Positions 1 through 40,919 of a DNA stretch of 40,919 nucleotides are shown piece after piece (positions within the stretch are counted from its first letter, which is position 1; each line of letters opens with the position of its first letter). The notes under the pieces were generated by a model. The model was not told the origin of the DNA. It did no database searches and saw only the letters and a program-made list of their open reading frames with translations. The stretch covers positions 1 to 40,919 of IMG/VR virus record IMGVR_UViG_3300030118_003239; one strand, given 5' to 3'. The translations under genes were made by a program, and so were the position numbers. The DNA is from a virus.

Positions 1-9
1 GACGAGCCA

Positions 10-402
10 ATGGCTCTCATCCTTCCTGCCTCAACCCGAAGCGCACTTCTCAACACGCAACTTTACGGAAATGTCGTGGAAAGCCTCGCTGACCACATGC
101 GACGAATCGCCAACATGACCGTCTACTACACGCGAGACTACACGGGCGGCAAGTCCCTTCTCCCAACCGACTCTACCGGTGCCATTGAGGATGACGCACT
201 TCTGCTCATCCCCGGTGCTGAAACCGCCGAGTTCTACACCTACAACGGTGCTGGCTACCAAGAAACCGAGTTGACCCGCCTCCCCGGTGTTGGCTTTGAC
301 TGGCTCTTGACCGGCTACATGGGAAGCGTGGTTCACCAGCACCAAGACGGTGCGGCGGCTGGCAAGTCAAACAGAATCGCTAAAATCACAGGCGTCATTT
401 GA
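10..402 (+). CDS. Hypothetical virion-module protein (130 aa)
   Basis: I do not recognise the family. The 130-residue product has no membrane segment or signal peptide and shows a mixed alpha/beta composition with several Gly/Tyr-rich stretches. It lies at the head end of the late operon, upstream of decoration-like, connector and tail genes, so a role in the virion is inferred from position only. The frame stays open to base 1 (Asp-Glu-Pro before the Met), so the gene could start outside the window. The ATG at 10 is used because no upstream sequence is available to test a ribosome binding site. The stop codon is followed at once by GAGGTGG, the ribosome binding site of the next gene. Confidence 0.55.
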   Translation: MALILPASTRSALLNTQLYGNVVESLADHMRRIANMTVYYTRDYTGGKSLLPTDSTGAIEDDALLLIPGAETAEFYTYNGAGYQETELTRLPGVGFDWLLTGYMGSVVHQHQDGAAAGKSNRIAKITGVI

Positions 403-412
403 GGTGGTCTTT

Positions 413-904
413 TTGGCTCAAAACCGAAAATTCCAAGACTTTGTAGAGTCAAAATACATCGCCGCTGGTGGTGTTGCTACAAGCGATATTGCTGATGATG
501 CAATTACCAACGCCAAAACTGACGGTGCGGCAGACAAATACTTGGAAGCCCTGTATGACTTCGCAGTTGATGGTGGAGGACAAGGTTCTCTTCCACTTAA
601 CGCCGCATCCGGTGGCCCACTTCTCATTCCCGATAAGGCAATCGTCATCAACTCTCACATTGAAATTGAAACGGCGGTGACCTCCGGTGGTTCTGCTACC
701 GTTGCTTTTGGCATCCAAGGAAACACCGATGCCTTCAAAGCCGCTACTGGAAAGGCCTCTTTGACTTTGGATGCTGTGTTTGCTGGAAACAACGACCTTC
801 CTTTGAAGGTGTCGGGAGACACGCCAGTTAACATCACAATCGCAACTGCTGATTTGACCGCTGGAAAAATCCGCATCTTCATCAAGTATTTGGAAGGAAA
901 TTGA
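413..904 (+). CDS. Putative head decoration or virion structural protein (163 aa), TTG start
   Basis: The reading frame extends upstream to 350, but the likely start is the TTG at 413. It sits 6 bases after GAGGTGG at 401-407, and the longer form would run through the preceding gene. The product is rich in Ala, Gly, Thr and Asp and lacks Cys. Its C-terminal two thirds alternate hydrophobic and polar residues as in a beta-sandwich (Ile-rich strands, Thr-Ala-Gly-Lys-Ile near the end). This composition is common in capsid decoration and other small virion proteins of marine phages. The assignment rests on composition and on place in the late operon. A specific family is not claimed. Confidence 0.5.
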   Translation: MAQNRKFQDFVESKYIAAGGVATSDIADDAITNAKTDGAADKYLEALYDFAVDGGGQGSLPLNAASGGPLLIPDKAIVINSHIEIETAVTSGGSATVAFGIQGNTDAFKAATGKASLTLDAVFAGNNDLPLKVSGDTPVNITIATADLTAGKIRIFIKYLEGN

Positions 905-916
905 GGTTGATTCTTC

Positions 917-1054
917 ATGCGTGAAGAGTGGACTGACAAAAACGGTGATGTGTACCGTTGGGATGCAGAATCCAATCGCTATCTTGTTGCCAAGAAAGCA
1001 AAAGCACCCGCTAAGAAAAAGAGTAGTAAAGCAAAGAAGGAGAAGAAAGAATGA
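917..1054 (+). CDS. Small lysine-rich protein (45 aa)
   Basis: This short gene was read directly from the gap after 904. ATG at 917 follows TTGAGGTTGA at 901-910, the same GAGGT-type ribosome binding site used by its neighbours. The stop overlaps the next start as ATGA. The N-terminal half (about 22 residues) contains aromatic and acidic residues (Trp5, Tyr13, Trp15). The C-terminal half is almost entirely Lys, Ala and Ser, a basic tail that could touch nucleic acid. No function is assigned. The translational coupling on both sides is the main reason to believe it is real. Confidence 0.6.
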   Translation: MREEWTDKNGDVYRWDAESNRYLVAKKAKAPAKKKSSKAKKEKKE

Positions 1055-1404
1055 GCGAGCGCGCAAAATTGGTAAAGCAACTTAACGATAAAGGCATTTC
1101 AGTTCCAAAAGGCGCAAAGGTGGCAGACCTTCGCCATAGGGCTGAACATTGGTTGTCTCAAAATGGATGGCTTGTCCGACTGGTCAAACCTTCCTCTCGC
1201 AAACCCCTAAGTCCCCTTTCTTTGATACCAAGCACAGATACGGTTTGGCTTCCCGATAGCCGCATGGCAAAAGAAATTATTGAGACAAAAATGGTTTTCG
1301 TTCTTGGTAGAACGCCAGTTGCACCGGAAGGAGTTCAAGTCATTGATGTCCCCAAAGATTTTAACGACAAGTGGCCCGTAAATGTGTTAGGTGAGCAAGA
1401 ATGA
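1051..1404 (+). CDS. Hypothetical protein with N-terminal SAP/HeH-like helical segment (117 aa)
   Basis: The start overlaps the previous stop (ATGA) and the stop overlaps the next start (ATGA), so it is embedded in the operon. Residues about 5-35 (VKQLNDKGISVPKGAKVADL and following) resemble the helix-extension-helix pattern of SAP/HeH modules. Such modules are frequent at the ends of small phage head-associated proteins, where a short loop with Gly or Pro links two helices. The C-terminal part has a short beta-rich stretch with no recognised motif. A head-associated or connector-associated role is possible but unproven. Confidence 0.5.
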   Translation: MSERAKLVKQLNDKGISVPKGAKVADLRHRAEHWLSQNGWLVRLVKPSSRKPLSPLSLIPSTDTVWLPDSRMAKEIIETKMVFVLGRTPVAPEGVQVIDVPKDFNDKWPVNVLGEQE

Positions 1405-1793
1405 CTGTCACAACTGACAACATTCGTGATTTGCTAAACAGGCCACGGGGCTTGAACGATGCAACTATTACCGAATATATCAGCATGAGAACAGAACAAG
1501 TCAACAAGTCTGCTCGCAATAAAAGCGTTCTTGCCTCCGATTCAACCAATGCTGTGACTGATGCACAAAAAGAAGCCGCTATCAAGGCTCTCGTGTGTGC
1601 TGATTGCTTGCAGGTTATGATTGATACAATTCCTTCGTATGTCAACGAGTCCGAGCGAAAAGAGCAAGACATCCGGCTAACCGCACAGTTGCGGGGCTTC
1701 AATAAGCGTGGCGAGGAAATGCTCGCTTTAATCTCGGAAGTTGGTGGAACGGCATTTAAGACCGGTAAAACCGCAACGAGGCTGACTGAATGA
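1401..1793 (+). CDS. Hypothetical head-tail connector-like helical protein (130 aa)
   Basis: The protein is predicted to be mostly helical. An N-terminal helix (DNIRDLLNRPRGL) is followed by a long central helix containing KEAAIKALVCADCLQVMID and an amphipathic C-terminal helix. This resembles the layout of small head-completion or adaptor proteins, but I cannot match a family. Start and stop both overlap neighbours by four bases (ATGA). Two Cys residues three positions apart (CADC) are not accompanied by a second pair, so a zinc site is not supported. Confidence 0.45.
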   Translation: MTVTTDNIRDLLNRPRGLNDATITEYISMRTEQVNKSARNKSVLASDSTNAVTDAQKEAAIKALVCADCLQVMIDTIPSYVNESERKEQDIRLTAQLRGFNKRGEEMLALISEVGGTAFKTGKTATRLTE

Positions 1794-3598
1794 CAAATTA
1801 TTTTTGGATTGGCTCGGCTTCTACAAGCGCAAGCACAGCGGCAAATTGGAATCCAAGCGGAACACCCGCCGCAGGCGATGTTGTTATCTTTGATGCGAGC
1901 GCAACGCAAAATTGTGTGTGGGATATTGCGACTCCTTCAAGTCCAACACTTTCAGTTGATGAAATGATTCTTGAAACCAACTTTACTCATCAACTACTAC
2001 TTCAAACAAAACCCCGTATCAAAGGCATGTTTTTGGGTGGGGTTGTTGCCGCAGGTGGCGGCGCAGATGCTTTAGAATTTATACACGGTTCATCACCTAA
2101 TTTTTTCGGCTCTTACAAAACCTACAATGAACGCTTTCTTTTGATTGATGGAGGAAGCGCAACAGGCATAACAATAACAATGGTTGGTGCATCCTCTCCC
2201 GTCACAAAATTTGATGATGGCGCACACCCACTTGTTGATTTACAGACAGGTCGCTTTGCTCCCGATTATGTAGCACCCACAGGAACAAGCGGCAAAGCAA
2301 CCTTTGATTCTTTTACGGTGACATCACCGGCAGACTTTTCGCCCGATGGGAACTTAAGCGATAACGACAGGCTCAAGGTATTTTCTTTTACGGCATTTTC
2401 AATCACAAGCACGAGCATTGACTTCGGACTTTCAACAGCAGAATTTACAGCAACAAGTGGTGGGTTCTACATTCCGACAGCAGGTGCAACGGGTATGCCT
2501 TCCGGCTTTACATCTTTTTATCGTAAAATTGTTTTGAATGCAAACACAGCAGGTCATAAGGTTTTGATAGACGATAACACATTCATATCCGTTGAGGAAT
2601 TTGAAGTCAATGATGGTGTGGTGTTGAAAGGGCCGGTTGATGCTACTTCGCAAGGCGCAGACATCCGCTCAATCAAAACCCCTAAATTAAGAGGAACATG
2701 GTCATTTAGTCAAATTTCTCCCGGTATCTATCGCAGTCCACGCCATGCCTCCGGCCCCATGCCAAAGGTCAACGGAAATTTTCACATCACAGGTAAGTTG
2801 GATGTGGATGGGCTGATTGACCCGACGGGGCTTGAATTGACACCTGTTGGCTCAAATCCCGGTGGGACAGCCGCAAACACACTTTGGCTAAACAGCGGGG
2901 ACAGCAATAAGTTGTATCATGGCTCAAGTGAAGTTGGCGGTGGCGGTAGCGGAGACATAACAGCCGTAAATGTATCATCACCGATAACTGGCGGGGGTTC
3001 TTCGGGCGATGTCACAGTTGGAATAAGTGCCGCTACAACAAGTGCCGCTGGTTCTATGTCTGCGGCTGATAAAACAAAATTAGATGCTTTGGCAAGTCCC
3101 TTTGAGCATGTTCGTCTTGCTCTTACAAACAACTCATTGGCTACTCAATCATCGGGGGTCAATTACTTTCTCAACTTGGCTAACACAAGTGATTTTTCAA
3201 ATACTGGCAACACAACAAATATCGTCGTGACAGACGACACCTATGACTATGTGCTTCTCAAAGCAGGTGGCATGTATTTGGTGGTTGTTTCCGTTGAAAT
3301 GTTCACATCAAGCGGCACAGCGGCACAGGACTTTTGGCTACAATTGGGCAACGGAACATCAAGCAACGCAGAACGCCGCAATTGGGGAACGGCAAGAAGA
3401 AAAGTAAAGGCAACAAATGTCAACGCTGACTGTGCTTGGAACGCACAAAAAAGCGTGGTGATTGATGTACCAAGTAGCGGAAGCGACGAAAAGTTGTATG
3501 TCATCCCGTATGTTAATGGTGTAAGTTTCACGGTAAGAGCATTTGATAACAACAGAACCAACATTACAATCACACGAATAGGAGCGTCCACATCATGA
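1790..3598 (+). CDS. Tail-fibre or receptor-binding-like protein (602 aa)
   Basis: This beta-rich, Gly/Ser/Thr-rich protein is low in Cys. At about residues 385-435 it has GSGDITAVNVSSPITGGG, then a second similar turn-rich segment, then the SMSAADKTKLDAL element. The string MSAADKxKLD is a recurrent trimerisation or linker motif in phage tail fibres and side-tail proteins. The last 150 residues form a compact domain that may be a receptor-binding or C1q/TNF-like beta-sandwich head. The N-terminal 330 residues have parallel-beta-helix-like composition. Start and stop are coupled to neighbours (ATGA). Its place between head and connector genes is unusual for a fibre, so a capsid fibre is an alternative. 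Confidence 0.65.
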   Translation: MTNYFWIGSASTSASTAANWNPSGTPAAGDVVIFDASATQNCVWDIATPSSPTLSVDEMILETNFTHQLLLQTKPRIKGMFLGGVVAAGGGADALEFIHGSSPNFFGSYKTYNERFLLIDGGSATGITITMVGASSPVTKFDDGAHPLVDLQTGRFAPDYVAPTGTSGKATFDSFTVTSPADFSPDGNLSDNDRLKVFSFTAFSITSTSIDFGLSTAEFTATSGGFYIPTAGATGMPSGFTSFYRKIVLNANTAGHKVLIDDNTFISVEEFEVNDGVVLKGPVDATSQGADIRSIKTPKLRGTWSFSQISPGIYRSPRHASGPMPKVNGNFHITGKLDVDGLIDPTGLELTPVGSNPGGTAANTLWLNSGDSNKLYHGSSEVGGGGSGDITAVNVSSPITGGGSSGDVTVGISAATTSAAGSMSAADKTKLDALASPFEHVRLALTNNSLATQSSGVNYFLNLANTSDFSNTGNTTNIVVTDDTYDYVLLKAGGMYLVVVSVEMFTSSGTAAQDFWLQLGNGTSSNAERRNWGTARRKVKATNVNADCAWNAQKSVVIDVPSSGSDEKLYVIPYVNGVSFTVRAFDNNRTNITITRIGASTS

Positions 3599-3783
3599 GC
3601 ATAAAAGCAAAATTGGAAGCACGATACCCCGATGAGGATTGGTCGCAACTTGACGGGGGTGTTGACGGAGAATACCCAGTTTTTTGGTTTTCCAAAGGTG
3701 TTTATGGCGTTAGCCCCGACCTTTGGCCTTCGGGCTTGAATGAAATGACTTCGGATGAAATCAAAGCGTTTTTGGAGGAATAA
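3595..3783 (+). CDS. Hypothetical small acidic protein (62 aa)
   Basis: This small protein is translationally coupled to the fibre-like gene by an ATGA overlap. It is rich in Trp, Asp, Glu and Pro (DEDWSQLDGGVDGEYPVFWF near the middle), ends in an acidic helix, and has no membrane segment. Coupling to the fibre suggests a partner or assembly factor for it, which is an inference from position. No family is recognised. Confidence 0.55.
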   Translation: MSIKAKLEARYPDEDWSQLDGGVDGEYPVFWFSKGVYGVSPDLWPSGLNEMTSDEIKAFLEE

Positions 3784-3785
3784 AT

Positions 3786-3953
3786 ATGAAGAGAAAAGGA
3801 AAAATTGTGTATCAACCGCCCGAAAGGTGCTATACCAATGTGAACATTGAAGAGACACCCCACGGCTACAAGATTTATCGGGTAGGCGAATCGCGTCATT
3901 TTACAGTTATTCCACTATCCGCCGCAAAAGAAGTGCTATACAAAGGAGACTGA
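3786..3953 (+). CDS. Hypothetical small basic protein (55 aa)
   Basis: This gene was found by translating the gap after 3783. ATG at 3786 lies two bases after the preceding TAA, and the frame is open to TGA at 3951-3953. The product starts MKRKGKIVYQPP and has a short beta-like core (YKIYRV, HFTVIPL). The upstream gene ends in GAGGAATAA, which can supply a ribosome binding site. Function is unknown. The tight packing supports it as a gene. Confidence 0.55.
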   Translation: MKRKGKIVYQPPERCYTNVNIEETPHGYKIYRVGESRHFTVIPLSAAKEVLYKGD

Positions 3954-3957
3954 AAAA

Positions 3958-4164
3958 ATGGAAGTAGAAACAGCAATAATGGTAATAACTGCGATTTTGG
4001 TTGATTTGCTCGTGCTTGCCTACGCTGGCAAGTGGATGCTCGCCAAGTGGAAAGAAATGAAGGCTGATGGAAAAATCACGATTGATGAAGTTCTTGATGT
4101 CGCAGAAGAAGTTGTTGATAAGGTAAAAGAAACCGTAGAAAAGTTGGAAGGCGAAGAAGAGTGA
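3958..4164 (+). CDS. Small single-pass membrane protein, possible lysis-module component (68 aa)
   Basis: Residues about 5-27 form one hydrophobic membrane segment (IMVITAILVDLLVLAYAG), followed by a basic patch (KWMLAKWKEMK) and a long acidic amphipathic helix rich in Glu/Val/Lys. The N-terminus is acidic and the basic patch follows the segment, so an outside N-terminus with a cytoplasmic C-terminal helix is predicted. A strong ribosome binding site, AAGGAGAC, lies at 3942-3949. It is next to a second tiny protein with a coiled-coil and hydrophobic C-terminus, so a holin or spanin-like pair is conceivable. No lysin gene is seen near it. Confidence 0.55.
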   Translation: MEVETAIMVITAILVDLLVLAYAGKWMLAKWKEMKADGKITIDEVLDVAEEVVDKVKETVEKLEGEEE

Positions 4165-4213
4165 CCAAGTGCCGTCTGATAGGTTGTGGTTGCGACAAAG
4201 GGAGCGAGGAAGA

Positions 4214-4366
4214 ATGAACACCGACGAACGCTTTGATTCTGTGGAAGAAAGGCTACGCTTACTTGAGCAAGCGGTGTTTGAACTATCCACTATGGCAAAG
4301 TATCTGAAATATGCCGCAGTTGCCCTGTTCGCTTCGCTTGGCGTTGATGTGCAGGGGGCGATGTGA
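4214..4366 (+). CDS. Small coiled-coil plus membrane-helix protein, XhlA-like layout (50 aa)
   Basis: The frame opens at 4169, but ATG at 4214 follows GGAGCGAGGA at 4201-4210 and gives a sensible protein. Residues 1-25 form an acidic/basic coiled-coil (ERFDSVEERLRLLEQAVFEL) and residues about 30-43 a short hydrophobic helix (AAVALFASLG). This order resembles haemolysin XhlA/holin-associated proteins of phages, which are similarly short. Archaeal virus lysis genes are poorly known, so this is a structural resemblance only. Its stop overlaps the next start as TGATG. Confidence 0.5.
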   Translation: MNTDERFDSVEERLRLLEQAVFELSTMAKYLKYAAVALFASLGVDVQGAM

Positions 4367-4902
4367 TGGTCTACTATTGCACTACTGCCGATGTAGGTTC
4401 ACGGCTTGCTCTTGACAGCGCACAAAGGACTCGTGCAACAAACCGACTAAACAGCGTGATTCGTAGGGCGACCATTGAAATTGACCAGACCTTCCGAGAC
4501 TACGGAAGGGATGTCCCAAGTGACCATATCGCTGAAACGACGCTCAACGGTGCCATCAGCGCAGGTGCAACTACAATCACGCTAACCGATGCTTCGGGCT
4601 TCACAACTGCCGGAAACGGAAATGTTGATGGTGATTCCTTCAAGTGGAGCGGAAAATCTTCAAACAACCTTACCGGTGTCACCGGTATTTCATTTAGCCA
4701 TGCTTCCGGCGTGACTGTGCAAGAGGGTGAATTTGCACATGTGTTGCGTGAAATCTGTGCGGATATTGCCGCCTCCCTATACCTTGAAGACGAAGCAGTA
4801 TTTCAAACAGCCAACAAAGACGGAACAATCCGAGGAAACAACCTGCGAGAGCGGGGCTTCATGAACCTCAAGCGGCTGGCGCACTTGGGGAGCGTGGACT
4901 GA
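4366..4902 (+). CDS. Putative head-tail connector (adaptor) protein with inserted beta domain (178 aa)
   Basis: The N-terminal helix pair (TTADVGSRL, then a helix with RLNSVIRRATIEIDQTF) and the C-terminal helices (LREICADIAASLYLEDEAVF, ending near LKRLAHLG) match the helical core of HK97 gp6-type connectors. Between them, residues about 65-125 form a small beta domain of repeated Gly/Thr turns (ATTITLTDASGF, FKWSGK, LTGVTGI). That type of insertion recurs in phage adaptor proteins. It lies just ahead of a neck-like and a tail-terminator-like gene, the normal order for connectors. ATG 4366 (TGATG overlap) is preferred to GTG 4363. Confidence 0.6.
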   Translation: MVYYCTTADVGSRLALDSAQRTRATNRLNSVIRRATIEIDQTFRDYGRDVPSDHIAETTLNGAISAGATTITLTDASGFTTAGNGNVDGDSFKWSGKSSNNLTGVTGISFSHASGVTVQEGEFAHVLREICADIAASLYLEDEAVFQTANKDGTIRGNNLRERGFMNLKRLAHLGSVD

Positions 4903-5528
4903 TGCGCGAACTTCACATTGAGCCAATGACAAAAACCGCAAGAGGTGGCGGTGGCTCAACTCGCATAACCGTGGACACACGAGAGTTCAACATGGCTATG
5001 AAAAATGCAGAAAAGGTGATAGCGGATGCTATGTTTGAGGGTTCGGGAAGGGCTTTTGAACAAACAAAAAGAGAAACCGACAGATACCTTCGTTCTTTGA
5101 CATTTCAAACCCCACAGGCAAAAAAAGTTGCTAACTCTTTGGACTATACCAAAGGGGCCGAAAGAAGACAAGCAATACAAATGGTAGGCGACGAAATCAC
5201 TTTAGAGGCTAAATTTGGTAGTCGTGGGCCGCATATTCGTGGTGAAATCGGTTTTGGTGTTCATACAAGTCCCGACGACAACGGCGGTACATTCAACATC
5301 GGTCAAGCGGTTGAGGAAGGTATTGACCCACGAAAATTTTCTTTTAACGCAGAAGGCGCAAGACAACACGGTCGTCAAATCGGACGAGCCAAAGGCCCGA
5401 CAGCATGGTATGGAAAAGGTGGAACTGCTGAATTTGTAGGCATCAAAGGAACGGAATACATTTCTCACGCTTCCAATTTTTTTAATCGTAGAATAAAGCA
5501 AGAGGTAGAAAGGAAGTTGGTGTTTTAG
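4902..5528 (+). CDS. Putative neck or minor tail protein, HK97 gp10-like (208 aa)
   Basis: The product has an N-terminal strand (TRITVDTREFNMAMKNAEKV) followed by a helix, then a basic middle and a region with Gly, Phe and Pro (REIGFG, ISHASNFF) and a final basic helix. HK97 gp10-like neck proteins share a similar size, start with a strand-plus-long-helix, and end in a helix after an aromatic segment. The gene sits between the adaptor candidate and the tail-terminator candidate, exactly where such proteins usually lie. The start overlaps the upstream stop (TGATG). Similarity is by pattern and order, not a confirmed match. Confidence 0.5.
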   Translation: MRELHIEPMTKTARGGGGSTRITVDTREFNMAMKNAEKVIADAMFEGSGRAFEQTKRETDRYLRSLTFQTPQAKKVANSLDYTKGAERRQAIQMVGDEITLEAKFGSRGPHIRGEIGFGVHTSPDDNGGTFNIGQAVEEGIDPRKFSFNAEGARQHGRQIGRAKGPTAWYGKGGTAEFVGIKGTEYISHASNFFNRRIKQEVERKLVF

Positions 5529-6584
5529 ATGGCGATAGCAACAACAGAACAATTTTGGAATCACCGTTTGAACGGCGAAGACCCGACATCCCCTACCGGT
5601 GAAAACAATGCCGCATTTTCGGCCACAGGAAGCGGCGCAAGCGAAGTGGATAAGTTTTGGGTGGTCACCGACGCCCGATACAATGTAACGCCCACAACCA
5701 ACGCTTATACGCTTTTTGCGGTATTCCAATACACCGTAGCACCAAACAACGATGAGGTTTTGATGTCCCTTGACAACGGAACGAAAAAAGTAGAAGTAAA
5801 GGCTTTTGGCTCAAAAGTAAAGTTGGTGGGAGCAACCACAGTCACCAGCATTGACCTTGACCCGCTAATGGCAGAAGAGAACCCCGTTCCCCTTGCTCTC
5901 CGATTGACGCTTGATGCTTCGGGCAACGCCAAGTTGTATCTGCGTGAAATGATTGAGGATGATGATGCACAGACGGTTTTCCTTTCTGTTGCTGGCGCAT
6001 CCGGCTCATCACGAAACATCGCTTGGGGAAACAACAGCGGCACAATAAAGTGGGCGTCGGTGTATGCTACCGACATGGGTGCCTTTTCACCGCTTGAGTT
6101 GGCCCCATCGGATTTGGCTACTGACACCTTGCTACGCATGGGCTTGTCAATCGTGGAGAACCTAAGAAACAGCCGAAGGGCGCATCTGAAAACACACTTG
6201 GATGCTGGCTCAATCAAATACGGCTACGACATTTCACAGGAAATGCTGTCCCGTAGCATACCGCCGTTTATTCATGTTTTGTTGCGTGGCCTTGGCTCAC
6301 CGACTTTTGCCGCTCTTGGTGGCGGTCGGATTGACCAAGAGTACGATGTTCTCATCTATGTCACCACCCGTGGAACAACCTATGAGGATGCTTACCGTTT
6401 GGGCTTGAACATCGTGGGAGAATGCTTTGACGAGTTATACACGACCACCGGTTTGAACGGGACAACGGACAGTCTTTTTGAGTATGATTTGGAGTTGCAG
6501 TCTCGCATGGATGACGAGGTCACGATTTGCACACACTTGCTGACATTGACCTATATGCGCCGTCTCAATATGCGCCACAGATGA
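5529..6584 (+). CDS. LamG-like domain fused to a tail-terminator-like domain (351 aa)
   Basis: Residues about 35-190 form a beta-sandwich of the LamG/concanavalin type: alternating strands with TLFAVFQYTV, VLMSLDNGTKKVEV, and a late IKWASVYATDMGAF segment where LamG proteins usually describe a curved strand. Residues about 205-345 resemble a tail terminator or tail-completion protein: a helix (TLLRMGLSIVENL), GGRIDQEYDVLIYVTTRG, then a long helix and a final strand (VTICTHLLTLTYMRRL). Tail terminators cap the tube and are encoded just before the tube gene, as here. A LamG-like domain fused to one could display on the neck. ATG directly abuts the previous TAG. Confidence 0.55.
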   Translation: MAIATTEQFWNHRLNGEDPTSPTGENNAAFSATGSGASEVDKFWVVTDARYNVTPTTNAYTLFAVFQYTVAPNNDEVLMSLDNGTKKVEVKAFGSKVKLVGATTVTSIDLDPLMAEENPVPLALRLTLDASGNAKLYLREMIEDDDAQTVFLSVAGASGSSRNIAWGNNSGTIKWASVYATDMGAFSPLELAPSDLATDTLLRMGLSIVENLRNSRRAHLKTHLDAGSIKYGYDISQEMLSRSIPPFIHVLLRGLGSPTFAALGGGRIDQEYDVLIYVTTRGTTYEDAYRLGLNIVGECFDELYTTTGLNGTTDSLFEYDLELQSRMDDEVTICTHLLTLTYMRRLNMRHR

Positions 6585-6589
6585 AACGC

Positions 6590-6596
6590 TTAAATA
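6590..6596 (+). promoter_or_regulatory. Candidate TATA box for the tail-tube gene
   Basis: TTAAATA lies in the only short gap (6585-6635) of the front half of the late block. Its centre is 43 bases before the tail-tube ATG at 6636, which would place the transcript start about 17 bases upstream of the ATG. That leaves room for the ribosome binding site AAAGGTGA at 6623-6630. The same spacing occurs at the SSB promoter (42.5). The tube is normally a very abundant protein, so a separate promoter is sensible. This is an AT-rich match with no experimental support. Confidence 0.35.
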
Positions 6597-6635
6597 ACAA
6601 CGAGAAAGTAGTGAAAACACCGAAAGGTGACCACC

Positions 6636-7619
6636 ATGAGCGGATTCAACAACCGATATGTAGGAATTGTCAAAGAAAGCACCTACGGAACAGACCCAAC
6701 TTCGGGTTATGTTTTCGGAGAAGTTGACGACGAATCAATGAAACACACTTACGAAGTCATGCAAAGAACGGACATGACCCGATACGGAACTGCCAAGTCC
6801 AACACGGGCAAGGAATTTTCCGAAGGCGACATCAACATGGCTATGCTTGCCGACAACTTTTTGGGAACGGTTTTGACTGGACTTTTCCCAACTGACACGG
6901 TGACTGGTTCAAGCCCGACCTACACCCACACTTTCACCGAAGCCGGAACAGACCGCTCATTCACGATGCTTGTTGGTCGTGAAGAAAAAGAACACACCTA
7001 CACGGGCGTTGCAGTCAATAGCATGTCCGTAAGCGCAAACATCAACGAATACGCTATGATTTCTGCTTCTTTTATGGGTAAAGCAGAAAGCGCACTTGCT
7101 TCTATCGGCACATCCAGTCCGGCCTTCAATACCAACGACCCTCTCTACTTCGCTGATGCAAAGGTTTTCTTTAACGGTGATTCTACGGCTTCCAACCTCG
7201 TGAAGTCCATCTCCTTTGACATCAACATGAACCGTGATGGCGACAACGCTTGCGGCCTTGGCGATGCAACCTATGTGCGCCTTCCTCCATTCCAACGCCG
7301 TGAAATCACCGGAACGATTGAATTTAACAAAATCGTTCACACCGCCGTTGAAAGCGAACCAACCTACACGCAGTTGACTTCTGCTGACGGATTGGAATTG
7401 AAAGGAAGCGGAATTGAATTGAAGGTTCAATTTGGCGACGAATCCACCGCTGATGTCTTGACCTTCAACTTCTACAAAATACGCTTTGAAGCACCCGACG
7501 CCAATGTATCGGGCCGTGATACACAGACCATGACTGTGCCGTTTATTGCTCTTTTCAGCCCCGACGACAGCAAGATGATGGATGTTGTCATGAAGAACGG
7601 TCAATCTGCCGCATATTGA
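6636..7619 (+). CDS. Major tail tube protein (327 aa)
   Basis: The product matches the shape of long-tailed phage tail tube proteins: an N-terminal extension with KESTYGTDPTSGY, then a two-part beta-barrel with regular strands (THTFTEA, SMSVSANINEYAMISASF, SISFDINMNRDG, REITGTIEFNK, ELKVQFGDE) and a C-terminal strand pair. The phrase G-x-x-K-E-S-T-Y-G near the start recurs in tail tube families. The neighbours are the tail terminator before and the tail-assembly chaperones after, the canonical order. ATG 6636 follows AAAGGTGA; a GTG at 6627 lies inside that ribosome binding site and is rejected. It builds the tube through which DNA passes. Confidence 0.75.
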   Translation: MSGFNNRYVGIVKESTYGTDPTSGYVFGEVDDESMKHTYEVMQRTDMTRYGTAKSNTGKEFSEGDINMAMLADNFLGTVLTGLFPTDTVTGSSPTYTHTFTEAGTDRSFTMLVGREEKEHTYTGVAVNSMSVSANINEYAMISASFMGKAESALASIGTSSPAFNTNDPLYFADAKVFFNGDSTASNLVKSISFDINMNRDGDNACGLGDATYVRLPPFQRREITGTIEFNKIVHTAVESEPTYTQLTSADGLELKGSGIELKVQFGDESTADVLTFNFYKIRFEAPDANVSGRDTQTMTVPFIALFSPDDSKMMDVVMKNGQSAAY

Positions 7620-7629
7620 GGTGTGCTGA

Positions 7630-7824
7630 ATGGCAAACAATGGCGGAACGGTCATTCCCGACAAGACGAAATTAACGGTCTTGTCCTTTGAGGGAACAGC
7701 CGCCGCTGTGACCACGGCTTTGCGAGCCGCAATCGCAAATGACGACATCATCATCAATGCGTCTACAAGCAGAAAGAAAGACAGCAACATCGTGGTCTGC
7801 ACAGTTGTTGCCATCATAGCATAA
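7630..7824 (+). CDS. Hypothetical small protein between tail tube and chaperones (64 aa)
   Basis: The start is preceded by GAGGTG at 7619-7624, the same ribosome binding site as at 401 and 903, so it is probably translated. The product has alternating hydrophobic stretches (KLTVLSFEGTAAAVTTALRA, DSNIVVCTVVAIIA) and ends with a hydrophobic strand. No family is recognised. Its position suggests a tail-assembly accessory protein. Confidence 0.5.
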   Translation: MANNGGTVIPDKTKLTVLSFEGTAAAVTTALRAAIANDDIIINASTSRKKDSNIVVCTVVAIIA

Positions 7825-7864
7825 GTATAGTATTCCCCTAAAAGGAAAGAGAAGTGAGAAAAGA

Positions 7865-8227
7865 ATGCCTGTATTGACAAAAGAATTTGAACTGGACGAC
7901 GGAACAAAAATCACCTGCCGACAAGCAGGTGGTATGACCAAGTTAAGGATTGAGAACATCCAAGCGAAGGTTTTTCGTGAACACATGCACTTTGGGTTGG
8001 ACACTACCCAATGGACGGAAGAACAACAAAAGCAGTTCGCTGATGCCTTGGAGCGAGAAGGAGCGGGTCTTGAATCGCAGATGCGTGAATGGATTCCTCG
8101 CTCAATCATTGAGCCAAAAGACTTTGATGTGGACTCGTTGACCAGCGAAGAGTTGCGGATGATTCTTGGATTTGTCCGTGGTGATGACCCGGATGGTGCG
8201 CCCCCTTTGGACAATTCTTCCGAGTAG
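7865..8227 (+). CDS. Tail assembly chaperone, short form (gpG-like, 120 aa)
   Basis: This is the zero-frame product of a tail-assembly chaperone pair. It lies between the tail tube and tape measure genes, where lambda G and its analogues lie. The N-terminus forms a short beta unit (TKEFELDDGTKITCRQAG) followed by helices (KLRIENIQ, a helix around TEEQQKQFADALEREG, and ELRMILGFV). The last codons run through a slippery site (8203-8209) and stop at TAG 8225-8227. The short form binds the tape measure protein during tail assembly and is absent from the mature virion in known systems. The ribosome binding region is purine-rich (AAGGAAAGAGAAGTGAG). Confidence 0.7.
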   Translation: MPVLTKEFELDDGTKITCRQAGGMTKLRIENIQAKVFREHMHFGLDTTQWTEEQQKQFADALEREGAGLESQMREWIPRSIIEPKDFDVDSLTSEELRMILGFVRGDDPDGAPPLDNSSE

Positions 8228-8508
8228 CACCGACGCTGTGCATGGCCTACAAAGGCGTTCTGCCCTCGGAGTTGTGGGACAAGTATGACTGCGAAGGTGG
8301 TCAAGAACGCATGACGCTTGACCTGTTGGTGGCTATGGATATGAACGACAGAATATCAGAAGCAACGCAAAAGTCAAAGAAAAGGTTTGACGGTAAAGGT
8401 GCGGCATCCCGACTGAAACAAAGAAGAGAGCAACGCCAATTATTAAACGACAACGAAACGCTCTCCCTATTACACGGGTTAGGCTTGCCCGTAGAGCGTA
8501 GCGAATAG
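7865..8508 (+). CDS. Tail assembly chaperone, frameshifted long form (gpGT-like, 214 aa)
   Basis: A -1 slip joins residues 1-115 of the short form (through Leu at 8207-8209) to 99 residues read from 8209 to the stop at 8506-8508. The added part begins GQFFRVAPTLCMAYKGVLPS and continues through ELWDKYD, a continuous segment with Pro-Ser-Glu-Leu-Trp that looks like the start of the T domain of phage tail chaperones. The first ATG of this frame (8242) has no ribosome binding site and lies inside the segment, which argues against independent initiation. The C-terminal half is basic (KKRFDGKGAASRLKQRREQR). In known systems the T domain recruits tube subunits. Confidence 0.7.
8203..8209 (+). other. 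Canonical -1 ribosomal frameshift site C-CCT-TTG
   Basis: In the phase of the 7865 frame the bases read C CCT TTG, which fits the X-XXY-YYZ slippery heptamer. The -1 frame has a stop at 8185-8187, and the zero frame stops at 8225-8227, so a slip must occur inside 8188-8227. This heptamer is the one clear slippery site there. After slippage reading continues from 8209 as Gly-Gln-Phe-Phe-Arg-Val. I did not identify a stimulatory stem-loop with confidence. Confidence 0.75.
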
Positions 8509-8525
8509 TTGAGAGAGGGTTCAAG

Positions 8526-11500
8526 TTGATAGAAGCGTTGTTCCTATCCCTCATGCCCGTGGTTCTTATTTTCGCCACAGTCACCATGCTCGTTCTGCGA
8601 GCCGGTGCATCCCGTATTTTCTTTGATGTCGTGGGTTCTTTTCAAGCCACGCGATTGATTGGTGACGCACAAGCCAAAATCACCGTTTTGCAGGGATTGG
8701 TTCTTGACGGTCTATCGGGTATCACCGAGGGCATTGGGCTGATTGGCGAACAGATGCAAGCCTTGGTGGATTCTACCGTCCCCCTCTCACAAGAAATAGG
8801 ATTTGCCCGCATTGAATTTGAAAAGTTCGTTGCCGCAGGTGACGATGCCGAAGAACTTGCGGCGCAGATTGAAAACCTTGGTTTGCAGTTCGGTTTCGCT
8901 GGCGACCAAGCCCTTGCCGCTGGTGCGAGAATGGCTCAATTGTCATCGGTTGTAGGTGGCGGAGAAGCCATACCAGCCGCAACACAGGTCGGTATTGCCT
9001 TTGGTATGGTCGGCGGTATGGAAACCGAAGAAGCCATGAAGCGTATGATTGCACTTCAACAGCAGACGGGATTCATGTTTGGTGAATTGACAAACGCACA
9101 ATTCAACAGATTGACCGCCGAAGAAAAAGCAAATCAAGTGAGAGGCGAAAGCATCAAATTGCTAAACCAGTTGAACACCATTGAAAACCGTTCATCAGCA
9201 ACAATGGCTCAAATGACAATGGTGATGAACCAATTCGCTTCGTCGGCAAAGTTGGCTGGCGATGAAATAACATTCATGGCGGCGGCATCAGCCACGCTGA
9301 TTGAAGCCGGTGAGGAACAAGGAAAGGCCGGTCGTGCGCTCAAAATGATTTATGCCCGTCTTGGTGCTGATACAGGAAAGAACAGCGAAATTCTTAGAAA
9401 ATTTGGTATTGAGACAAAAATAAATGGCAACGAATTGAGAAGCCTTGAGGATATTGTCGCTGATGTGGCGGCAATCTATCCATCACTTACCAACGCTCAA
9501 CGACTTCAAATCGCACAGGCTGTTGCTGGAAACGACCACTATGTCCGTGCCATTAAATTGTTTGAAGGTCAAGCGAGAACGCTTCAACTTCAAACGATGG
9601 CAGTTCAAGAGTTGGACACCGCAGAAAGTGAGTTGAATAAACGATTTGAGGACAACGCCTTTCTGTTGGTACAAGCCGAATCGCGATTGAAGAACGCAAA
9701 CGCCGCTATGGGTGAGTTGTTCACCCCATCCGTCATTCGTGCTACAAACGCTCAAGCCGCATTGAATGAGGCTTTGGTTGAAATGGCCGCAGATACGCCG
9801 GGATTGACTGGTTTTATTGATAAGTTGTTTGGTCTTCAACAGATGGGACAAATTTTTGCACCTATGGTTGAAGCCAACCTCAATATGATGAGCCTCACGG
9901 TTTCCCTGCAAACGCAGTTGCAGATTCAACGAGCCATAGCGGGACAAGCCCTTGTTAACGCAAGTGCCTATGGTCGGCAGGGAGAAATGGTTCGTGCAAA
10001 CCTTATGAGCATCACGAACACCGTAAGCCAACAAAACAGACAGGCTTTGGTTGCGGCGTCCCTTCTTAACTTTGACAAAAAACGGTTTGAGGCTCAACAG
10101 CAACTTACAATGATGGGTAAAATTGAGCAGACAGACAATAGAGACAAATTACTTTCAAAACGAACCGAACTACAAAACGAAATCCAAGTGTTGCAGGCCA
10201 AAGAAAATCAACTGCGACTGGATGCCGCAATCACCTCAACCCAATTTAAGCGTAAAACAACACGGGCAAAAAATTTAGATGCCGAAATCGCTTCTCTTCA
10301 AGTCAAAAAACAGTCCCTTGGCGTTGGGATGAAAGAAAGCATTGTTGAAGAAATGCAAGTTAAGTTCAAAAACATGAAAGGGTTGACCGAAGAAAAAATA
10401 TTGGGATTCAAAGATGGTTCAATTATTAAACAACAATTTCTTTTGAGGTTGGAAGAAGCAGAAGCAGATGTTTTACAACAGCAAAACGACCTCACGGCAC
10501 AGATAACCAACAAAGAAGGCATACGAAACAGAATCGTTTTTGCTTTGACAAGAGCAGAAAAAGACTTGTTAAATTCTAAGATTAAAGAATTGAAAACAAA
10601 CGCTGACTTGTTGGCCGCAGAAGGAAAACGCAACATCATGGCGTTGGCTCATGCTGACATCATAGAAGGAGAAACAATGGCTTCCAAAATCCTTCGCAAC
10701 GCACACATGGAAATCATCACAATTACAAACCAAAAATCGTCTGCCGAGGTGCAAAACACCGCAATTATGGAACAAGCCGAAATCGCCGCACGAGAGTTGG
10801 CGTTTTCGTATAACCTCAACGAAGCCGCACTTCGTCAATTGATTCCCGATTTGCAGATTTTCCGTCAAGCGTTGGATTCCGTAGAAGAACAAAGCAAGTT
10901 GACAGTCAAGGCTGGAATGGGTCTGCAAATGTTCCTTATGAAAGTGACAGGTGTTATTGGTGGGGCAAGCATGGCGTTGTCCTTCTTTACCGAAAACGAA
11001 AACGCGGCCAAAGCCTCTATGCTTTTGATGCAGATAAGCATGATTCCCATGACAGCACAGATGATAACCGCTACAACGGCTTCTTTTGGTTTGGCATCGG
11101 GTTTAGCGGCAACCGAGAAGGCAGGGATAAAAGCCGCTATCAGTCTAAACGGGGTAAAAGCGGCGGCTATCGGTGTTGGGAAGGCTTTTGTTCTATTTGC
11201 CGCCGTCGGTGCTATTGCCGCCGCCGCCATGTATTTCTTTACCGACCAAAAAAAGGAGGTAGATGGTTTAGACGCTTCGTTGAGCCAGTTCAACCAAACA
11301 GTTTCATTCAGTAAGGAACAATACGAAGAAATGCTCGGTTCGCTTGCCGCTGGCGTCGGCCCTGCTTCGGATGCTCTTATCGCAAAAGAAAACGAAATCG
11401 CCGCCATCCGAGAGGACTTGGAGCAAACCACCAATCCTGCACTCATCAAGCAATATCAAGCCGAGTTGGATATTTTGGAGCAAGAGGCCGCAATCCTCCA

Positions 11501-12197
11501 CGACATAACGGCGATGCGACAAGCAAACCTGTTTAAAGAAAATCAAGACCAAGCGATTGCTTTCTTCAATACAATTCAAGACATAAGGATGAGCCAGCAA
11601 GAATTAGACGATGAACTGGAAAGACAAGACACTTTCGGCGGAAAGGCGGCTAAGTTGGGACAAAAAGTCACGGAAATGTTTGTAGAGGGTGCTGGTGGTG
11701 CGTTCGGCATAGAATATGAAACCGATGTGGAAAGAGCCGCCGCTATGGAAAAGGCAATTGAAGATTCTTTTTCCGCAATCCCCGAACATCTTCATGGTGC
11801 TATCATGGAAGCGGCTCTCGCCAGCGAAACCTTTGAAGAGTTCATGAACCGAATCAACGCTATGGCTATGGACGAAAACCTGCAAAATCCGTTTGCCAAC
11901 TTCCCCGACGATATAGAAGAAAATTTCATTGGGCCGATTGAGGCCGCAAAGGAAGCCGCCTTTGAGTTTAGCAACGCTCGTGAAGAAATGTTCTTTGGCA
12001 TGAGCAAAGGCAATATCACGGGAGACATGGTAAAGCAAGTTGTCAACAAGGGTGTGGAAACGCTTATCAACACCACCGAAGTCATCATGACCAATAATTT
12101 TACGGGAATGACAACTACGCAAGCGGCAAACGAAATCACAAAGCAAGTAGTAAATCAGTTGAACGGGTTGGGTCTTAACATCCAGCAACCGGCGTAG
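8526..12197 (+). CDS. Tape measure protein (1223 aa)
   Basis: This is the longest helix-rich, coiled-coil protein of the window, directly after the tail chaperones. Residues about 200-340 carry the core of the TP901/PhageMin tape-measure family: QFASSAKLAGDEITFMAAAS, then IEAGEEQGKAGRALKMIY, and ILRKFGIETKINGNELRSLE. A hydrophobic segment opens the protein (residues 3-24) and two to three more lie at about 795-910. The middle (about 500-740) is coiled-coil. The protein sets tail length; at about 1.5 angstrom per residue it would span roughly 180 nm. The start is TTG at 8526, with GAGAGGG at 8513-8519 as ribosome binding site. No peptidase motif was noticed. Confidence 0.8.
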   Translation: MIEALFLSLMPVVLIFATVTMLVLRAGASRIFFDVVGSFQATRLIGDAQAKITVLQGLVLDGLSGITEGIGLIGEQMQALVDSTVPLSQEIGFARIEFEKFVAAGDDAEELAAQIENLGLQFGFAGDQALAAGARMAQLSSVVGGGEAIPAATQVGIAFGMVGGMETEEAMKRMIALQQQTGFMFGELTNAQFNRLTAEEKANQVRGESIKLLNQLNTIENRSSATMAQMTMVMNQFASSAKLAGDEITFMAAASATLIEAGEEQGKAGRALKMIYARLGADTGKNSEILRKFGIETKINGNELRSLEDIVADVAAIYPSLTNAQRLQIAQAVAGNDHYVRAIKLFEGQARTLQLQTMAVQELDTAESELNKRFEDNAFLLVQAESRLKNANAAMGELFTPSVIRATNAQAALNEALVEMAADTPGLTGFIDKLFGLQQMGQIFAPMVEANLNMMSLTVSLQTQLQIQRAIAGQALVNASAYGRQGEMVRANLMSITNTVSQQNRQALVAASLLNFDKKRFEAQQQLTMMGKIEQTDNRDKLLSKRTELQNEIQVLQAKENQLRLDAAITSTQFKRKTTRAKNLDAEIASLQVKKQSLGVGMKESIVEEMQVKFKNMKGLTEEKILGFKDGSIIKQQFLLRLEEAEADVLQQQNDLTAQITNKEGIRNRIVFALTRAEKDLLNSKIKELKTNADLLAAEGKRNIMALAHADIIEGETMASKILRNAHMEIITITNQKSSAEVQNTAIMEQAEIAARELAFSYNLNEAALRQLIPDLQIFRQALDSVEEQSKLTVKAGMGLQMFLMKVTGVIGGASMALSFFTENENAAKASMLLMQISMIPMTAQMITATTASFGLASGLAATEKAGIKAAISLNGVKAAAIGVGKAFVLFAAVGAIAAAAMYFFTDQKKEVDGLDASLSQFNQTVSFSKEQYEEMLGSLAAGVGPASDALIAKENEIAAIREDLEQTTNPALIKQYQAELDILEQEAAILHDITAMRQANLFKENQDQAIAFFNTIQDIRMSQQELDDELERQDTFGGKAAKLGQKVTEMFVEGAGGAFGIEYETDVERAAAMEKAIEDSFSAIPEHLHGAIMEAALASETFEEFMNRINAMAMDENLQNPFANFPDDIEENFIGPIEAAKEAAFEFSNAREEMFFGMSKGNITGDMVKQVVNKGVETLINTTEVIMTNNFTGMTTTQAANEITKQVVNQLNGLGLNIQQPA

Positions 12198-12209
12198 AGA
12201 AGTGAGAGT

Positions 12210-15200
12210 ATGACAAGGACAGGAACAAGCAAATACGGATTTTGGCTCGCAGGCTACTACGAGGATTGGCTCGGCTCTCGTGTGATTGCAGACGACACCA
12301 ACGCTCCTTCTACCGACGGTGTGTATAACTCCGTGAACACGCATCACGGCAACACCTTGAATGGCGAGGCTCCGCTAAATCCCCGATACCGATGGGCCTT
12401 GAACGATAGAGACAGCACGGCTTCGTCTGTCACAAGGTTTTCCGATTCCTCGTCGTTTGCCTTGAGCAACGACGGCATAGCAAGGTGGGCCACCTTTGAT
12501 AAAAACAGATTGAGCAAAGGTGTGCGGTGGGCTGGTCGTTCCCAACTGCAATATCCAAACAGCAACGCCAATGCGAACAGAATAAGATTCAGCAAAACGG
12601 ACACGGCTTCAACCGACGATACCTACATGCTGATTTCCGGTTCATCTGATTCATCCATGCACTATTACATACCGGGCGGAGACACCGACCCAACAAGCGG
12701 TCGCCAAGCAAAATTTGAATGGAACGGCAGAAATTGGTTCAAAGGACAAGCCGGAAGGACAACTGGAACAGCACCGGATTTCATGCAACACGCACACTTG
12801 ACCGGCGTTTGGATGGGAGAGCGGTTGCAGATGGGGGCTTATGACGGGACGACCGGCAACGCAACCTCTCATGAAGATACGCCCGAAGCAATTTTTATCC
12901 CGATAAAATCACCTGCCAAAAAACCGTTTTTGGCTATCACAACCTACATGAAAGACGACACAGCGAACCAGTTAGACAACCAAACACCGGCAGGGCAGTT
13001 CAGACCTGTTATCGCTTCCGAGTCTACGCTAAACAGCAAATCGGATGGCGACTACTTCACTATCCGTATGAGCGTTCAAGCCATGATGGGTTCTGCTTCC
13101 GGTGTTGTTGACGAAAACGCACAAAGTCAAGGGCAAACCCAATACACCCTCAAAATTGGTTTTCCCGTAAATACAACTTTTGGCACGACGGGTAGCGGTG
13201 GAGGTACGCCTGCGATAAACTGGACAATCAAACCACACGACGGAACAGGCTTGAGCGGGGTTATCAATCAGTATCACGCGCTGTACCTTGCCGGGGCAAA
13301 GGTTGGCAACGAGACAGATGATGTGTGGTTTGACTTGGATTTCAAAATGGACTACACCAACAACAAATACAAAGTCTACCACGACGGAACAGAAGTCACG
13401 GCAACTAACCCGACTGGCGGAAGTTATTCTTCCGGTTACACTATGGCAAACAACACGCAGACATCTGCCGCTTTCAAGGCCGAAGAAATGACCGGTTGGG
13501 AGTTGTTCGTAAAGGGCGTCTCGTCCACCTATGATAACATGGTTGTCGCCACGCTAATTGACCGTGTGGCCCTCTACCGACCGCTGACTGACATGCCCGA
13601 TGGAACAAGCCTCCCGGCCCCCGTCAACGGTCTTACCTGCACGATTCCAACCAACGGCGTGAGTCAAGCCCACATAAAGATACTTGACGACGATACCGAA
13701 CAGAATCTAACCCCTTGGTTCACTAACGACAACATAACAGATTGGCGTTTGCTTATTTTTAACGGAAACATAGACCGTCCGATTTGGGCTGGTCTGATTG
13801 AGAGCGTCAACATCGTGCAGAAAGCGAGCAGTAGGACAAGGGAAGTGAACATACAGGCTCGCGATTCGCTGTCCTTACTTGACCGTCAAATCACCTCTTG
13901 GGAAATCGGACAAATCGGGCTTGGTGAGAGCGACCAAGTTCTTTCAAGACAAAACGAAGTCAACTTGCTCGCTGAATCAATGTTCTTAGGTGCGGCCAAC
14001 CTTCAAGAGTCCCAAAGCACCATAGGGTTTGAGTCTGCAACCTCCTATAAAGAATTTGCAGACCAAAGAACGAGGCTGAACACGGCCCACCCGATTCAGA
14101 TGTATAATAATGAAGACACGGCGGGGCCAAACAGCGTTGAAAACGAATGGTTGGGCTACAAAATTAAGGGCATCAACAAAACAACGGGCGGGTTGACACA
14201 AGTGATTCTTGCTCATGGTTCAACGGGCTACACGACCAGCGACACACCCGACATCTACGGCACGGTCAACCACAACGCCAACGGTAAAACTATTGCGTCC
14301 ATTGACTCATCGCCGTTTGGCGTTTCGGGGACGCAGGGTTTGGAATACGCATCGTCGGACATCCCTTATGTCCCCAACGCTACTGGCGGGTCGGGCGTAC
14401 TGCAAGGCGATAGAAGCACTTTCCCCGGCACGAGCGCAGAATCGGGAAGAGTCATTCTACAATTTAGCGTTCAACCGGCCAAGAGCGACGGAACCTTGCT
14501 CAAGATTGGGGACATCATCACCGTTTCAGAAAACGGAAACAGCGGAACAGACCCGACGGCTGGATTCTACACCGTATTGGCGACCTTGACCCACGGTGGT
14601 TTGTTTTATGTCAAAACTGACAGGACGGCAGGCTCACTTCCAGTTATCACGGGTCGCTCGGTGGACTATACCTTTGAGGAAGGGTTTGTTTCAACCGACG
14701 ACAACTCGCAGTTGGTGTATCGTGACCAGCACGCCGTTTGGATGCGAGATTTGCCGAAGTCTGCTTGGTTCAAGAAGCACTTTGGTATTTTCGGATTTTC
14801 AGTTGTGGACGCCGGGACAGCACAGGCGGCATTCACAGCCAACTCCGATGTCATCCAAGTAGGCTCATCTTTCATTGATTCGTCCGATACTCACGGTGTT
14901 GGTCAAGTTGTCAACTCGGATGGGTTCGTTGACACCTTTACCTACAACGGCCACATAAGCCCCGCTGACGACGGAAACCACTACCTTGTAGGGGTCAAGG
15001 GGCTGTCAATAGACCACGGCTCAGGAGAGGCGGTTTATACGCTTTCTACGGGCATTGACTACAAGCATGTGTGGTTGAAGTGGGCTGACATGAGGAATAA
15101 CCGAGACGCAGATGCAGACGGGGGCTTCCGAAAGAAAACCTTTGGCTTAATGAAACCCGTCAACGAGAACTACGATGTTTCTCTCTCGTTCACAGACCAG

Positions 15201-18200
15201 TTCAACGATGACGGTTCCTACGACGAGTTCACGGATTTGAAAATCACAGACGACTTGGACATTTGGGAGTTGGATGCAGAAGTTGACCCGACAACAAACG
15301 CCCCGTGGTCAACGCCGCTTGGCTCCGGTGCTACCATTCAGTTGACAAACGGATATTCCGGCGTAGCAATCGCAAAAGATTCGTTGCATGGTGGTTCAAC
15401 CGATGGCATCCAGTTCAAATTGTTGACTTCCGACAGCGGCGTTTCTGATTTGGCGGTGGGTGACAAGTTGATTCTGTTCAACACCGACAACTATGATGGC
15501 ATACACACCATTTCTGCAATAAGCGGCTCATCAACAAAAACCGTGACCTGCTCAACAACTACTCATACCGCAGATGAAGCATACACGGCAACAGGGCCAT
15601 TCGTGAGGAAGGCAGAAGTGGGACATCGTGAAACAGTCCTACGCGACTGGCATAACACGGGCGGCTCGTTCCTTGTCTTTGACTGCTCTAAGTTCTTCAA
15701 CCTCAACACTTTCGCCAACCAAGGGACATTCGGGCAAAGAAGCGGTGGCAGGCGCAACATCGGTGATTATGAAACCGAGTATCACGGCTTCCCTGTTTTG
15801 ATGGACAACTATTGGGCGCAGGCGACAAGCACAGTAAGCAACAACGCCGCCCCCTACGGATTCCATGAAAATTTCAGAAAGTGGATAGGGGCCACTTGCG
15901 AGTTGAACCGCTCAATCAACACCGGAGACACCGTGATTGAAACGAAGCCGTCAACCTCTTTAATTTCCGAGTTCCCTCCTAACGGTTTCGGTAAAATAAA
16001 AGCATCCCGTGATGTCAACGGTCAAACCCCGTCCTTTGAAGTGTTCTACTACACCTACGACGGAAAGTTGGATGCGTCCGTTGTTGAGAGTGCAACTTCG
16101 GCCACGGCGTCCACGGCGAGTCCTTTTACCATAACATGTAGTGGTGGCGACTTTGTGACCGATGGGGTAGAAGTGGGCATGCGGGTGAGAAATGTAACCG
16201 CAAAGTGGGTGGCGCAGATAACCGCCGTGACTGCAACCGCCATCACAATTGACACGACAACTATTTTTGCCGAAACAGGAAGCACCCGGCAGGATGTCGC
16301 CATCAGCGACAGCATCAGCATCCCGCAACAACTGTACGGTGTCTACATCCAACCCGACGCCGCAACAGCATTAACACCACAAGAAGCAGAAACACTTCTT
16401 GAGGGCGTCTTGATGGATGATGTCATCAAGAGCAACGGAAGCACAGCGAATATAGCCATAAACGCCGCTGGTGCCACGGGAACAACCGGAGCGTTTGATG
16501 AAGTTATAATAATCGGAAGTGTAAGTCCGAGGTTTGCCCTGCGATTCTTGATGAACCTTGAAGGACATGTCGTTTCTCCCAACCTTGGCACTTTTTGGTT
16601 GAGCGACAAAGCCCGTTTCTTGTGGTCGTTGAACCTTTCGCAGACTTGGCTCGCCCAATCGTCAATATCGTGCTGGTTTGACCACGGTTCCATACCGATG
16701 TTCAACGACATAACAACGGACGGAACAGACGCCAACTTTGATTCGTTCGGTGCGCCGTATGATGCGAGGGGAGGGAAGTCTATGTTCTCTATCATCCGAG
16801 AGTCAGTTGAGGCGACGGGATTTGGTTACGAAAACAGCAAGAGACTACCCATCACATATCAAATCGGAAGAGACAACAGAATGGAAATGCGACCGACATA
16901 CAACCTCGGAGAAGTTGTCAATCGCGATATTTTGCAGGTTTCCAGCCTCAACGCTCAAATGTCGGGACAGGTCACCAATGTACGGGTCTACTACAACAAC
17001 GGAGCGTCGTTTGCAGACCACCCACAACCGACTCTCAACCAAACATACCGTTGGAAAATTGTTGAGGTTCCCGAAGTGACCTTTGCAGAAGAGGCATTGG
17101 CTATCGCCAAGGAAGAATACTTCAAGGCTAAAACAAAAGCAATACGAGTCAAAGGCGAGGTTTTGCGAGACTTGACGCACGACGACAAAATGCTGGACAA
17201 GGGACGATACGGTTACATCGCAGACCCGACACGACACGGTGAGCGTGGAGTGACTCAACAAGCGGTTCTTGGGCCAGCGCACGCCGTTCCTACTGCAATC
17301 CACAACTGGGACTGGTCGGGCATGAACGGTACGATAGCAAACGGTATGTGCAACGCCTTGGACGGCAACCTTGGACGCCAAACAGGGACAGACCGGTTCT
17401 ACCGAGACAGATTCGGCAAGGGGTTCATCGCCCCTGCCTCAACTGCCGCCGATGCACAGGTTTCTTACGCCTCTCATTTTTGGTGGTGGGGCGCACACAG
17501 CCTAAGTCATGCCGTGCAAGTTGTGAACATACCGAGCGGATGTCCGACTGCAAGCGACAGCGGAGGAAACGACCTTCGGGTTTGGGTTGCCTTGAAAGAC
17601 GGTCAAACCGGAACGGATATTGACAATGCGGAGTTCACCATCGGATTGACAGATTTTGCGTTTGCTACGGGGACAACTGCGTTCACCAACCACACAGGCG
17701 GCTCAAGCACTTACTCACCGACGCTGGCGGGTTCGGCATCTTCTTTCACGACAGTCAATGTGAAGCGCAACGGATTCTACGAAATACAGATACCCTCAAC
17801 CTATTGGGCCTCCCAACCATCCGGTGCAAGAATTACTCTTTCGGTAAATGTAGAATACCTCAAATCACTTCTTCATCATCGTTGTGGCGACCCGTCTGCT
17901 TCGGGTATCTTGCACAACGCCCACAACATAACGAACTTCGGGCCGAGCGCATGGTCGGCAACCAACGCAGACTCAATCTTCCCTCTCGGCGCACGAAAAT
18001 ATGATACCATGTCGGGCTTGATGGGTACAAGGAATGCTTGGTATTGTCCAAGAATACACATCGTAGAAGACATGCGATGGCGTCCAGCCACTACGGTCAC
18101 TTTCACCGATAGCGGCCTCGGTCTATCGTCCGAGCCTATGGTCATAACAAACATAGACTGGTCGGTGGACGGAAGAAACATTGAGAATTTGTCTTTGACT

Positions 18201-19091
18201 CTTGAGCGTGACCAAACTAAGGACAAGGGCGGGTTGGCTGGCTACTTGTTCCCGTCAGTATCGCGTGGGCGTGGGCAACAAGCATCAAGCGGCCCGGTCG
18301 GAGGCGGGACTTCTCGTGAACGACCTCGCCCCCCAAGGCCACCCGTGCCACCCGGAGGCAACTTGCAGAAAGTGGGTGAGGATTCTGTTAATCCCATCTT
18401 GATTGAAGGTGGACGCTTGAGAGAAGCGGAAGGGCGGATGTTGAAACCAAACACAACAAATCAACTCGCATCTTCCACGGCTGGAAACATCAAGGGTAGG
18501 ATGGACTTCTTGGAAAACGGAGTGTCGGACTCATCGTTCAGCATACTTGGTCAAAAGAGGGTGTCGCCACCGCTGAACACACAAAGGGCAGTTGACGGCA
18601 TGGGGAACGATATTCAATCAACATCCGCAACTGCGTTCTCATCATCCGAGGGCATGATTTTTACGGGAATAGTCAACCCCGAATCAAGCGATAGGTTCAC
18701 ACAAACACACACAATGAACATCAAAGTTCCCGATGATGTGTCAAACGAGGTGATGACGATTAACGGTTCATATTCACTTGGAGGCGACGGCACCACCAAG
18801 GCCGTGTTGACAGTAAATGTTGAATGCTTGGAGACTGGCTCCACGGACACGAGAACCATAACCTTGAGCGGCAACCAAGAGAAGAAATCGTTCCCCATAA
18901 TGACAACAAGCCTAAGCGGTGCGTCAACGGTCGGAAACACAATATCCGTTTCAATCAAGCGAACGCCCGGCACAGGAGACGATGACTCAAATTTCTCGTC
19001 GTTGATTCTTCACAACATCGCTGTGAATTTCCAGCGTTTCAGCATCAAGGGTCAGTCGTCTTCGGGGATGGGCTTCAAGCCTTATGTGTGA
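12210..19091 (+). CDS. Giant tail-tip (baseplate hub-like) protein (2293 aa)
   Basis: This protein is last in the late operon and follows the tape measure, where tail-tip hub or host-specificity proteins lie. Residues about 350-455 look like a LamG domain. Residues about 470-565 resemble the first domain of gp27-like hubs (AHIKILDDD, PIWAGLIESVNIVQ, TREVNIQARDSLSLLDRQI). A second hub-like part lies near 1520-1640 (FSIIRESVEATGFGYENSKR, VTNVRVYYNNG) and its end near 1950-1990 (ENLSLTLERDQ). The parts between would be large insertions forming the tip. A Pro/Arg-rich linker (about 2025-2050) precedes a C-terminal beta domain. The ribosome binding site is GAAGTGAG. The stop overlaps the opposing nuclease gene by 17 bases. 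Confidence 0.65.
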   Translation: MTRTGTSKYGFWLAGYYEDWLGSRVIADDTNAPSTDGVYNSVNTHHGNTLNGEAPLNPRYRWALNDRDSTASSVTRFSDSSSFALSNDGIARWATFDKNRLSKGVRWAGRSQLQYPNSNANANRIRFSKTDTASTDDTYMLISGSSDSSMHYYIPGGDTDPTSGRQAKFEWNGRNWFKGQAGRTTGTAPDFMQHAHLTGVWMGERLQMGAYDGTTGNATSHEDTPEAIFIPIKSPAKKPFLAITTYMKDDTANQLDNQTPAGQFRPVIASESTLNSKSDGDYFTIRMSVQAMMGSASGVVDENAQSQGQTQYTLKIGFPVNTTFGTTGSGGGTPAINWTIKPHDGTGLSGVINQYHALYLAGAKVGNETDDVWFDLDFKMDYTNNKYKVYHDGTEVTATNPTGGSYSSGYTMANNTQTSAAFKAEEMTGWELFVKGVSSTYDNMVVATLIDRVALYRPLTDMPDGTSLPAPVNGLTCTIPTNGVSQAHIKILDDDTEQNLTPWFTNDNITDWRLLIFNGNIDRPIWAGLIESVNIVQKASSRTREVNIQARDSLSLLDRQITSWEIGQIGLGESDQVLSRQNEVNLLAESMFLGAANLQESQSTIGFESATSYKEFADQRTRLNTAHPIQMYNNEDTAGPNSVENEWLGYKIKGINKTTGGLTQVILAHGSTGYTTSDTPDIYGTVNHNANGKTIASIDSSPFGVSGTQGLEYASSDIPYVPNATGGSGVLQGDRSTFPGTSAESGRVILQFSVQPAKSDGTLLKIGDIITVSENGNSGTDPTAGFYTVLATLTHGGLFYVKTDRTAGSLPVITGRSVDYTFEEGFVSTDDNSQLVYRDQHAVWMRDLPKSAWFKKHFGIFGFSVVDAGTAQAAFTANSDVIQVGSSFIDSSDTHGVGQVVNSDGFVDTFTYNGHISPADDGNHYLVGVKGLSIDHGSGEAVYTLSTGIDYKHVWLKWADMRNNRDADADGGFRKKTFGLMKPVNENYDVSLSFTDQFNDDGSYDEFTDLKITDDLDIWELDAEVDPTTNAPWSTPLGSGATIQLTNGYSGVAIAKDSLHGGSTDGIQFKLLTSDSGVSDLAVGDKLILFNTDNYDGIHTISAISGSSTKTVTCSTTTHTADEAYTATGPFVRKAEVGHRETVLRDWHNTGGSFLVFDCSKFFNLNTFANQGTFGQRSGGRRNIGDYETEYHGFPVLMDNYWAQATSTVSNNAAPYGFHENFRKWIGATCELNRSINTGDTVIETKPSTSLISEFPPNGFGKIKASRDVNGQTPSFEVFYYTYDGKLDASVVESATSATASTASPFTITCSGGDFVTDGVEVGMRVRNVTAKWVAQITAVTATAITIDTTTIFAETGSTRQDVAISDSISIPQQLYGVYIQPDAATALTPQEAETLLEGVLMDDVIKSNGSTANIAINAAGATGTTGAFDEVIIIGSVSPRFALRFLMNLEGHVVSPNLGTFWLSDKARFLWSLNLSQTWLAQSSISCWFDHGSIPMFNDITTDGTDANFDSFGAPYDARGGKSMFSIIRESVEATGFGYENSKRLPITYQIGRDNRMEMRPTYNLGEVVNRDILQVSSLNAQMSGQVTNVRVYYNNGASFADHPQPTLNQTYRWKIVEVPEVTFAEEALAIAKEEYFKAKTKAIRVKGEVLRDLTHDDKMLDKGRYGYIADPTRHGERGVTQQAVLGPAHAVPTAIHNWDWSGMNGTIANGMCNALDGNLGRQTGTDRFYRDRFGKGFIAPASTAADAQVSYASHFWWWGAHSLSHAVQVVNIPSGCPTASDSGGNDLRVWVALKDGQTGTDIDNAEFTIGLTDFAFATGTTAFTNHTGGSSTYSPTLAGSASSFTTVNVKRNGFYEIQIPSTYWASQPSGARITLSVNVEYLKSLLHHRCGDPSASGILHNAHNITNFGPSAWSATNADSIFPLGARKYDTMSGLMGTRNAWYCPRIHIVEDMRWRPATTVTFTDSGLGLSSEPMVITNIDWSVDGRNIENLSLTLERDQTKDKGGLAGYLFPSVSRGRGQQASSGPVGGGTSRERPRPPRPPVPPGGNLQKVGEDSVNPILIEGGRLREAEGRMLKPNTTNQLASSTAGNIKGRMDFLENGVSDSSFSILGQKRVSPPLNTQRAVDGMGNDIQSTSATAFSSSEGMIFTGIVNPESSDRFTQTHTMNIKVPDDVSNEVMTINGSYSLGGDGTTKAVLTVNVECLETGSTDTRTITLSGNQEKKSFPIMTTSLSGASTVGNTISVSIKRTPGTGDDDSNFSSLILHNIAVNFQRFSIKGQSSSGMGFKPYV

Positions 19092-19794
19092 AGTTCTTGC
19101 GTAGAGACAGAATACGCTTGGCCTGCTTGTGGCTTATGCCACTTACTTTTACCATTTCTTTTTGTCTTGTCTTTTTCTGCAACAGGACGCTGATTGAGCC
19201 GTAGTGTTCCAGCAGGGAGACGGCTTGCTCTCGTGAAACGCCGCAACTCATCAACGCCTTGACTCTATCATCCGTTTCCTCAACTATGACTTGTTCGGGT
19301 TTGTGGGACTGTGGAGGCTTTACCTTTGCGATAACATTCTGTCGGTGGTTGATGTAGAGCCATTCTACGAAATCGTCCATCGTTGTAAGTTGAAGAAAGT
19401 GCAACTTCGGGAACCGCTGGTGCATTGTCAACTTAAACGAATGGATGACCGCAGACATCCTCCTTCTTTCCTCGGACAACTCTCGTGCGGTTGGCTTCCG
19501 TCCGTGAAACCACGGCTTCAATTCTGTGTTGTAGACCACAAGGAAAGGTTTGTCAAAAGATTGGCAAAGGTCGGTTAGTTGAGCAACAATCGTTCGGGAG
19601 CGTCCGATGCCAAGGATAGAGCGATACAGGTCGTTGATTTCTTTTGCCTCAATTCCCCAATCACCAAGCACATAGTCGCCGGTTGCCATTTGCAGGGTTC
19701 TTGCTTGTCCCTTTTCGTCCTTGTCTGCGTCTCCCAACTTCACCAACAACTTGTGAATCAATTTTGGGTTTTCACGGTGGTCTATCAGAAGCAT
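19075..19794 (-). CDS. XPF/ERCC4-family nuclease with C-terminal helix-hairpin-helix (239 aa)
   Basis: The N-terminal nuclease domain shows the ERCC4 pattern: DHRE (residues 5-8), GDY (39-41) and E49-x-K51 followed by D55 (GIEAKEINDLYRSI). This is the GDx(n)ERKx3D signature with the Arg of ERK replaced by Ala. Residues about 180-235 form a helix-hairpin-helix pair (CGVSREQAVSLLEHYGSISV; VKVSGISHKQAKRI) for DNA binding. The size matches nuclease-plus-HhH2 proteins without the XPF/Hef helicase domain. Such enzymes cut branched or flap DNA. It is the last gene of the Cas4-primase unit and likely acts in replication or recombination. Its end overlaps the opposing late operon by 17 bases. Confidence 0.8.
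   Translation of the reverse strand: MLLIDHRENPKLIHKLLVKLGDADKDEKGQARTLQMATGDYVLGDWGIEAKEINDLYRSILGIGRSRTIVAQLTDLCQSFDKPFLVVYNTELKPWFHGRKPTARELSEERRRMSAVIHSFKLTMHQRFPKLHFLQLTTMDDFVEWLYINHRQNVIAKVKPPQSHKPEQVIVEETDDRVKALMSCGVSREQAVSLLEHYGSISVLLQKKTRQKEMVKVSGISHKQAKRILSLRKNFTHKA
19155..19177 (+). terminator. T-rich tract, candidate terminator of the late operon
   Basis: TTTC-TTTTTG-TCTTG-TCTTTTTC on the + strand begins 64 bases after the late operon stop. Archaeal polymerases terminate on oligo-T tracts without needing a hairpin, so this fits. It lies inside the opposing nuclease gene, where the matching A-rich antisense encodes a Lys/Gln-rich segment, so the tract may also be accidental. Confidence 0.35.
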
Positions 19795-19816
19795 GGTGAT
19801 AAATTTTGCCAGCGAT

Positions 19817-20827
19817 TTATGAATCTATCGTCCCATCATAACGCCAACATTTCCCTTCACACATACCACGCAGATTGAACCAGCGACAAGACGGGGCGTT
19901 TGCGTAGCCGATGTTGGTTCTTATTCCTTGTCGGCTCTTGTATTCATTCCAGTTGTCCCATCTAAGACTTTTAAGATAATTGAAAATTTCATCCTCAATC
20001 TCTCTCTTCTGCTGTTGAGACAGGCTTTGCGGGTCAGCAAACCACCGCAACTCTTGGGCCATGTGTTGCACGAGGGCAACACGGACTTCGTGCGTAGGAC
20101 TGTTAGCGTTGACTGCCTTCTCAAGACAGGGCATTATGGGAACATCGCCAGCCAATCCGACTTCTCCCTCAAACGGTCGCATTTCTACCTTGGGCGGCGG
20201 GTTCCTGTTGACCCACATGACAAAATCAAAGTCGCTGTGGTTTGGCTCTCCAAAAAACGGGCAATACTTCCGGTATTCTGCAATCGGGCGTTTTGGTATT
20301 TTGAAATCTTCGCTGTGTATGGCGGTCGGTGGTATGACCACGGCCCACCGCCTACGCGTCACATTGTATGTGTTAGGCAACCTCGTTAATTTTGCCGGAA
20401 AAGCGAATCCGTCCAGCGTAGGCAACCCATCGCTCATTAATCGCTGGTATCGCTGTAAATGCGTAGCGAAGTCTCGTCCCACCACAGGTCGGCTAAAGAG
20501 TTGGTGAACATGAAAACCACGACCCGTGGCAACGACTCGGCAATCGCCAACCAAGCGGGTGAGCAATTTACGAACATCGCTCTTGACCTGTTCAATGTCC
20601 CCTCGCTCGCCAGCGTCAAAATCCCACCACGCACGGTCAATAATCGCCGTTGTCGTATCAACCTTCCACGGCTTTGTTCGCTCCACTTCACGGAACGAAT
20701 AAAGAGAAGTGTATAGATTGCTTTTACCGTTAAGTCTCGTGATGTATTCTTGAACCTGTTTCTTGGACTTGCACAGGGAGCGTTTTAGTCCGATTTCACG
20801 AGGGAATGAAATCAATCCAGCGTCCAT
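19817..20827 (-). CDS. Archaeo-eukaryotic primase (PriS-like catalytic domain with C-terminal Cys cluster), 336 aa
   Basis: It carries the AEP catalytic motifs: D69-F-D71 within AWWDFD, the sxH-type motif GRGFHVH (residues 102-108), and the downstream basic segment KLTRLPNTYNVTRRRW. The last 25 residues contain four cysteines or near (PSCRWFNLRGMCEGKCW), resembling the zinc or iron-sulphur cluster region of PriL/PriCT-type C-termini. It makes RNA or DNA primers for the PolB replisome encoded nearby. ATG 20827 is preferred. A TTG at 20839 directly abuts AAGGA and so has poor spacing. Either start overlaps the small zinc-ribbon gene upstream. Confidence 0.8.
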   Translation of the reverse strand: MDAGLISFPREIGLKRSLCKSKKQVQEYITRLNGKSNLYTSLYSFREVERTKPWKVDTTTAIIDRAWWDFDAGERGDIEQVKSDVRKLLTRLVGDCRVVATGRGFHVHQLFSRPVVGRDFATHLQRYQRLMSDGLPTLDGFAFPAKLTRLPNTYNVTRRRWAVVIPPTAIHSEDFKIPKRPIAEYRKYCPFFGEPNHSDFDFVMWVNRNPPPKVEMRPFEGEVGLAGDVPIMPCLEKAVNANSPTHEVRVALVQHMAQELRWFADPQSLSQQQKREIEDEIFNYLKSLRWDNWNEYKSRQGIRTNIGYANAPSCRWFNLRGMCEGKCWRYDGTIDS

Positions 20828-20955
20828 CGGTGTCCACAATCCTTACACTCGGCTACATCCAATTGGGCTGGCGCATCGCCTTCCCTCCCGGTCACTCTCC
20901 ACATCACTTCAACTTGCACCTTTCCGCTATCGCACTTAGCACACACCGTTTTCAT
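20812..20955 (-). CDS. Small zinc-ribbon protein (47 aa)
   Basis: This gene was read from the gap between primase and Cas4-like genes. The start ATG (20955-20953) overlaps the Cas4-like stop as TGATG, and the end overlaps the primase start. The product has two CxxC knuckles, CAKC (residues 5-8) and CKDC (37-40), about 28 residues apart and followed by GHRW, a typical rubredoxin-like zinc ribbon. Function is unknown. Translational coupling to the nuclease and primase suggests a DNA-processing accessory role. Confidence 0.7.
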   Translation of the reverse strand: MKTVCAKCDSGKVQVEVMWRVTGREGDAPAQLDVAECKDCGHRWTLD

Positions 20956-21857
20956 CAGACTTCAACTCCAAGCATTTGTTCGTTACAGGACATGTGGAAC
21001 TCACACCATTGGGTGCAAAAGTAGTCGTTCCACTTGATAGGCCATTCTTCTGTCATGATACCATGCACGGCGTTCCTTAACTTTTTCTCCATAGCGTTGA
21101 TGCTTCGGGTTCCGACAGCCTCATACACGGCCAAGCCTTGCGAGTCGCCCATGTAGACTTCTGTGTTGCGCTTGCCCATAAGAGACATGAGAAAGTCTGC
21201 GTCGTCGGCGTCGGGGAAAATTGTCAAGAAGTGCGTAGGCTCGTCGTAGCCCTTGAGCATTAGCAATTTACGATAGAAACACAACTCGCCACGAGTCCTT
21301 GACAATTTGCTGTTGTTGGCTCTACCGGTTTTCAATTCAACAACAACGAGGTGACCGTCGGGGTGCCTAAACACACCGTCAATCATACCGACCAACTCAA
21401 CAGGATAATGAATTTCTCCATCGTCCGTCAAGACGCTGATTGTGTACGGGTGAACATGTTTATCCTCCAATTCCACAATCTCAATGTGACCCCATTCCTC
21501 GGCAACCGCTTCAAGGATTTCACGCATGGCATCCACGCCAGCCTCGGTATGTACGCCTTGAGCGATAGCGTGTCGGTCAAACACAACTGACAAATCGCTG
21601 TTGATTTGGTGGACGATGTTTGCTTTCTTATCCTCGGAAACTTCACGAAGTCCGTCCTCCATGACTTGATGAATCGCTGTCCCACGGATGGCGGCTTCGC
21701 TTGACGGTATATCCATGTCGGGCAAGGCGATTTTGTTCCACCAGTATTGACGGGGACACATGGCGTAGTTGTTGTAGGATGACTTGCTGACGCGTAGAAC
21801 TACATCGTCCGTGACCTTACTTGGGTCGTATGTAGATGTGCGCTTCGCCTCTCCCAT
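20955..21857 (-). CDS. Cas4/RecB-like PD-(D/E)XK nuclease with Fe-S-type cysteines (300 aa)
   Basis: The RecB-type nuclease core is visible: H63 in GTAIHQVMEDG, D160 in GMIDG, E174-L-K176 in VVVELKTGR, and a Tyr motif (GELCFYRKLL). Four cysteines are placed as in Cas4/AddB iron-sulphur nucleases: C34 in AMCPRQYWW near the N-terminus and three in CTQWCEFHMSC near the C-terminus. Such enzymes resect DNA ends. In viruses lacking CRISPR genes they serve recombination or packaging of DNA ends. No cas1 or cas2 is in the window. A TATA box centred 25.5 bases upstream suggests a leaderless message. Confidence 0.85.
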   Translation of the reverse strand: MGEAKRTSTYDPSKVTDDVVLRVSKSSYNNYAMCPRQYWWNKIALPDMDIPSSEAAIRGTAIHQVMEDGLREVSEDKKANIVHQINSDLSVVFDRHAIAQGVHTEAGVDAMREILEAVAEEWGHIEIVELEDKHVHPYTISVLTDDGEIHYPVELVGMIDGVFRHPDGHLVVVELKTGRANNSKLSRTRGELCFYRKLLMLKGYDEPTHFLTIFPDADDADFLMSLMGKRNTEVYMGDSQGLAVYEAVGTRSINAMEKKLRNAVHGIMTEEWPIKWNDYFCTQWCEFHMSCNEQMLGVEV

Positions 21858-21875
21858 GTTTTACCATAGGCTTGC

Positions 21876-21889
21876 AGCCTTATAAGGCT
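21876..21889 (-). promoter_or_regulatory. Palindromic TATA promoter of the Cas4-primase-nuclease unit
   Basis: AGCCTTATAAGGCT is a perfect 14-bp palindrome with TTATAA at 21880-21885. The TATA centre is 25.5 bases upstream of the Cas4-like ATG, so transcription should begin at or beside the start codon. On the transcribed side it is preceded by GAAA, resembling a BRE. It starts two bases after the TAG stop of the upstream gene. The palindrome could also bind a dimeric regulator. Confidence 0.7.
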
Positions 21890-21891
21890 TT

Positions 21892-22158
21892 CTACTCGTC
21901 CTTTTTGGCCGATTTCTTGGCCTTGGGCTTGGGGGCTGGCTTTGCGCTGTATTCGCTCCACCCTTCACCGAGAATTTCAAGCGCATTCTTCATGCTTTGC
22001 AGGTTTTGGATTGAGAGGATGTGGTTTCGGGGAAGTCCGGCAGATTGAGCATCACGCTCTTTCGTGCTGTCGGTAAGCCAATAAACGGCGTCCCCGCCAT
22101 GCTCGCTGACGGCGGCTTCAACATCGGCAACATCGGAAGAGTCCACAATAAATCGCAT
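21892..22158 (-). CDS. Hypothetical protein with Lys/Pro-rich C-terminus (88 aa)
   Basis: I do not recognise the family. The N-terminal 65 residues look like a small alpha/beta domain (MRFIVDSSDVADVEAAVSEH, VYWLTDS, then a helix IQNLQSMKNALEILGEG). The last 15 residues are a basic Lys/Ala/Pro tail (KPAPKPKAKKSAKK), as in proteins that contact DNA or acidic partners. It seems to be transcribed alone from its own TATA-like element. Confidence 0.6.
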   Translation of the reverse strand: MRFIVDSSDVADVEAAVSEHGGDAVYWLTDSTKERDAQSAGLPRNHILSIQNLQSMKNALEILGEGWSEYSAKPAPKPKAKKSAKKDE

Positions 22159-22182
22159 GATAACACCACATTGTATTTGTCG

Positions 22183-22190
22183 TTTAAATT
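22183..22190 (-). promoter_or_regulatory. TATA-like element (AATTTAAA) for the 88-aa gene
   Basis: AATTTAAA on the - strand is centred about 28 bases upstream of the ATG at 22158, compatible with a leaderless or very short leader. It overlaps the stop of the preceding gene. GTGGTG near the start is only a weak ribosome binding site. Confidence 0.45.
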
Positions 22191-22506
22191 ATTCCTCTTC
22201 TTCGTCCATCAGTTCACCGGTGAACGCTCGCTCGTCCCAAGGTTCAATGCGCTCTCCGCATTCAACGCACATGGGATTCACTTCAATGCCTTCCATTATG
22301 GGTCGCAAATTCACAACACCGCACGATTCGCACTTGATTTCCTCAACCTTGCCCAACTCCTTCAAAAGCGTGAACAGAAGGATATTGGTTCGTTGCATGT
22401 CGTGTGTGAACGCCATAGACAAACGCTCAACTTTGCCGCTCACTTCAAACAACGCTTGTGTGAGTTGGTTTTGGCTTAATTTTTTTTGTGGGCGAACACC
22501 GTTCAT
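22189..22506 (-). CDS. Coiled-coil plus zinc-ribbon protein (105 aa)
   Basis: The N-terminal half (residues about 12-55) is a long amphipathic helix with heptad spacing (LTQALFEVSGKVERLS, ILLFTLLKELGKVEEI). The C-terminal half is a zinc ribbon with CESC and CVEC knuckles about 18 residues apart, then a Glu-rich tail ending EEEE. A dimeric zinc-binding scaffold or regulator is plausible. No family is recognised. The ribosome binding site is AAGGGAC just before the ATG. Confidence 0.65.
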   Translation of the reverse strand: MNGVRPQKKLSQNQLTQALFEVSGKVERLSMAFTHDMQRTNILLFTLLKELGKVEEIKCESCGVVNLRPIMEGIEVNPMCVECGERIEPWDERAFTGELMDEEEE

Positions 22507-22536
22507 GTCCCTTCATCCCTTTCTATACCCACACAT

Positions 22537-22544
22537 CATATAAA
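22537..22544 (-). promoter_or_regulatory. TATA-like element (TTTATATG) for the coiled-coil zinc-ribbon gene
   Basis: TTTATA at 22544-22539 on the - strand is centred 35.5 bases upstream of the start at 22506. A transcript start about 9-10 bases before the ATG leaves room for the AAGGGAC ribosome binding site, so this one looks leadered. It lies in the 43-base gap after the methyltransferase stop. Confidence 0.45.
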
Positions 22545-22549
22545 CCTGT

Positions 22550-23611
22550 TTAAACCCAGTCGTGTAGCGTCTTGTAGGTGACCTCGGCCTCTTCAACCCA
22601 ATGTCCGATTCGGGCCTCGGCAATCGCAAGGTATTCTGCATCCATTTCTATTCCGATAAAATCAAACCCTTCAACCTTGGCGGCTATACCTGTCGTGCCG
22701 CTTCCCATGAAGGGGTCAAGCACAACGCCTCCCGGTGGTGTGACCAAACGACAAAGGTATTTCATCAAGTCCACAGGTTTGACGGTCGGATGGATGTTCT
22801 TCATCATCGGGGCGTTCTCCTTGCCCTGTTCAAGCCGCTTCTCCACACTTACTTTTCTCCCAATACCACCTGCGTTGTGTTGGGACTTCTTGTCCTCAAA
22901 CGCTTCAAGTCCAGCGTTGCGCTCGGCTTTGCTCGCCTTAGCGCAGTAAAAGAATCGGGCGTTTTCTTCGGGGAATAGGCTCACGACTTCATCCGAGCCA
23001 TCGTGAATGAAATTGGCGGGGAAGCGACCTTCAACCGGACGGGCCTCGCCATCGTCGTAGTTGTAGCCGCCTTGTGTGCCACCCCTTGATGCACCAGCCG
23101 TTGCGCTATCCCCGCTCCGTCCCTTGCCGCCCCAACCGACGACATCCGTTCCGATGCGGCAACCGTCAATGTTGATGCCGCCCGTACCATGTTCAAGCAC
23201 ATTCGCAACGAGCGTGCCGATAAGGGGCTTACGGGCGACGACAATAGGCTCATGGGCGGGTTTGAGGGCTGAACCCCACCCTTGCCATTCCTCGGCCTTG
23301 TGGCCTATGTTGTGAGACTTCGGGAAGCCCGAACCATAAACCCACATGATTTGGTCACGAATCTCAAAGCCAGCATCCTCAACATTGACGACAAGGCGGT
23401 GATAGGTGCGTGAACCAGCGAAGGCCAGCAGGTGTCCTCCGGGCTTTAACACACGAAGGCATTCACGCCATATCTCCACCGAGGGAACATCGTAGTCCCA
23501 TTTCTTTCCCATAAAAGAAAGACCATACGGAGGGTCGGTGACGATACTGTCTACCGAGTCGTCGGGAAGCCCTTTCAGCACGCTCAAACAATTACCTTCA
23601 AACAATTTCAT
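22550..23611 (-). CDS. DNA methyltransferase, beta-class, adenine-N6 type motif (353 aa)
   Basis: The catalytic motif IV DPPY lies at residues 26-29 (TDPPYGLSFMGKKWD), and the AdoMet-binding motif I (LDPFMGSGTTGIAA) at about 302-315. This order (IV before I) defines the beta class. DPPY points to N6-adenine modification, although N4-cytosine enzymes more often have SPPY. The middle (about 150-260) is a target-recognition region, Gly-rich, with unknown specificity. No cognate restriction gene is nearby, so it is an orphan that may protect viral DNA. Start ATG 23611 overlaps the PolB stop (ATGA). A longer in-frame start at 23668 would lie within PolB. Confidence 0.85.
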   Translation of the reverse strand: MKLFEGNCLSVLKGLPDDSVDSIVTDPPYGLSFMGKKWDYDVPSVEIWRECLRVLKPGGHLLAFAGSRTYHRLVVNVEDAGFEIRDQIMWVYGSGFPKSHNIGHKAEEWQGWGSALKPAHEPIVVARKPLIGTLVANVLEHGTGGINIDGCRIGTDVVGWGGKGRSGDSATAGASRGGTQGGYNYDDGEARPVEGRFPANFIHDGSDEVVSLFPEENARFFYCAKASKAERNAGLEAFEDKKSQHNAGGIGRKVSVEKRLEQGKENAPMMKNIHPTVKPVDLMKYLCRLVTPPGGVVLDPFMGSGTTGIAAKVEGFDFIGIEMDAEYLAIAEARIGHWVEEAEVTYKTLHDWV

Positions 23612-25905
23612 AACCAAGCCACCTGTGATTTTCCCTCCAAGGCACGATGCAACGGTGACATGTCCCACCCCGCCACTTCGTAGTAAGGCTGAACGCGATT
23701 GATGATGAACCGCTCAACCATCGTGCAGTAGCCTATTTCAGCGATACCTTCAATTTCCGATGGGTCGTCAAATGCAAGGTATTGCCCCTTCGGGTCAATA
23801 GCCACAAGGAAATAGTCGTTGGCACGGTAGCCCTTGCCGAGCGTCCTGTTGGCCCATTGTGCGCCAGCCGCAGAACCACTTACGCTTCGGTATTGGTCAA
23901 GGTTCTTCGCCAACTTACCCTTCATGCACAAATCCAAGGGGTCTATTTTTCCCCCAATAATACTCTCAATCGTTGACACCAGCAGGTCGGTGACTTGCTT
24001 TTCTTGGTGTCCGTTGAGGATGCCGTCAATGACTTGTCCCATCGTGTCTTTCATCACGGTTGGCATTCTTGTTTGCTTCAATTCAATGCCTTTCACATAT
24101 CGCTTGGGTTCGTGGCGTTCACCGTCTGTCCAACAGACAAGGCCAGCGTAACGATTCTTGCCCATGTAGATGAACGACGACGACCACTTCTCAAATTGAA
24201 CGATGATGGGGTACATCCGGTCGTTCATTTCCTCAAGCGACAACTTTCCCACACCGGGAGTCCGAACCCTGCACATCACCGAGTCGGTATGCCCGTAGAC
24301 GACGGGATGCCCCAAGTCCTCGGCAACTTCCTTCAACTTGAGCAAGGTTTGTCTTGAGGTAAAAGTGATTGCGGCGGCGATGTCGGGGTGATACAATCCG
24401 TATTTGGAATCACCAGCAACGCCATACATGGAAGCCACGAGGGACTTCGTGGCGTATTGCAGGGCATCGTAACGGTTCCTTTCTTCGTCTGTTTCCGCAT
24501 GTCTCATCATCACTTTGTAGTGGTCACGGAGAACCGTCATGTTGTCCATCTGCCGCACGAGCAACCCCTTCTTCTCTTGCGAGAACACCGTGCCGTTGCC
24601 ACAATCCTTGCCGTGCTGTTGCCACCATGTCTCGTCGGCCCCGTGGTTGGGTGACTTCAAGGTGTCCCACGAGATGTTGTAAAGGTCGGCGTTGCTGTGA
24701 TACATGGCTTTTACATCAAAAATACCGATGTTTTGGTAGATGCCCTTCTCGCCGTCCATAACGATTGCGCCGTCATAATTCACCTTGTCAAACATTGGTT
24801 TGGAAGGGATTTGTTTCTTGAATTCGGGGTCGCCCAAAGCAAGACAGGTAAAGACCTGCGTCACGAACGGCGTGCTACGGATTTCACATTGGGCGATGTG
24901 TTGCACGGCGATGAAATAATCAAGGGCGTTCACGAGTCCGTTCAACCGTGGCAACAGGCGTACATCCTGTCGGTTGTATTCAAGGTAAAGAATCGGGTCG
25001 GAGTAGTAGGTGTCGTGACCATCGGGCAACTCGGTTTTCTTTTCCCCTAAACATTCCAACGCCACATCGTCCAATTTGTAGTTCGGCAACTTGCCGTTCT
25101 TCAACTCCCACAACTTAGGGAAAGCAAGCCGCAAGTCAATGACATTTCTCCCGACGATGGGTTGCGCCCAATCACCGAAGTCGTAGCGAATGCGGTTGAG
25201 CGGCGACATGTTGGACGCACGAACACCCACTTTGTTGCACCGCTCAATTATTTGCTTCAAGTCTGCACCAGCGACATACCAGCCCGTGATGATGTCGGGG
25301 TCTTGCTTTCGCATGAACGCCGTGAAGTGAGTTAGCAATTCGGCTTCCGTGTCAAAGACGAGAACGGGTGTTTCGTAGGCATAACCGTTTCCCGACATAT
25401 CGTAAAGCGTGTGGTGCTTGCCCTTAGAAAGTCCTCCCCAATCGGGGTTCGGCGCACATTCGGATGGATGTTTCGGAGGAACCATCCACGAATAGAGGTT
25501 TTCCGTAAAACTATCAAAGACCGTAAGCATGGTGATTTGCCCGCTATCCGTCTTCCATTCGCCGTCAAGATACCAAACACGGTGCTTGTAGGAAGGAAAG
25601 GGTTTCTGCCCCTCCTTGACACGAGCCGCCAAGACTTGATTCGTGAGCGGGATGTTCCCCTCCCATGATTGACCGGTCTTGGCAAGGTTGCGAACGGCGT
25701 CCGTAGTGTAGCAAGTGACCTTCGTCAAAGGCTCACCGAAAACGCCTGTGTAGCCAGCCTCCTTCTTTTCATCAACGAATTGTGCATCCTCATCCCGTAG
25801 ATAGAGGTACGGTAGCCTGTCCTTGATTACCGTTTGTTGCCGCTTGTCGTTGACATCACGATACCGAACCAACACATCGTTGCGTCCGACTTGTTCCACT
25901 ATCAT
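23608..25905 (-). CDS. polB: Family B DNA polymerase with 3'-5' exonuclease domain (765 aa)
   Basis: The exonuclease motif I Asp-x-Glu is D114-G-E116 (WYLDGEWKTDS), motif II lies near PDIITGWYVAGADLK, and motif III is YNRQD. Polymerase motif A is DVKAMYHSNADLYNIS (about residue 395), motif B KSLVASMYG (about 483) and motif C YGHTDS (about 535). Family members usually have YGDTDS. Here the first Asp is His, but the second, metal-binding Asp remains. The KGxE-type motif follows (RYVKGIELKQTRMP). Length is typical of archaeal/viral PolB. It is the replicative polymerase, heading a unit with the methyltransferase, and has a TATA centred 25.5 bases upstream. Confidence 0.92.
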   Translation of the reverse strand: MIVEQVGRNDVLVRYRDVNDKRQQTVIKDRLPYLYLRDEDAQFVDEKKEAGYTGVFGEPLTKVTCYTTDAVRNLAKTGQSWEGNIPLTNQVLAARVKEGQKPFPSYKHRVWYLDGEWKTDSGQITMLTVFDSFTENLYSWMVPPKHPSECAPNPDWGGLSKGKHHTLYDMSGNGYAYETPVLVFDTEAELLTHFTAFMRKQDPDIITGWYVAGADLKQIIERCNKVGVRASNMSPLNRIRYDFGDWAQPIVGRNVIDLRLAFPKLWELKNGKLPNYKLDDVALECLGEKKTELPDGHDTYYSDPILYLEYNRQDVRLLPRLNGLVNALDYFIAVQHIAQCEIRSTPFVTQVFTCLALGDPEFKKQIPSKPMFDKVNYDGAIVMDGEKGIYQNIGIFDVKAMYHSNADLYNISWDTLKSPNHGADETWWQQHGKDCGNGTVFSQEKKGLLVRQMDNMTVLRDHYKVMMRHAETDEERNRYDALQYATKSLVASMYGVAGDSKYGLYHPDIAAAITFTSRQTLLKLKEVAEDLGHPVVYGHTDSVMCRVRTPGVGKLSLEEMNDRMYPIIVQFEKWSSSFIYMGKNRYAGLVCWTDGERHEPKRYVKGIELKQTRMPTVMKDTMGQVIDGILNGHQEKQVTDLLVSTIESIIGGKIDPLDLCMKGKLAKNLDQYRSVSGSAAGAQWANRTLGKGYRANDYFLVAIDPKGQYLAFDDPSEIEGIAEIGYCTMVERFIINRVQPYYEVAGWDMSPLHRALEGKSQVAWL

Positions 25906-25927
25906 GTAACACCCTTAGCGTGTAGGC

Positions 25928-25933
25928 TTATAA
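25928..25933 (-). promoter_or_regulatory. TATA promoter of the polB unit
   Basis: TTATAA preceded by GAAAGCC and followed by GCCTACAC on the - strand is nearly identical to the promoter of the Cas4-like gene. Its centre is 25.5 bases before the polB ATG. It begins 5 bases downstream of the TGA of the HTH gene. An AGGGTG close to the ATG could act as a ribosome binding site if the mRNA is slightly longer. Confidence 0.7.
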
Positions 25934-25938
25934 GGCTT

Positions 25939-26247
25939 TCATGTACGGCGTCCACGGCTACGGGTGGGGATTTTGTGTTTGGTGAGCCATTGATGTATGC
26001 TCATCGGCGTGATGCCGAATTGGTTTGCGATTTCCGCCATCGTTCGGTTCTTGCCGATGTATTCGCTCTCCAACCAGTCCTTGCGGTGGTAAAGAGGTTT
26101 AGCGGGTTTGACGAAGTGCTTGATTTCAACGACGAGAACATCTGCCTCGCCGCTGTTTATTTCATGCCTTTGGAAACCTGCTTCCGTAAATTGTGCGTCA
26201 CACACACGAACCCATTCGCCGCTGTTGGGGTCAATCACTTCAACCAT
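25939..26247 (-). CDS. Small helix-turn-helix protein (102 aa)
   Basis: Residues about 58-100 form a clear HTH with a basic tail (KNRTMAEIANQFGITPMSIH followed by WLTKHKIPTRSRGRR). This arrangement is common in resolvase-like and phage regulatory or HNH-associated DNA-binding proteins. The N-terminal 50 residues are a small beta-rich domain (WVRVCDAQFTEAGFQRHEI). It could bind viral promoters or DNA ends. It lies immediately upstream of the polB promoter and is alone in its transcription unit, so it is a candidate regulator of polB expression. Confidence 0.65.
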   Translation of the reverse strand: MVEVIDPNSGEWVRVCDAQFTEAGFQRHEINSGEADVLVVEIKHFVKPAKPLYHRKDWLESEYIGKNRTMAEIANQFGITPMSIHQWLTKHKIPTRSRGRRT

Positions 26248-26269
26248 GACACTACCACGCCCACGACCA

Positions 26270-26277
26270 ATATAAAA
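26270..26277 (-). promoter_or_regulatory. TATA box (TTTTATAT) for the HTH gene
   Basis: TTTTATAT on the - strand is centred 26.5 bases upstream of the HTH ATG at 26247. There is no ribosome binding site in the sequence between (GTGGTAGTGTC before the ATG), so a leaderless transcript is likely. Confidence 0.65.
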
Positions 26278-26287
26278 CCATTGATAC

Positions 26288-26464
26288 CTATTCTTCTTCT
26301 GAACTACGCAAACGAAAGATGTTCCTCGGCCTATCTGCCACCCTGTATATGCCGCATTGTCTTCTTACACCACCGCTTTTGACCTTGTGGTTGGTCATCC
26401 TTGTGACCCTAAGTTCCCCACAACCGGAGCAACGACGAAGGCACTTACGGGGCTGTCTGCTCAT
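26288..26464 (-). CDS. Small zinc-ribbon protein (58 aa)
   Basis: This gene was found by translating the gap upstream of the HTH gene. ATG 26464 follows GGGAGGCGAAG on the - strand, a good ribosome binding site, and overlaps the end of the preceding zinc-ribbon gene by 20 bases. Cysteines at 8, 12, 15 and 37 (CLRRCSGC and QCG) with basic residues around them suggest a zinc ribbon that contacts nucleic acid. It ends EEE. Function is unknown. Confidence 0.6.
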   Translation of the reverse strand: MSRQPRKCLRRCSGCGELRVTRMTNHKVKSGGVRRQCGIYRVADRPRNIFRLRSSEEE

Positions 26465-26576
26465 ACTTCGCCTCCCGTTCTAAGCGGCAACAGCGACCGC
26501 ACTTCGTTGGCGGTTTCGCCTTTGTCCAAGAAGTTCTCTTTCTTTTACCGCAAGATTCGCAGTCATACCAAACCAT
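26445..26576 (-). CDS. Small zinc-ribbon protein (43 aa)
   Basis: ATG 26576 directly abuts the TAG stop of the winged-helix gene (26579-26577). The product has two knuckles, CESC (residues 6-9) and CGRCC (27-31), with KRKRTSWTKAK between them, a compact basic zinc ribbon. It is the first of two adjacent zinc-ribbon genes in the clamp operon. No further function can be given. Confidence 0.6.
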   Translation of the reverse strand: MVWYDCESCGKRKRTSWTKAKPPTKCGRCCRLEREAKYEQTAP

Positions 26577-26897
26577 CTACTCCCTCCACCAGTATGTATG
26601 GGGTCTGTCAATGGAACGGTTGACGATTTTCATTCTTGTCATTGTGCTAAGAATCGTGCCGACTTGTTGGCAAGACATACCAACTGTTTTCGGTAGATAC
26701 TTTTCCGCTAAATCTGATATTTGCTTGGCGTTGAGGTATCGTCCGTCTGCGTCGTATTTCAGAACAGCGAGACAAGCCAACTTGAGGTAGGAACGGCGCA
26801 TAGAAACCCTGTCGCCCATCTTGTTAAGCAACATTTCAACCTGCTCGTTGTTCAACAACTTCAAAGTGCCGTTTCTAACCTTGCTTGCTTCGGGCAT
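26577..26897 (-). CDS. Winged-helix-like regulatory protein (106 aa)
   Basis: From MPEASKV the product is helical, with a winged-helix pattern at residues about 40-100: helix (RRSYLKLACLAVLKY), a second helix around NAKQISDLAEKYL, recognition-helix-like CQQVGTILSTMTRM, and a wing (KIVNRSIDRPHTYWW). The frame extends upstream to a GTG at 26993 but gives a Cys-rich unlikely segment. ATG 26897 has GAGTTGAT before it, and its initiation region matches that of the clamp gene for 15 bases. The 143-base gap to the clamp gene contains TTTAAA at 27002-27007, a possible weak promoter. Confidence 0.6.
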   Translation of the reverse strand: MPEASKVRNGTLKLLNNEQVEMLLNKMGDRVSMRRSYLKLACLAVLKYDADGRYLNAKQISDLAEKYLPKTVGMSCQQVGTILSTMTRMKIVNRSIDRPHTYWWRE

Positions 26898-27040
26898 AAA
26901 AATCAACTCAAAACAACAGGCGGGGGAAAAGGCGCAAGAGGGAACCAACCCCTTGACACATGGAGGAAAGCCGATGAAAGCCAACAAACACACTTCGCAC
27001 CTTTAAACTGCACCGTTCTTGTGTAAAACCCCCATGTTGT

Positions 27041-27886
27041 TCAATTCAATGCTCCCGCCGCCCAAGCCCATTCGCCGTTGCCGAAGGAAACGGAAAAACG
27101 GATGCCTTGGCCGTGTTCACGGAAGTCAAAGAAATTCAAAGTTGCTTTGCCGGTAAAACCCTTGAAGAGTTCATCAAGGCCACCGTCAAAGTCCCAAGTG
27201 AAATCGGATAGGGGTTTCATAGCCCCACCCTCAACGGGTATGATGGTGGTCGTTTGTCCGAGCATCGGGTCACCAACGGTGATTTCAATTTCAAGGGCTT
27301 CTTCCAAATTAACCTTGAAGGTGTACCGGTTAAGGCGTTGGCCGTTGATGTTGTCGCATCGGCAAGCATCGTAAAGGTCGGAGACATTTACCTCAAAGGA
27401 ACAGAACGAATGTTGCTTGGAACCGTCACCCAAGGTGTAGATGCCGTTCTTGGCATCAATTTTGTTTGCGAGCGTTTCCGAGCGAAGGTTGAAATCCTTG
27501 ATGGTTTCTTGACTGTGTGTAAATGCTTTTGCGTCAAAAGAAGAGTCAAGCGTGGTTTGTTTGCCCGTGGACTTGAAACGCAATTTGCCCGCCTCCCCTG
27601 CGTAGTTGTCATAAGTCAACACGAGGTTTTCGCTGTGGAGAGAAAGAACACCAAGCACACGGTCAATGTCGGGGATGGGTATGTTTCCCGCCCCACCACA
27701 GTCGGCAACAACTTCGGTAAGACCTGTCAAATCACGGGTAAGACTCGTGATTCTCGCCTTGCTTCCGTCGCACAACAACACACAGGATTCAACCTGCGCC
27801 TGTTGCTTGCCGTTGACAGTCTGCTTGCGCTTGCTGATGTTCAACATGCGCTTGAGTTGAGTATTGCTGATACTTACTGTTGGCAT
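27041..27886 (-). CDS. PCNA-like sliding clamp (281 aa)
   Basis: The protein is a two-domain beta-rich polypeptide without catalytic motifs. A short helix carries SNTQLKRMLNISKR and an inter-strand segment reads IPIPDIDRVLGVLSLHSENL, like the clamp segment around the first domain helix. The C-terminal domain contains a PCNA-type helix plus strand set (SDFTWDFDGGLDELFKGF, ATLNFFDF, IRFSVSFG). It is somewhat longer than cellular PCNA (about 250 residues). The neighbours (RecA-like ATPase, SSB, PolB, RFC) support a replication clamp that tethers PolB. ATG 27886 is chosen; the TTG at 27895 lies within the ribosome binding region AGGTTGAT. Confidence 0.6.
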   Translation of the reverse strand: MPTVSISNTQLKRMLNISKRKQTVNGKQQAQVESCVLLCDGSKARITSLTRDLTGLTEVVADCGGAGNIPIPDIDRVLGVLSLHSENLVLTYDNYAGEAGKLRFKSTGKQTTLDSSFDAKAFTHSQETIKDFNLRSETLANKIDAKNGIYTLGDGSKQHSFCSFEVNVSDLYDACRCDNINGQRLNRYTFKVNLEEALEIEITVGDPMLGQTTTIIPVEGGAMKPLSDFTWDFDGGLDELFKGFTGKATLNFFDFREHGQGIRFSVSFGNGEWAWAAGALN

Positions 27887-27891
27887 AAAAA

Positions 27892-28107
27892 TCAACCTGC
27901 GAGATAGTGGGAAAAGGTCATTCCCGGTTTTTCATACTGCTCTTGAATTTCCTTGACGGCTTGATATAGGGCAGTCATTTTGGGTAGGTCGTCAAGGATA
28001 ACTTCAAGGTCTGCGATTCGTGATTTTAGCAGGCGTATTTGCGTGTCTTGAGTCTTGAGAATGTGACACAAACTGTCAAACGCTTCTTGCGCTGTCTGTT
28101 GCATCAT
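27892..28107 (-). CDS. Small coiled-coil protein (71 aa)
   Basis: Residues about 8-55 form a continuous heptad helix (FDSLCHILKTQDTQIRLLKS, then RIADLEVILDDLPKMTALYQ), ending in a Pro/Gly-containing tail. Two adjacent ATGs (28107, 28104) can serve; GGAAGTGA lies just before. It sits between the RecA-like ATPase and the clamp. A small dimerising accessory is the natural reading, with no assigned partner. Confidence 0.55.
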   Translation of the reverse strand: MMQQTAQEAFDSLCHILKTQDTQIRLLKSRIADLEVILDDLPKMTALYQAVKEIQEQYEKPGMTFSHYLAG

Positions 28108-28108
28108 T

Positions 28109-29041
28109 TCACTTCCAATTCAAAAACGGCAGTCCGGCCCACTTCACATCGCCCTTGATAACAGAAAGGATGGTGTGAGTCTCACCGACATGCTCCATGT
28201 GCTTGCCCTTGATTTCCTCAATGGTGGCCTTGATGACCCAATCATCGGTGTTCTTGAGCGAGGGGTCGGCCTTGACGCCAGCGGCGGCGTCGGCCTTCTT
28301 CATGTAGCGGGAAAGGAAAATCTGTTGAGAGAACAGGCGCATTGTGCCTTTGTCCCAATCGGGGCGTTCACCAATTTTCATCAAGACTTTGCCACCGGAA
28401 CCGTTGTCCACATAGTTGCTAACATCTTTTAGGTGAAAAGTGTTGATGACGCATGGTACAGGAAGTCCGTGAAGACGGGTGAGAACATCACGGTTGAGTT
28501 GGTTGCGTGTTCGCCATTCCTTTTGGTTGAAGGAATCGCCTTCTTCTTTGATGACACCACGACGCAGAAGAACATCGGTCATGGCGTGTTCGCACCACTT
28601 GAGGAAGGTTGAACCACCGTCCATGATGATACCGGCAACATCTTCTTCTTTGGCGACATCAGCGACGATGTTCACATAGAAGTTCATCTTGTCAGCCACG
28701 AGGTTTGCGTAGTTGACCGTAGCATCCTCATTGTAGATGGATTCGTCTCTCTCGTCAAGGAGAGGAAGCACGATGATTTCCTTATCATCGGGATAAGCCG
28801 CCTCAAGCGTAGCCTGTGCGGAGTTGTCAATGTCAAAGACATAGATTTTGCCCTTGGGTCGCACTTGGCGGATGATGGACACAGCAAGACCGGTCTTGCC
28901 GCAATTCTCTTTGGCTACAAGGGCCATGCGAACAGGCACGGAATGAGCCGTGTTGTTCATGAAAGTGTTGCGGTAATACTCCTTGTCGTATGTCGCCTTA
29001 GCAGTCTTGCTTTCAGTCTTCTGTTGTTGTCCCCAAGCCAT
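28109..29041 (-). CDS. RecA-fold ATPase, Sak4/AAA_24-like recombinase (310 aa)
   Basis: Walker A is AKENCGKTG (residues 43-51) and Walker B is AGIIMDGGS (about 136-144). The fold order (P-loop, strand-helix set, hydrophobic strand ending in Asp, then FHLKDVS sensor-like segment) matches phage single-strand annealing or recombination ATPases of the Sak4 type, related to RadA but much smaller. It lacks the N-terminal HhH domain of cellular RadA. It probably acts with SSB in strand exchange or recombination-dependent replication. A TATA box centred 25.5 bases upstream lies at the end of the chaperonin gene. Confidence 0.75.
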   Translation of the reverse strand: MAWGQQQKTESKTAKATYDKEYYRNTFMNNTAHSVPVRMALVAKENCGKTGLAVSIIRQVRPKGKIYVFDIDNSAQATLEAAYPDDKEIIVLPLLDERDESIYNEDATVNYANLVADKMNFYVNIVADVAKEEDVAGIIMDGGSTFLKWCEHAMTDVLLRRGVIKEEGDSFNQKEWRTRNQLNRDVLTRLHGLPVPCVINTFHLKDVSNYVDNGSGGKVLMKIGERPDWDKGTMRLFSQQIFLSRYMKKADAAAGVKADPSLKNTDDWVIKATIEEIKGKHMEHVGETHTILSVIKGDVKWAGLPFLNWK

Positions 29042-29063
29042 GTTTTATCCTTCCTTTGTAGCC

Positions 29064-29069
29064 TTATAA
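29064..29069 (-). promoter_or_regulatory. TATA promoter of the RecA-like/clamp unit, overlapping the chaperonin stop
   Basis: On the - strand this is TTATAA followed by GGCTACAA, centred 25.5 bases before the ATG at 29041. The last codon (TTA) and the TAA stop of the chaperonin gene make up this TATA box exactly. GGAAGG lies between it and the ATG and could serve as a ribosome binding site if the transcript began further upstream. Confidence 0.65.
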
Positions 29070-30596
29070 CCCCTGCGGTTCAGCAAGAATGATGGTGTCC
29101 GTCGTCAAAACAAGACGGGCGATTGACACAGCCGCCTTCAATGAATTGAGAACGACGAGAGCAGGGTCAAGCACCTTTGCATCCTCCGTCGGCTCCATTT
29201 CATCTGTTTTGGTATTGAGGTAATAGTTGTCGCCCCACTTGAAAGCGTTGTTTCTGTCGGGCATGTTCTGTTGAAGCGTGTTCATCGGCACCTTGAGAGC
29301 GTCAGCAAACGCACCGCCGAGAGAAGACCGGTTATACTTTGCGATGGTGTAGAGCGTCCAACCAGCACCAACGACAACGCCACCCTTGAGGGCAAGGCGT
29401 GTAGCGTTCACGGCATCGTCCACCCGCTCACGGGTTTCACGGATTTCAGCCTCGCTGAACCCGCCGATGTGGATTGAAGCCATGTGTTGTGCGAGTCGGG
29501 AATGTCGTGTCAACAACTTTTCCCGTGAAAATGGATGGTCGGCTTCGTTGGCCTGTGCGATGAGTCCGTCAAGGTGATTCTTCAATCGCCCGGTTCTTTC
29601 ACCAGCGACGATGGTCGTTGTCGCCTGTCCGACGACAACGCGTTCAGCCGAACCGAAATGTGGGTCTTCCGCACCAGCAACAGCGTGAGCGATGCCGGTT
29701 TCCATGTCGCTTTCAAAGTGGATTCTTGCACCTGTCAAGGCGGCGAGGTCGTCAAACCATTCCTCCCCGTCCGTGTAGGGTATTCGCAAAGCACATGCAC
29801 GAACGACGCCACCAACTACATTTGCGATTAAATTAGACAGGGCCACGCCTTTGATGTCTTGGCACACGATGATAAGTGGGCGGTTGTTCTCAATGGCAAC
29901 CTCAAGAGCAGGTGTCAAATCGTCAAAATCCTCAACGGTTTCTTTTGTGATAAGAAAAAGCGGGTTGTCTGCTTCAAAGGTTCTTCGGTCATTGTTGCAG
30001 AACATCGGTGAGGCATAATACATCGGAACTTCGCATCCCGTGGTTCTTGACCAAGTAGTGTGGTCGTCCGAACCAACCTTGAGGTTGACGAGTCCATCAG
30101 CACCGATGATATGGAACATGGAGGTTATCAGTTCTCCAATGTATTGGTCGTTGTTGGCGGCGATGGTTGCGACCCGATGGAGGTCGCTCAACTCGTCATC
30201 TTCCATGTTGATGTCCCACTTCATATCGGACATGTAGTTCTCAACAATAGAAACACAGTCGTTCATGTCCGACGGGTTTAGGTTGACACGAGAATAACTG
30301 TCAACCAAAGCCTCGGCAAGAAGCGTTGCGGTGGTCGTCCCGTCGCCCGAAGCCTGTTGCGCTTCAAGAGCAACTTGGCGGATGAGGTCAAGGGATGCTT
30401 GAACGGCAGGGTCATTTGATTTTACGGCAGAAACAATTTTCACGCCATCGTTGAGAACAACGGGAGGTCGCCCTTCCTGTTGAACAAGGACTGTCCGAGC
30501 ATTCGGGCCAAGTGTGCCACGAACGCTTTCTGCAAGCAGACGAACAGCCATGAACAACGCTTCTCGCGCGTCGCTTCCGCTAACGATGTTGTGCAA
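29064..30596 (-). CDS. groEL: Group I (GroEL-type) chaperonin (510 aa)
   Basis: The equatorial domain has the GroEL start (ESVRGTLGPNARTVLVQ), LNDGVKIV, and GDGTTTAT at 84-91. The apical domain contains the GroEL-specific order: MYYASPMF, NPLFLITKETVEDFDDLTPA, RPLIIVCQDIKGVALSNLI, and an LAALTG segment. The C-terminal part has RERVDDAVNATRLALKGGVV, including the catalytic Asp region, and GAGWTL. These features are group I, not the thermosome (no helical lid protrusion). It lacks the GGM tail and is shorter than bacterial GroEL (about 548). No GroES gene is visible. It may fold virion or replication proteins. TTG 30596 is the start, with AGGGGGA upstream. Confidence 0.88.
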   Translation of the reverse strand: MHNIVSGSDAREALFMAVRLLAESVRGTLGPNARTVLVQQEGRPPVVLNDGVKIVSAVKSNDPAVQASLDLIRQVALEAQQASGDGTTTATLLAEALVDSYSRVNLNPSDMNDCVSIVENYMSDMKWDINMEDDELSDLHRVATIAANNDQYIGELITSMFHIIGADGLVNLKVGSDDHTTWSRTTGCEVPMYYASPMFCNNDRRTFEADNPLFLITKETVEDFDDLTPALEVAIENNRPLIIVCQDIKGVALSNLIANVVGGVVRACALRIPYTDGEEWFDDLAALTGARIHFESDMETGIAHAVAGAEDPHFGSAERVVVGQATTTIVAGERTGRLKNHLDGLIAQANEADHPFSREKLLTRHSRLAQHMASIHIGGFSEAEIRETRERVDDAVNATRLALKGGVVVGAGWTLYTIAKYNRSSLGGAFADALKVPMNTLQQNMPDRNNAFKWGDNYYLNTKTDEMEPTEDAKVLDPALVVLNSLKAAVSIARLVLTTDTIILAEPQGL

Positions 30597-30617
30597 CTTC
30601 TTTTCCCCCTAAACAAT

Positions 30618-31850
30618 TCAAGCGTCCCAACCGTCGCCGTCGCCGGTGAAGTCGGTGTCAGCGAGAGGGGCGATGGCGTTCATGCACCACCAGCCGTTGA
30701 CCATGAAGCGGTTCTCGCCTTCACGGGAAACCCAAGGCGAACCGACGATGAGCAATTCGGAACCAACGCCGAAGTCAACTTCGCCTTCTTCCTTGGCAGA
30801 AACATACAACTCCACAGGAGCGGCGTCGGACATTATATCAATGTCTCCGAGGGTGATGATGAAGCCGCCGTTGTCCCGTGGGTCAATGTGAACCACTTCA
30901 ACAACGGAGCCAAAGGATGTGTCCCACTTGGCCTTGTCGTCAAGTGCGGCGTAGGCGGTGTGGCAGTCGGACAGGGATTGGCACAGTCCGTCACCGAGCC
31001 AATCAACGACAATTCCTTGTGGCGCACCGTCAACAAAAGCGAGAGGGGGGGCGGGGAAAATGCTCGTGAGGTTGGCATCGGGGGTGAAGGTGGTGACCTT
31101 TGTGCCGTAAGCCATGCCGTCTTGATTGGCTGGCTTCATGCCGATGGTGCCGGTCACGAAAGTGGGCCATGCCTCCTTCGCCAAAGCACCGCTGAAACGG
31201 AAAGAATGAATCCGTGGCTCGTCGTTTGAACCGACCTTGCGACCAACGAACAGGCACGAGCGGTCGGGTTCCTCAAGTGGGCGGTTCGCACCGTACTTGA
31301 AGTTGGGGTTGCCGTTGGCAAAGTGCATGTTATTTTTGTCCCAAATCAAAGAAAACACGGTGTTGGCGTCCAACTCCATACTTCTTGGTGGAACGGACAT
31401 GACTTCCGATGAAGCGACATCTTCTTCAAACGATTGTTTGTTCAAGAGAGAAGGGTTGGCGTGGCGGGTGAAGGTTCCGTCGTGATTGTTCTCGTAGAGA
31501 ACGACAGCACCTTGGGAGACGAGCGCAAGGCGTCCGTCAGCGTCAAGACCAGCAAGTGTCTTCTTGGTCTTGTTGTAGGCCATCTGCGCCCAATCCTTTT
31601 CACGAGGCACATTGATGAACATGCCTTCGTAGAGGGTAGCACCGGAACGAGACAACTTGGCCTTTTCAGCGACGAGTTGGCGAGCGGCGACACGCAGGGC
31701 CAGCGTCTTGCGCTGTTCCTCGGTTTTCCCGGCGGCTTCCCAACCTGCGCCTTCTTGCAGAAGGACCGCATCGGCCTTTACCGATAGTGCATCGGCATCC
31801 GTTTTTGTCTGTTTGGCAACTTTCTTCAACATGTCTTCGTAGGCAACCAT
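30618..31850 (-). CDS. Putative single-stranded DNA-binding protein with acidic tail (410 aa)
   Basis: The N-terminal 100 residues are helical. The rest is beta-rich with OB-fold-like strands (ATLYEGMFINVP, IHSFRFSGALAKE, FVTGTIGM, VVEVVHIDPRDNG, FIITLGDIDIM, VELYVSAKEEGEV), followed by LLIVGSPWVS. The C-terminus is a short acidic tip (DTDFTGDGDGWDA), as in SSB proteins that use their tail to recruit partners. It sits between RFC and the chaperonin in the replication block. It is probably the viral SSB/RPA-like protein. The OB-fold assignment rests on pattern only. ATG 31850 has AAGGAAG as ribosome binding site. Confidence 0.55.
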   Translation of the reverse strand: MVAYEDMLKKVAKQTKTDADALSVKADAVLLQEGAGWEAAGKTEEQRKTLALRVAARQLVAEKAKLSRSGATLYEGMFINVPREKDWAQMAYNKTKKTLAGLDADGRLALVSQGAVVLYENNHDGTFTRHANPSLLNKQSFEEDVASSEVMSVPPRSMELDANTVFSLIWDKNNMHFANGNPNFKYGANRPLEEPDRSCLFVGRKVGSNDEPRIHSFRFSGALAKEAWPTFVTGTIGMKPANQDGMAYGTKVTTFTPDANLTSIFPAPPLAFVDGAPQGIVVDWLGDGLCQSLSDCHTAYAALDDKAKWDTSFGSVVEVVHIDPRDNGGFIITLGDIDIMSDAAPVELYVSAKEEGEVDFGVGSELLIVGSPWVSREGENRFMVNGWWCMNAIAPLADTDFTGDGDGWDA

Positions 31851-31889
31851 TGTATCGCTTCCTTGTATTTTTCGGGTGTTTTTGTGGGG

Positions 31890-31895
31890 TTATAA
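31890..31895 (-). promoter_or_regulatory. TATA promoter of the SSB-chaperonin unit
   Basis: TTATAA preceded by AAGCC and followed by CCCCACAA on the - strand is centred 42.5 bases before the SSB ATG. A transcript would start about 17 bases before the ATG, so the AAGGAAG ribosome binding site is included. The promoter lies three bases after the RFC stop. Confidence 0.6.
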
Positions 31896-31898
31896 GGC

Positions 31899-32804
31899 TT
31901 ATGCTTGCCCTCCACCAACAAGCATACGGACGAAGTTATGACGCACCACTTCTTCATCCACACCGTTCAGCAAGTCTCGTTCGGCGGTGATTGCCGCCTC
32001 AATAACTCGCATCTTTGATTCGGTTCCAGCGTTGCCTTTTACGGCAAAAGAAAAGCACTCACGGACTTGATGCCGCACTTCGCCCTTCAACAGCGAGACT
32101 GCGTTATCATACGCCTTCTCAATAAAACAAAGGCGCAGAAACCGCTTGAAGTCAATTGATGGCGCAGTAAGGCTGTCAAGGAACATTTCGGCATCCCTGC
32201 GCTTCAAGTTGGCATAAGTCTGCAACGCACCGATGGCGTTACGCAAATCGCCGGGGTGTGCTTTTGCGATAATTTCAATTGACCTGTTTCGGATTTGTGT
32301 TCCGCACTTGGCAACGGCAATTTTGCTCAACTGTTCCATCATGTGTTCGTGTCCGATTGGTTGGAAGGTTCGTACTTGGCATCGGGATTGAAGCCAGCGT
32401 GAAACCTTCGGTAAGCGGTTGCATGTGAGAATGAAATACCCTGCGGCGTTCTCAATCACACCCTTTAAGGCGGATTGTGCGTCGTCAGTAAGTTGGTCTG
32501 CCTCGTCAAGCAAAAAGATTCTTTCCTTAATACCACTTCGGGTCATGGGGATGATTGTTTCCTCAACGAAGGCGATACCTCGCTCCCGCTTGGACGAAGC
32601 GTTGAACACGACGAGTTGGTAACCCAAATCACACGCAAGCGCATGAGCCACCGAAGTCTTGCCTGTCCCCGCTTCGGGGGAATAGAAAATGTAGTGTTGC
32701 ATCGGCATGTCACCGACGACAACCTGCATCAATTCGGAAACGATAGCGTCTTGACCGACGATGCCGCCGAGGGTGCTTGGTCGGAAATCATTAGCCCACA
32801 CCAT
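31899..32804 (-). CDS. Clamp loader, RFC small-subunit family (301 aa)
   Basis: Walker A is SPEAGTGKTS (residues 42-51), the Walker B/DEAD-like box is D100-E-A-D103 in FLLDEADQ, sensor 1 is TCN (127-129), and SRC (140-142) is the RFC box with the Arg finger. This order is diagnostic of RFC small subunits/clamp loaders. It probably loads the PCNA-like clamp onto primed DNA for PolB. No large subunit is seen, so it might be homo-oligomeric or use a host or unknown viral partner. Its ATG overlaps the zinc-ribbon stop before it (TGATG). Confidence 0.88.
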   Translation of the reverse strand: MVWANDFRPSTLGGIVGQDAIVSELMQVVVGDMPMQHYIFYSPEAGTGKTSVAHALACDLGYQLVVFNASSKRERGIAFVEETIIPMTRSGIKERIFLLDEADQLTDDAQSALKGVIENAAGYFILTCNRLPKVSRWLQSRCQVRTFQPIGHEHMMEQLSKIAVAKCGTQIRNRSIEIIAKAHPGDLRNAIGALQTYANLKRRDAEMFLDSLTAPSIDFKRFLRLCFIEKAYDNAVSLLKGEVRHQVRECFSFAVKGNAGTESKMRVIEAAITAERDLLNGVDEEVVRHNFVRMLVGGGQA

Positions 32805-32932
32805 CAGCGGTTCACCATCCTATCGCATTCAAAGCACCAAAGAACTGCTCGCTTGGTCTTCTTCACAGAATAACCCATAACTCTATCACATAGCGAACAG
32901 TTAATCGTGTGTTTGCCTTTGCTGATTTTCAT
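32804..32932 (-). CDS. Small zinc-ribbon protein coupled to RFC (42 aa)
   Basis: The gene was read from the gap upstream of RFC. The product has CSLC (residues 12-15) and CFEC (33-36) with a basic stretch between (SVKKTKRAV). ATG 32932 immediately follows the preceding TGA, and the stop overlaps the RFC start. Small zinc ribbons next to clamp loaders may be structural or regulatory; nothing more can be said. Confidence 0.65.
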   Translation of the reverse strand: MKISKGKHTINCSLCDRVMGYSVKKTKRAVLWCFECDRMVNR

Positions 32933-33019
32933 TCATTCTTCCTCCCGTGTGTAGTCCTTCTCTCGTTTGAAACCAAGCCTCGCCCACAAAGCGCGTCCGA
33001 GCATGGAACCCCTGCTCAT
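32933..33019 (-). CDS. Tiny basic protein (28 aa)
   Basis: A 28-codon frame from ATG 33019, overlapping the previous stop by 4 bases (ATGA) and abutting the next ATG, encodes MSRGSMLGRALWARLGFKRE and then KDYTREEE. The only support is its exact fit in a chain of coupled genes. It may be real or a translational relay. Confidence 0.35.
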   Translation of the reverse strand: MSRGSMLGRALWARLGFKREKDYTREEE

Positions 33020-33171
33020 TGGATGTACCCTCCAAAAGCAAAGTCCATTTCACAATACAAACAGGCCGGTTCTGCAACGGAAATGACTTCGCCGTCACAA
33101 TACTCGCACAATTTCAAACCCCGTTTCTTGAGTATTCTTAGGGTAAAATAACGAGCGACACGGGAAATCAT
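33016..33171 (-). CDS. Small zinc-ribbon protein (51 aa)
   Basis: ATG 33171 overlaps the previous TGA (ATGA) and its own stop overlaps the next ATG. The product begins with a basic helix (VARYFTLRILKKRGLKL), then CEYC (22-25) and CLYC (37-40), a zinc ribbon. A competing 65-codon frame (33098-32901) is rejected because it is unlike any protein. This reading is supported by the cysteine spacing and coupling. Confidence 0.6.
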   Translation of the reverse strand: MISRVARYFTLRILKKRGLKLCEYCDGEVISVAEPACLYCEMDFAFGGYIQ

Positions 33172-33350
33172 CGGTGTCCATCTCCTACCCTAAAGGTGAT
33201 AAGATTTGAACAGGTTCCACAATGAAGATACATGTAATTCTTGTGGTCTACGAAGGTTCGGATTCGCACAGTCCATGTCCCATGCGGGTCACGGCAGTTA
33301 GGGCATTTCACACCTTGGTCGGCAATCATTCGCCTCGCGTATTCGCTCAT
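33168..33350 (-). CDS. Zinc-ribbon protein with basic N-terminus (60 aa)
   Basis: The real start is ATG 33350, which overlaps the previous stop by four bases. A longer frame up to 33458 would overlap most of that gene. The product has CPNC (about residues 15-18) and CGTC (44-47), separated by strands (WTVRIRTF, YMYLHC), a classical zinc ribbon as in transcription or replication factors. Function is unknown. Confidence 0.65.
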   Translation of the reverse strand: MSEYARRMIADQGVKCPNCRDPHGTWTVRIRTFVDHKNYMYLHCGTCSNLITFRVGDGHR

Positions 33351-33586
33351 TCTCCGCCCTCCTTCTCGCCGTAGATGTAGTCGTACAGTAATGCAATCTG
33401 TTCGTTCGTAAGGTTTGTCCAAATGTAGCGTAGTGGGGCGTTTCGGAACAAGTACCATTGACCTTGAAGGAAGTCCTTATCCGTAGAATTGGGGTAAAAC
33501 AATTTAGCGAACGAATGCCGGTTCAAGCGTTGGCTGTATTTCAAGTCCATGATGATTTCCAAAAAGTTGTCAAAGCCCATGTTCAT
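33347..33586 (-). CDS. Hypothetical small protein (79 aa)
   Basis: ATG 33586 overlaps the previous stop (ATGA). The longer frame to 33607 is not needed. The product is aromatic-rich (RHSFAKLFYPNSTDKDFLQG, WYLFRNAPLRYIWTNL) and mainly helical, with an acidic C-terminus. It has no Cys motif. It may be a compact DNA-mimic or regulatory protein, but no family is recognised. Confidence 0.55.
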   Translation of the reverse strand: MNMGFDNFLEIIMDLKYSQRLNRHSFAKLFYPNSTDKDFLQGQWYLFRNAPLRYIWTNLTNEQIALLYDYIYGEKEGGE

Positions 33587-33786
33587 CCCTCCATGTCCAA
33601 TACCCAACTAATATGTTGTTCAAGGTTAATACCGAATCTGTTTTGGTAGGCGTTGAGAAAATCGTAGGTTGCCTCGGAACCACAGGATTCAACCATGCTC
33701 TCAATGTCGCTCTTTTCCCATTCGTCCATTTTGGCCGGTGCGATGTAGCAGGCAAGTCGTGTCATGTCCCGATAACTCATGTTCAT
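33583..33786 (-). CDS. Hypothetical small protein (67 aa)
   Basis: ATG 33786 is coupled to the previous stop (ATGA) and its stop overlaps the next ATG. The product starts MNMSYRDMTRLACYIAPA and has two amphipathic helices (DEWEKSDIESMVESCGSEA, TYDFLNAYQNRFGINLEQHI). No zinc pattern. It shares the MNM- start type with the 79-aa neighbour, which may reflect duplication of the initiation region. Function is unknown. Confidence 0.55.
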   Translation of the reverse strand: MNMSYRDMTRLACYIAPAKMDEWEKSDIESMVESCGSEATYDFLNAYQNRFGINLEQHISWVLDMEG

Positions 33787-34205
33787 TCCTCCAAAAAGTC
33801 TGCAAGCACCATCTTCTCGTTTCGGCCAGCGGGTGTGTGTTTCCTTCGCTCGTTGATGTCGCCCTTCAATGTAGGGGTAAAAGGCTTCTCGTCGGCGGCT
33901 TGGGAGAAACCGTCGCCCGACCAAAAGCGAAGCGAACAGAAATACGGAGTCTTGACGGTGGAGCGTCGGAACGCAGGGAACATGACCATCCATGTAGCCT
34001 TCAACCGCTCGCCGTTGACAAGGCGCACAGACTCGGCAGTAAAAATGTAGCCGCCGCTTCGGTGGTTGGTTTTGTGGATTGCTTTAATGACAAAACCACC
34101 TGTGCCTGTTGGGAACGAGCGGGTGTCAAATCGTAGGGATTGCGCCTTGAATTGTGGGACAGTCAACTTCTGTCCGACTTTGTATGGGCTTCGCTTGACG
34201 GTCAT
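33783..34205 (-). CDS. Hypothetical basic protein (140 aa)
   Basis: The product is basic, with alternating beta strands (KLTVPQFKAQSLRFDTRSF, GGFVIKAIHKTN, GGYIFTAESVRLVNGERLKA, WMVMF, PYFCSLRFWSG) like a small nucleic-acid-binding beta-barrel. Its C-terminal end is helical. No family is recognised. The stop overlaps the next start; ATG 34205 immediately follows the TGA of the rubredoxin-like gene. Confidence 0.55.
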   Translation of the reverse strand: MTVKRSPYKVGQKLTVPQFKAQSLRFDTRSFPTGTGGFVIKAIHKTNHRSGGYIFTAESVRLVNGERLKATWMVMFPAFRRSTVKTPYFCSLRFWSGDGFSQAADEKPFTPTLKGDINERRKHTPAGRNEKMVLADFLEE

Positions 34206-34334
34206 TCAGCACTCCCTCCCTTCGGGGTTGTTCGTTCCGCATGAAGGGCAAGAAGGGACTTTCATGCCTCGGTGCAAATCAGCACCCTCTTCATATTCGT
34301 AGCCACAGCATGTTAATTCGTATTGCTTCTTCAT
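34206..34334 (-). CDS. Rubredoxin-like zinc-ribbon protein (42 aa)
   Basis: The gene was read from the gap between 34205 and 34337. The product has YELTCCGYEYEEGAD followed by PSCPSCGT: the Y-x-L-T-C-x-C/CGY half of rubredoxin and the CPSCG second knuckle (C29, C32), with an extra Cys10. AAAGGAGG precedes the ATG, a strong ribosome binding site. True rubredoxin has CxxC first, whereas here the two Cys are adjacent (9, 10), so metal binding may be atypical. Confidence 0.65.
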   Translation of the reverse strand: MKKQYELTCCGYEYEEGADLHRGMKVPSCPSCGTNNPEGREC

Positions 34335-34336
34335 GT

Positions 34337-34573
34337 TCAGTCCTCCTTTTGTTTGTAGTCTGCGTGGTTGTGGGGAAGGCGATGTTGACGACGAACCATG
34401 AGGTTGCGAATCAACTTGGCGACATTTGCCGCCCCGCTTTTGAATCGCTTCTCGCTGGCTTCGTCAGCCACCATAGCGTCGTATAGGTCTTCAAGAGGTA
34501 TGTTGTTCAACACCTCTTTCAACACCTCATACTCAACATGTGGTATGGTCTGCGCCCTGTTTCCCTTGCTCAT
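34337..34573 (-). CDS. Hypothetical small protein heading operon C (78 aa)
   Basis: This is the first gene after the TATA box at 34595-34602. The protein is helical, with an acidic helix (HVEYEVLKEVLNNIPLEDLY) and a basic second half (KRFKSGAANVAKLIRNLMVR). There is no ribosome binding site (GCCTATGTGTATATATG), so it fits a leaderless start. It may bind DNA or another protein, function unknown. Confidence 0.6.
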   Translation of the reverse strand: MSKGNRAQTIPHVEYEVLKEVLNNIPLEDLYDAMVADEASEKRFKSGAANVAKLIRNLMVRRQHRLPHNHADYKQKED

Positions 34574-34594
34574 ATATACACATAGGCGAAGCCC

Positions 34595-34602
34595 TTTATA
34601 TA
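34595..34602 (-). promoter_or_regulatory. TATA box (TATATAAA) for operon C (small zinc proteins to RFC)
   Basis: TATATAAA on the - strand has its centre 25.5 bases upstream of the ATG at 34573, and no ribosome binding site lies between. This is the clearest case of leaderless architecture in the window because there is no alternative initiation signal. Confidence 0.7.
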
Positions 34603-34617
34603 CTTATCGGTCTGCGA

Positions 34618-35067
34618 CTAAGACTGATTTTGAACACGATGACACGACAGGCATTCGTCTTTGTTTGTAGGGAAAATTCTTGTTCTGCCACAACCACATT
34701 TCCTCGCCACCGCTCTTTCGGATGGAGTCATCGTTGAGGGTTCAAGGATGAACGGTATGTCGTCAACACTAAGAACGATTTCACGGTCAAGGTCATACAA
34801 GGCATGTTGGCTTTTTACGCCGACGATGTTCTCAACTGTTTTTTTACCGACAATAATAATGCTACTTGATTTGCACAACAACGCTGAAAGAGAATGGGGA
34901 GAAGGAACACGGTTTATCCCCTTGTGGTGGGCTAAGTGGTTCGCCACATCCTCCTTCGTTGATGCCCCATGTTCCCACAAAGCGTACAGAATCGCACGAC
35001 GAATACGGCTGTTCGTTGCGCTCATCATTTGTGTTATATTTGCATCCAATTTAAGCGTGCCGAACAT
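34618..35067 (-). CDS. Winged-helix protein with C-terminal zinc knuckle (149 aa)
   Basis: The N-terminal 65 residues form a winged-helix-like unit (NSRIRRAILYALWEHGASTK, EDVANHLAHHKGI, PSPHSLSALLCKSS, then a wing with IIIVGKKT). A beta-rich middle follows, and the C-terminus has CGC and CLSC (CGCGRTRIFPTNKDECLSC), a zinc-binding loop. Together they indicate a transcription regulator, possibly TFB/TFE-like in design but not homologous on what I can see. It is the last gene of operon B. ATG 35067 abuts the previous TGA. Confidence 0.6.
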   Translation of the reverse strand: MFGTLKLDANITQMMSATNSRIRRAILYALWEHGASTKEDVANHLAHHKGINRVPSPHSLSALLCKSSSIIIVGKKTVENIVGVKSQHALYDLDREIVLSVDDIPFILEPSTMTPSERAVARKCGCGRTRIFPTNKDECLSCHRVQNQS

Positions 35068-35244
35068 TCATAGGTCATACCACATCAGCGCGTTCATGTC
35101 GTGCGGCATTGGCTCCCCCTCATCGTTCTTGGTTTGACCCGTGGGTTTCATGCCACGAAGACTCTCAATATACATGTGCGTATCAAATATCCTCTTAAAA
35201 GAAATCCAAGTGACGAGAAAAATTGAAACCCACACTACAACCAT
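35068..35244 (-). CDS. Small membrane-anchored protein (58 aa)
   Basis: The gene was read from the gap between 35067 and 35235. The N-terminal segment (MVVVWVSIFLVTWISF) is a hydrophobic anchor or uncleaved signal, with KR after it. The rest (about 38 residues) is polar with Pro and Met, presumably cytoplasmic. Its ATG is 10 bases inside the end of the upstream gene, and its TGA is directly followed by the next ATG. Function is unknown. Confidence 0.6.
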   Translation of the reverse strand: MVVVWVSIFLVTWISFKRIFDTHMYIESLRGMKPTGQTKNDEGEPMPHDMNALMWYDL

Positions 35245-35906
35245 TGGGAAACCTTCTCTTGACGCTTCTTGACCGTCTTCGGAAGGTCTTCAATGTTTTC
35301 TACTCTCAAAGAATTTCTCTCATCAACATCTACCTCAATGATTTTACGCCAATACTTATCCGATGAACGAAAACGACTTGGACGCTCGTCACCAGCCTTC
35401 TTTTTCTTGGGCCACTTGACGGCGTTTCGGGAGGGTTTGATACCGTAGACCATCACAGCCTCGGCGTATTCGGTGGGGAGTGTGAAGGCGACATCTGCGA
35501 GCATCCTCCACAACCGAATATCGTCCTTTTTGTTTTCTCGTAAAAATGACAAGGCAAGCGGGATTGGCATACCCGTGAACGCACGATGAACTCTTGACCT
35601 GTCCGACCAGCGCAGGAGGGCGTCAATCTGTCGCTTGTGGTTGGTCTTTTCTTTGAGAAGGGACTTGTCAATTATCACGGCTTCCTTCGTGGCTTCCGAG
35701 AGCGAAGGCAACTTCTCAACGACAACCACCAAGCGATAACCGACAACATCCATCCACCTCTTGATTTCTTTTTCCGTTATCTTTCTTAGGTGGACGATGT
35801 AGGTTATATCTGTTCGTGTAGGAGCGTGTACGAACCCGCCAGTCTCAATGAAATGGCCCTGCTTGTAGGCTCGCTCATCAGCCGTCAATATAACGATTCC
35901 CTTCAT
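35235..35906 (-). CDS. Conserved-looking basic protein, candidate replisome partner (223 aa)
   Basis: I do not recognise the family. The start MKGIVILTADERAYKQGHF (ATG 35906) is preferred over an in-frame upstream start. The product has an alternation of strands (DITYIVHLRK, YRLVVVVEK) and a helical C-terminal half (QIDALLRWSDRSRVHRAFTG, PIPLALSFLREN, WRMLADVAFTLPTEYAEAVM). The layout resembles the AAA-less delta-like subunit of clamp loaders, where an N-terminal P-loop-like fold lacks motifs and is followed by helical domains, but that is only a hypothesis. The C-terminus is very basic (KWPKKKKAGDERPSRFRSS). It sits downstream of the helicase. Confidence 0.5.
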   Translation of the reverse strand: MKGIVILTADERAYKQGHFIETGGFVHAPTRTDITYIVHLRKITEKEIKRWMDVVGYRLVVVVEKLPSLSEATKEAVIIDKSLLKEKTNHKRQIDALLRWSDRSRVHRAFTGMPIPLALSFLRENKKDDIRLWRMLADVAFTLPTEYAEAVMVYGIKPSRNAVKWPKKKKAGDERPSRFRSSDKYWRKIIEVDVDERNSLRVENIEDLPKTVKKRQEKVSQWL

Positions 35907-36165
35907 AGTAACCACCAAACGGGTTTGTTTCCAAAATGTGTGTCTCAAAGACTTTCATTTGATGAACGCTGATTCCCCACAACTCACGAACATGCTTGCG
36001 AATGACCTTGTATTCGCCGTGATACCACACGATACCCTTCTCCGTGATTTCAGCGTGTAGACCGTCTTCTTTCATCGCTCTCACCAAGAACGGGTACTCT
36101 ATCTTCTTGATTGGTCTTGAATACAGGCTCTTGACAGCCCCGCTTCTCCATTTCTTTTGCGGCAA
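35878..36165 (-). CDS. Hypothetical basic protein (95 aa), TTG start
   Basis: The frame could begin at a TTG at 36180, but TTG 36165 lies 6 bases after GGGAGGA, so the mature start is MPQKKWRSGAVKSLYSRPIK. The product is basic with a beta-like core (GIVWYHGEYKVIRKHV) and a C-terminal helix plus Gly/Tyr stretch. It overlaps the next gene by 29 bases. It may bind nucleic acid. Function is unknown. Confidence 0.5.
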   Translation of the reverse strand: MPQKKWRSGAVKSLYSRPIKKIEYPFLVRAMKEDGLHAEITEKGIVWYHGEYKVIRKHVRELWGISVHQMKVFETHILETNPFGGYYEGNRYIDG

Positions 36166-36167
36166 AA

Positions 36168-36791
36168 TCAATCCTCCCAATCAACATCAACAACCGTCGT
36201 AGGTGGCTTCAACGCCGCCACCTGCATTTCTATTTGGTCAAGCAACTGCGGCTCGTGGCGTAGCGTGTTGACAAGAACACCCATGACCCCATCCATTTGT
36301 CTTTGCGCTAAAAGAAGTTGAGAGTCAACGCCGATTTCCTTCTTGAGTTGTCCGACGAGTCTTAGGGATGTGTTGGCCTGTGCAACCAACTTCGCCGCAT
36401 CAGCGACCCAATCCGAAGTGATGCCTCCCTCGCTGTCCTTGACAGCCTCCAACTCGTCAATCCAACCAAGAAGGCGGCTCACGATGTCCTGTGCGGCGTC
36501 CAGCGTATTGATGCTCTCATACCGCATCGTCTCCATGTGCTTTGCCTCTTCGGGGTCATAATCAACATGCTCGTCCATGTGCGTCATAACCGTCCCGACG
36601 GGCCACGAATACTTCTCTTCAAGGTAGGCGACGGTGGTTTCTCCATTGTGGACTCCCACCTCCAACTCACGGCGATTGGCGATGCCACACATGGGACAGT
36701 CCGGCGTATTCAACACCCAACGCAGGGTTTCAATCGTCAAGGCGTTGGCTTCGCCAGCAAGTCGTTGTTCAATCTCACGCCTCGTTCTCAT
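36168..36791 (-). CDS. Zinc-HTH DNA-binding protein, candidate small terminase (207 aa)
   Basis: The N-terminal 75 residues contain a Cys pair (PDCPMCGIANRRELEVGVHN) followed by an HTH-like segment (YLEEKYSWPVGTVMTHMDEH). Phage proteins with this small zinc-HTH start are often annotated as small terminase subunits or DNA-binding regulators. The C-terminal 120 residues are long helices (SINTLDAAQDIVSRLLGWID, VAQANTSLRLVGQLKKE), as needed for oligomerisation. It is next to the helicase, far from the virion genes. The start is ATG 36791 with GGGGTGAG before it (a GTG nine bases earlier is less likely). A replication regulator is the main alternative. Confidence 0.5.
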   Translation of the reverse strand: MRTRREIEQRLAGEANALTIETLRWVLNTPDCPMCGIANRRELEVGVHNGETTVAYLEEKYSWPVGTVMTHMDEHVDYDPEEAKHMETMRYESINTLDAAQDIVSRLLGWIDELEAVKDSEGGITSDWVADAAKLVAQANTSLRLVGQLKKEIGVDSQLLLAQRQMDGVMGVLVNTLRHEPQLLDQIEMQVAALKPPTTVVDVDWED

Positions 36792-38115
36792 CGTTCTCAC
36801 CCCACTTTTGTTTTGCTTGGCTTGGGTCGGTCAGCGGCCCGATACGGCACATGACACCCTTTCGCCCACGCCCCTTACTTTTAGGGGTGTATTCAGCATA
36901 CCACGGTTGACCTTTGAGGTTGTCGTCAATCCAACGCTTGGCGGCGGTGTAGTCGCCCTTAGTGATGATTCGTGCGATTTCCTTCAACAAAGTGGAACGG
37001 GTTATGTCTTGCATCCAAAACGCATCACGGATGAGCCGTGCGTCGGAGTCCATGACAGACCGCCTCATCATCAGCGCAGACTCAAGCAAAGCAAGCAACT
37101 TCTCATCCAACTCAATTTTCAGAACTTGATTGCCAACCCATTCTTCTTTTAGCATAGAATAACCGATGGCAAGGCGGCGGAACAAGTCGGCTTCAAATGA
37201 ACGCAGGTCGGGACGGTTGAGCCAATGCCCCAACTCATCGCTGAACTGCACACCGCTTGGGGGGTCAAAGATGGCTTCAAGCATACGGGTGTTGACCCAA
37301 TTACGGATGTTGATAACTTCGGTTGCGAGAGCGGCGCGAGTCTCCCGTGTCATGTTTGACTGCATGTGTTGAGCGTGTTTGTATTGTGCTTCCTTCTCCG
37401 GCGACATTTCAATGTCAATGATGAATAGGCGACGGTCAAGACCGGACTCCATTTCAAGACGGCTCGGTTGCGTCCCGCCCCACATGGTATAACGGGTATT
37501 GTATTGTACCCACCCACTACGCATGGCTTTCTGAACTCGCCCGTTGTCAAGAGAAGTAAGCAGTTGGTTTTTCATGTCGGTGCTGTGGTCTTTTTTGTTG
37601 GCGTCGGTGAGCGACGACGATTCCTCAAAGCCGAGGAAGCCGCCGCACATTTCACGGGCGAGGGGACGGCCCATGATGTTGCCATCCTCGTCTACGGAGC
37701 CAAACATGCCAGCCTCCGTGATGCTGTTCGGTCCCATCATTGTACGGAAGCCTTCGCCGGTGTTGAAAGCCGTGGGGCTGTAAAGGATGCCTGTTCCTTC
37801 TGAAAGGAACATATTGATGAGCATACTTTTACCGGAACCCTTTTCTCCACGCATGAGGATGTGAATGCGGGTGTCGGCAAGTTGCGACATCGGCGTGTAG
37901 ATGGGAGGGTTGTCGTGTCGCAAGGGACAGTTCGGGATATTGAAGTCGGCATTATGCAGGGGGTGAAAATCGCACCGACTACACTTGTTTATGGCGTTGA
38001 ATATGTGCGCCCCTATGGAACATGCGAAGATGGGTATTTTGTCCTCCACATCAACATAGAAGTTGTTCTGTGCGAAACGAACCAACCGGTCAATAATCCT
38101 CGTCAGACCATCCAC
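36775..38115 (-). CDS. MCM-like AAA+ replicative helicase (446 aa)
   Basis: Walker A is GEKGSGKS (residues 90-97). Walker B is GGFLGFEE. The sensor-1 region reads MWGGTQPSR, and the Arg-containing box SGLDRRLFIIDIEM is similar to the MCM LSRFDL segment. Between Walker A and B lies SPTAFNTGEGFRTMMG, then a helix after the Walker B, as in MCM-type AAA+ proteins. The N-terminal part has a Cys/His cluster (C45, C48, C63, H51, H54), probably a zinc site. It is shorter than cellular MCM (about 650-700). It probably unwinds DNA for the viral replisome. Start GTG 38115 overlaps the PAC2-like gene by 13 bases; its ribosome binding site is weak. Confidence 0.75.
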   Translation of the reverse strand: MDGLTRIIDRLVRFAQNNFYVDVEDKIPIFACSIGAHIFNAINKCSRCDFHPLHNADFNIPNCPLRHDNPPIYTPMSQLADTRIHILMRGEKGSGKSMLINMFLSEGTGILYSPTAFNTGEGFRTMMGPNSITEAGMFGSVDEDGNIMGRPLAREMCGGFLGFEESSSLTDANKKDHSTDMKNQLLTSLDNGRVQKAMRSGWVQYNTRYTMWGGTQPSRLEMESGLDRRLFIIDIEMSPEKEAQYKHAQHMQSNMTRETRAALATEVINIRNWVNTRMLEAIFDPPSGVQFSDELGHWLNRPDLRSFEADLFRRLAIGYSMLKEEWVGNQVLKIELDEKLLALLESALMMRRSVMDSDARLIRDAFWMQDITRSTLLKEIARIITKGDYTAAKRWIDDNLKGQPWYAEYTPKSKGRGRKGVMCRIGPLTDPSQAKQKWGENDENEA

Positions 38116-38849
38116 GCCCCTTCATCGTCGTCGGAAAAGAACCGTTGGTCGTTCAACTGGTCTTCCATGTTTCTGATTGTTTTTATGGTGTTTTTAGCCT
38201 TGGTGTGGTCGTAGGAGAACCCCATAGCGACGAACCAATCGCGCACCAACTTCAACGCCTCGGTGTCAATGAATTGCCCCTCATCTTGAGTGACACACAT
38301 GCAAGAAGATTTGAGGCCCATGCGATGTGCTATGAAAGGAAAAATCCATGCGGGAGGGGCAAGAATCATGTCCTTCTCCGGCTGAACCGTTTGGAAATCG
38401 TGAACCAAAATTTCACTTTGTTCGTCGGGACTCGTCATGTTCATGGATGTCACAAACGATATGGTTTCGCAACCGTGCGATTTCAGCCCAATGATGATGT
38501 CACGAATCATTGGATAAGCAACCGACCACATTTCGGTGTTCGCCCCCATTTCAAGAGTGAACTGCGGCCAGTTGGTGATAGCAAGCATCGCCGTTCTTTT
38601 GTTTATCTGCGTCAATGTCCAAGCGGGACTCAACAACTTGGGGAGTTGGTTGAAGGCGTCTACGCATTGATGGCGGGACATGATTTCAACTGCCGGTTTA
38701 TTTTTACCCTCAAGAGACTTACCTACAATCAAAGGGATGAAACCATACTCACCCTCAACATAAACAATGACATTCTTTGGCGCAAAGAAAAGACCGTCTT
38801 TCGGTTTCTCCTTGAAGTAGAAATCAACCGAGCCGTACTGTTCAATCAT
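38103..38849 (-). CDS. PAC2-like protein (proteasome assembly chaperone family), 248 aa
   Basis: The start MIEQYGSVDFYF (ATG 38849) is used because AGGAG lies 8 bases before it. Two other ATGs upstream lie inside the previous gene. The middle shows strand-loop-helix units (TAMLAITNWPQF; YPMIRDIIIGLKSHGCETIS). The end (about 165-235) closely follows the C-terminal PAC2 pattern: an aromatic turn, FIAHRMGLKSSCMCVTQ, FIDTEALKLVRDWFVAMGF, then KAKNTIKTIRNMEDQL. In PAC2 proteins the corresponding part reads like G-L-x-x-x-x-L, D-x-x-A-A, and a long final helix. Archaeal PAC2 relatives act with proteasome assembly or quality control. A viral copy is unusual. The assignment rests on pattern alone. 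Confidence 0.45.
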   Translation of the reverse strand: MIEQYGSVDFYFKEKPKDGLFFAPKNVIVYVEGEYGFIPLIVGKSLEGKNKPAVEIMSRHQCVDAFNQLPKLLSPAWTLTQINKRTAMLAITNWPQFTLEMGANTEMWSVAYPMIRDIIIGLKSHGCETISFVTSMNMTSPDEQSEILVHDFQTVQPEKDMILAPPAWIFPFIAHRMGLKSSCMCVTQDEGQFIDTEALKLVRDWFVAMGFSYDHTKAKNTIKTIRNMEDQLNDQRFFSDDDEGAWMV

Positions 38850-39228
38850 CCAAAGCACTCCTAACGGCATGACGAACAAAGGTTGGCATCCTATCCAGCG
38901 AGCGTATTGTTTTTTTACCGGAAACATAAGCGTCAATGATTTCATCAAGGGACTTCGTATCAACGACACAAACATACCTTGCGTTCTTGATACCCAACTG
39001 TTTGCTTGACTTTTCGGTTCTCATGAGCGTGTCGTTGATTCTGTCGTACCATCCCACGCGCTTGAACAGACCGGACGACAGAAGGGCTTGCGTCATGTTA
39101 GCGAGGCTTGGAGCCGTGCCGTGCGTAGTCATGATGTGTTCTCGGATGAAGTCAGTTCTTTGCTCGCCTGCCTGCGTGACAAAAAAGAATGCTCTCTCAA
39201 CAAGTCGTGCGTTACCTCTACGGCCCAT
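38842..39228 (-). CDS. Helical DNA-binding-like protein, first gene of operon B (128 aa)
   Basis: The protein is helical with a winged-helix-like arrangement in residues about 20-65 (QRTDFIREHIMTTHGTAPS, LANMTQALLSSGLFKRVGWY) and a strand (ARYVCVVDTKSLDEIIDAYV). It could bind the adjacent promoter. No family is recognised. It has AGGATAAG upstream, but the TATA centre is 25.5 bases from the ATG, so a leaderless message is favoured. Confidence 0.55.
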   Translation of the reverse strand: MGRRGNARLVERAFFFVTQAGEQRTDFIREHIMTTHGTAPSLANMTQALLSSGLFKRVGWYDRINDTLMRTEKSSKQLGIKNARYVCVVDTKSLDEIIDAYVSGKKTIRSLDRMPTFVRHAVRSALDD

Positions 39229-39250
39229 GTCTTATCCTATGCTTGTGGGG

Positions 39251-39257
39251 TTATAAA
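39251..39257 (-). promoter_or_regulatory. TATA promoter of operon B (HTH-like protein to winged-helix protein)
   Basis: On the - strand TTTATAA is followed by CCCCACAAGC, the same downstream bases as at the SSB promoter. The TTATAA centre lies 25.5 bases before the ATG at 39228. This promoter drives the MCM-like helicase gene and the genes following it. Confidence 0.7.
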
Positions 39258-39262
39258 TCAAT

Positions 39263-39395
39263 TGTTTCAGTAGATTTGGTGACGGCTGAAAGAAATAAAC
39301 GATGGACTGCGCCGCAGAAGACATAATTCTTTTTTTGTTTCATAGGGATGTAGAAAAAGAATAGTAACTACATTGATGATGCCTTTACTGAAACA
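39263..39395. repeat. 10-bp inverted repeat TGTTTCAGTA / TACTGAAACA flanking an AT-rich segment
   Basis: The left arm is 39263-39272 and the right arm 39386-39395, with 113 bases between. A third partial copy (CTGAAA) is at 39286-39291. By chance an exact 10-bp pair would be expected in only a few per cent of 215-base regions. Because it lies next to a promoter and in the only sizeable gap of the early block, it could be a regulator binding pair or part of an origin. Confidence 0.5.
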
Positions 39396-39443
39396 CCTAT
39401 GAAGAAATGAAAGAATTGATTGATGGGTTCGCAGTAAAGCGAT

Positions 39444-40268
39444 TTATTCTTTTTGTTGATGTTCCAAAGAAGAAAAAGAATCAAGGGATTGGAACCTGCG
39501 AAATTCCAACTCGTCTCTTTCGTAGAACCTCATTCCAGCATCAAGAGGTTTCATTTGCGGGAAAAGAAAGTTGCTGGCTTGGATGTGGGAGAGGTAGGAA
39601 ATGCGAAAACCAAGGTCTGCTGTCAATCCCGTTATGTCGGAAGACGGAAACGATTTCATTCTTTGTGGACGGAAACAGGAATCTGATTTCTCTATGACGG
39701 AAAAAATCAAGTGGCTACCACCTATGCTGTCAGTTATTATCACCTTAAAATCATTGTCAGAATCAAGAGGAATCACGACAGAAGGGATGGTTCTCAACTT
39801 TGTTTTTGTCTGAATTGTTATCGGCATGATGTGGCTCGCCTTAGTCGTATTCTCGTAGAGCATCAAAGTCGGCGTCGTGTCAGAATCAGAAGCCGAGGGA
39901 GAAGCAGAAAGAAGGAAGGTTCCCTTAGTCGGATGTCCGAAGTGGTCTTTCCAATCACCGGTTCTCACCTGCAAGCGCAGATAAGGCCAAGCCTCGCTGT
40001 CGTTGAGCAAGCCATTGACAACCTCTTTACCCAACTCGGCTTCCTTCAAATCGTTATTGACTGGTGGGCGGGGCAACGGGTCATCGGGAAACAAGGAGTC
40101 AAACAGCGACCACAACGCCCGCTTGCCGTGAACCACGATTAGACCACTCGGAGTCTCCAACCCGAAGTAAGGTTGGAAAATCATGTTCTTTCCCTTTTTA
40201 GAATAAGGGTAATAGAAAGTGCATTTCAAATCAGCAGGCCGACAGAATAACCACGAACCTAAGCGCAT
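39444..40268 (-). CDS. Hypothetical protein (274 aa)
   Basis: I do not recognise this protein. From ATG 40268 (overlap TGATG) it has aromatic-rich residues (TFYYPYSKKGK, IFQPYFGLETPSGLIVVHGK) and a beta-rich core (TPTLMLYENTTKASHIMP, VIPLDSDNDFKVIITD, SHLIFSVIEKSD). It ends in a polar helix with EHQQKE. An internal ATG at 40187 has AAAGGGAAAG before it and would give a 247-residue form. The beta core might be a clamp-like or virion fold, but neither is supported by motifs. Confidence 0.55.
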   Translation of the reverse strand: MRLGSWLFCRPADLKCTFYYPYSKKGKNMIFQPYFGLETPSGLIVVHGKRALWSLFDSLFPDDPLPRPPVNNDLKEAELGKEVVNGLLNDSEAWPYLRLQVRTGDWKDHFGHPTKGTFLLSASPSASDSDTTPTLMLYENTTKASHIMPITIQTKTKLRTIPSVVIPLDSDNDFKVIITDSIGGSHLIFSVIEKSDSCFRPQRMKSFPSSDITGLTADLGFRISYLSHIQASNFLFPQMKPLDAGMRFYERDELEFRRFQSLDSFSSLEHQQKE

Positions 40269-40558
40269 CAAGACACCTTCTCAAGCCATTCGTTGAAGGC
40301 TTCCTCATTGTCAAGAGAATAGACGGCTGAAACATAACAATTGCCCCGGTCGGATGTAAGGTTGACATTTTTAGCAACGACTCCCTTCACCTGCCGCATG
40401 ATTTGACCCATAGCGTTGTTGTTCTTCGGCAGATAATTTGCTTTGAGTCCTCGCTGTTTGCACAGATGCACAAGTTGTTCAGCAGAAAGCGGCCTGTCAT
40501 CGTTTTCTTTCAAGACAGCGATGATGGCTTTTTTTAGATGTATTCTATGCTTTGGCAT
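40268..40558 (-). CDS. Winged-helix (HARE-HTH-like) DNA-binding protein (96 aa)
   Basis: Residues 5-60 show a winged-helix: a helix (KKAIIAVLKENDDRPLSAEQ), a second helix (LVHLCKQRGLKA), and NNNAMGQIMRQVKGVVAKNV, the recognition helix and wing, then a strand (NCYVSAVYSL). The sequence from R-P-L-S onward resembles HARE-HTH/winged-helix domains. It may regulate its operon or the host. Its ATG overlaps the end of the 85-aa gene by 14 bases, with no clear ribosome binding site. Its stop overlaps the next start (TGATG). Confidence 0.6.
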   Translation of the reverse strand: MPKHRIHLKKAIIAVLKENDDRPLSAEQLVHLCKQRGLKANYLPKNNNAMGQIMRQVKGVVAKNVNLTSDRGNCYVSAVYSLDNEEAFNEWLEKVS

Positions 40559-40802
40559 CGTTCACGCCCTCCAAACGAACATCAATGACGGTGATGTGTG
40601 CGACATCCTCATGCGGGTCATAATCCGGGTAAATGTGGAGGTGTGCTTCTTGAAGCATATCCTCCCATTCGCCCTCGTGGGTGGAGAAAAATTGCTCCTT
40701 GATGTAGTCAAGAAGGACTTGTTGCTTGGCGGCATAAGACGCAAAAAACGCTCGTTGCGTTGGTCGCTTACCTCGCCACCTTCCGAAATGGTCCCATGTC
40801 AT
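40545..40802 (-). CDS. Hypothetical protein (85 aa)
   Basis: The protein begins with a basic segment (MTWDHFGRWRGKRPTQRAFF), then a helix (KQQVLLDYIKEQFF), an acidic stretch with His/Tyr (HLHIYPDYDPHEDVAHI) and a final strand (ITVIDVRLEG). The stop overlaps the winged-helix start by 14 bases. ATG 40802 overlaps the preceding stop (ATGA), and GGGGTGAG precedes it. No family is recognised. Confidence 0.55.
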   Translation of the reverse strand: MTWDHFGRWRGKRPTQRAFFASYAAKQQVLLDYIKEQFFSTHEGEWEDMLQEAHLHIYPDYDPHEDVAHITVIDVRLEGVNDAKA

Positions 40803-40919
40803 TCTTTCTCACCCCACACGGTTTTTGTTTCTCTCTCGTGCTTGAGAATGACTTCTCGGCAAGGAAGAGAGCAAACACGGTGCAACTTTGCGCTGTGCAT
40901 GGCACCGATAGGCAAGGGC
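40799..40919 (-). CDS. Partial gene at the window end, Cys-containing small protein
   Basis: An open frame on the - strand enters from beyond base 40919 and ends at TGA 40801-40799, overlapping the next ATG (ATGA). The visible residues include HRVCSLPCREVILKHERE and end VWGEKE. A Cys-x3-Cys pair suggests a small zinc-binding protein, but the N-terminal part is outside the window. An internal ATG (Met-His-Ser) could be the true start. Confidence 0.45.
   Translation of the reverse strand, partial: PLPIGAMHSAKLHRVCSLPCREVILKHERETKTVWGEKE

Follow-up and report, generated by a model that had tools for sequence, protein, structure and literature searches.

TATA boxes at a fixed distance from the start codon and predicted leaderless transcription in the early module of an uncultured virus

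In a virus contig of 40.9 kb, analysed over its whole length (the window), many early genes carry a TATA box 25-27 bases upstream of the ATG. Leaderless transcription is very probably the best reading of these locked promoters, their start sites being predicted. The spacing, its bimodal distribution, a pyrimidine at -1, the conservation among orthologs, a clade-specific tag 3' of the box and the restriction to the early strand are properties of the sequence itself. Promoters placed so that transcription starts on the start codon are known in archaea; to our knowledge, neither their use in lock-step nor the clade tags had been known from such uncultured viruses.

The window is an incomplete genome, while near-full-length relatives reach 55-72 kb. 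It probably belongs to a marine virus with an archaeal host. Two modules lie on opposite strands (Table 1). The early module encodes a PD-(D/E)XK nuclease (Pfam PF12705, E 9e-19), an N6/N4 methyltransferase, a family B DNA polymerase (PolB), an AAA ATPase, a TCP1/cpn60 chaperonin, an RFC-like clamp loader and an ERCC4-type nuclease. No leaderless TATA promoter was found in the late module.

Table 1. Modules and early promoters of the window. Distances run from the hexamer centre to the A of the ATG on the minus strand.
Feature	Position	Strand	Gene or content	Hexamer and distance (nt)
Late/structural module	1..19091	+	Tail proteins (minor tail protein, tape measure); Shine-Dalgarno starts predominate	
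Early/replication module using predicted leaderless promoters	20955..40558	-	Minus-strand gene array at about 19-40.5 kb	
TATA box and clade tag TTATAAGGCTGCA	21873..21885	-	PD-(D/E)XK nuclease (start 21857)	TTATAA at 21880-21885, 25.5
Box TTTAAA	22183..22188	-	Gene 21892-22158	27.5
TATA box TTTATAT	22538..22544	-	Gene 22189-22506	34.5 (34.5/35.5)
TATA box and tag TTATAAGCCTACA	25921..25933	-	PolB (start 25905)	TTATAA, 25.5
TATA box TTTATAT	26270..26276	-	Gene 25939-26247 (HNH/HTH-like)	TTTATA/TTATAT, 26.5/25.5
TATA box and tag TTATAAGGCTACA	29057..29069	-	AAA ATPase (start 29041)	TTATAA, 25.5
TATA box and tag TTATAACCCCACA	31883..31895	-	Leadered gene, start 31850	TTATAA, 42.5
TATA box TATATA(AA)	34597..34602	-	Gene 34337-34573; without Shine-Dalgarno	TATATA, 26.5
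TATA box and tag TTATAACCCCACA	39244..39256	-	Gene 38842-39228	TTATAA, 25.5 (TTTATA, 26.5)

The original prediction placed a TATA box exactly 25.5 bases upstream of five starts. This distance was recovered at 21857, 25905, 29041 and 39228; at 34573 it depends on the framing, and 25.5 is reached if the box is taken as the octamer TATATAAA. The boxes expected at 26.5 upstream of 26247 and at about 28 upstream of 22158 were located as well, and every box on the earlier list lies within one base of the distance given for it. The promoter of 22506, whose leader is predicted to span about 8 nt (GAAGGGAC), was missing from that list. In the AAA promoter, the final TAA of the box is also where the chaperonin gene upstream terminates, serving as its stop codon. 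A ribosome binding site had been described as absent at 34573 and 26247, which holds for the former and very nearly for the latter. Upstream of the predicted start site, Shine-Dalgarno-like letters persist at 29041 (GGAAGGAT), 39228 (AGGAT) and 22158 (GTGGTG). Two starts had been assigned a TATA box at about 43 bases together with a ribosome binding site, and both agree with the measurements: the leader of 31850 contains AAGGAAG, and start 6636 on the plus strand has TTAAAT about 43.5 bases before the ATG and GGTGA near the start.

The minus strand at 19075-40919 contains ten TATA clusters, seven of them with an ATG at 25.5 or 26.5, compared with a mean of 0.17 and a maximum of 2 such matches in 1000 dinucleotide shuffles. 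The ATG of one match, that upstream of 22506, is out of frame, leaving six real gene starts. On the late plus strand of the window, none of three TATA clusters has an ATG at the locked spacing. The boxes could in principle be chance AT-rich words in gaps of about 30 nt, the spacing following from compact gene packing. This explanation is refuted by the shuffles, the late genes, the pyrimidine at -1 and a conservation reaching down to about 45% protein identity, and its probability is negligible, in keeping with the original view that the repeated distance is hard to explain by chance.

Searches with PolB, the AAA ATPase, the nuclease and gene g36775 yielded 186 related loci. Distances were counted to the leftmost ATG of conserved ORFs from a simple ORF caller, using one gene per 70% cluster. 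The TATA box was found at 25 (23 genes), 26 (18) and 27 (5), once in the range 28-33, and beyond that at distances spread broadly between 34 and about 50. By script class, the 635 non-redundant conserved genes comprised 47 at 24-27, 1 at 28-32 and 39 at 33-50. With all related loci pooled and both strands included, 231, 245 and 119 ATGs occurred at offsets of 25, 26 and 27 from a TATA box, against mostly 25-80 elsewhere. The enrichment anticipated for related genomes was thus observed. A box in the near-empty zone at 28-33 would give a leader of about 2-7 nt, over-long for strictly leaderless initiation and too short for Shine-Dalgarno pairing, for which a minimum of 8 nt has been proposed (as cited in PMC7531240). 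The leaderless class was confined to the early strand (66/823 vs 0/97 on the late strand, p 0.0007); this and the other p-values are optimistic, since start codons were predicted and non-redundancy was set by protein clusters, which correct for relatedness only in part. A separate set of 16 late-gene loci gave no leaderless excess on the late strand.

The distance is also conserved within gene families. It amounted to 25-27 in 32 distinct orthologous PolB promoters, down to about 45% protein identity, and in 42 AAA, 18 nuclease and 18 RFC orthologs. All 16 orthologs of gene 26247 keep 25-27, with C always at -1, and all 7 of gene 39228 keep 25-26. Gene 22158 has 27 in 12 of 17 orthologs, and gene 22506 exactly 34 in 20 of 29. 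Spacing in the leadered 31850 family is free, ranging from 35 to 50. Despite the locked distance, the spacer letters diverge to as little as 10-20% identity in the PolB, AAA, nuclease and 26247 families. It is the distance and not the spacer letters that is constrained, which argues for selection holding the box at one of two distances from the ATG, 25-27 bases or no less than 34. TATA-less orthologs in the AAA, nuclease and RFC families mostly have A or G at -1, and a Shine-Dalgarno-like sequence is often present in orthologs lacking the box.

A pyrimidine at -1, a base that played no part in site selection, was found in 96% (45/47) of locked genes and 42% (221/531) of box-less genes (Fisher p 3e-14). 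This C/T pattern is the archaeal pyrimidine-purine initiator as read from the sequence, with +1 predicted on the A of the ATG. An A at -10 is present in 70% of locked genes, in agreement with the PPE described for Thermococcus (PMC5316973). Starts are almost exclusively ATG (310 ATG to 8 GTG in a redundant count). Leaderless mRNAs account for 72% in Haloferax volcanii and 69% in Saccharolobus solfataricus, and they occur in Thermoplasma (PMC7531240, PMC4983044, PMC5316973). The locked genes share with archaeal leaderless genes a TATA box whose centre lies about 26 nt upstream of the start codon, the pyrimidine at -1 and purine at +1, an A/W near -10, the AUG start and, in part, a reduced Shine-Dalgarno signal. 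They differ in belonging to an uncultured virus group, in being limited to the early module, in the ortholog-locked spacing and in the near-empty range 28-33, and they are known from sequence alone.

Shine-Dalgarno 5-mers were detected in 14/65 locked genes (22%) and in 155/377 (41%) of box-less genes near an upstream gene (p 0.002). The depletion is partial, and the AAA family retains a strong Shine-Dalgarno sequence (AGGAGG or GGTGA). A good Shine-Dalgarno sequence kept by some locked genes is evidence against leaderless initiation, as a leaderless RNA would not contain it; read-through from the upstream gene would explain its retention. The same ATG might then be used in two ways, leaderless from its own promoter and Shine-Dalgarno-read on read-through mRNA. 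Such dual use, which is compatible with leaderless transcription, has somewhat less than an even chance of being correct. It agrees with the median gap to the upstream gene, at 35 nt barely enough for a promoter, with the Shine-Dalgarno-like letters in 22% of locked genes, and with 111 Haloferax genes having both leaderless and leadered transcripts (PMC4983044), but the Shine-Dalgarno frequency in locked genes shows no difference between near (0.22) and far (0.19) upstream genes.

Alternatively, transcription may begin about 8-12 bases upstream of the ATG and produce very short Shine-Dalgarno leaders, the fixed distance then reflecting a TATA-to-Shine-Dalgarno geometry. Some locked genes, e.g. 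the AAA orthologs, have Shine-Dalgarno-like letters between -13 and -7, which fit this proposal. It requires, however, a start about 15 bases from TATA instead of the archaeal geometry of roughly -26 (PMC5316973), it does not predict the pyrimidine at -1, and the families of 34573 and 26247 lack a Shine-Dalgarno sequence. Together with the 12 nt added in the 34573 family when such a sequence appears, these points make it very improbable. The G-rich letters at -9/-8 were considered as a pure Shine-Dalgarno signal and rejected as such, because a GG excess of modest size also occurs at that place in TATA-aligned leadered promoters (17/49 vs 8.8 expected, p 0.002); part of the signal may belong to the promoter. 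A leader motif spotted by eye, AAAATTTTGGG, was dropped with 1 exact match.

Both initiation modes attributed to the virus were encountered, the leadered one with free spacing in the 31850 family and the two side by side among orthologs of gene 34573. Six of these, the window included, have the leaderless form. In six others the box is retained and still lies 25-27 bases from that codon position, where the codon is no longer ATG; GAGGCAG- or GAGGCGAG-type letters follow, and an ATG lies about 12 nt downstream. The family appears to switch mode by replacing the AUG at +1 with a Shine-Dalgarno sequence and a downstream AUG while the box is retained.

Five window promoters have tag A, TTATAASSCYRCA, in common, a pattern with 0 occurrences in 100 shuffles. 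Tag patterns were defined after inspection of the promoters, and clades were assigned from how similar the proteins of the related loci are (protein identity) and not from a tree. Window-like loci contain 94 copies of tag A (28 distinct contexts, 691 kb). The tag of clade B, TATATASTGSCG, occurs 65 times (46 distinct) in 393 kb and that of clade C, TTATATGCG, 40 times (30 distinct) in 419 kb. None of the three tags crosses between clades A, B and C; a few copies occur in the other viral loci. Orthologous promoters bear the tag of their own clade: A or B in PolB, A, B or C in gene 31850, and A or C in AAA. Leadered promoters such as that of 31850 carry the tag too, which makes it a feature of the promoter rather than of the start codon. 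As an extended promoter sequence shared by several non-orthologous early genes, it is a candidate virus-wide early promoter motif. An origin as host promoter feature was rejected, since in 2.5 Mb of host DNA the full tags A and B do not occur and tag C is rare (3 matches). One MGIIb genome showed a weak AGTG excess after the box (14 vs 4.6), the only pointer toward a host feature. A shared trans-acting factor is the simplest cause, and the tag probably labels the early promoters of one virus for it. More tentatively, a viral transcription factor might bind the tag and coevolve with it, tags being swapped in concert at orthologous promoters, and this factor might allow the canonical viral TATA promoters to prevail over weaker host boxes (TTCAA/TTCAT/TTGAA) or to be set apart from them in time.

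Virus-wide early promoter motifs are known from Sulfolobales viruses, including the SIRV2 early genes (PMC11065993), and SIRV1/2 have a GTC motif downstream of TATA (PMC5569661). The virus-specific motifs of rudiviruses are precedents for the tags. Here as there, non-orthologous early genes share a core promoter with virus-specific flanks, including 3' of TATA. The present viruses belong to another order and probably infect another host phylum; their tag is attached directly to TATA and is found at replication genes, and orthologous promoters of different clades have exchanged one tag for another. HVTV-1, a haloarchaeal tailed virus (Druskaviridae), likewise combines PolB, a RecB-like nuclease, HNH, a methyltransferase and RFC in one module. 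Its PolB is 23% identical to that of the window, in line with about 23% for haloarchaeal tailed viruses, but the gene lacks a TATA box at 25-27 and has GGTGATTAG instead. Magrovirales, viruses of Poseidoniales, have replication and morphogenesis modules in opposite directions and a stated genome size of 90-110 kb (PMC12999244). Compared by description, the window shares with them the opposite modules, PolB and the PD-(D/E)XK nuclease, whereas the longest relatives found here measure 55-72 kb. No magrovirus was among the phage-collection matches listed. It is plausible from gene content and module layout that the window virus is a magrovirus.

Poseidoniales chromosomes were located via a published Marine Group II 16S primer. 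Each has one strong TBP gene, with a weak second TBP-like match in 2/6; a TBP gene was found in none of 10 virus records. The spacing seen in the viruses recurs on these chromosomes with weaker boxes (TTCAA/TTCAT/TTGAA). In one MGIIa genome, TTCAA, TTCAT, TTGAA or TTATA starting 28-30 nt before the ATG is enriched 3.6- to 6.7-fold over background, and a pyrimidine at -1 occurs in 89% vs 61%. Leaderless initiation is probably a trait of the presumed Poseidoniales host that the virus uses. Unlike the weaker host boxes, the virus appears to concentrate on canonical TTATA. A PolB search of genome contigs revealed no relative linking virus and host, and the open-access papers searched contained nothing on TATA in connection with magrovirus, nor on leaderless transcription in Marine Group II.

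From these features we infer the start site itself, the translation mode, the host and the trans-acting factor. The core promoters would be canonical for archaea, with a BRE-like A-rich stretch, TATA at -26, A at -10 and a pyrimidine-purine initiator. Their placement would let host TBP, TFB and RNA polymerase begin transcription at the first base of the ATG. The resulting mRNA would have no leader, or one of one to two bases, and would be translated by the leaderless route. A box at least 34 bases away would give a leader of 8 or more bases, with room for a Shine-Dalgarno sequence. As each promoter fits into an intergenic gap of about 30 bases, every early gene could be driven alone within the packed array.

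No description of transcription in these viruses and their presumed hosts was found in the literature searched. For uncultured viruses of the Poseidoniales type, and for the hosts presumed for them, promoters and start codons would be fixed by a rule read from the sequence: a pyrimidine precedes the ATG, and the box lies 25-27 or no less than 34 bases away, hardly ever 28-33. The switch in the 34573 family may serve as a natural experiment on the interconversion of leaderless and Shine-Dalgarno initiation. Early promoters of Sulfolobales viruses served to find anti-defence genes (PMC11065993), and the clade tags would offer a handle on early gene sets and possible viral regulators.

Members of the g22506 family, named after a minus-strand gene of the window, carry the TATA box at exactly 34 bases from the ATG in 20 of 29 orthologs. 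From this distance a leader of 8 nt is predicted, which would consist almost entirely of the Shine-Dalgarno sequence. An excess of GG, located 16–19 bases past the TATA centre, extends to long-leader promoters of related viral loci (e.g. L182, L049, L107), and this dinucleotide is possibly an additional core promoter element.

The early module includes a virus-encoded chaperonin gene, matching PHROG 5725 (GroEL) with an E-value of 2e-93 and Pfam Cpn60_TCP1 with one of 1e-40. A pattern search detected the chaperonin in only 9 related loci. Its TAA stop codon is located inside the TATA box of the downstream AAA gene, thus the same bases are common to both genes.

Coordinates of the features
Feature	Sequence	Position
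g22506 family	window	22189-22544
AAA TATA box containing the chaperonin TAA stop	window	29064-29069
Chaperonin gene	window	29064-30596
Weak second TBP-like match	G006:C6	5735-6199
Weak second TBP-like match	G004:C8	223658-223843

Two of six genomes of Poseidoniales, the presumed hosts, contain a weak TBP-like match (TATA-binding protein) besides the main TBP. In loci from two Poseidoniales genomes (G001, L273-L292 and L331-L370; G002, L306-L308 and L384-L390), TTCAA, TTCAT or TTGAA at -28 to -30 appears to serve as the chromosomal promoter box, apparently a TATA variant with a C/G substitution.
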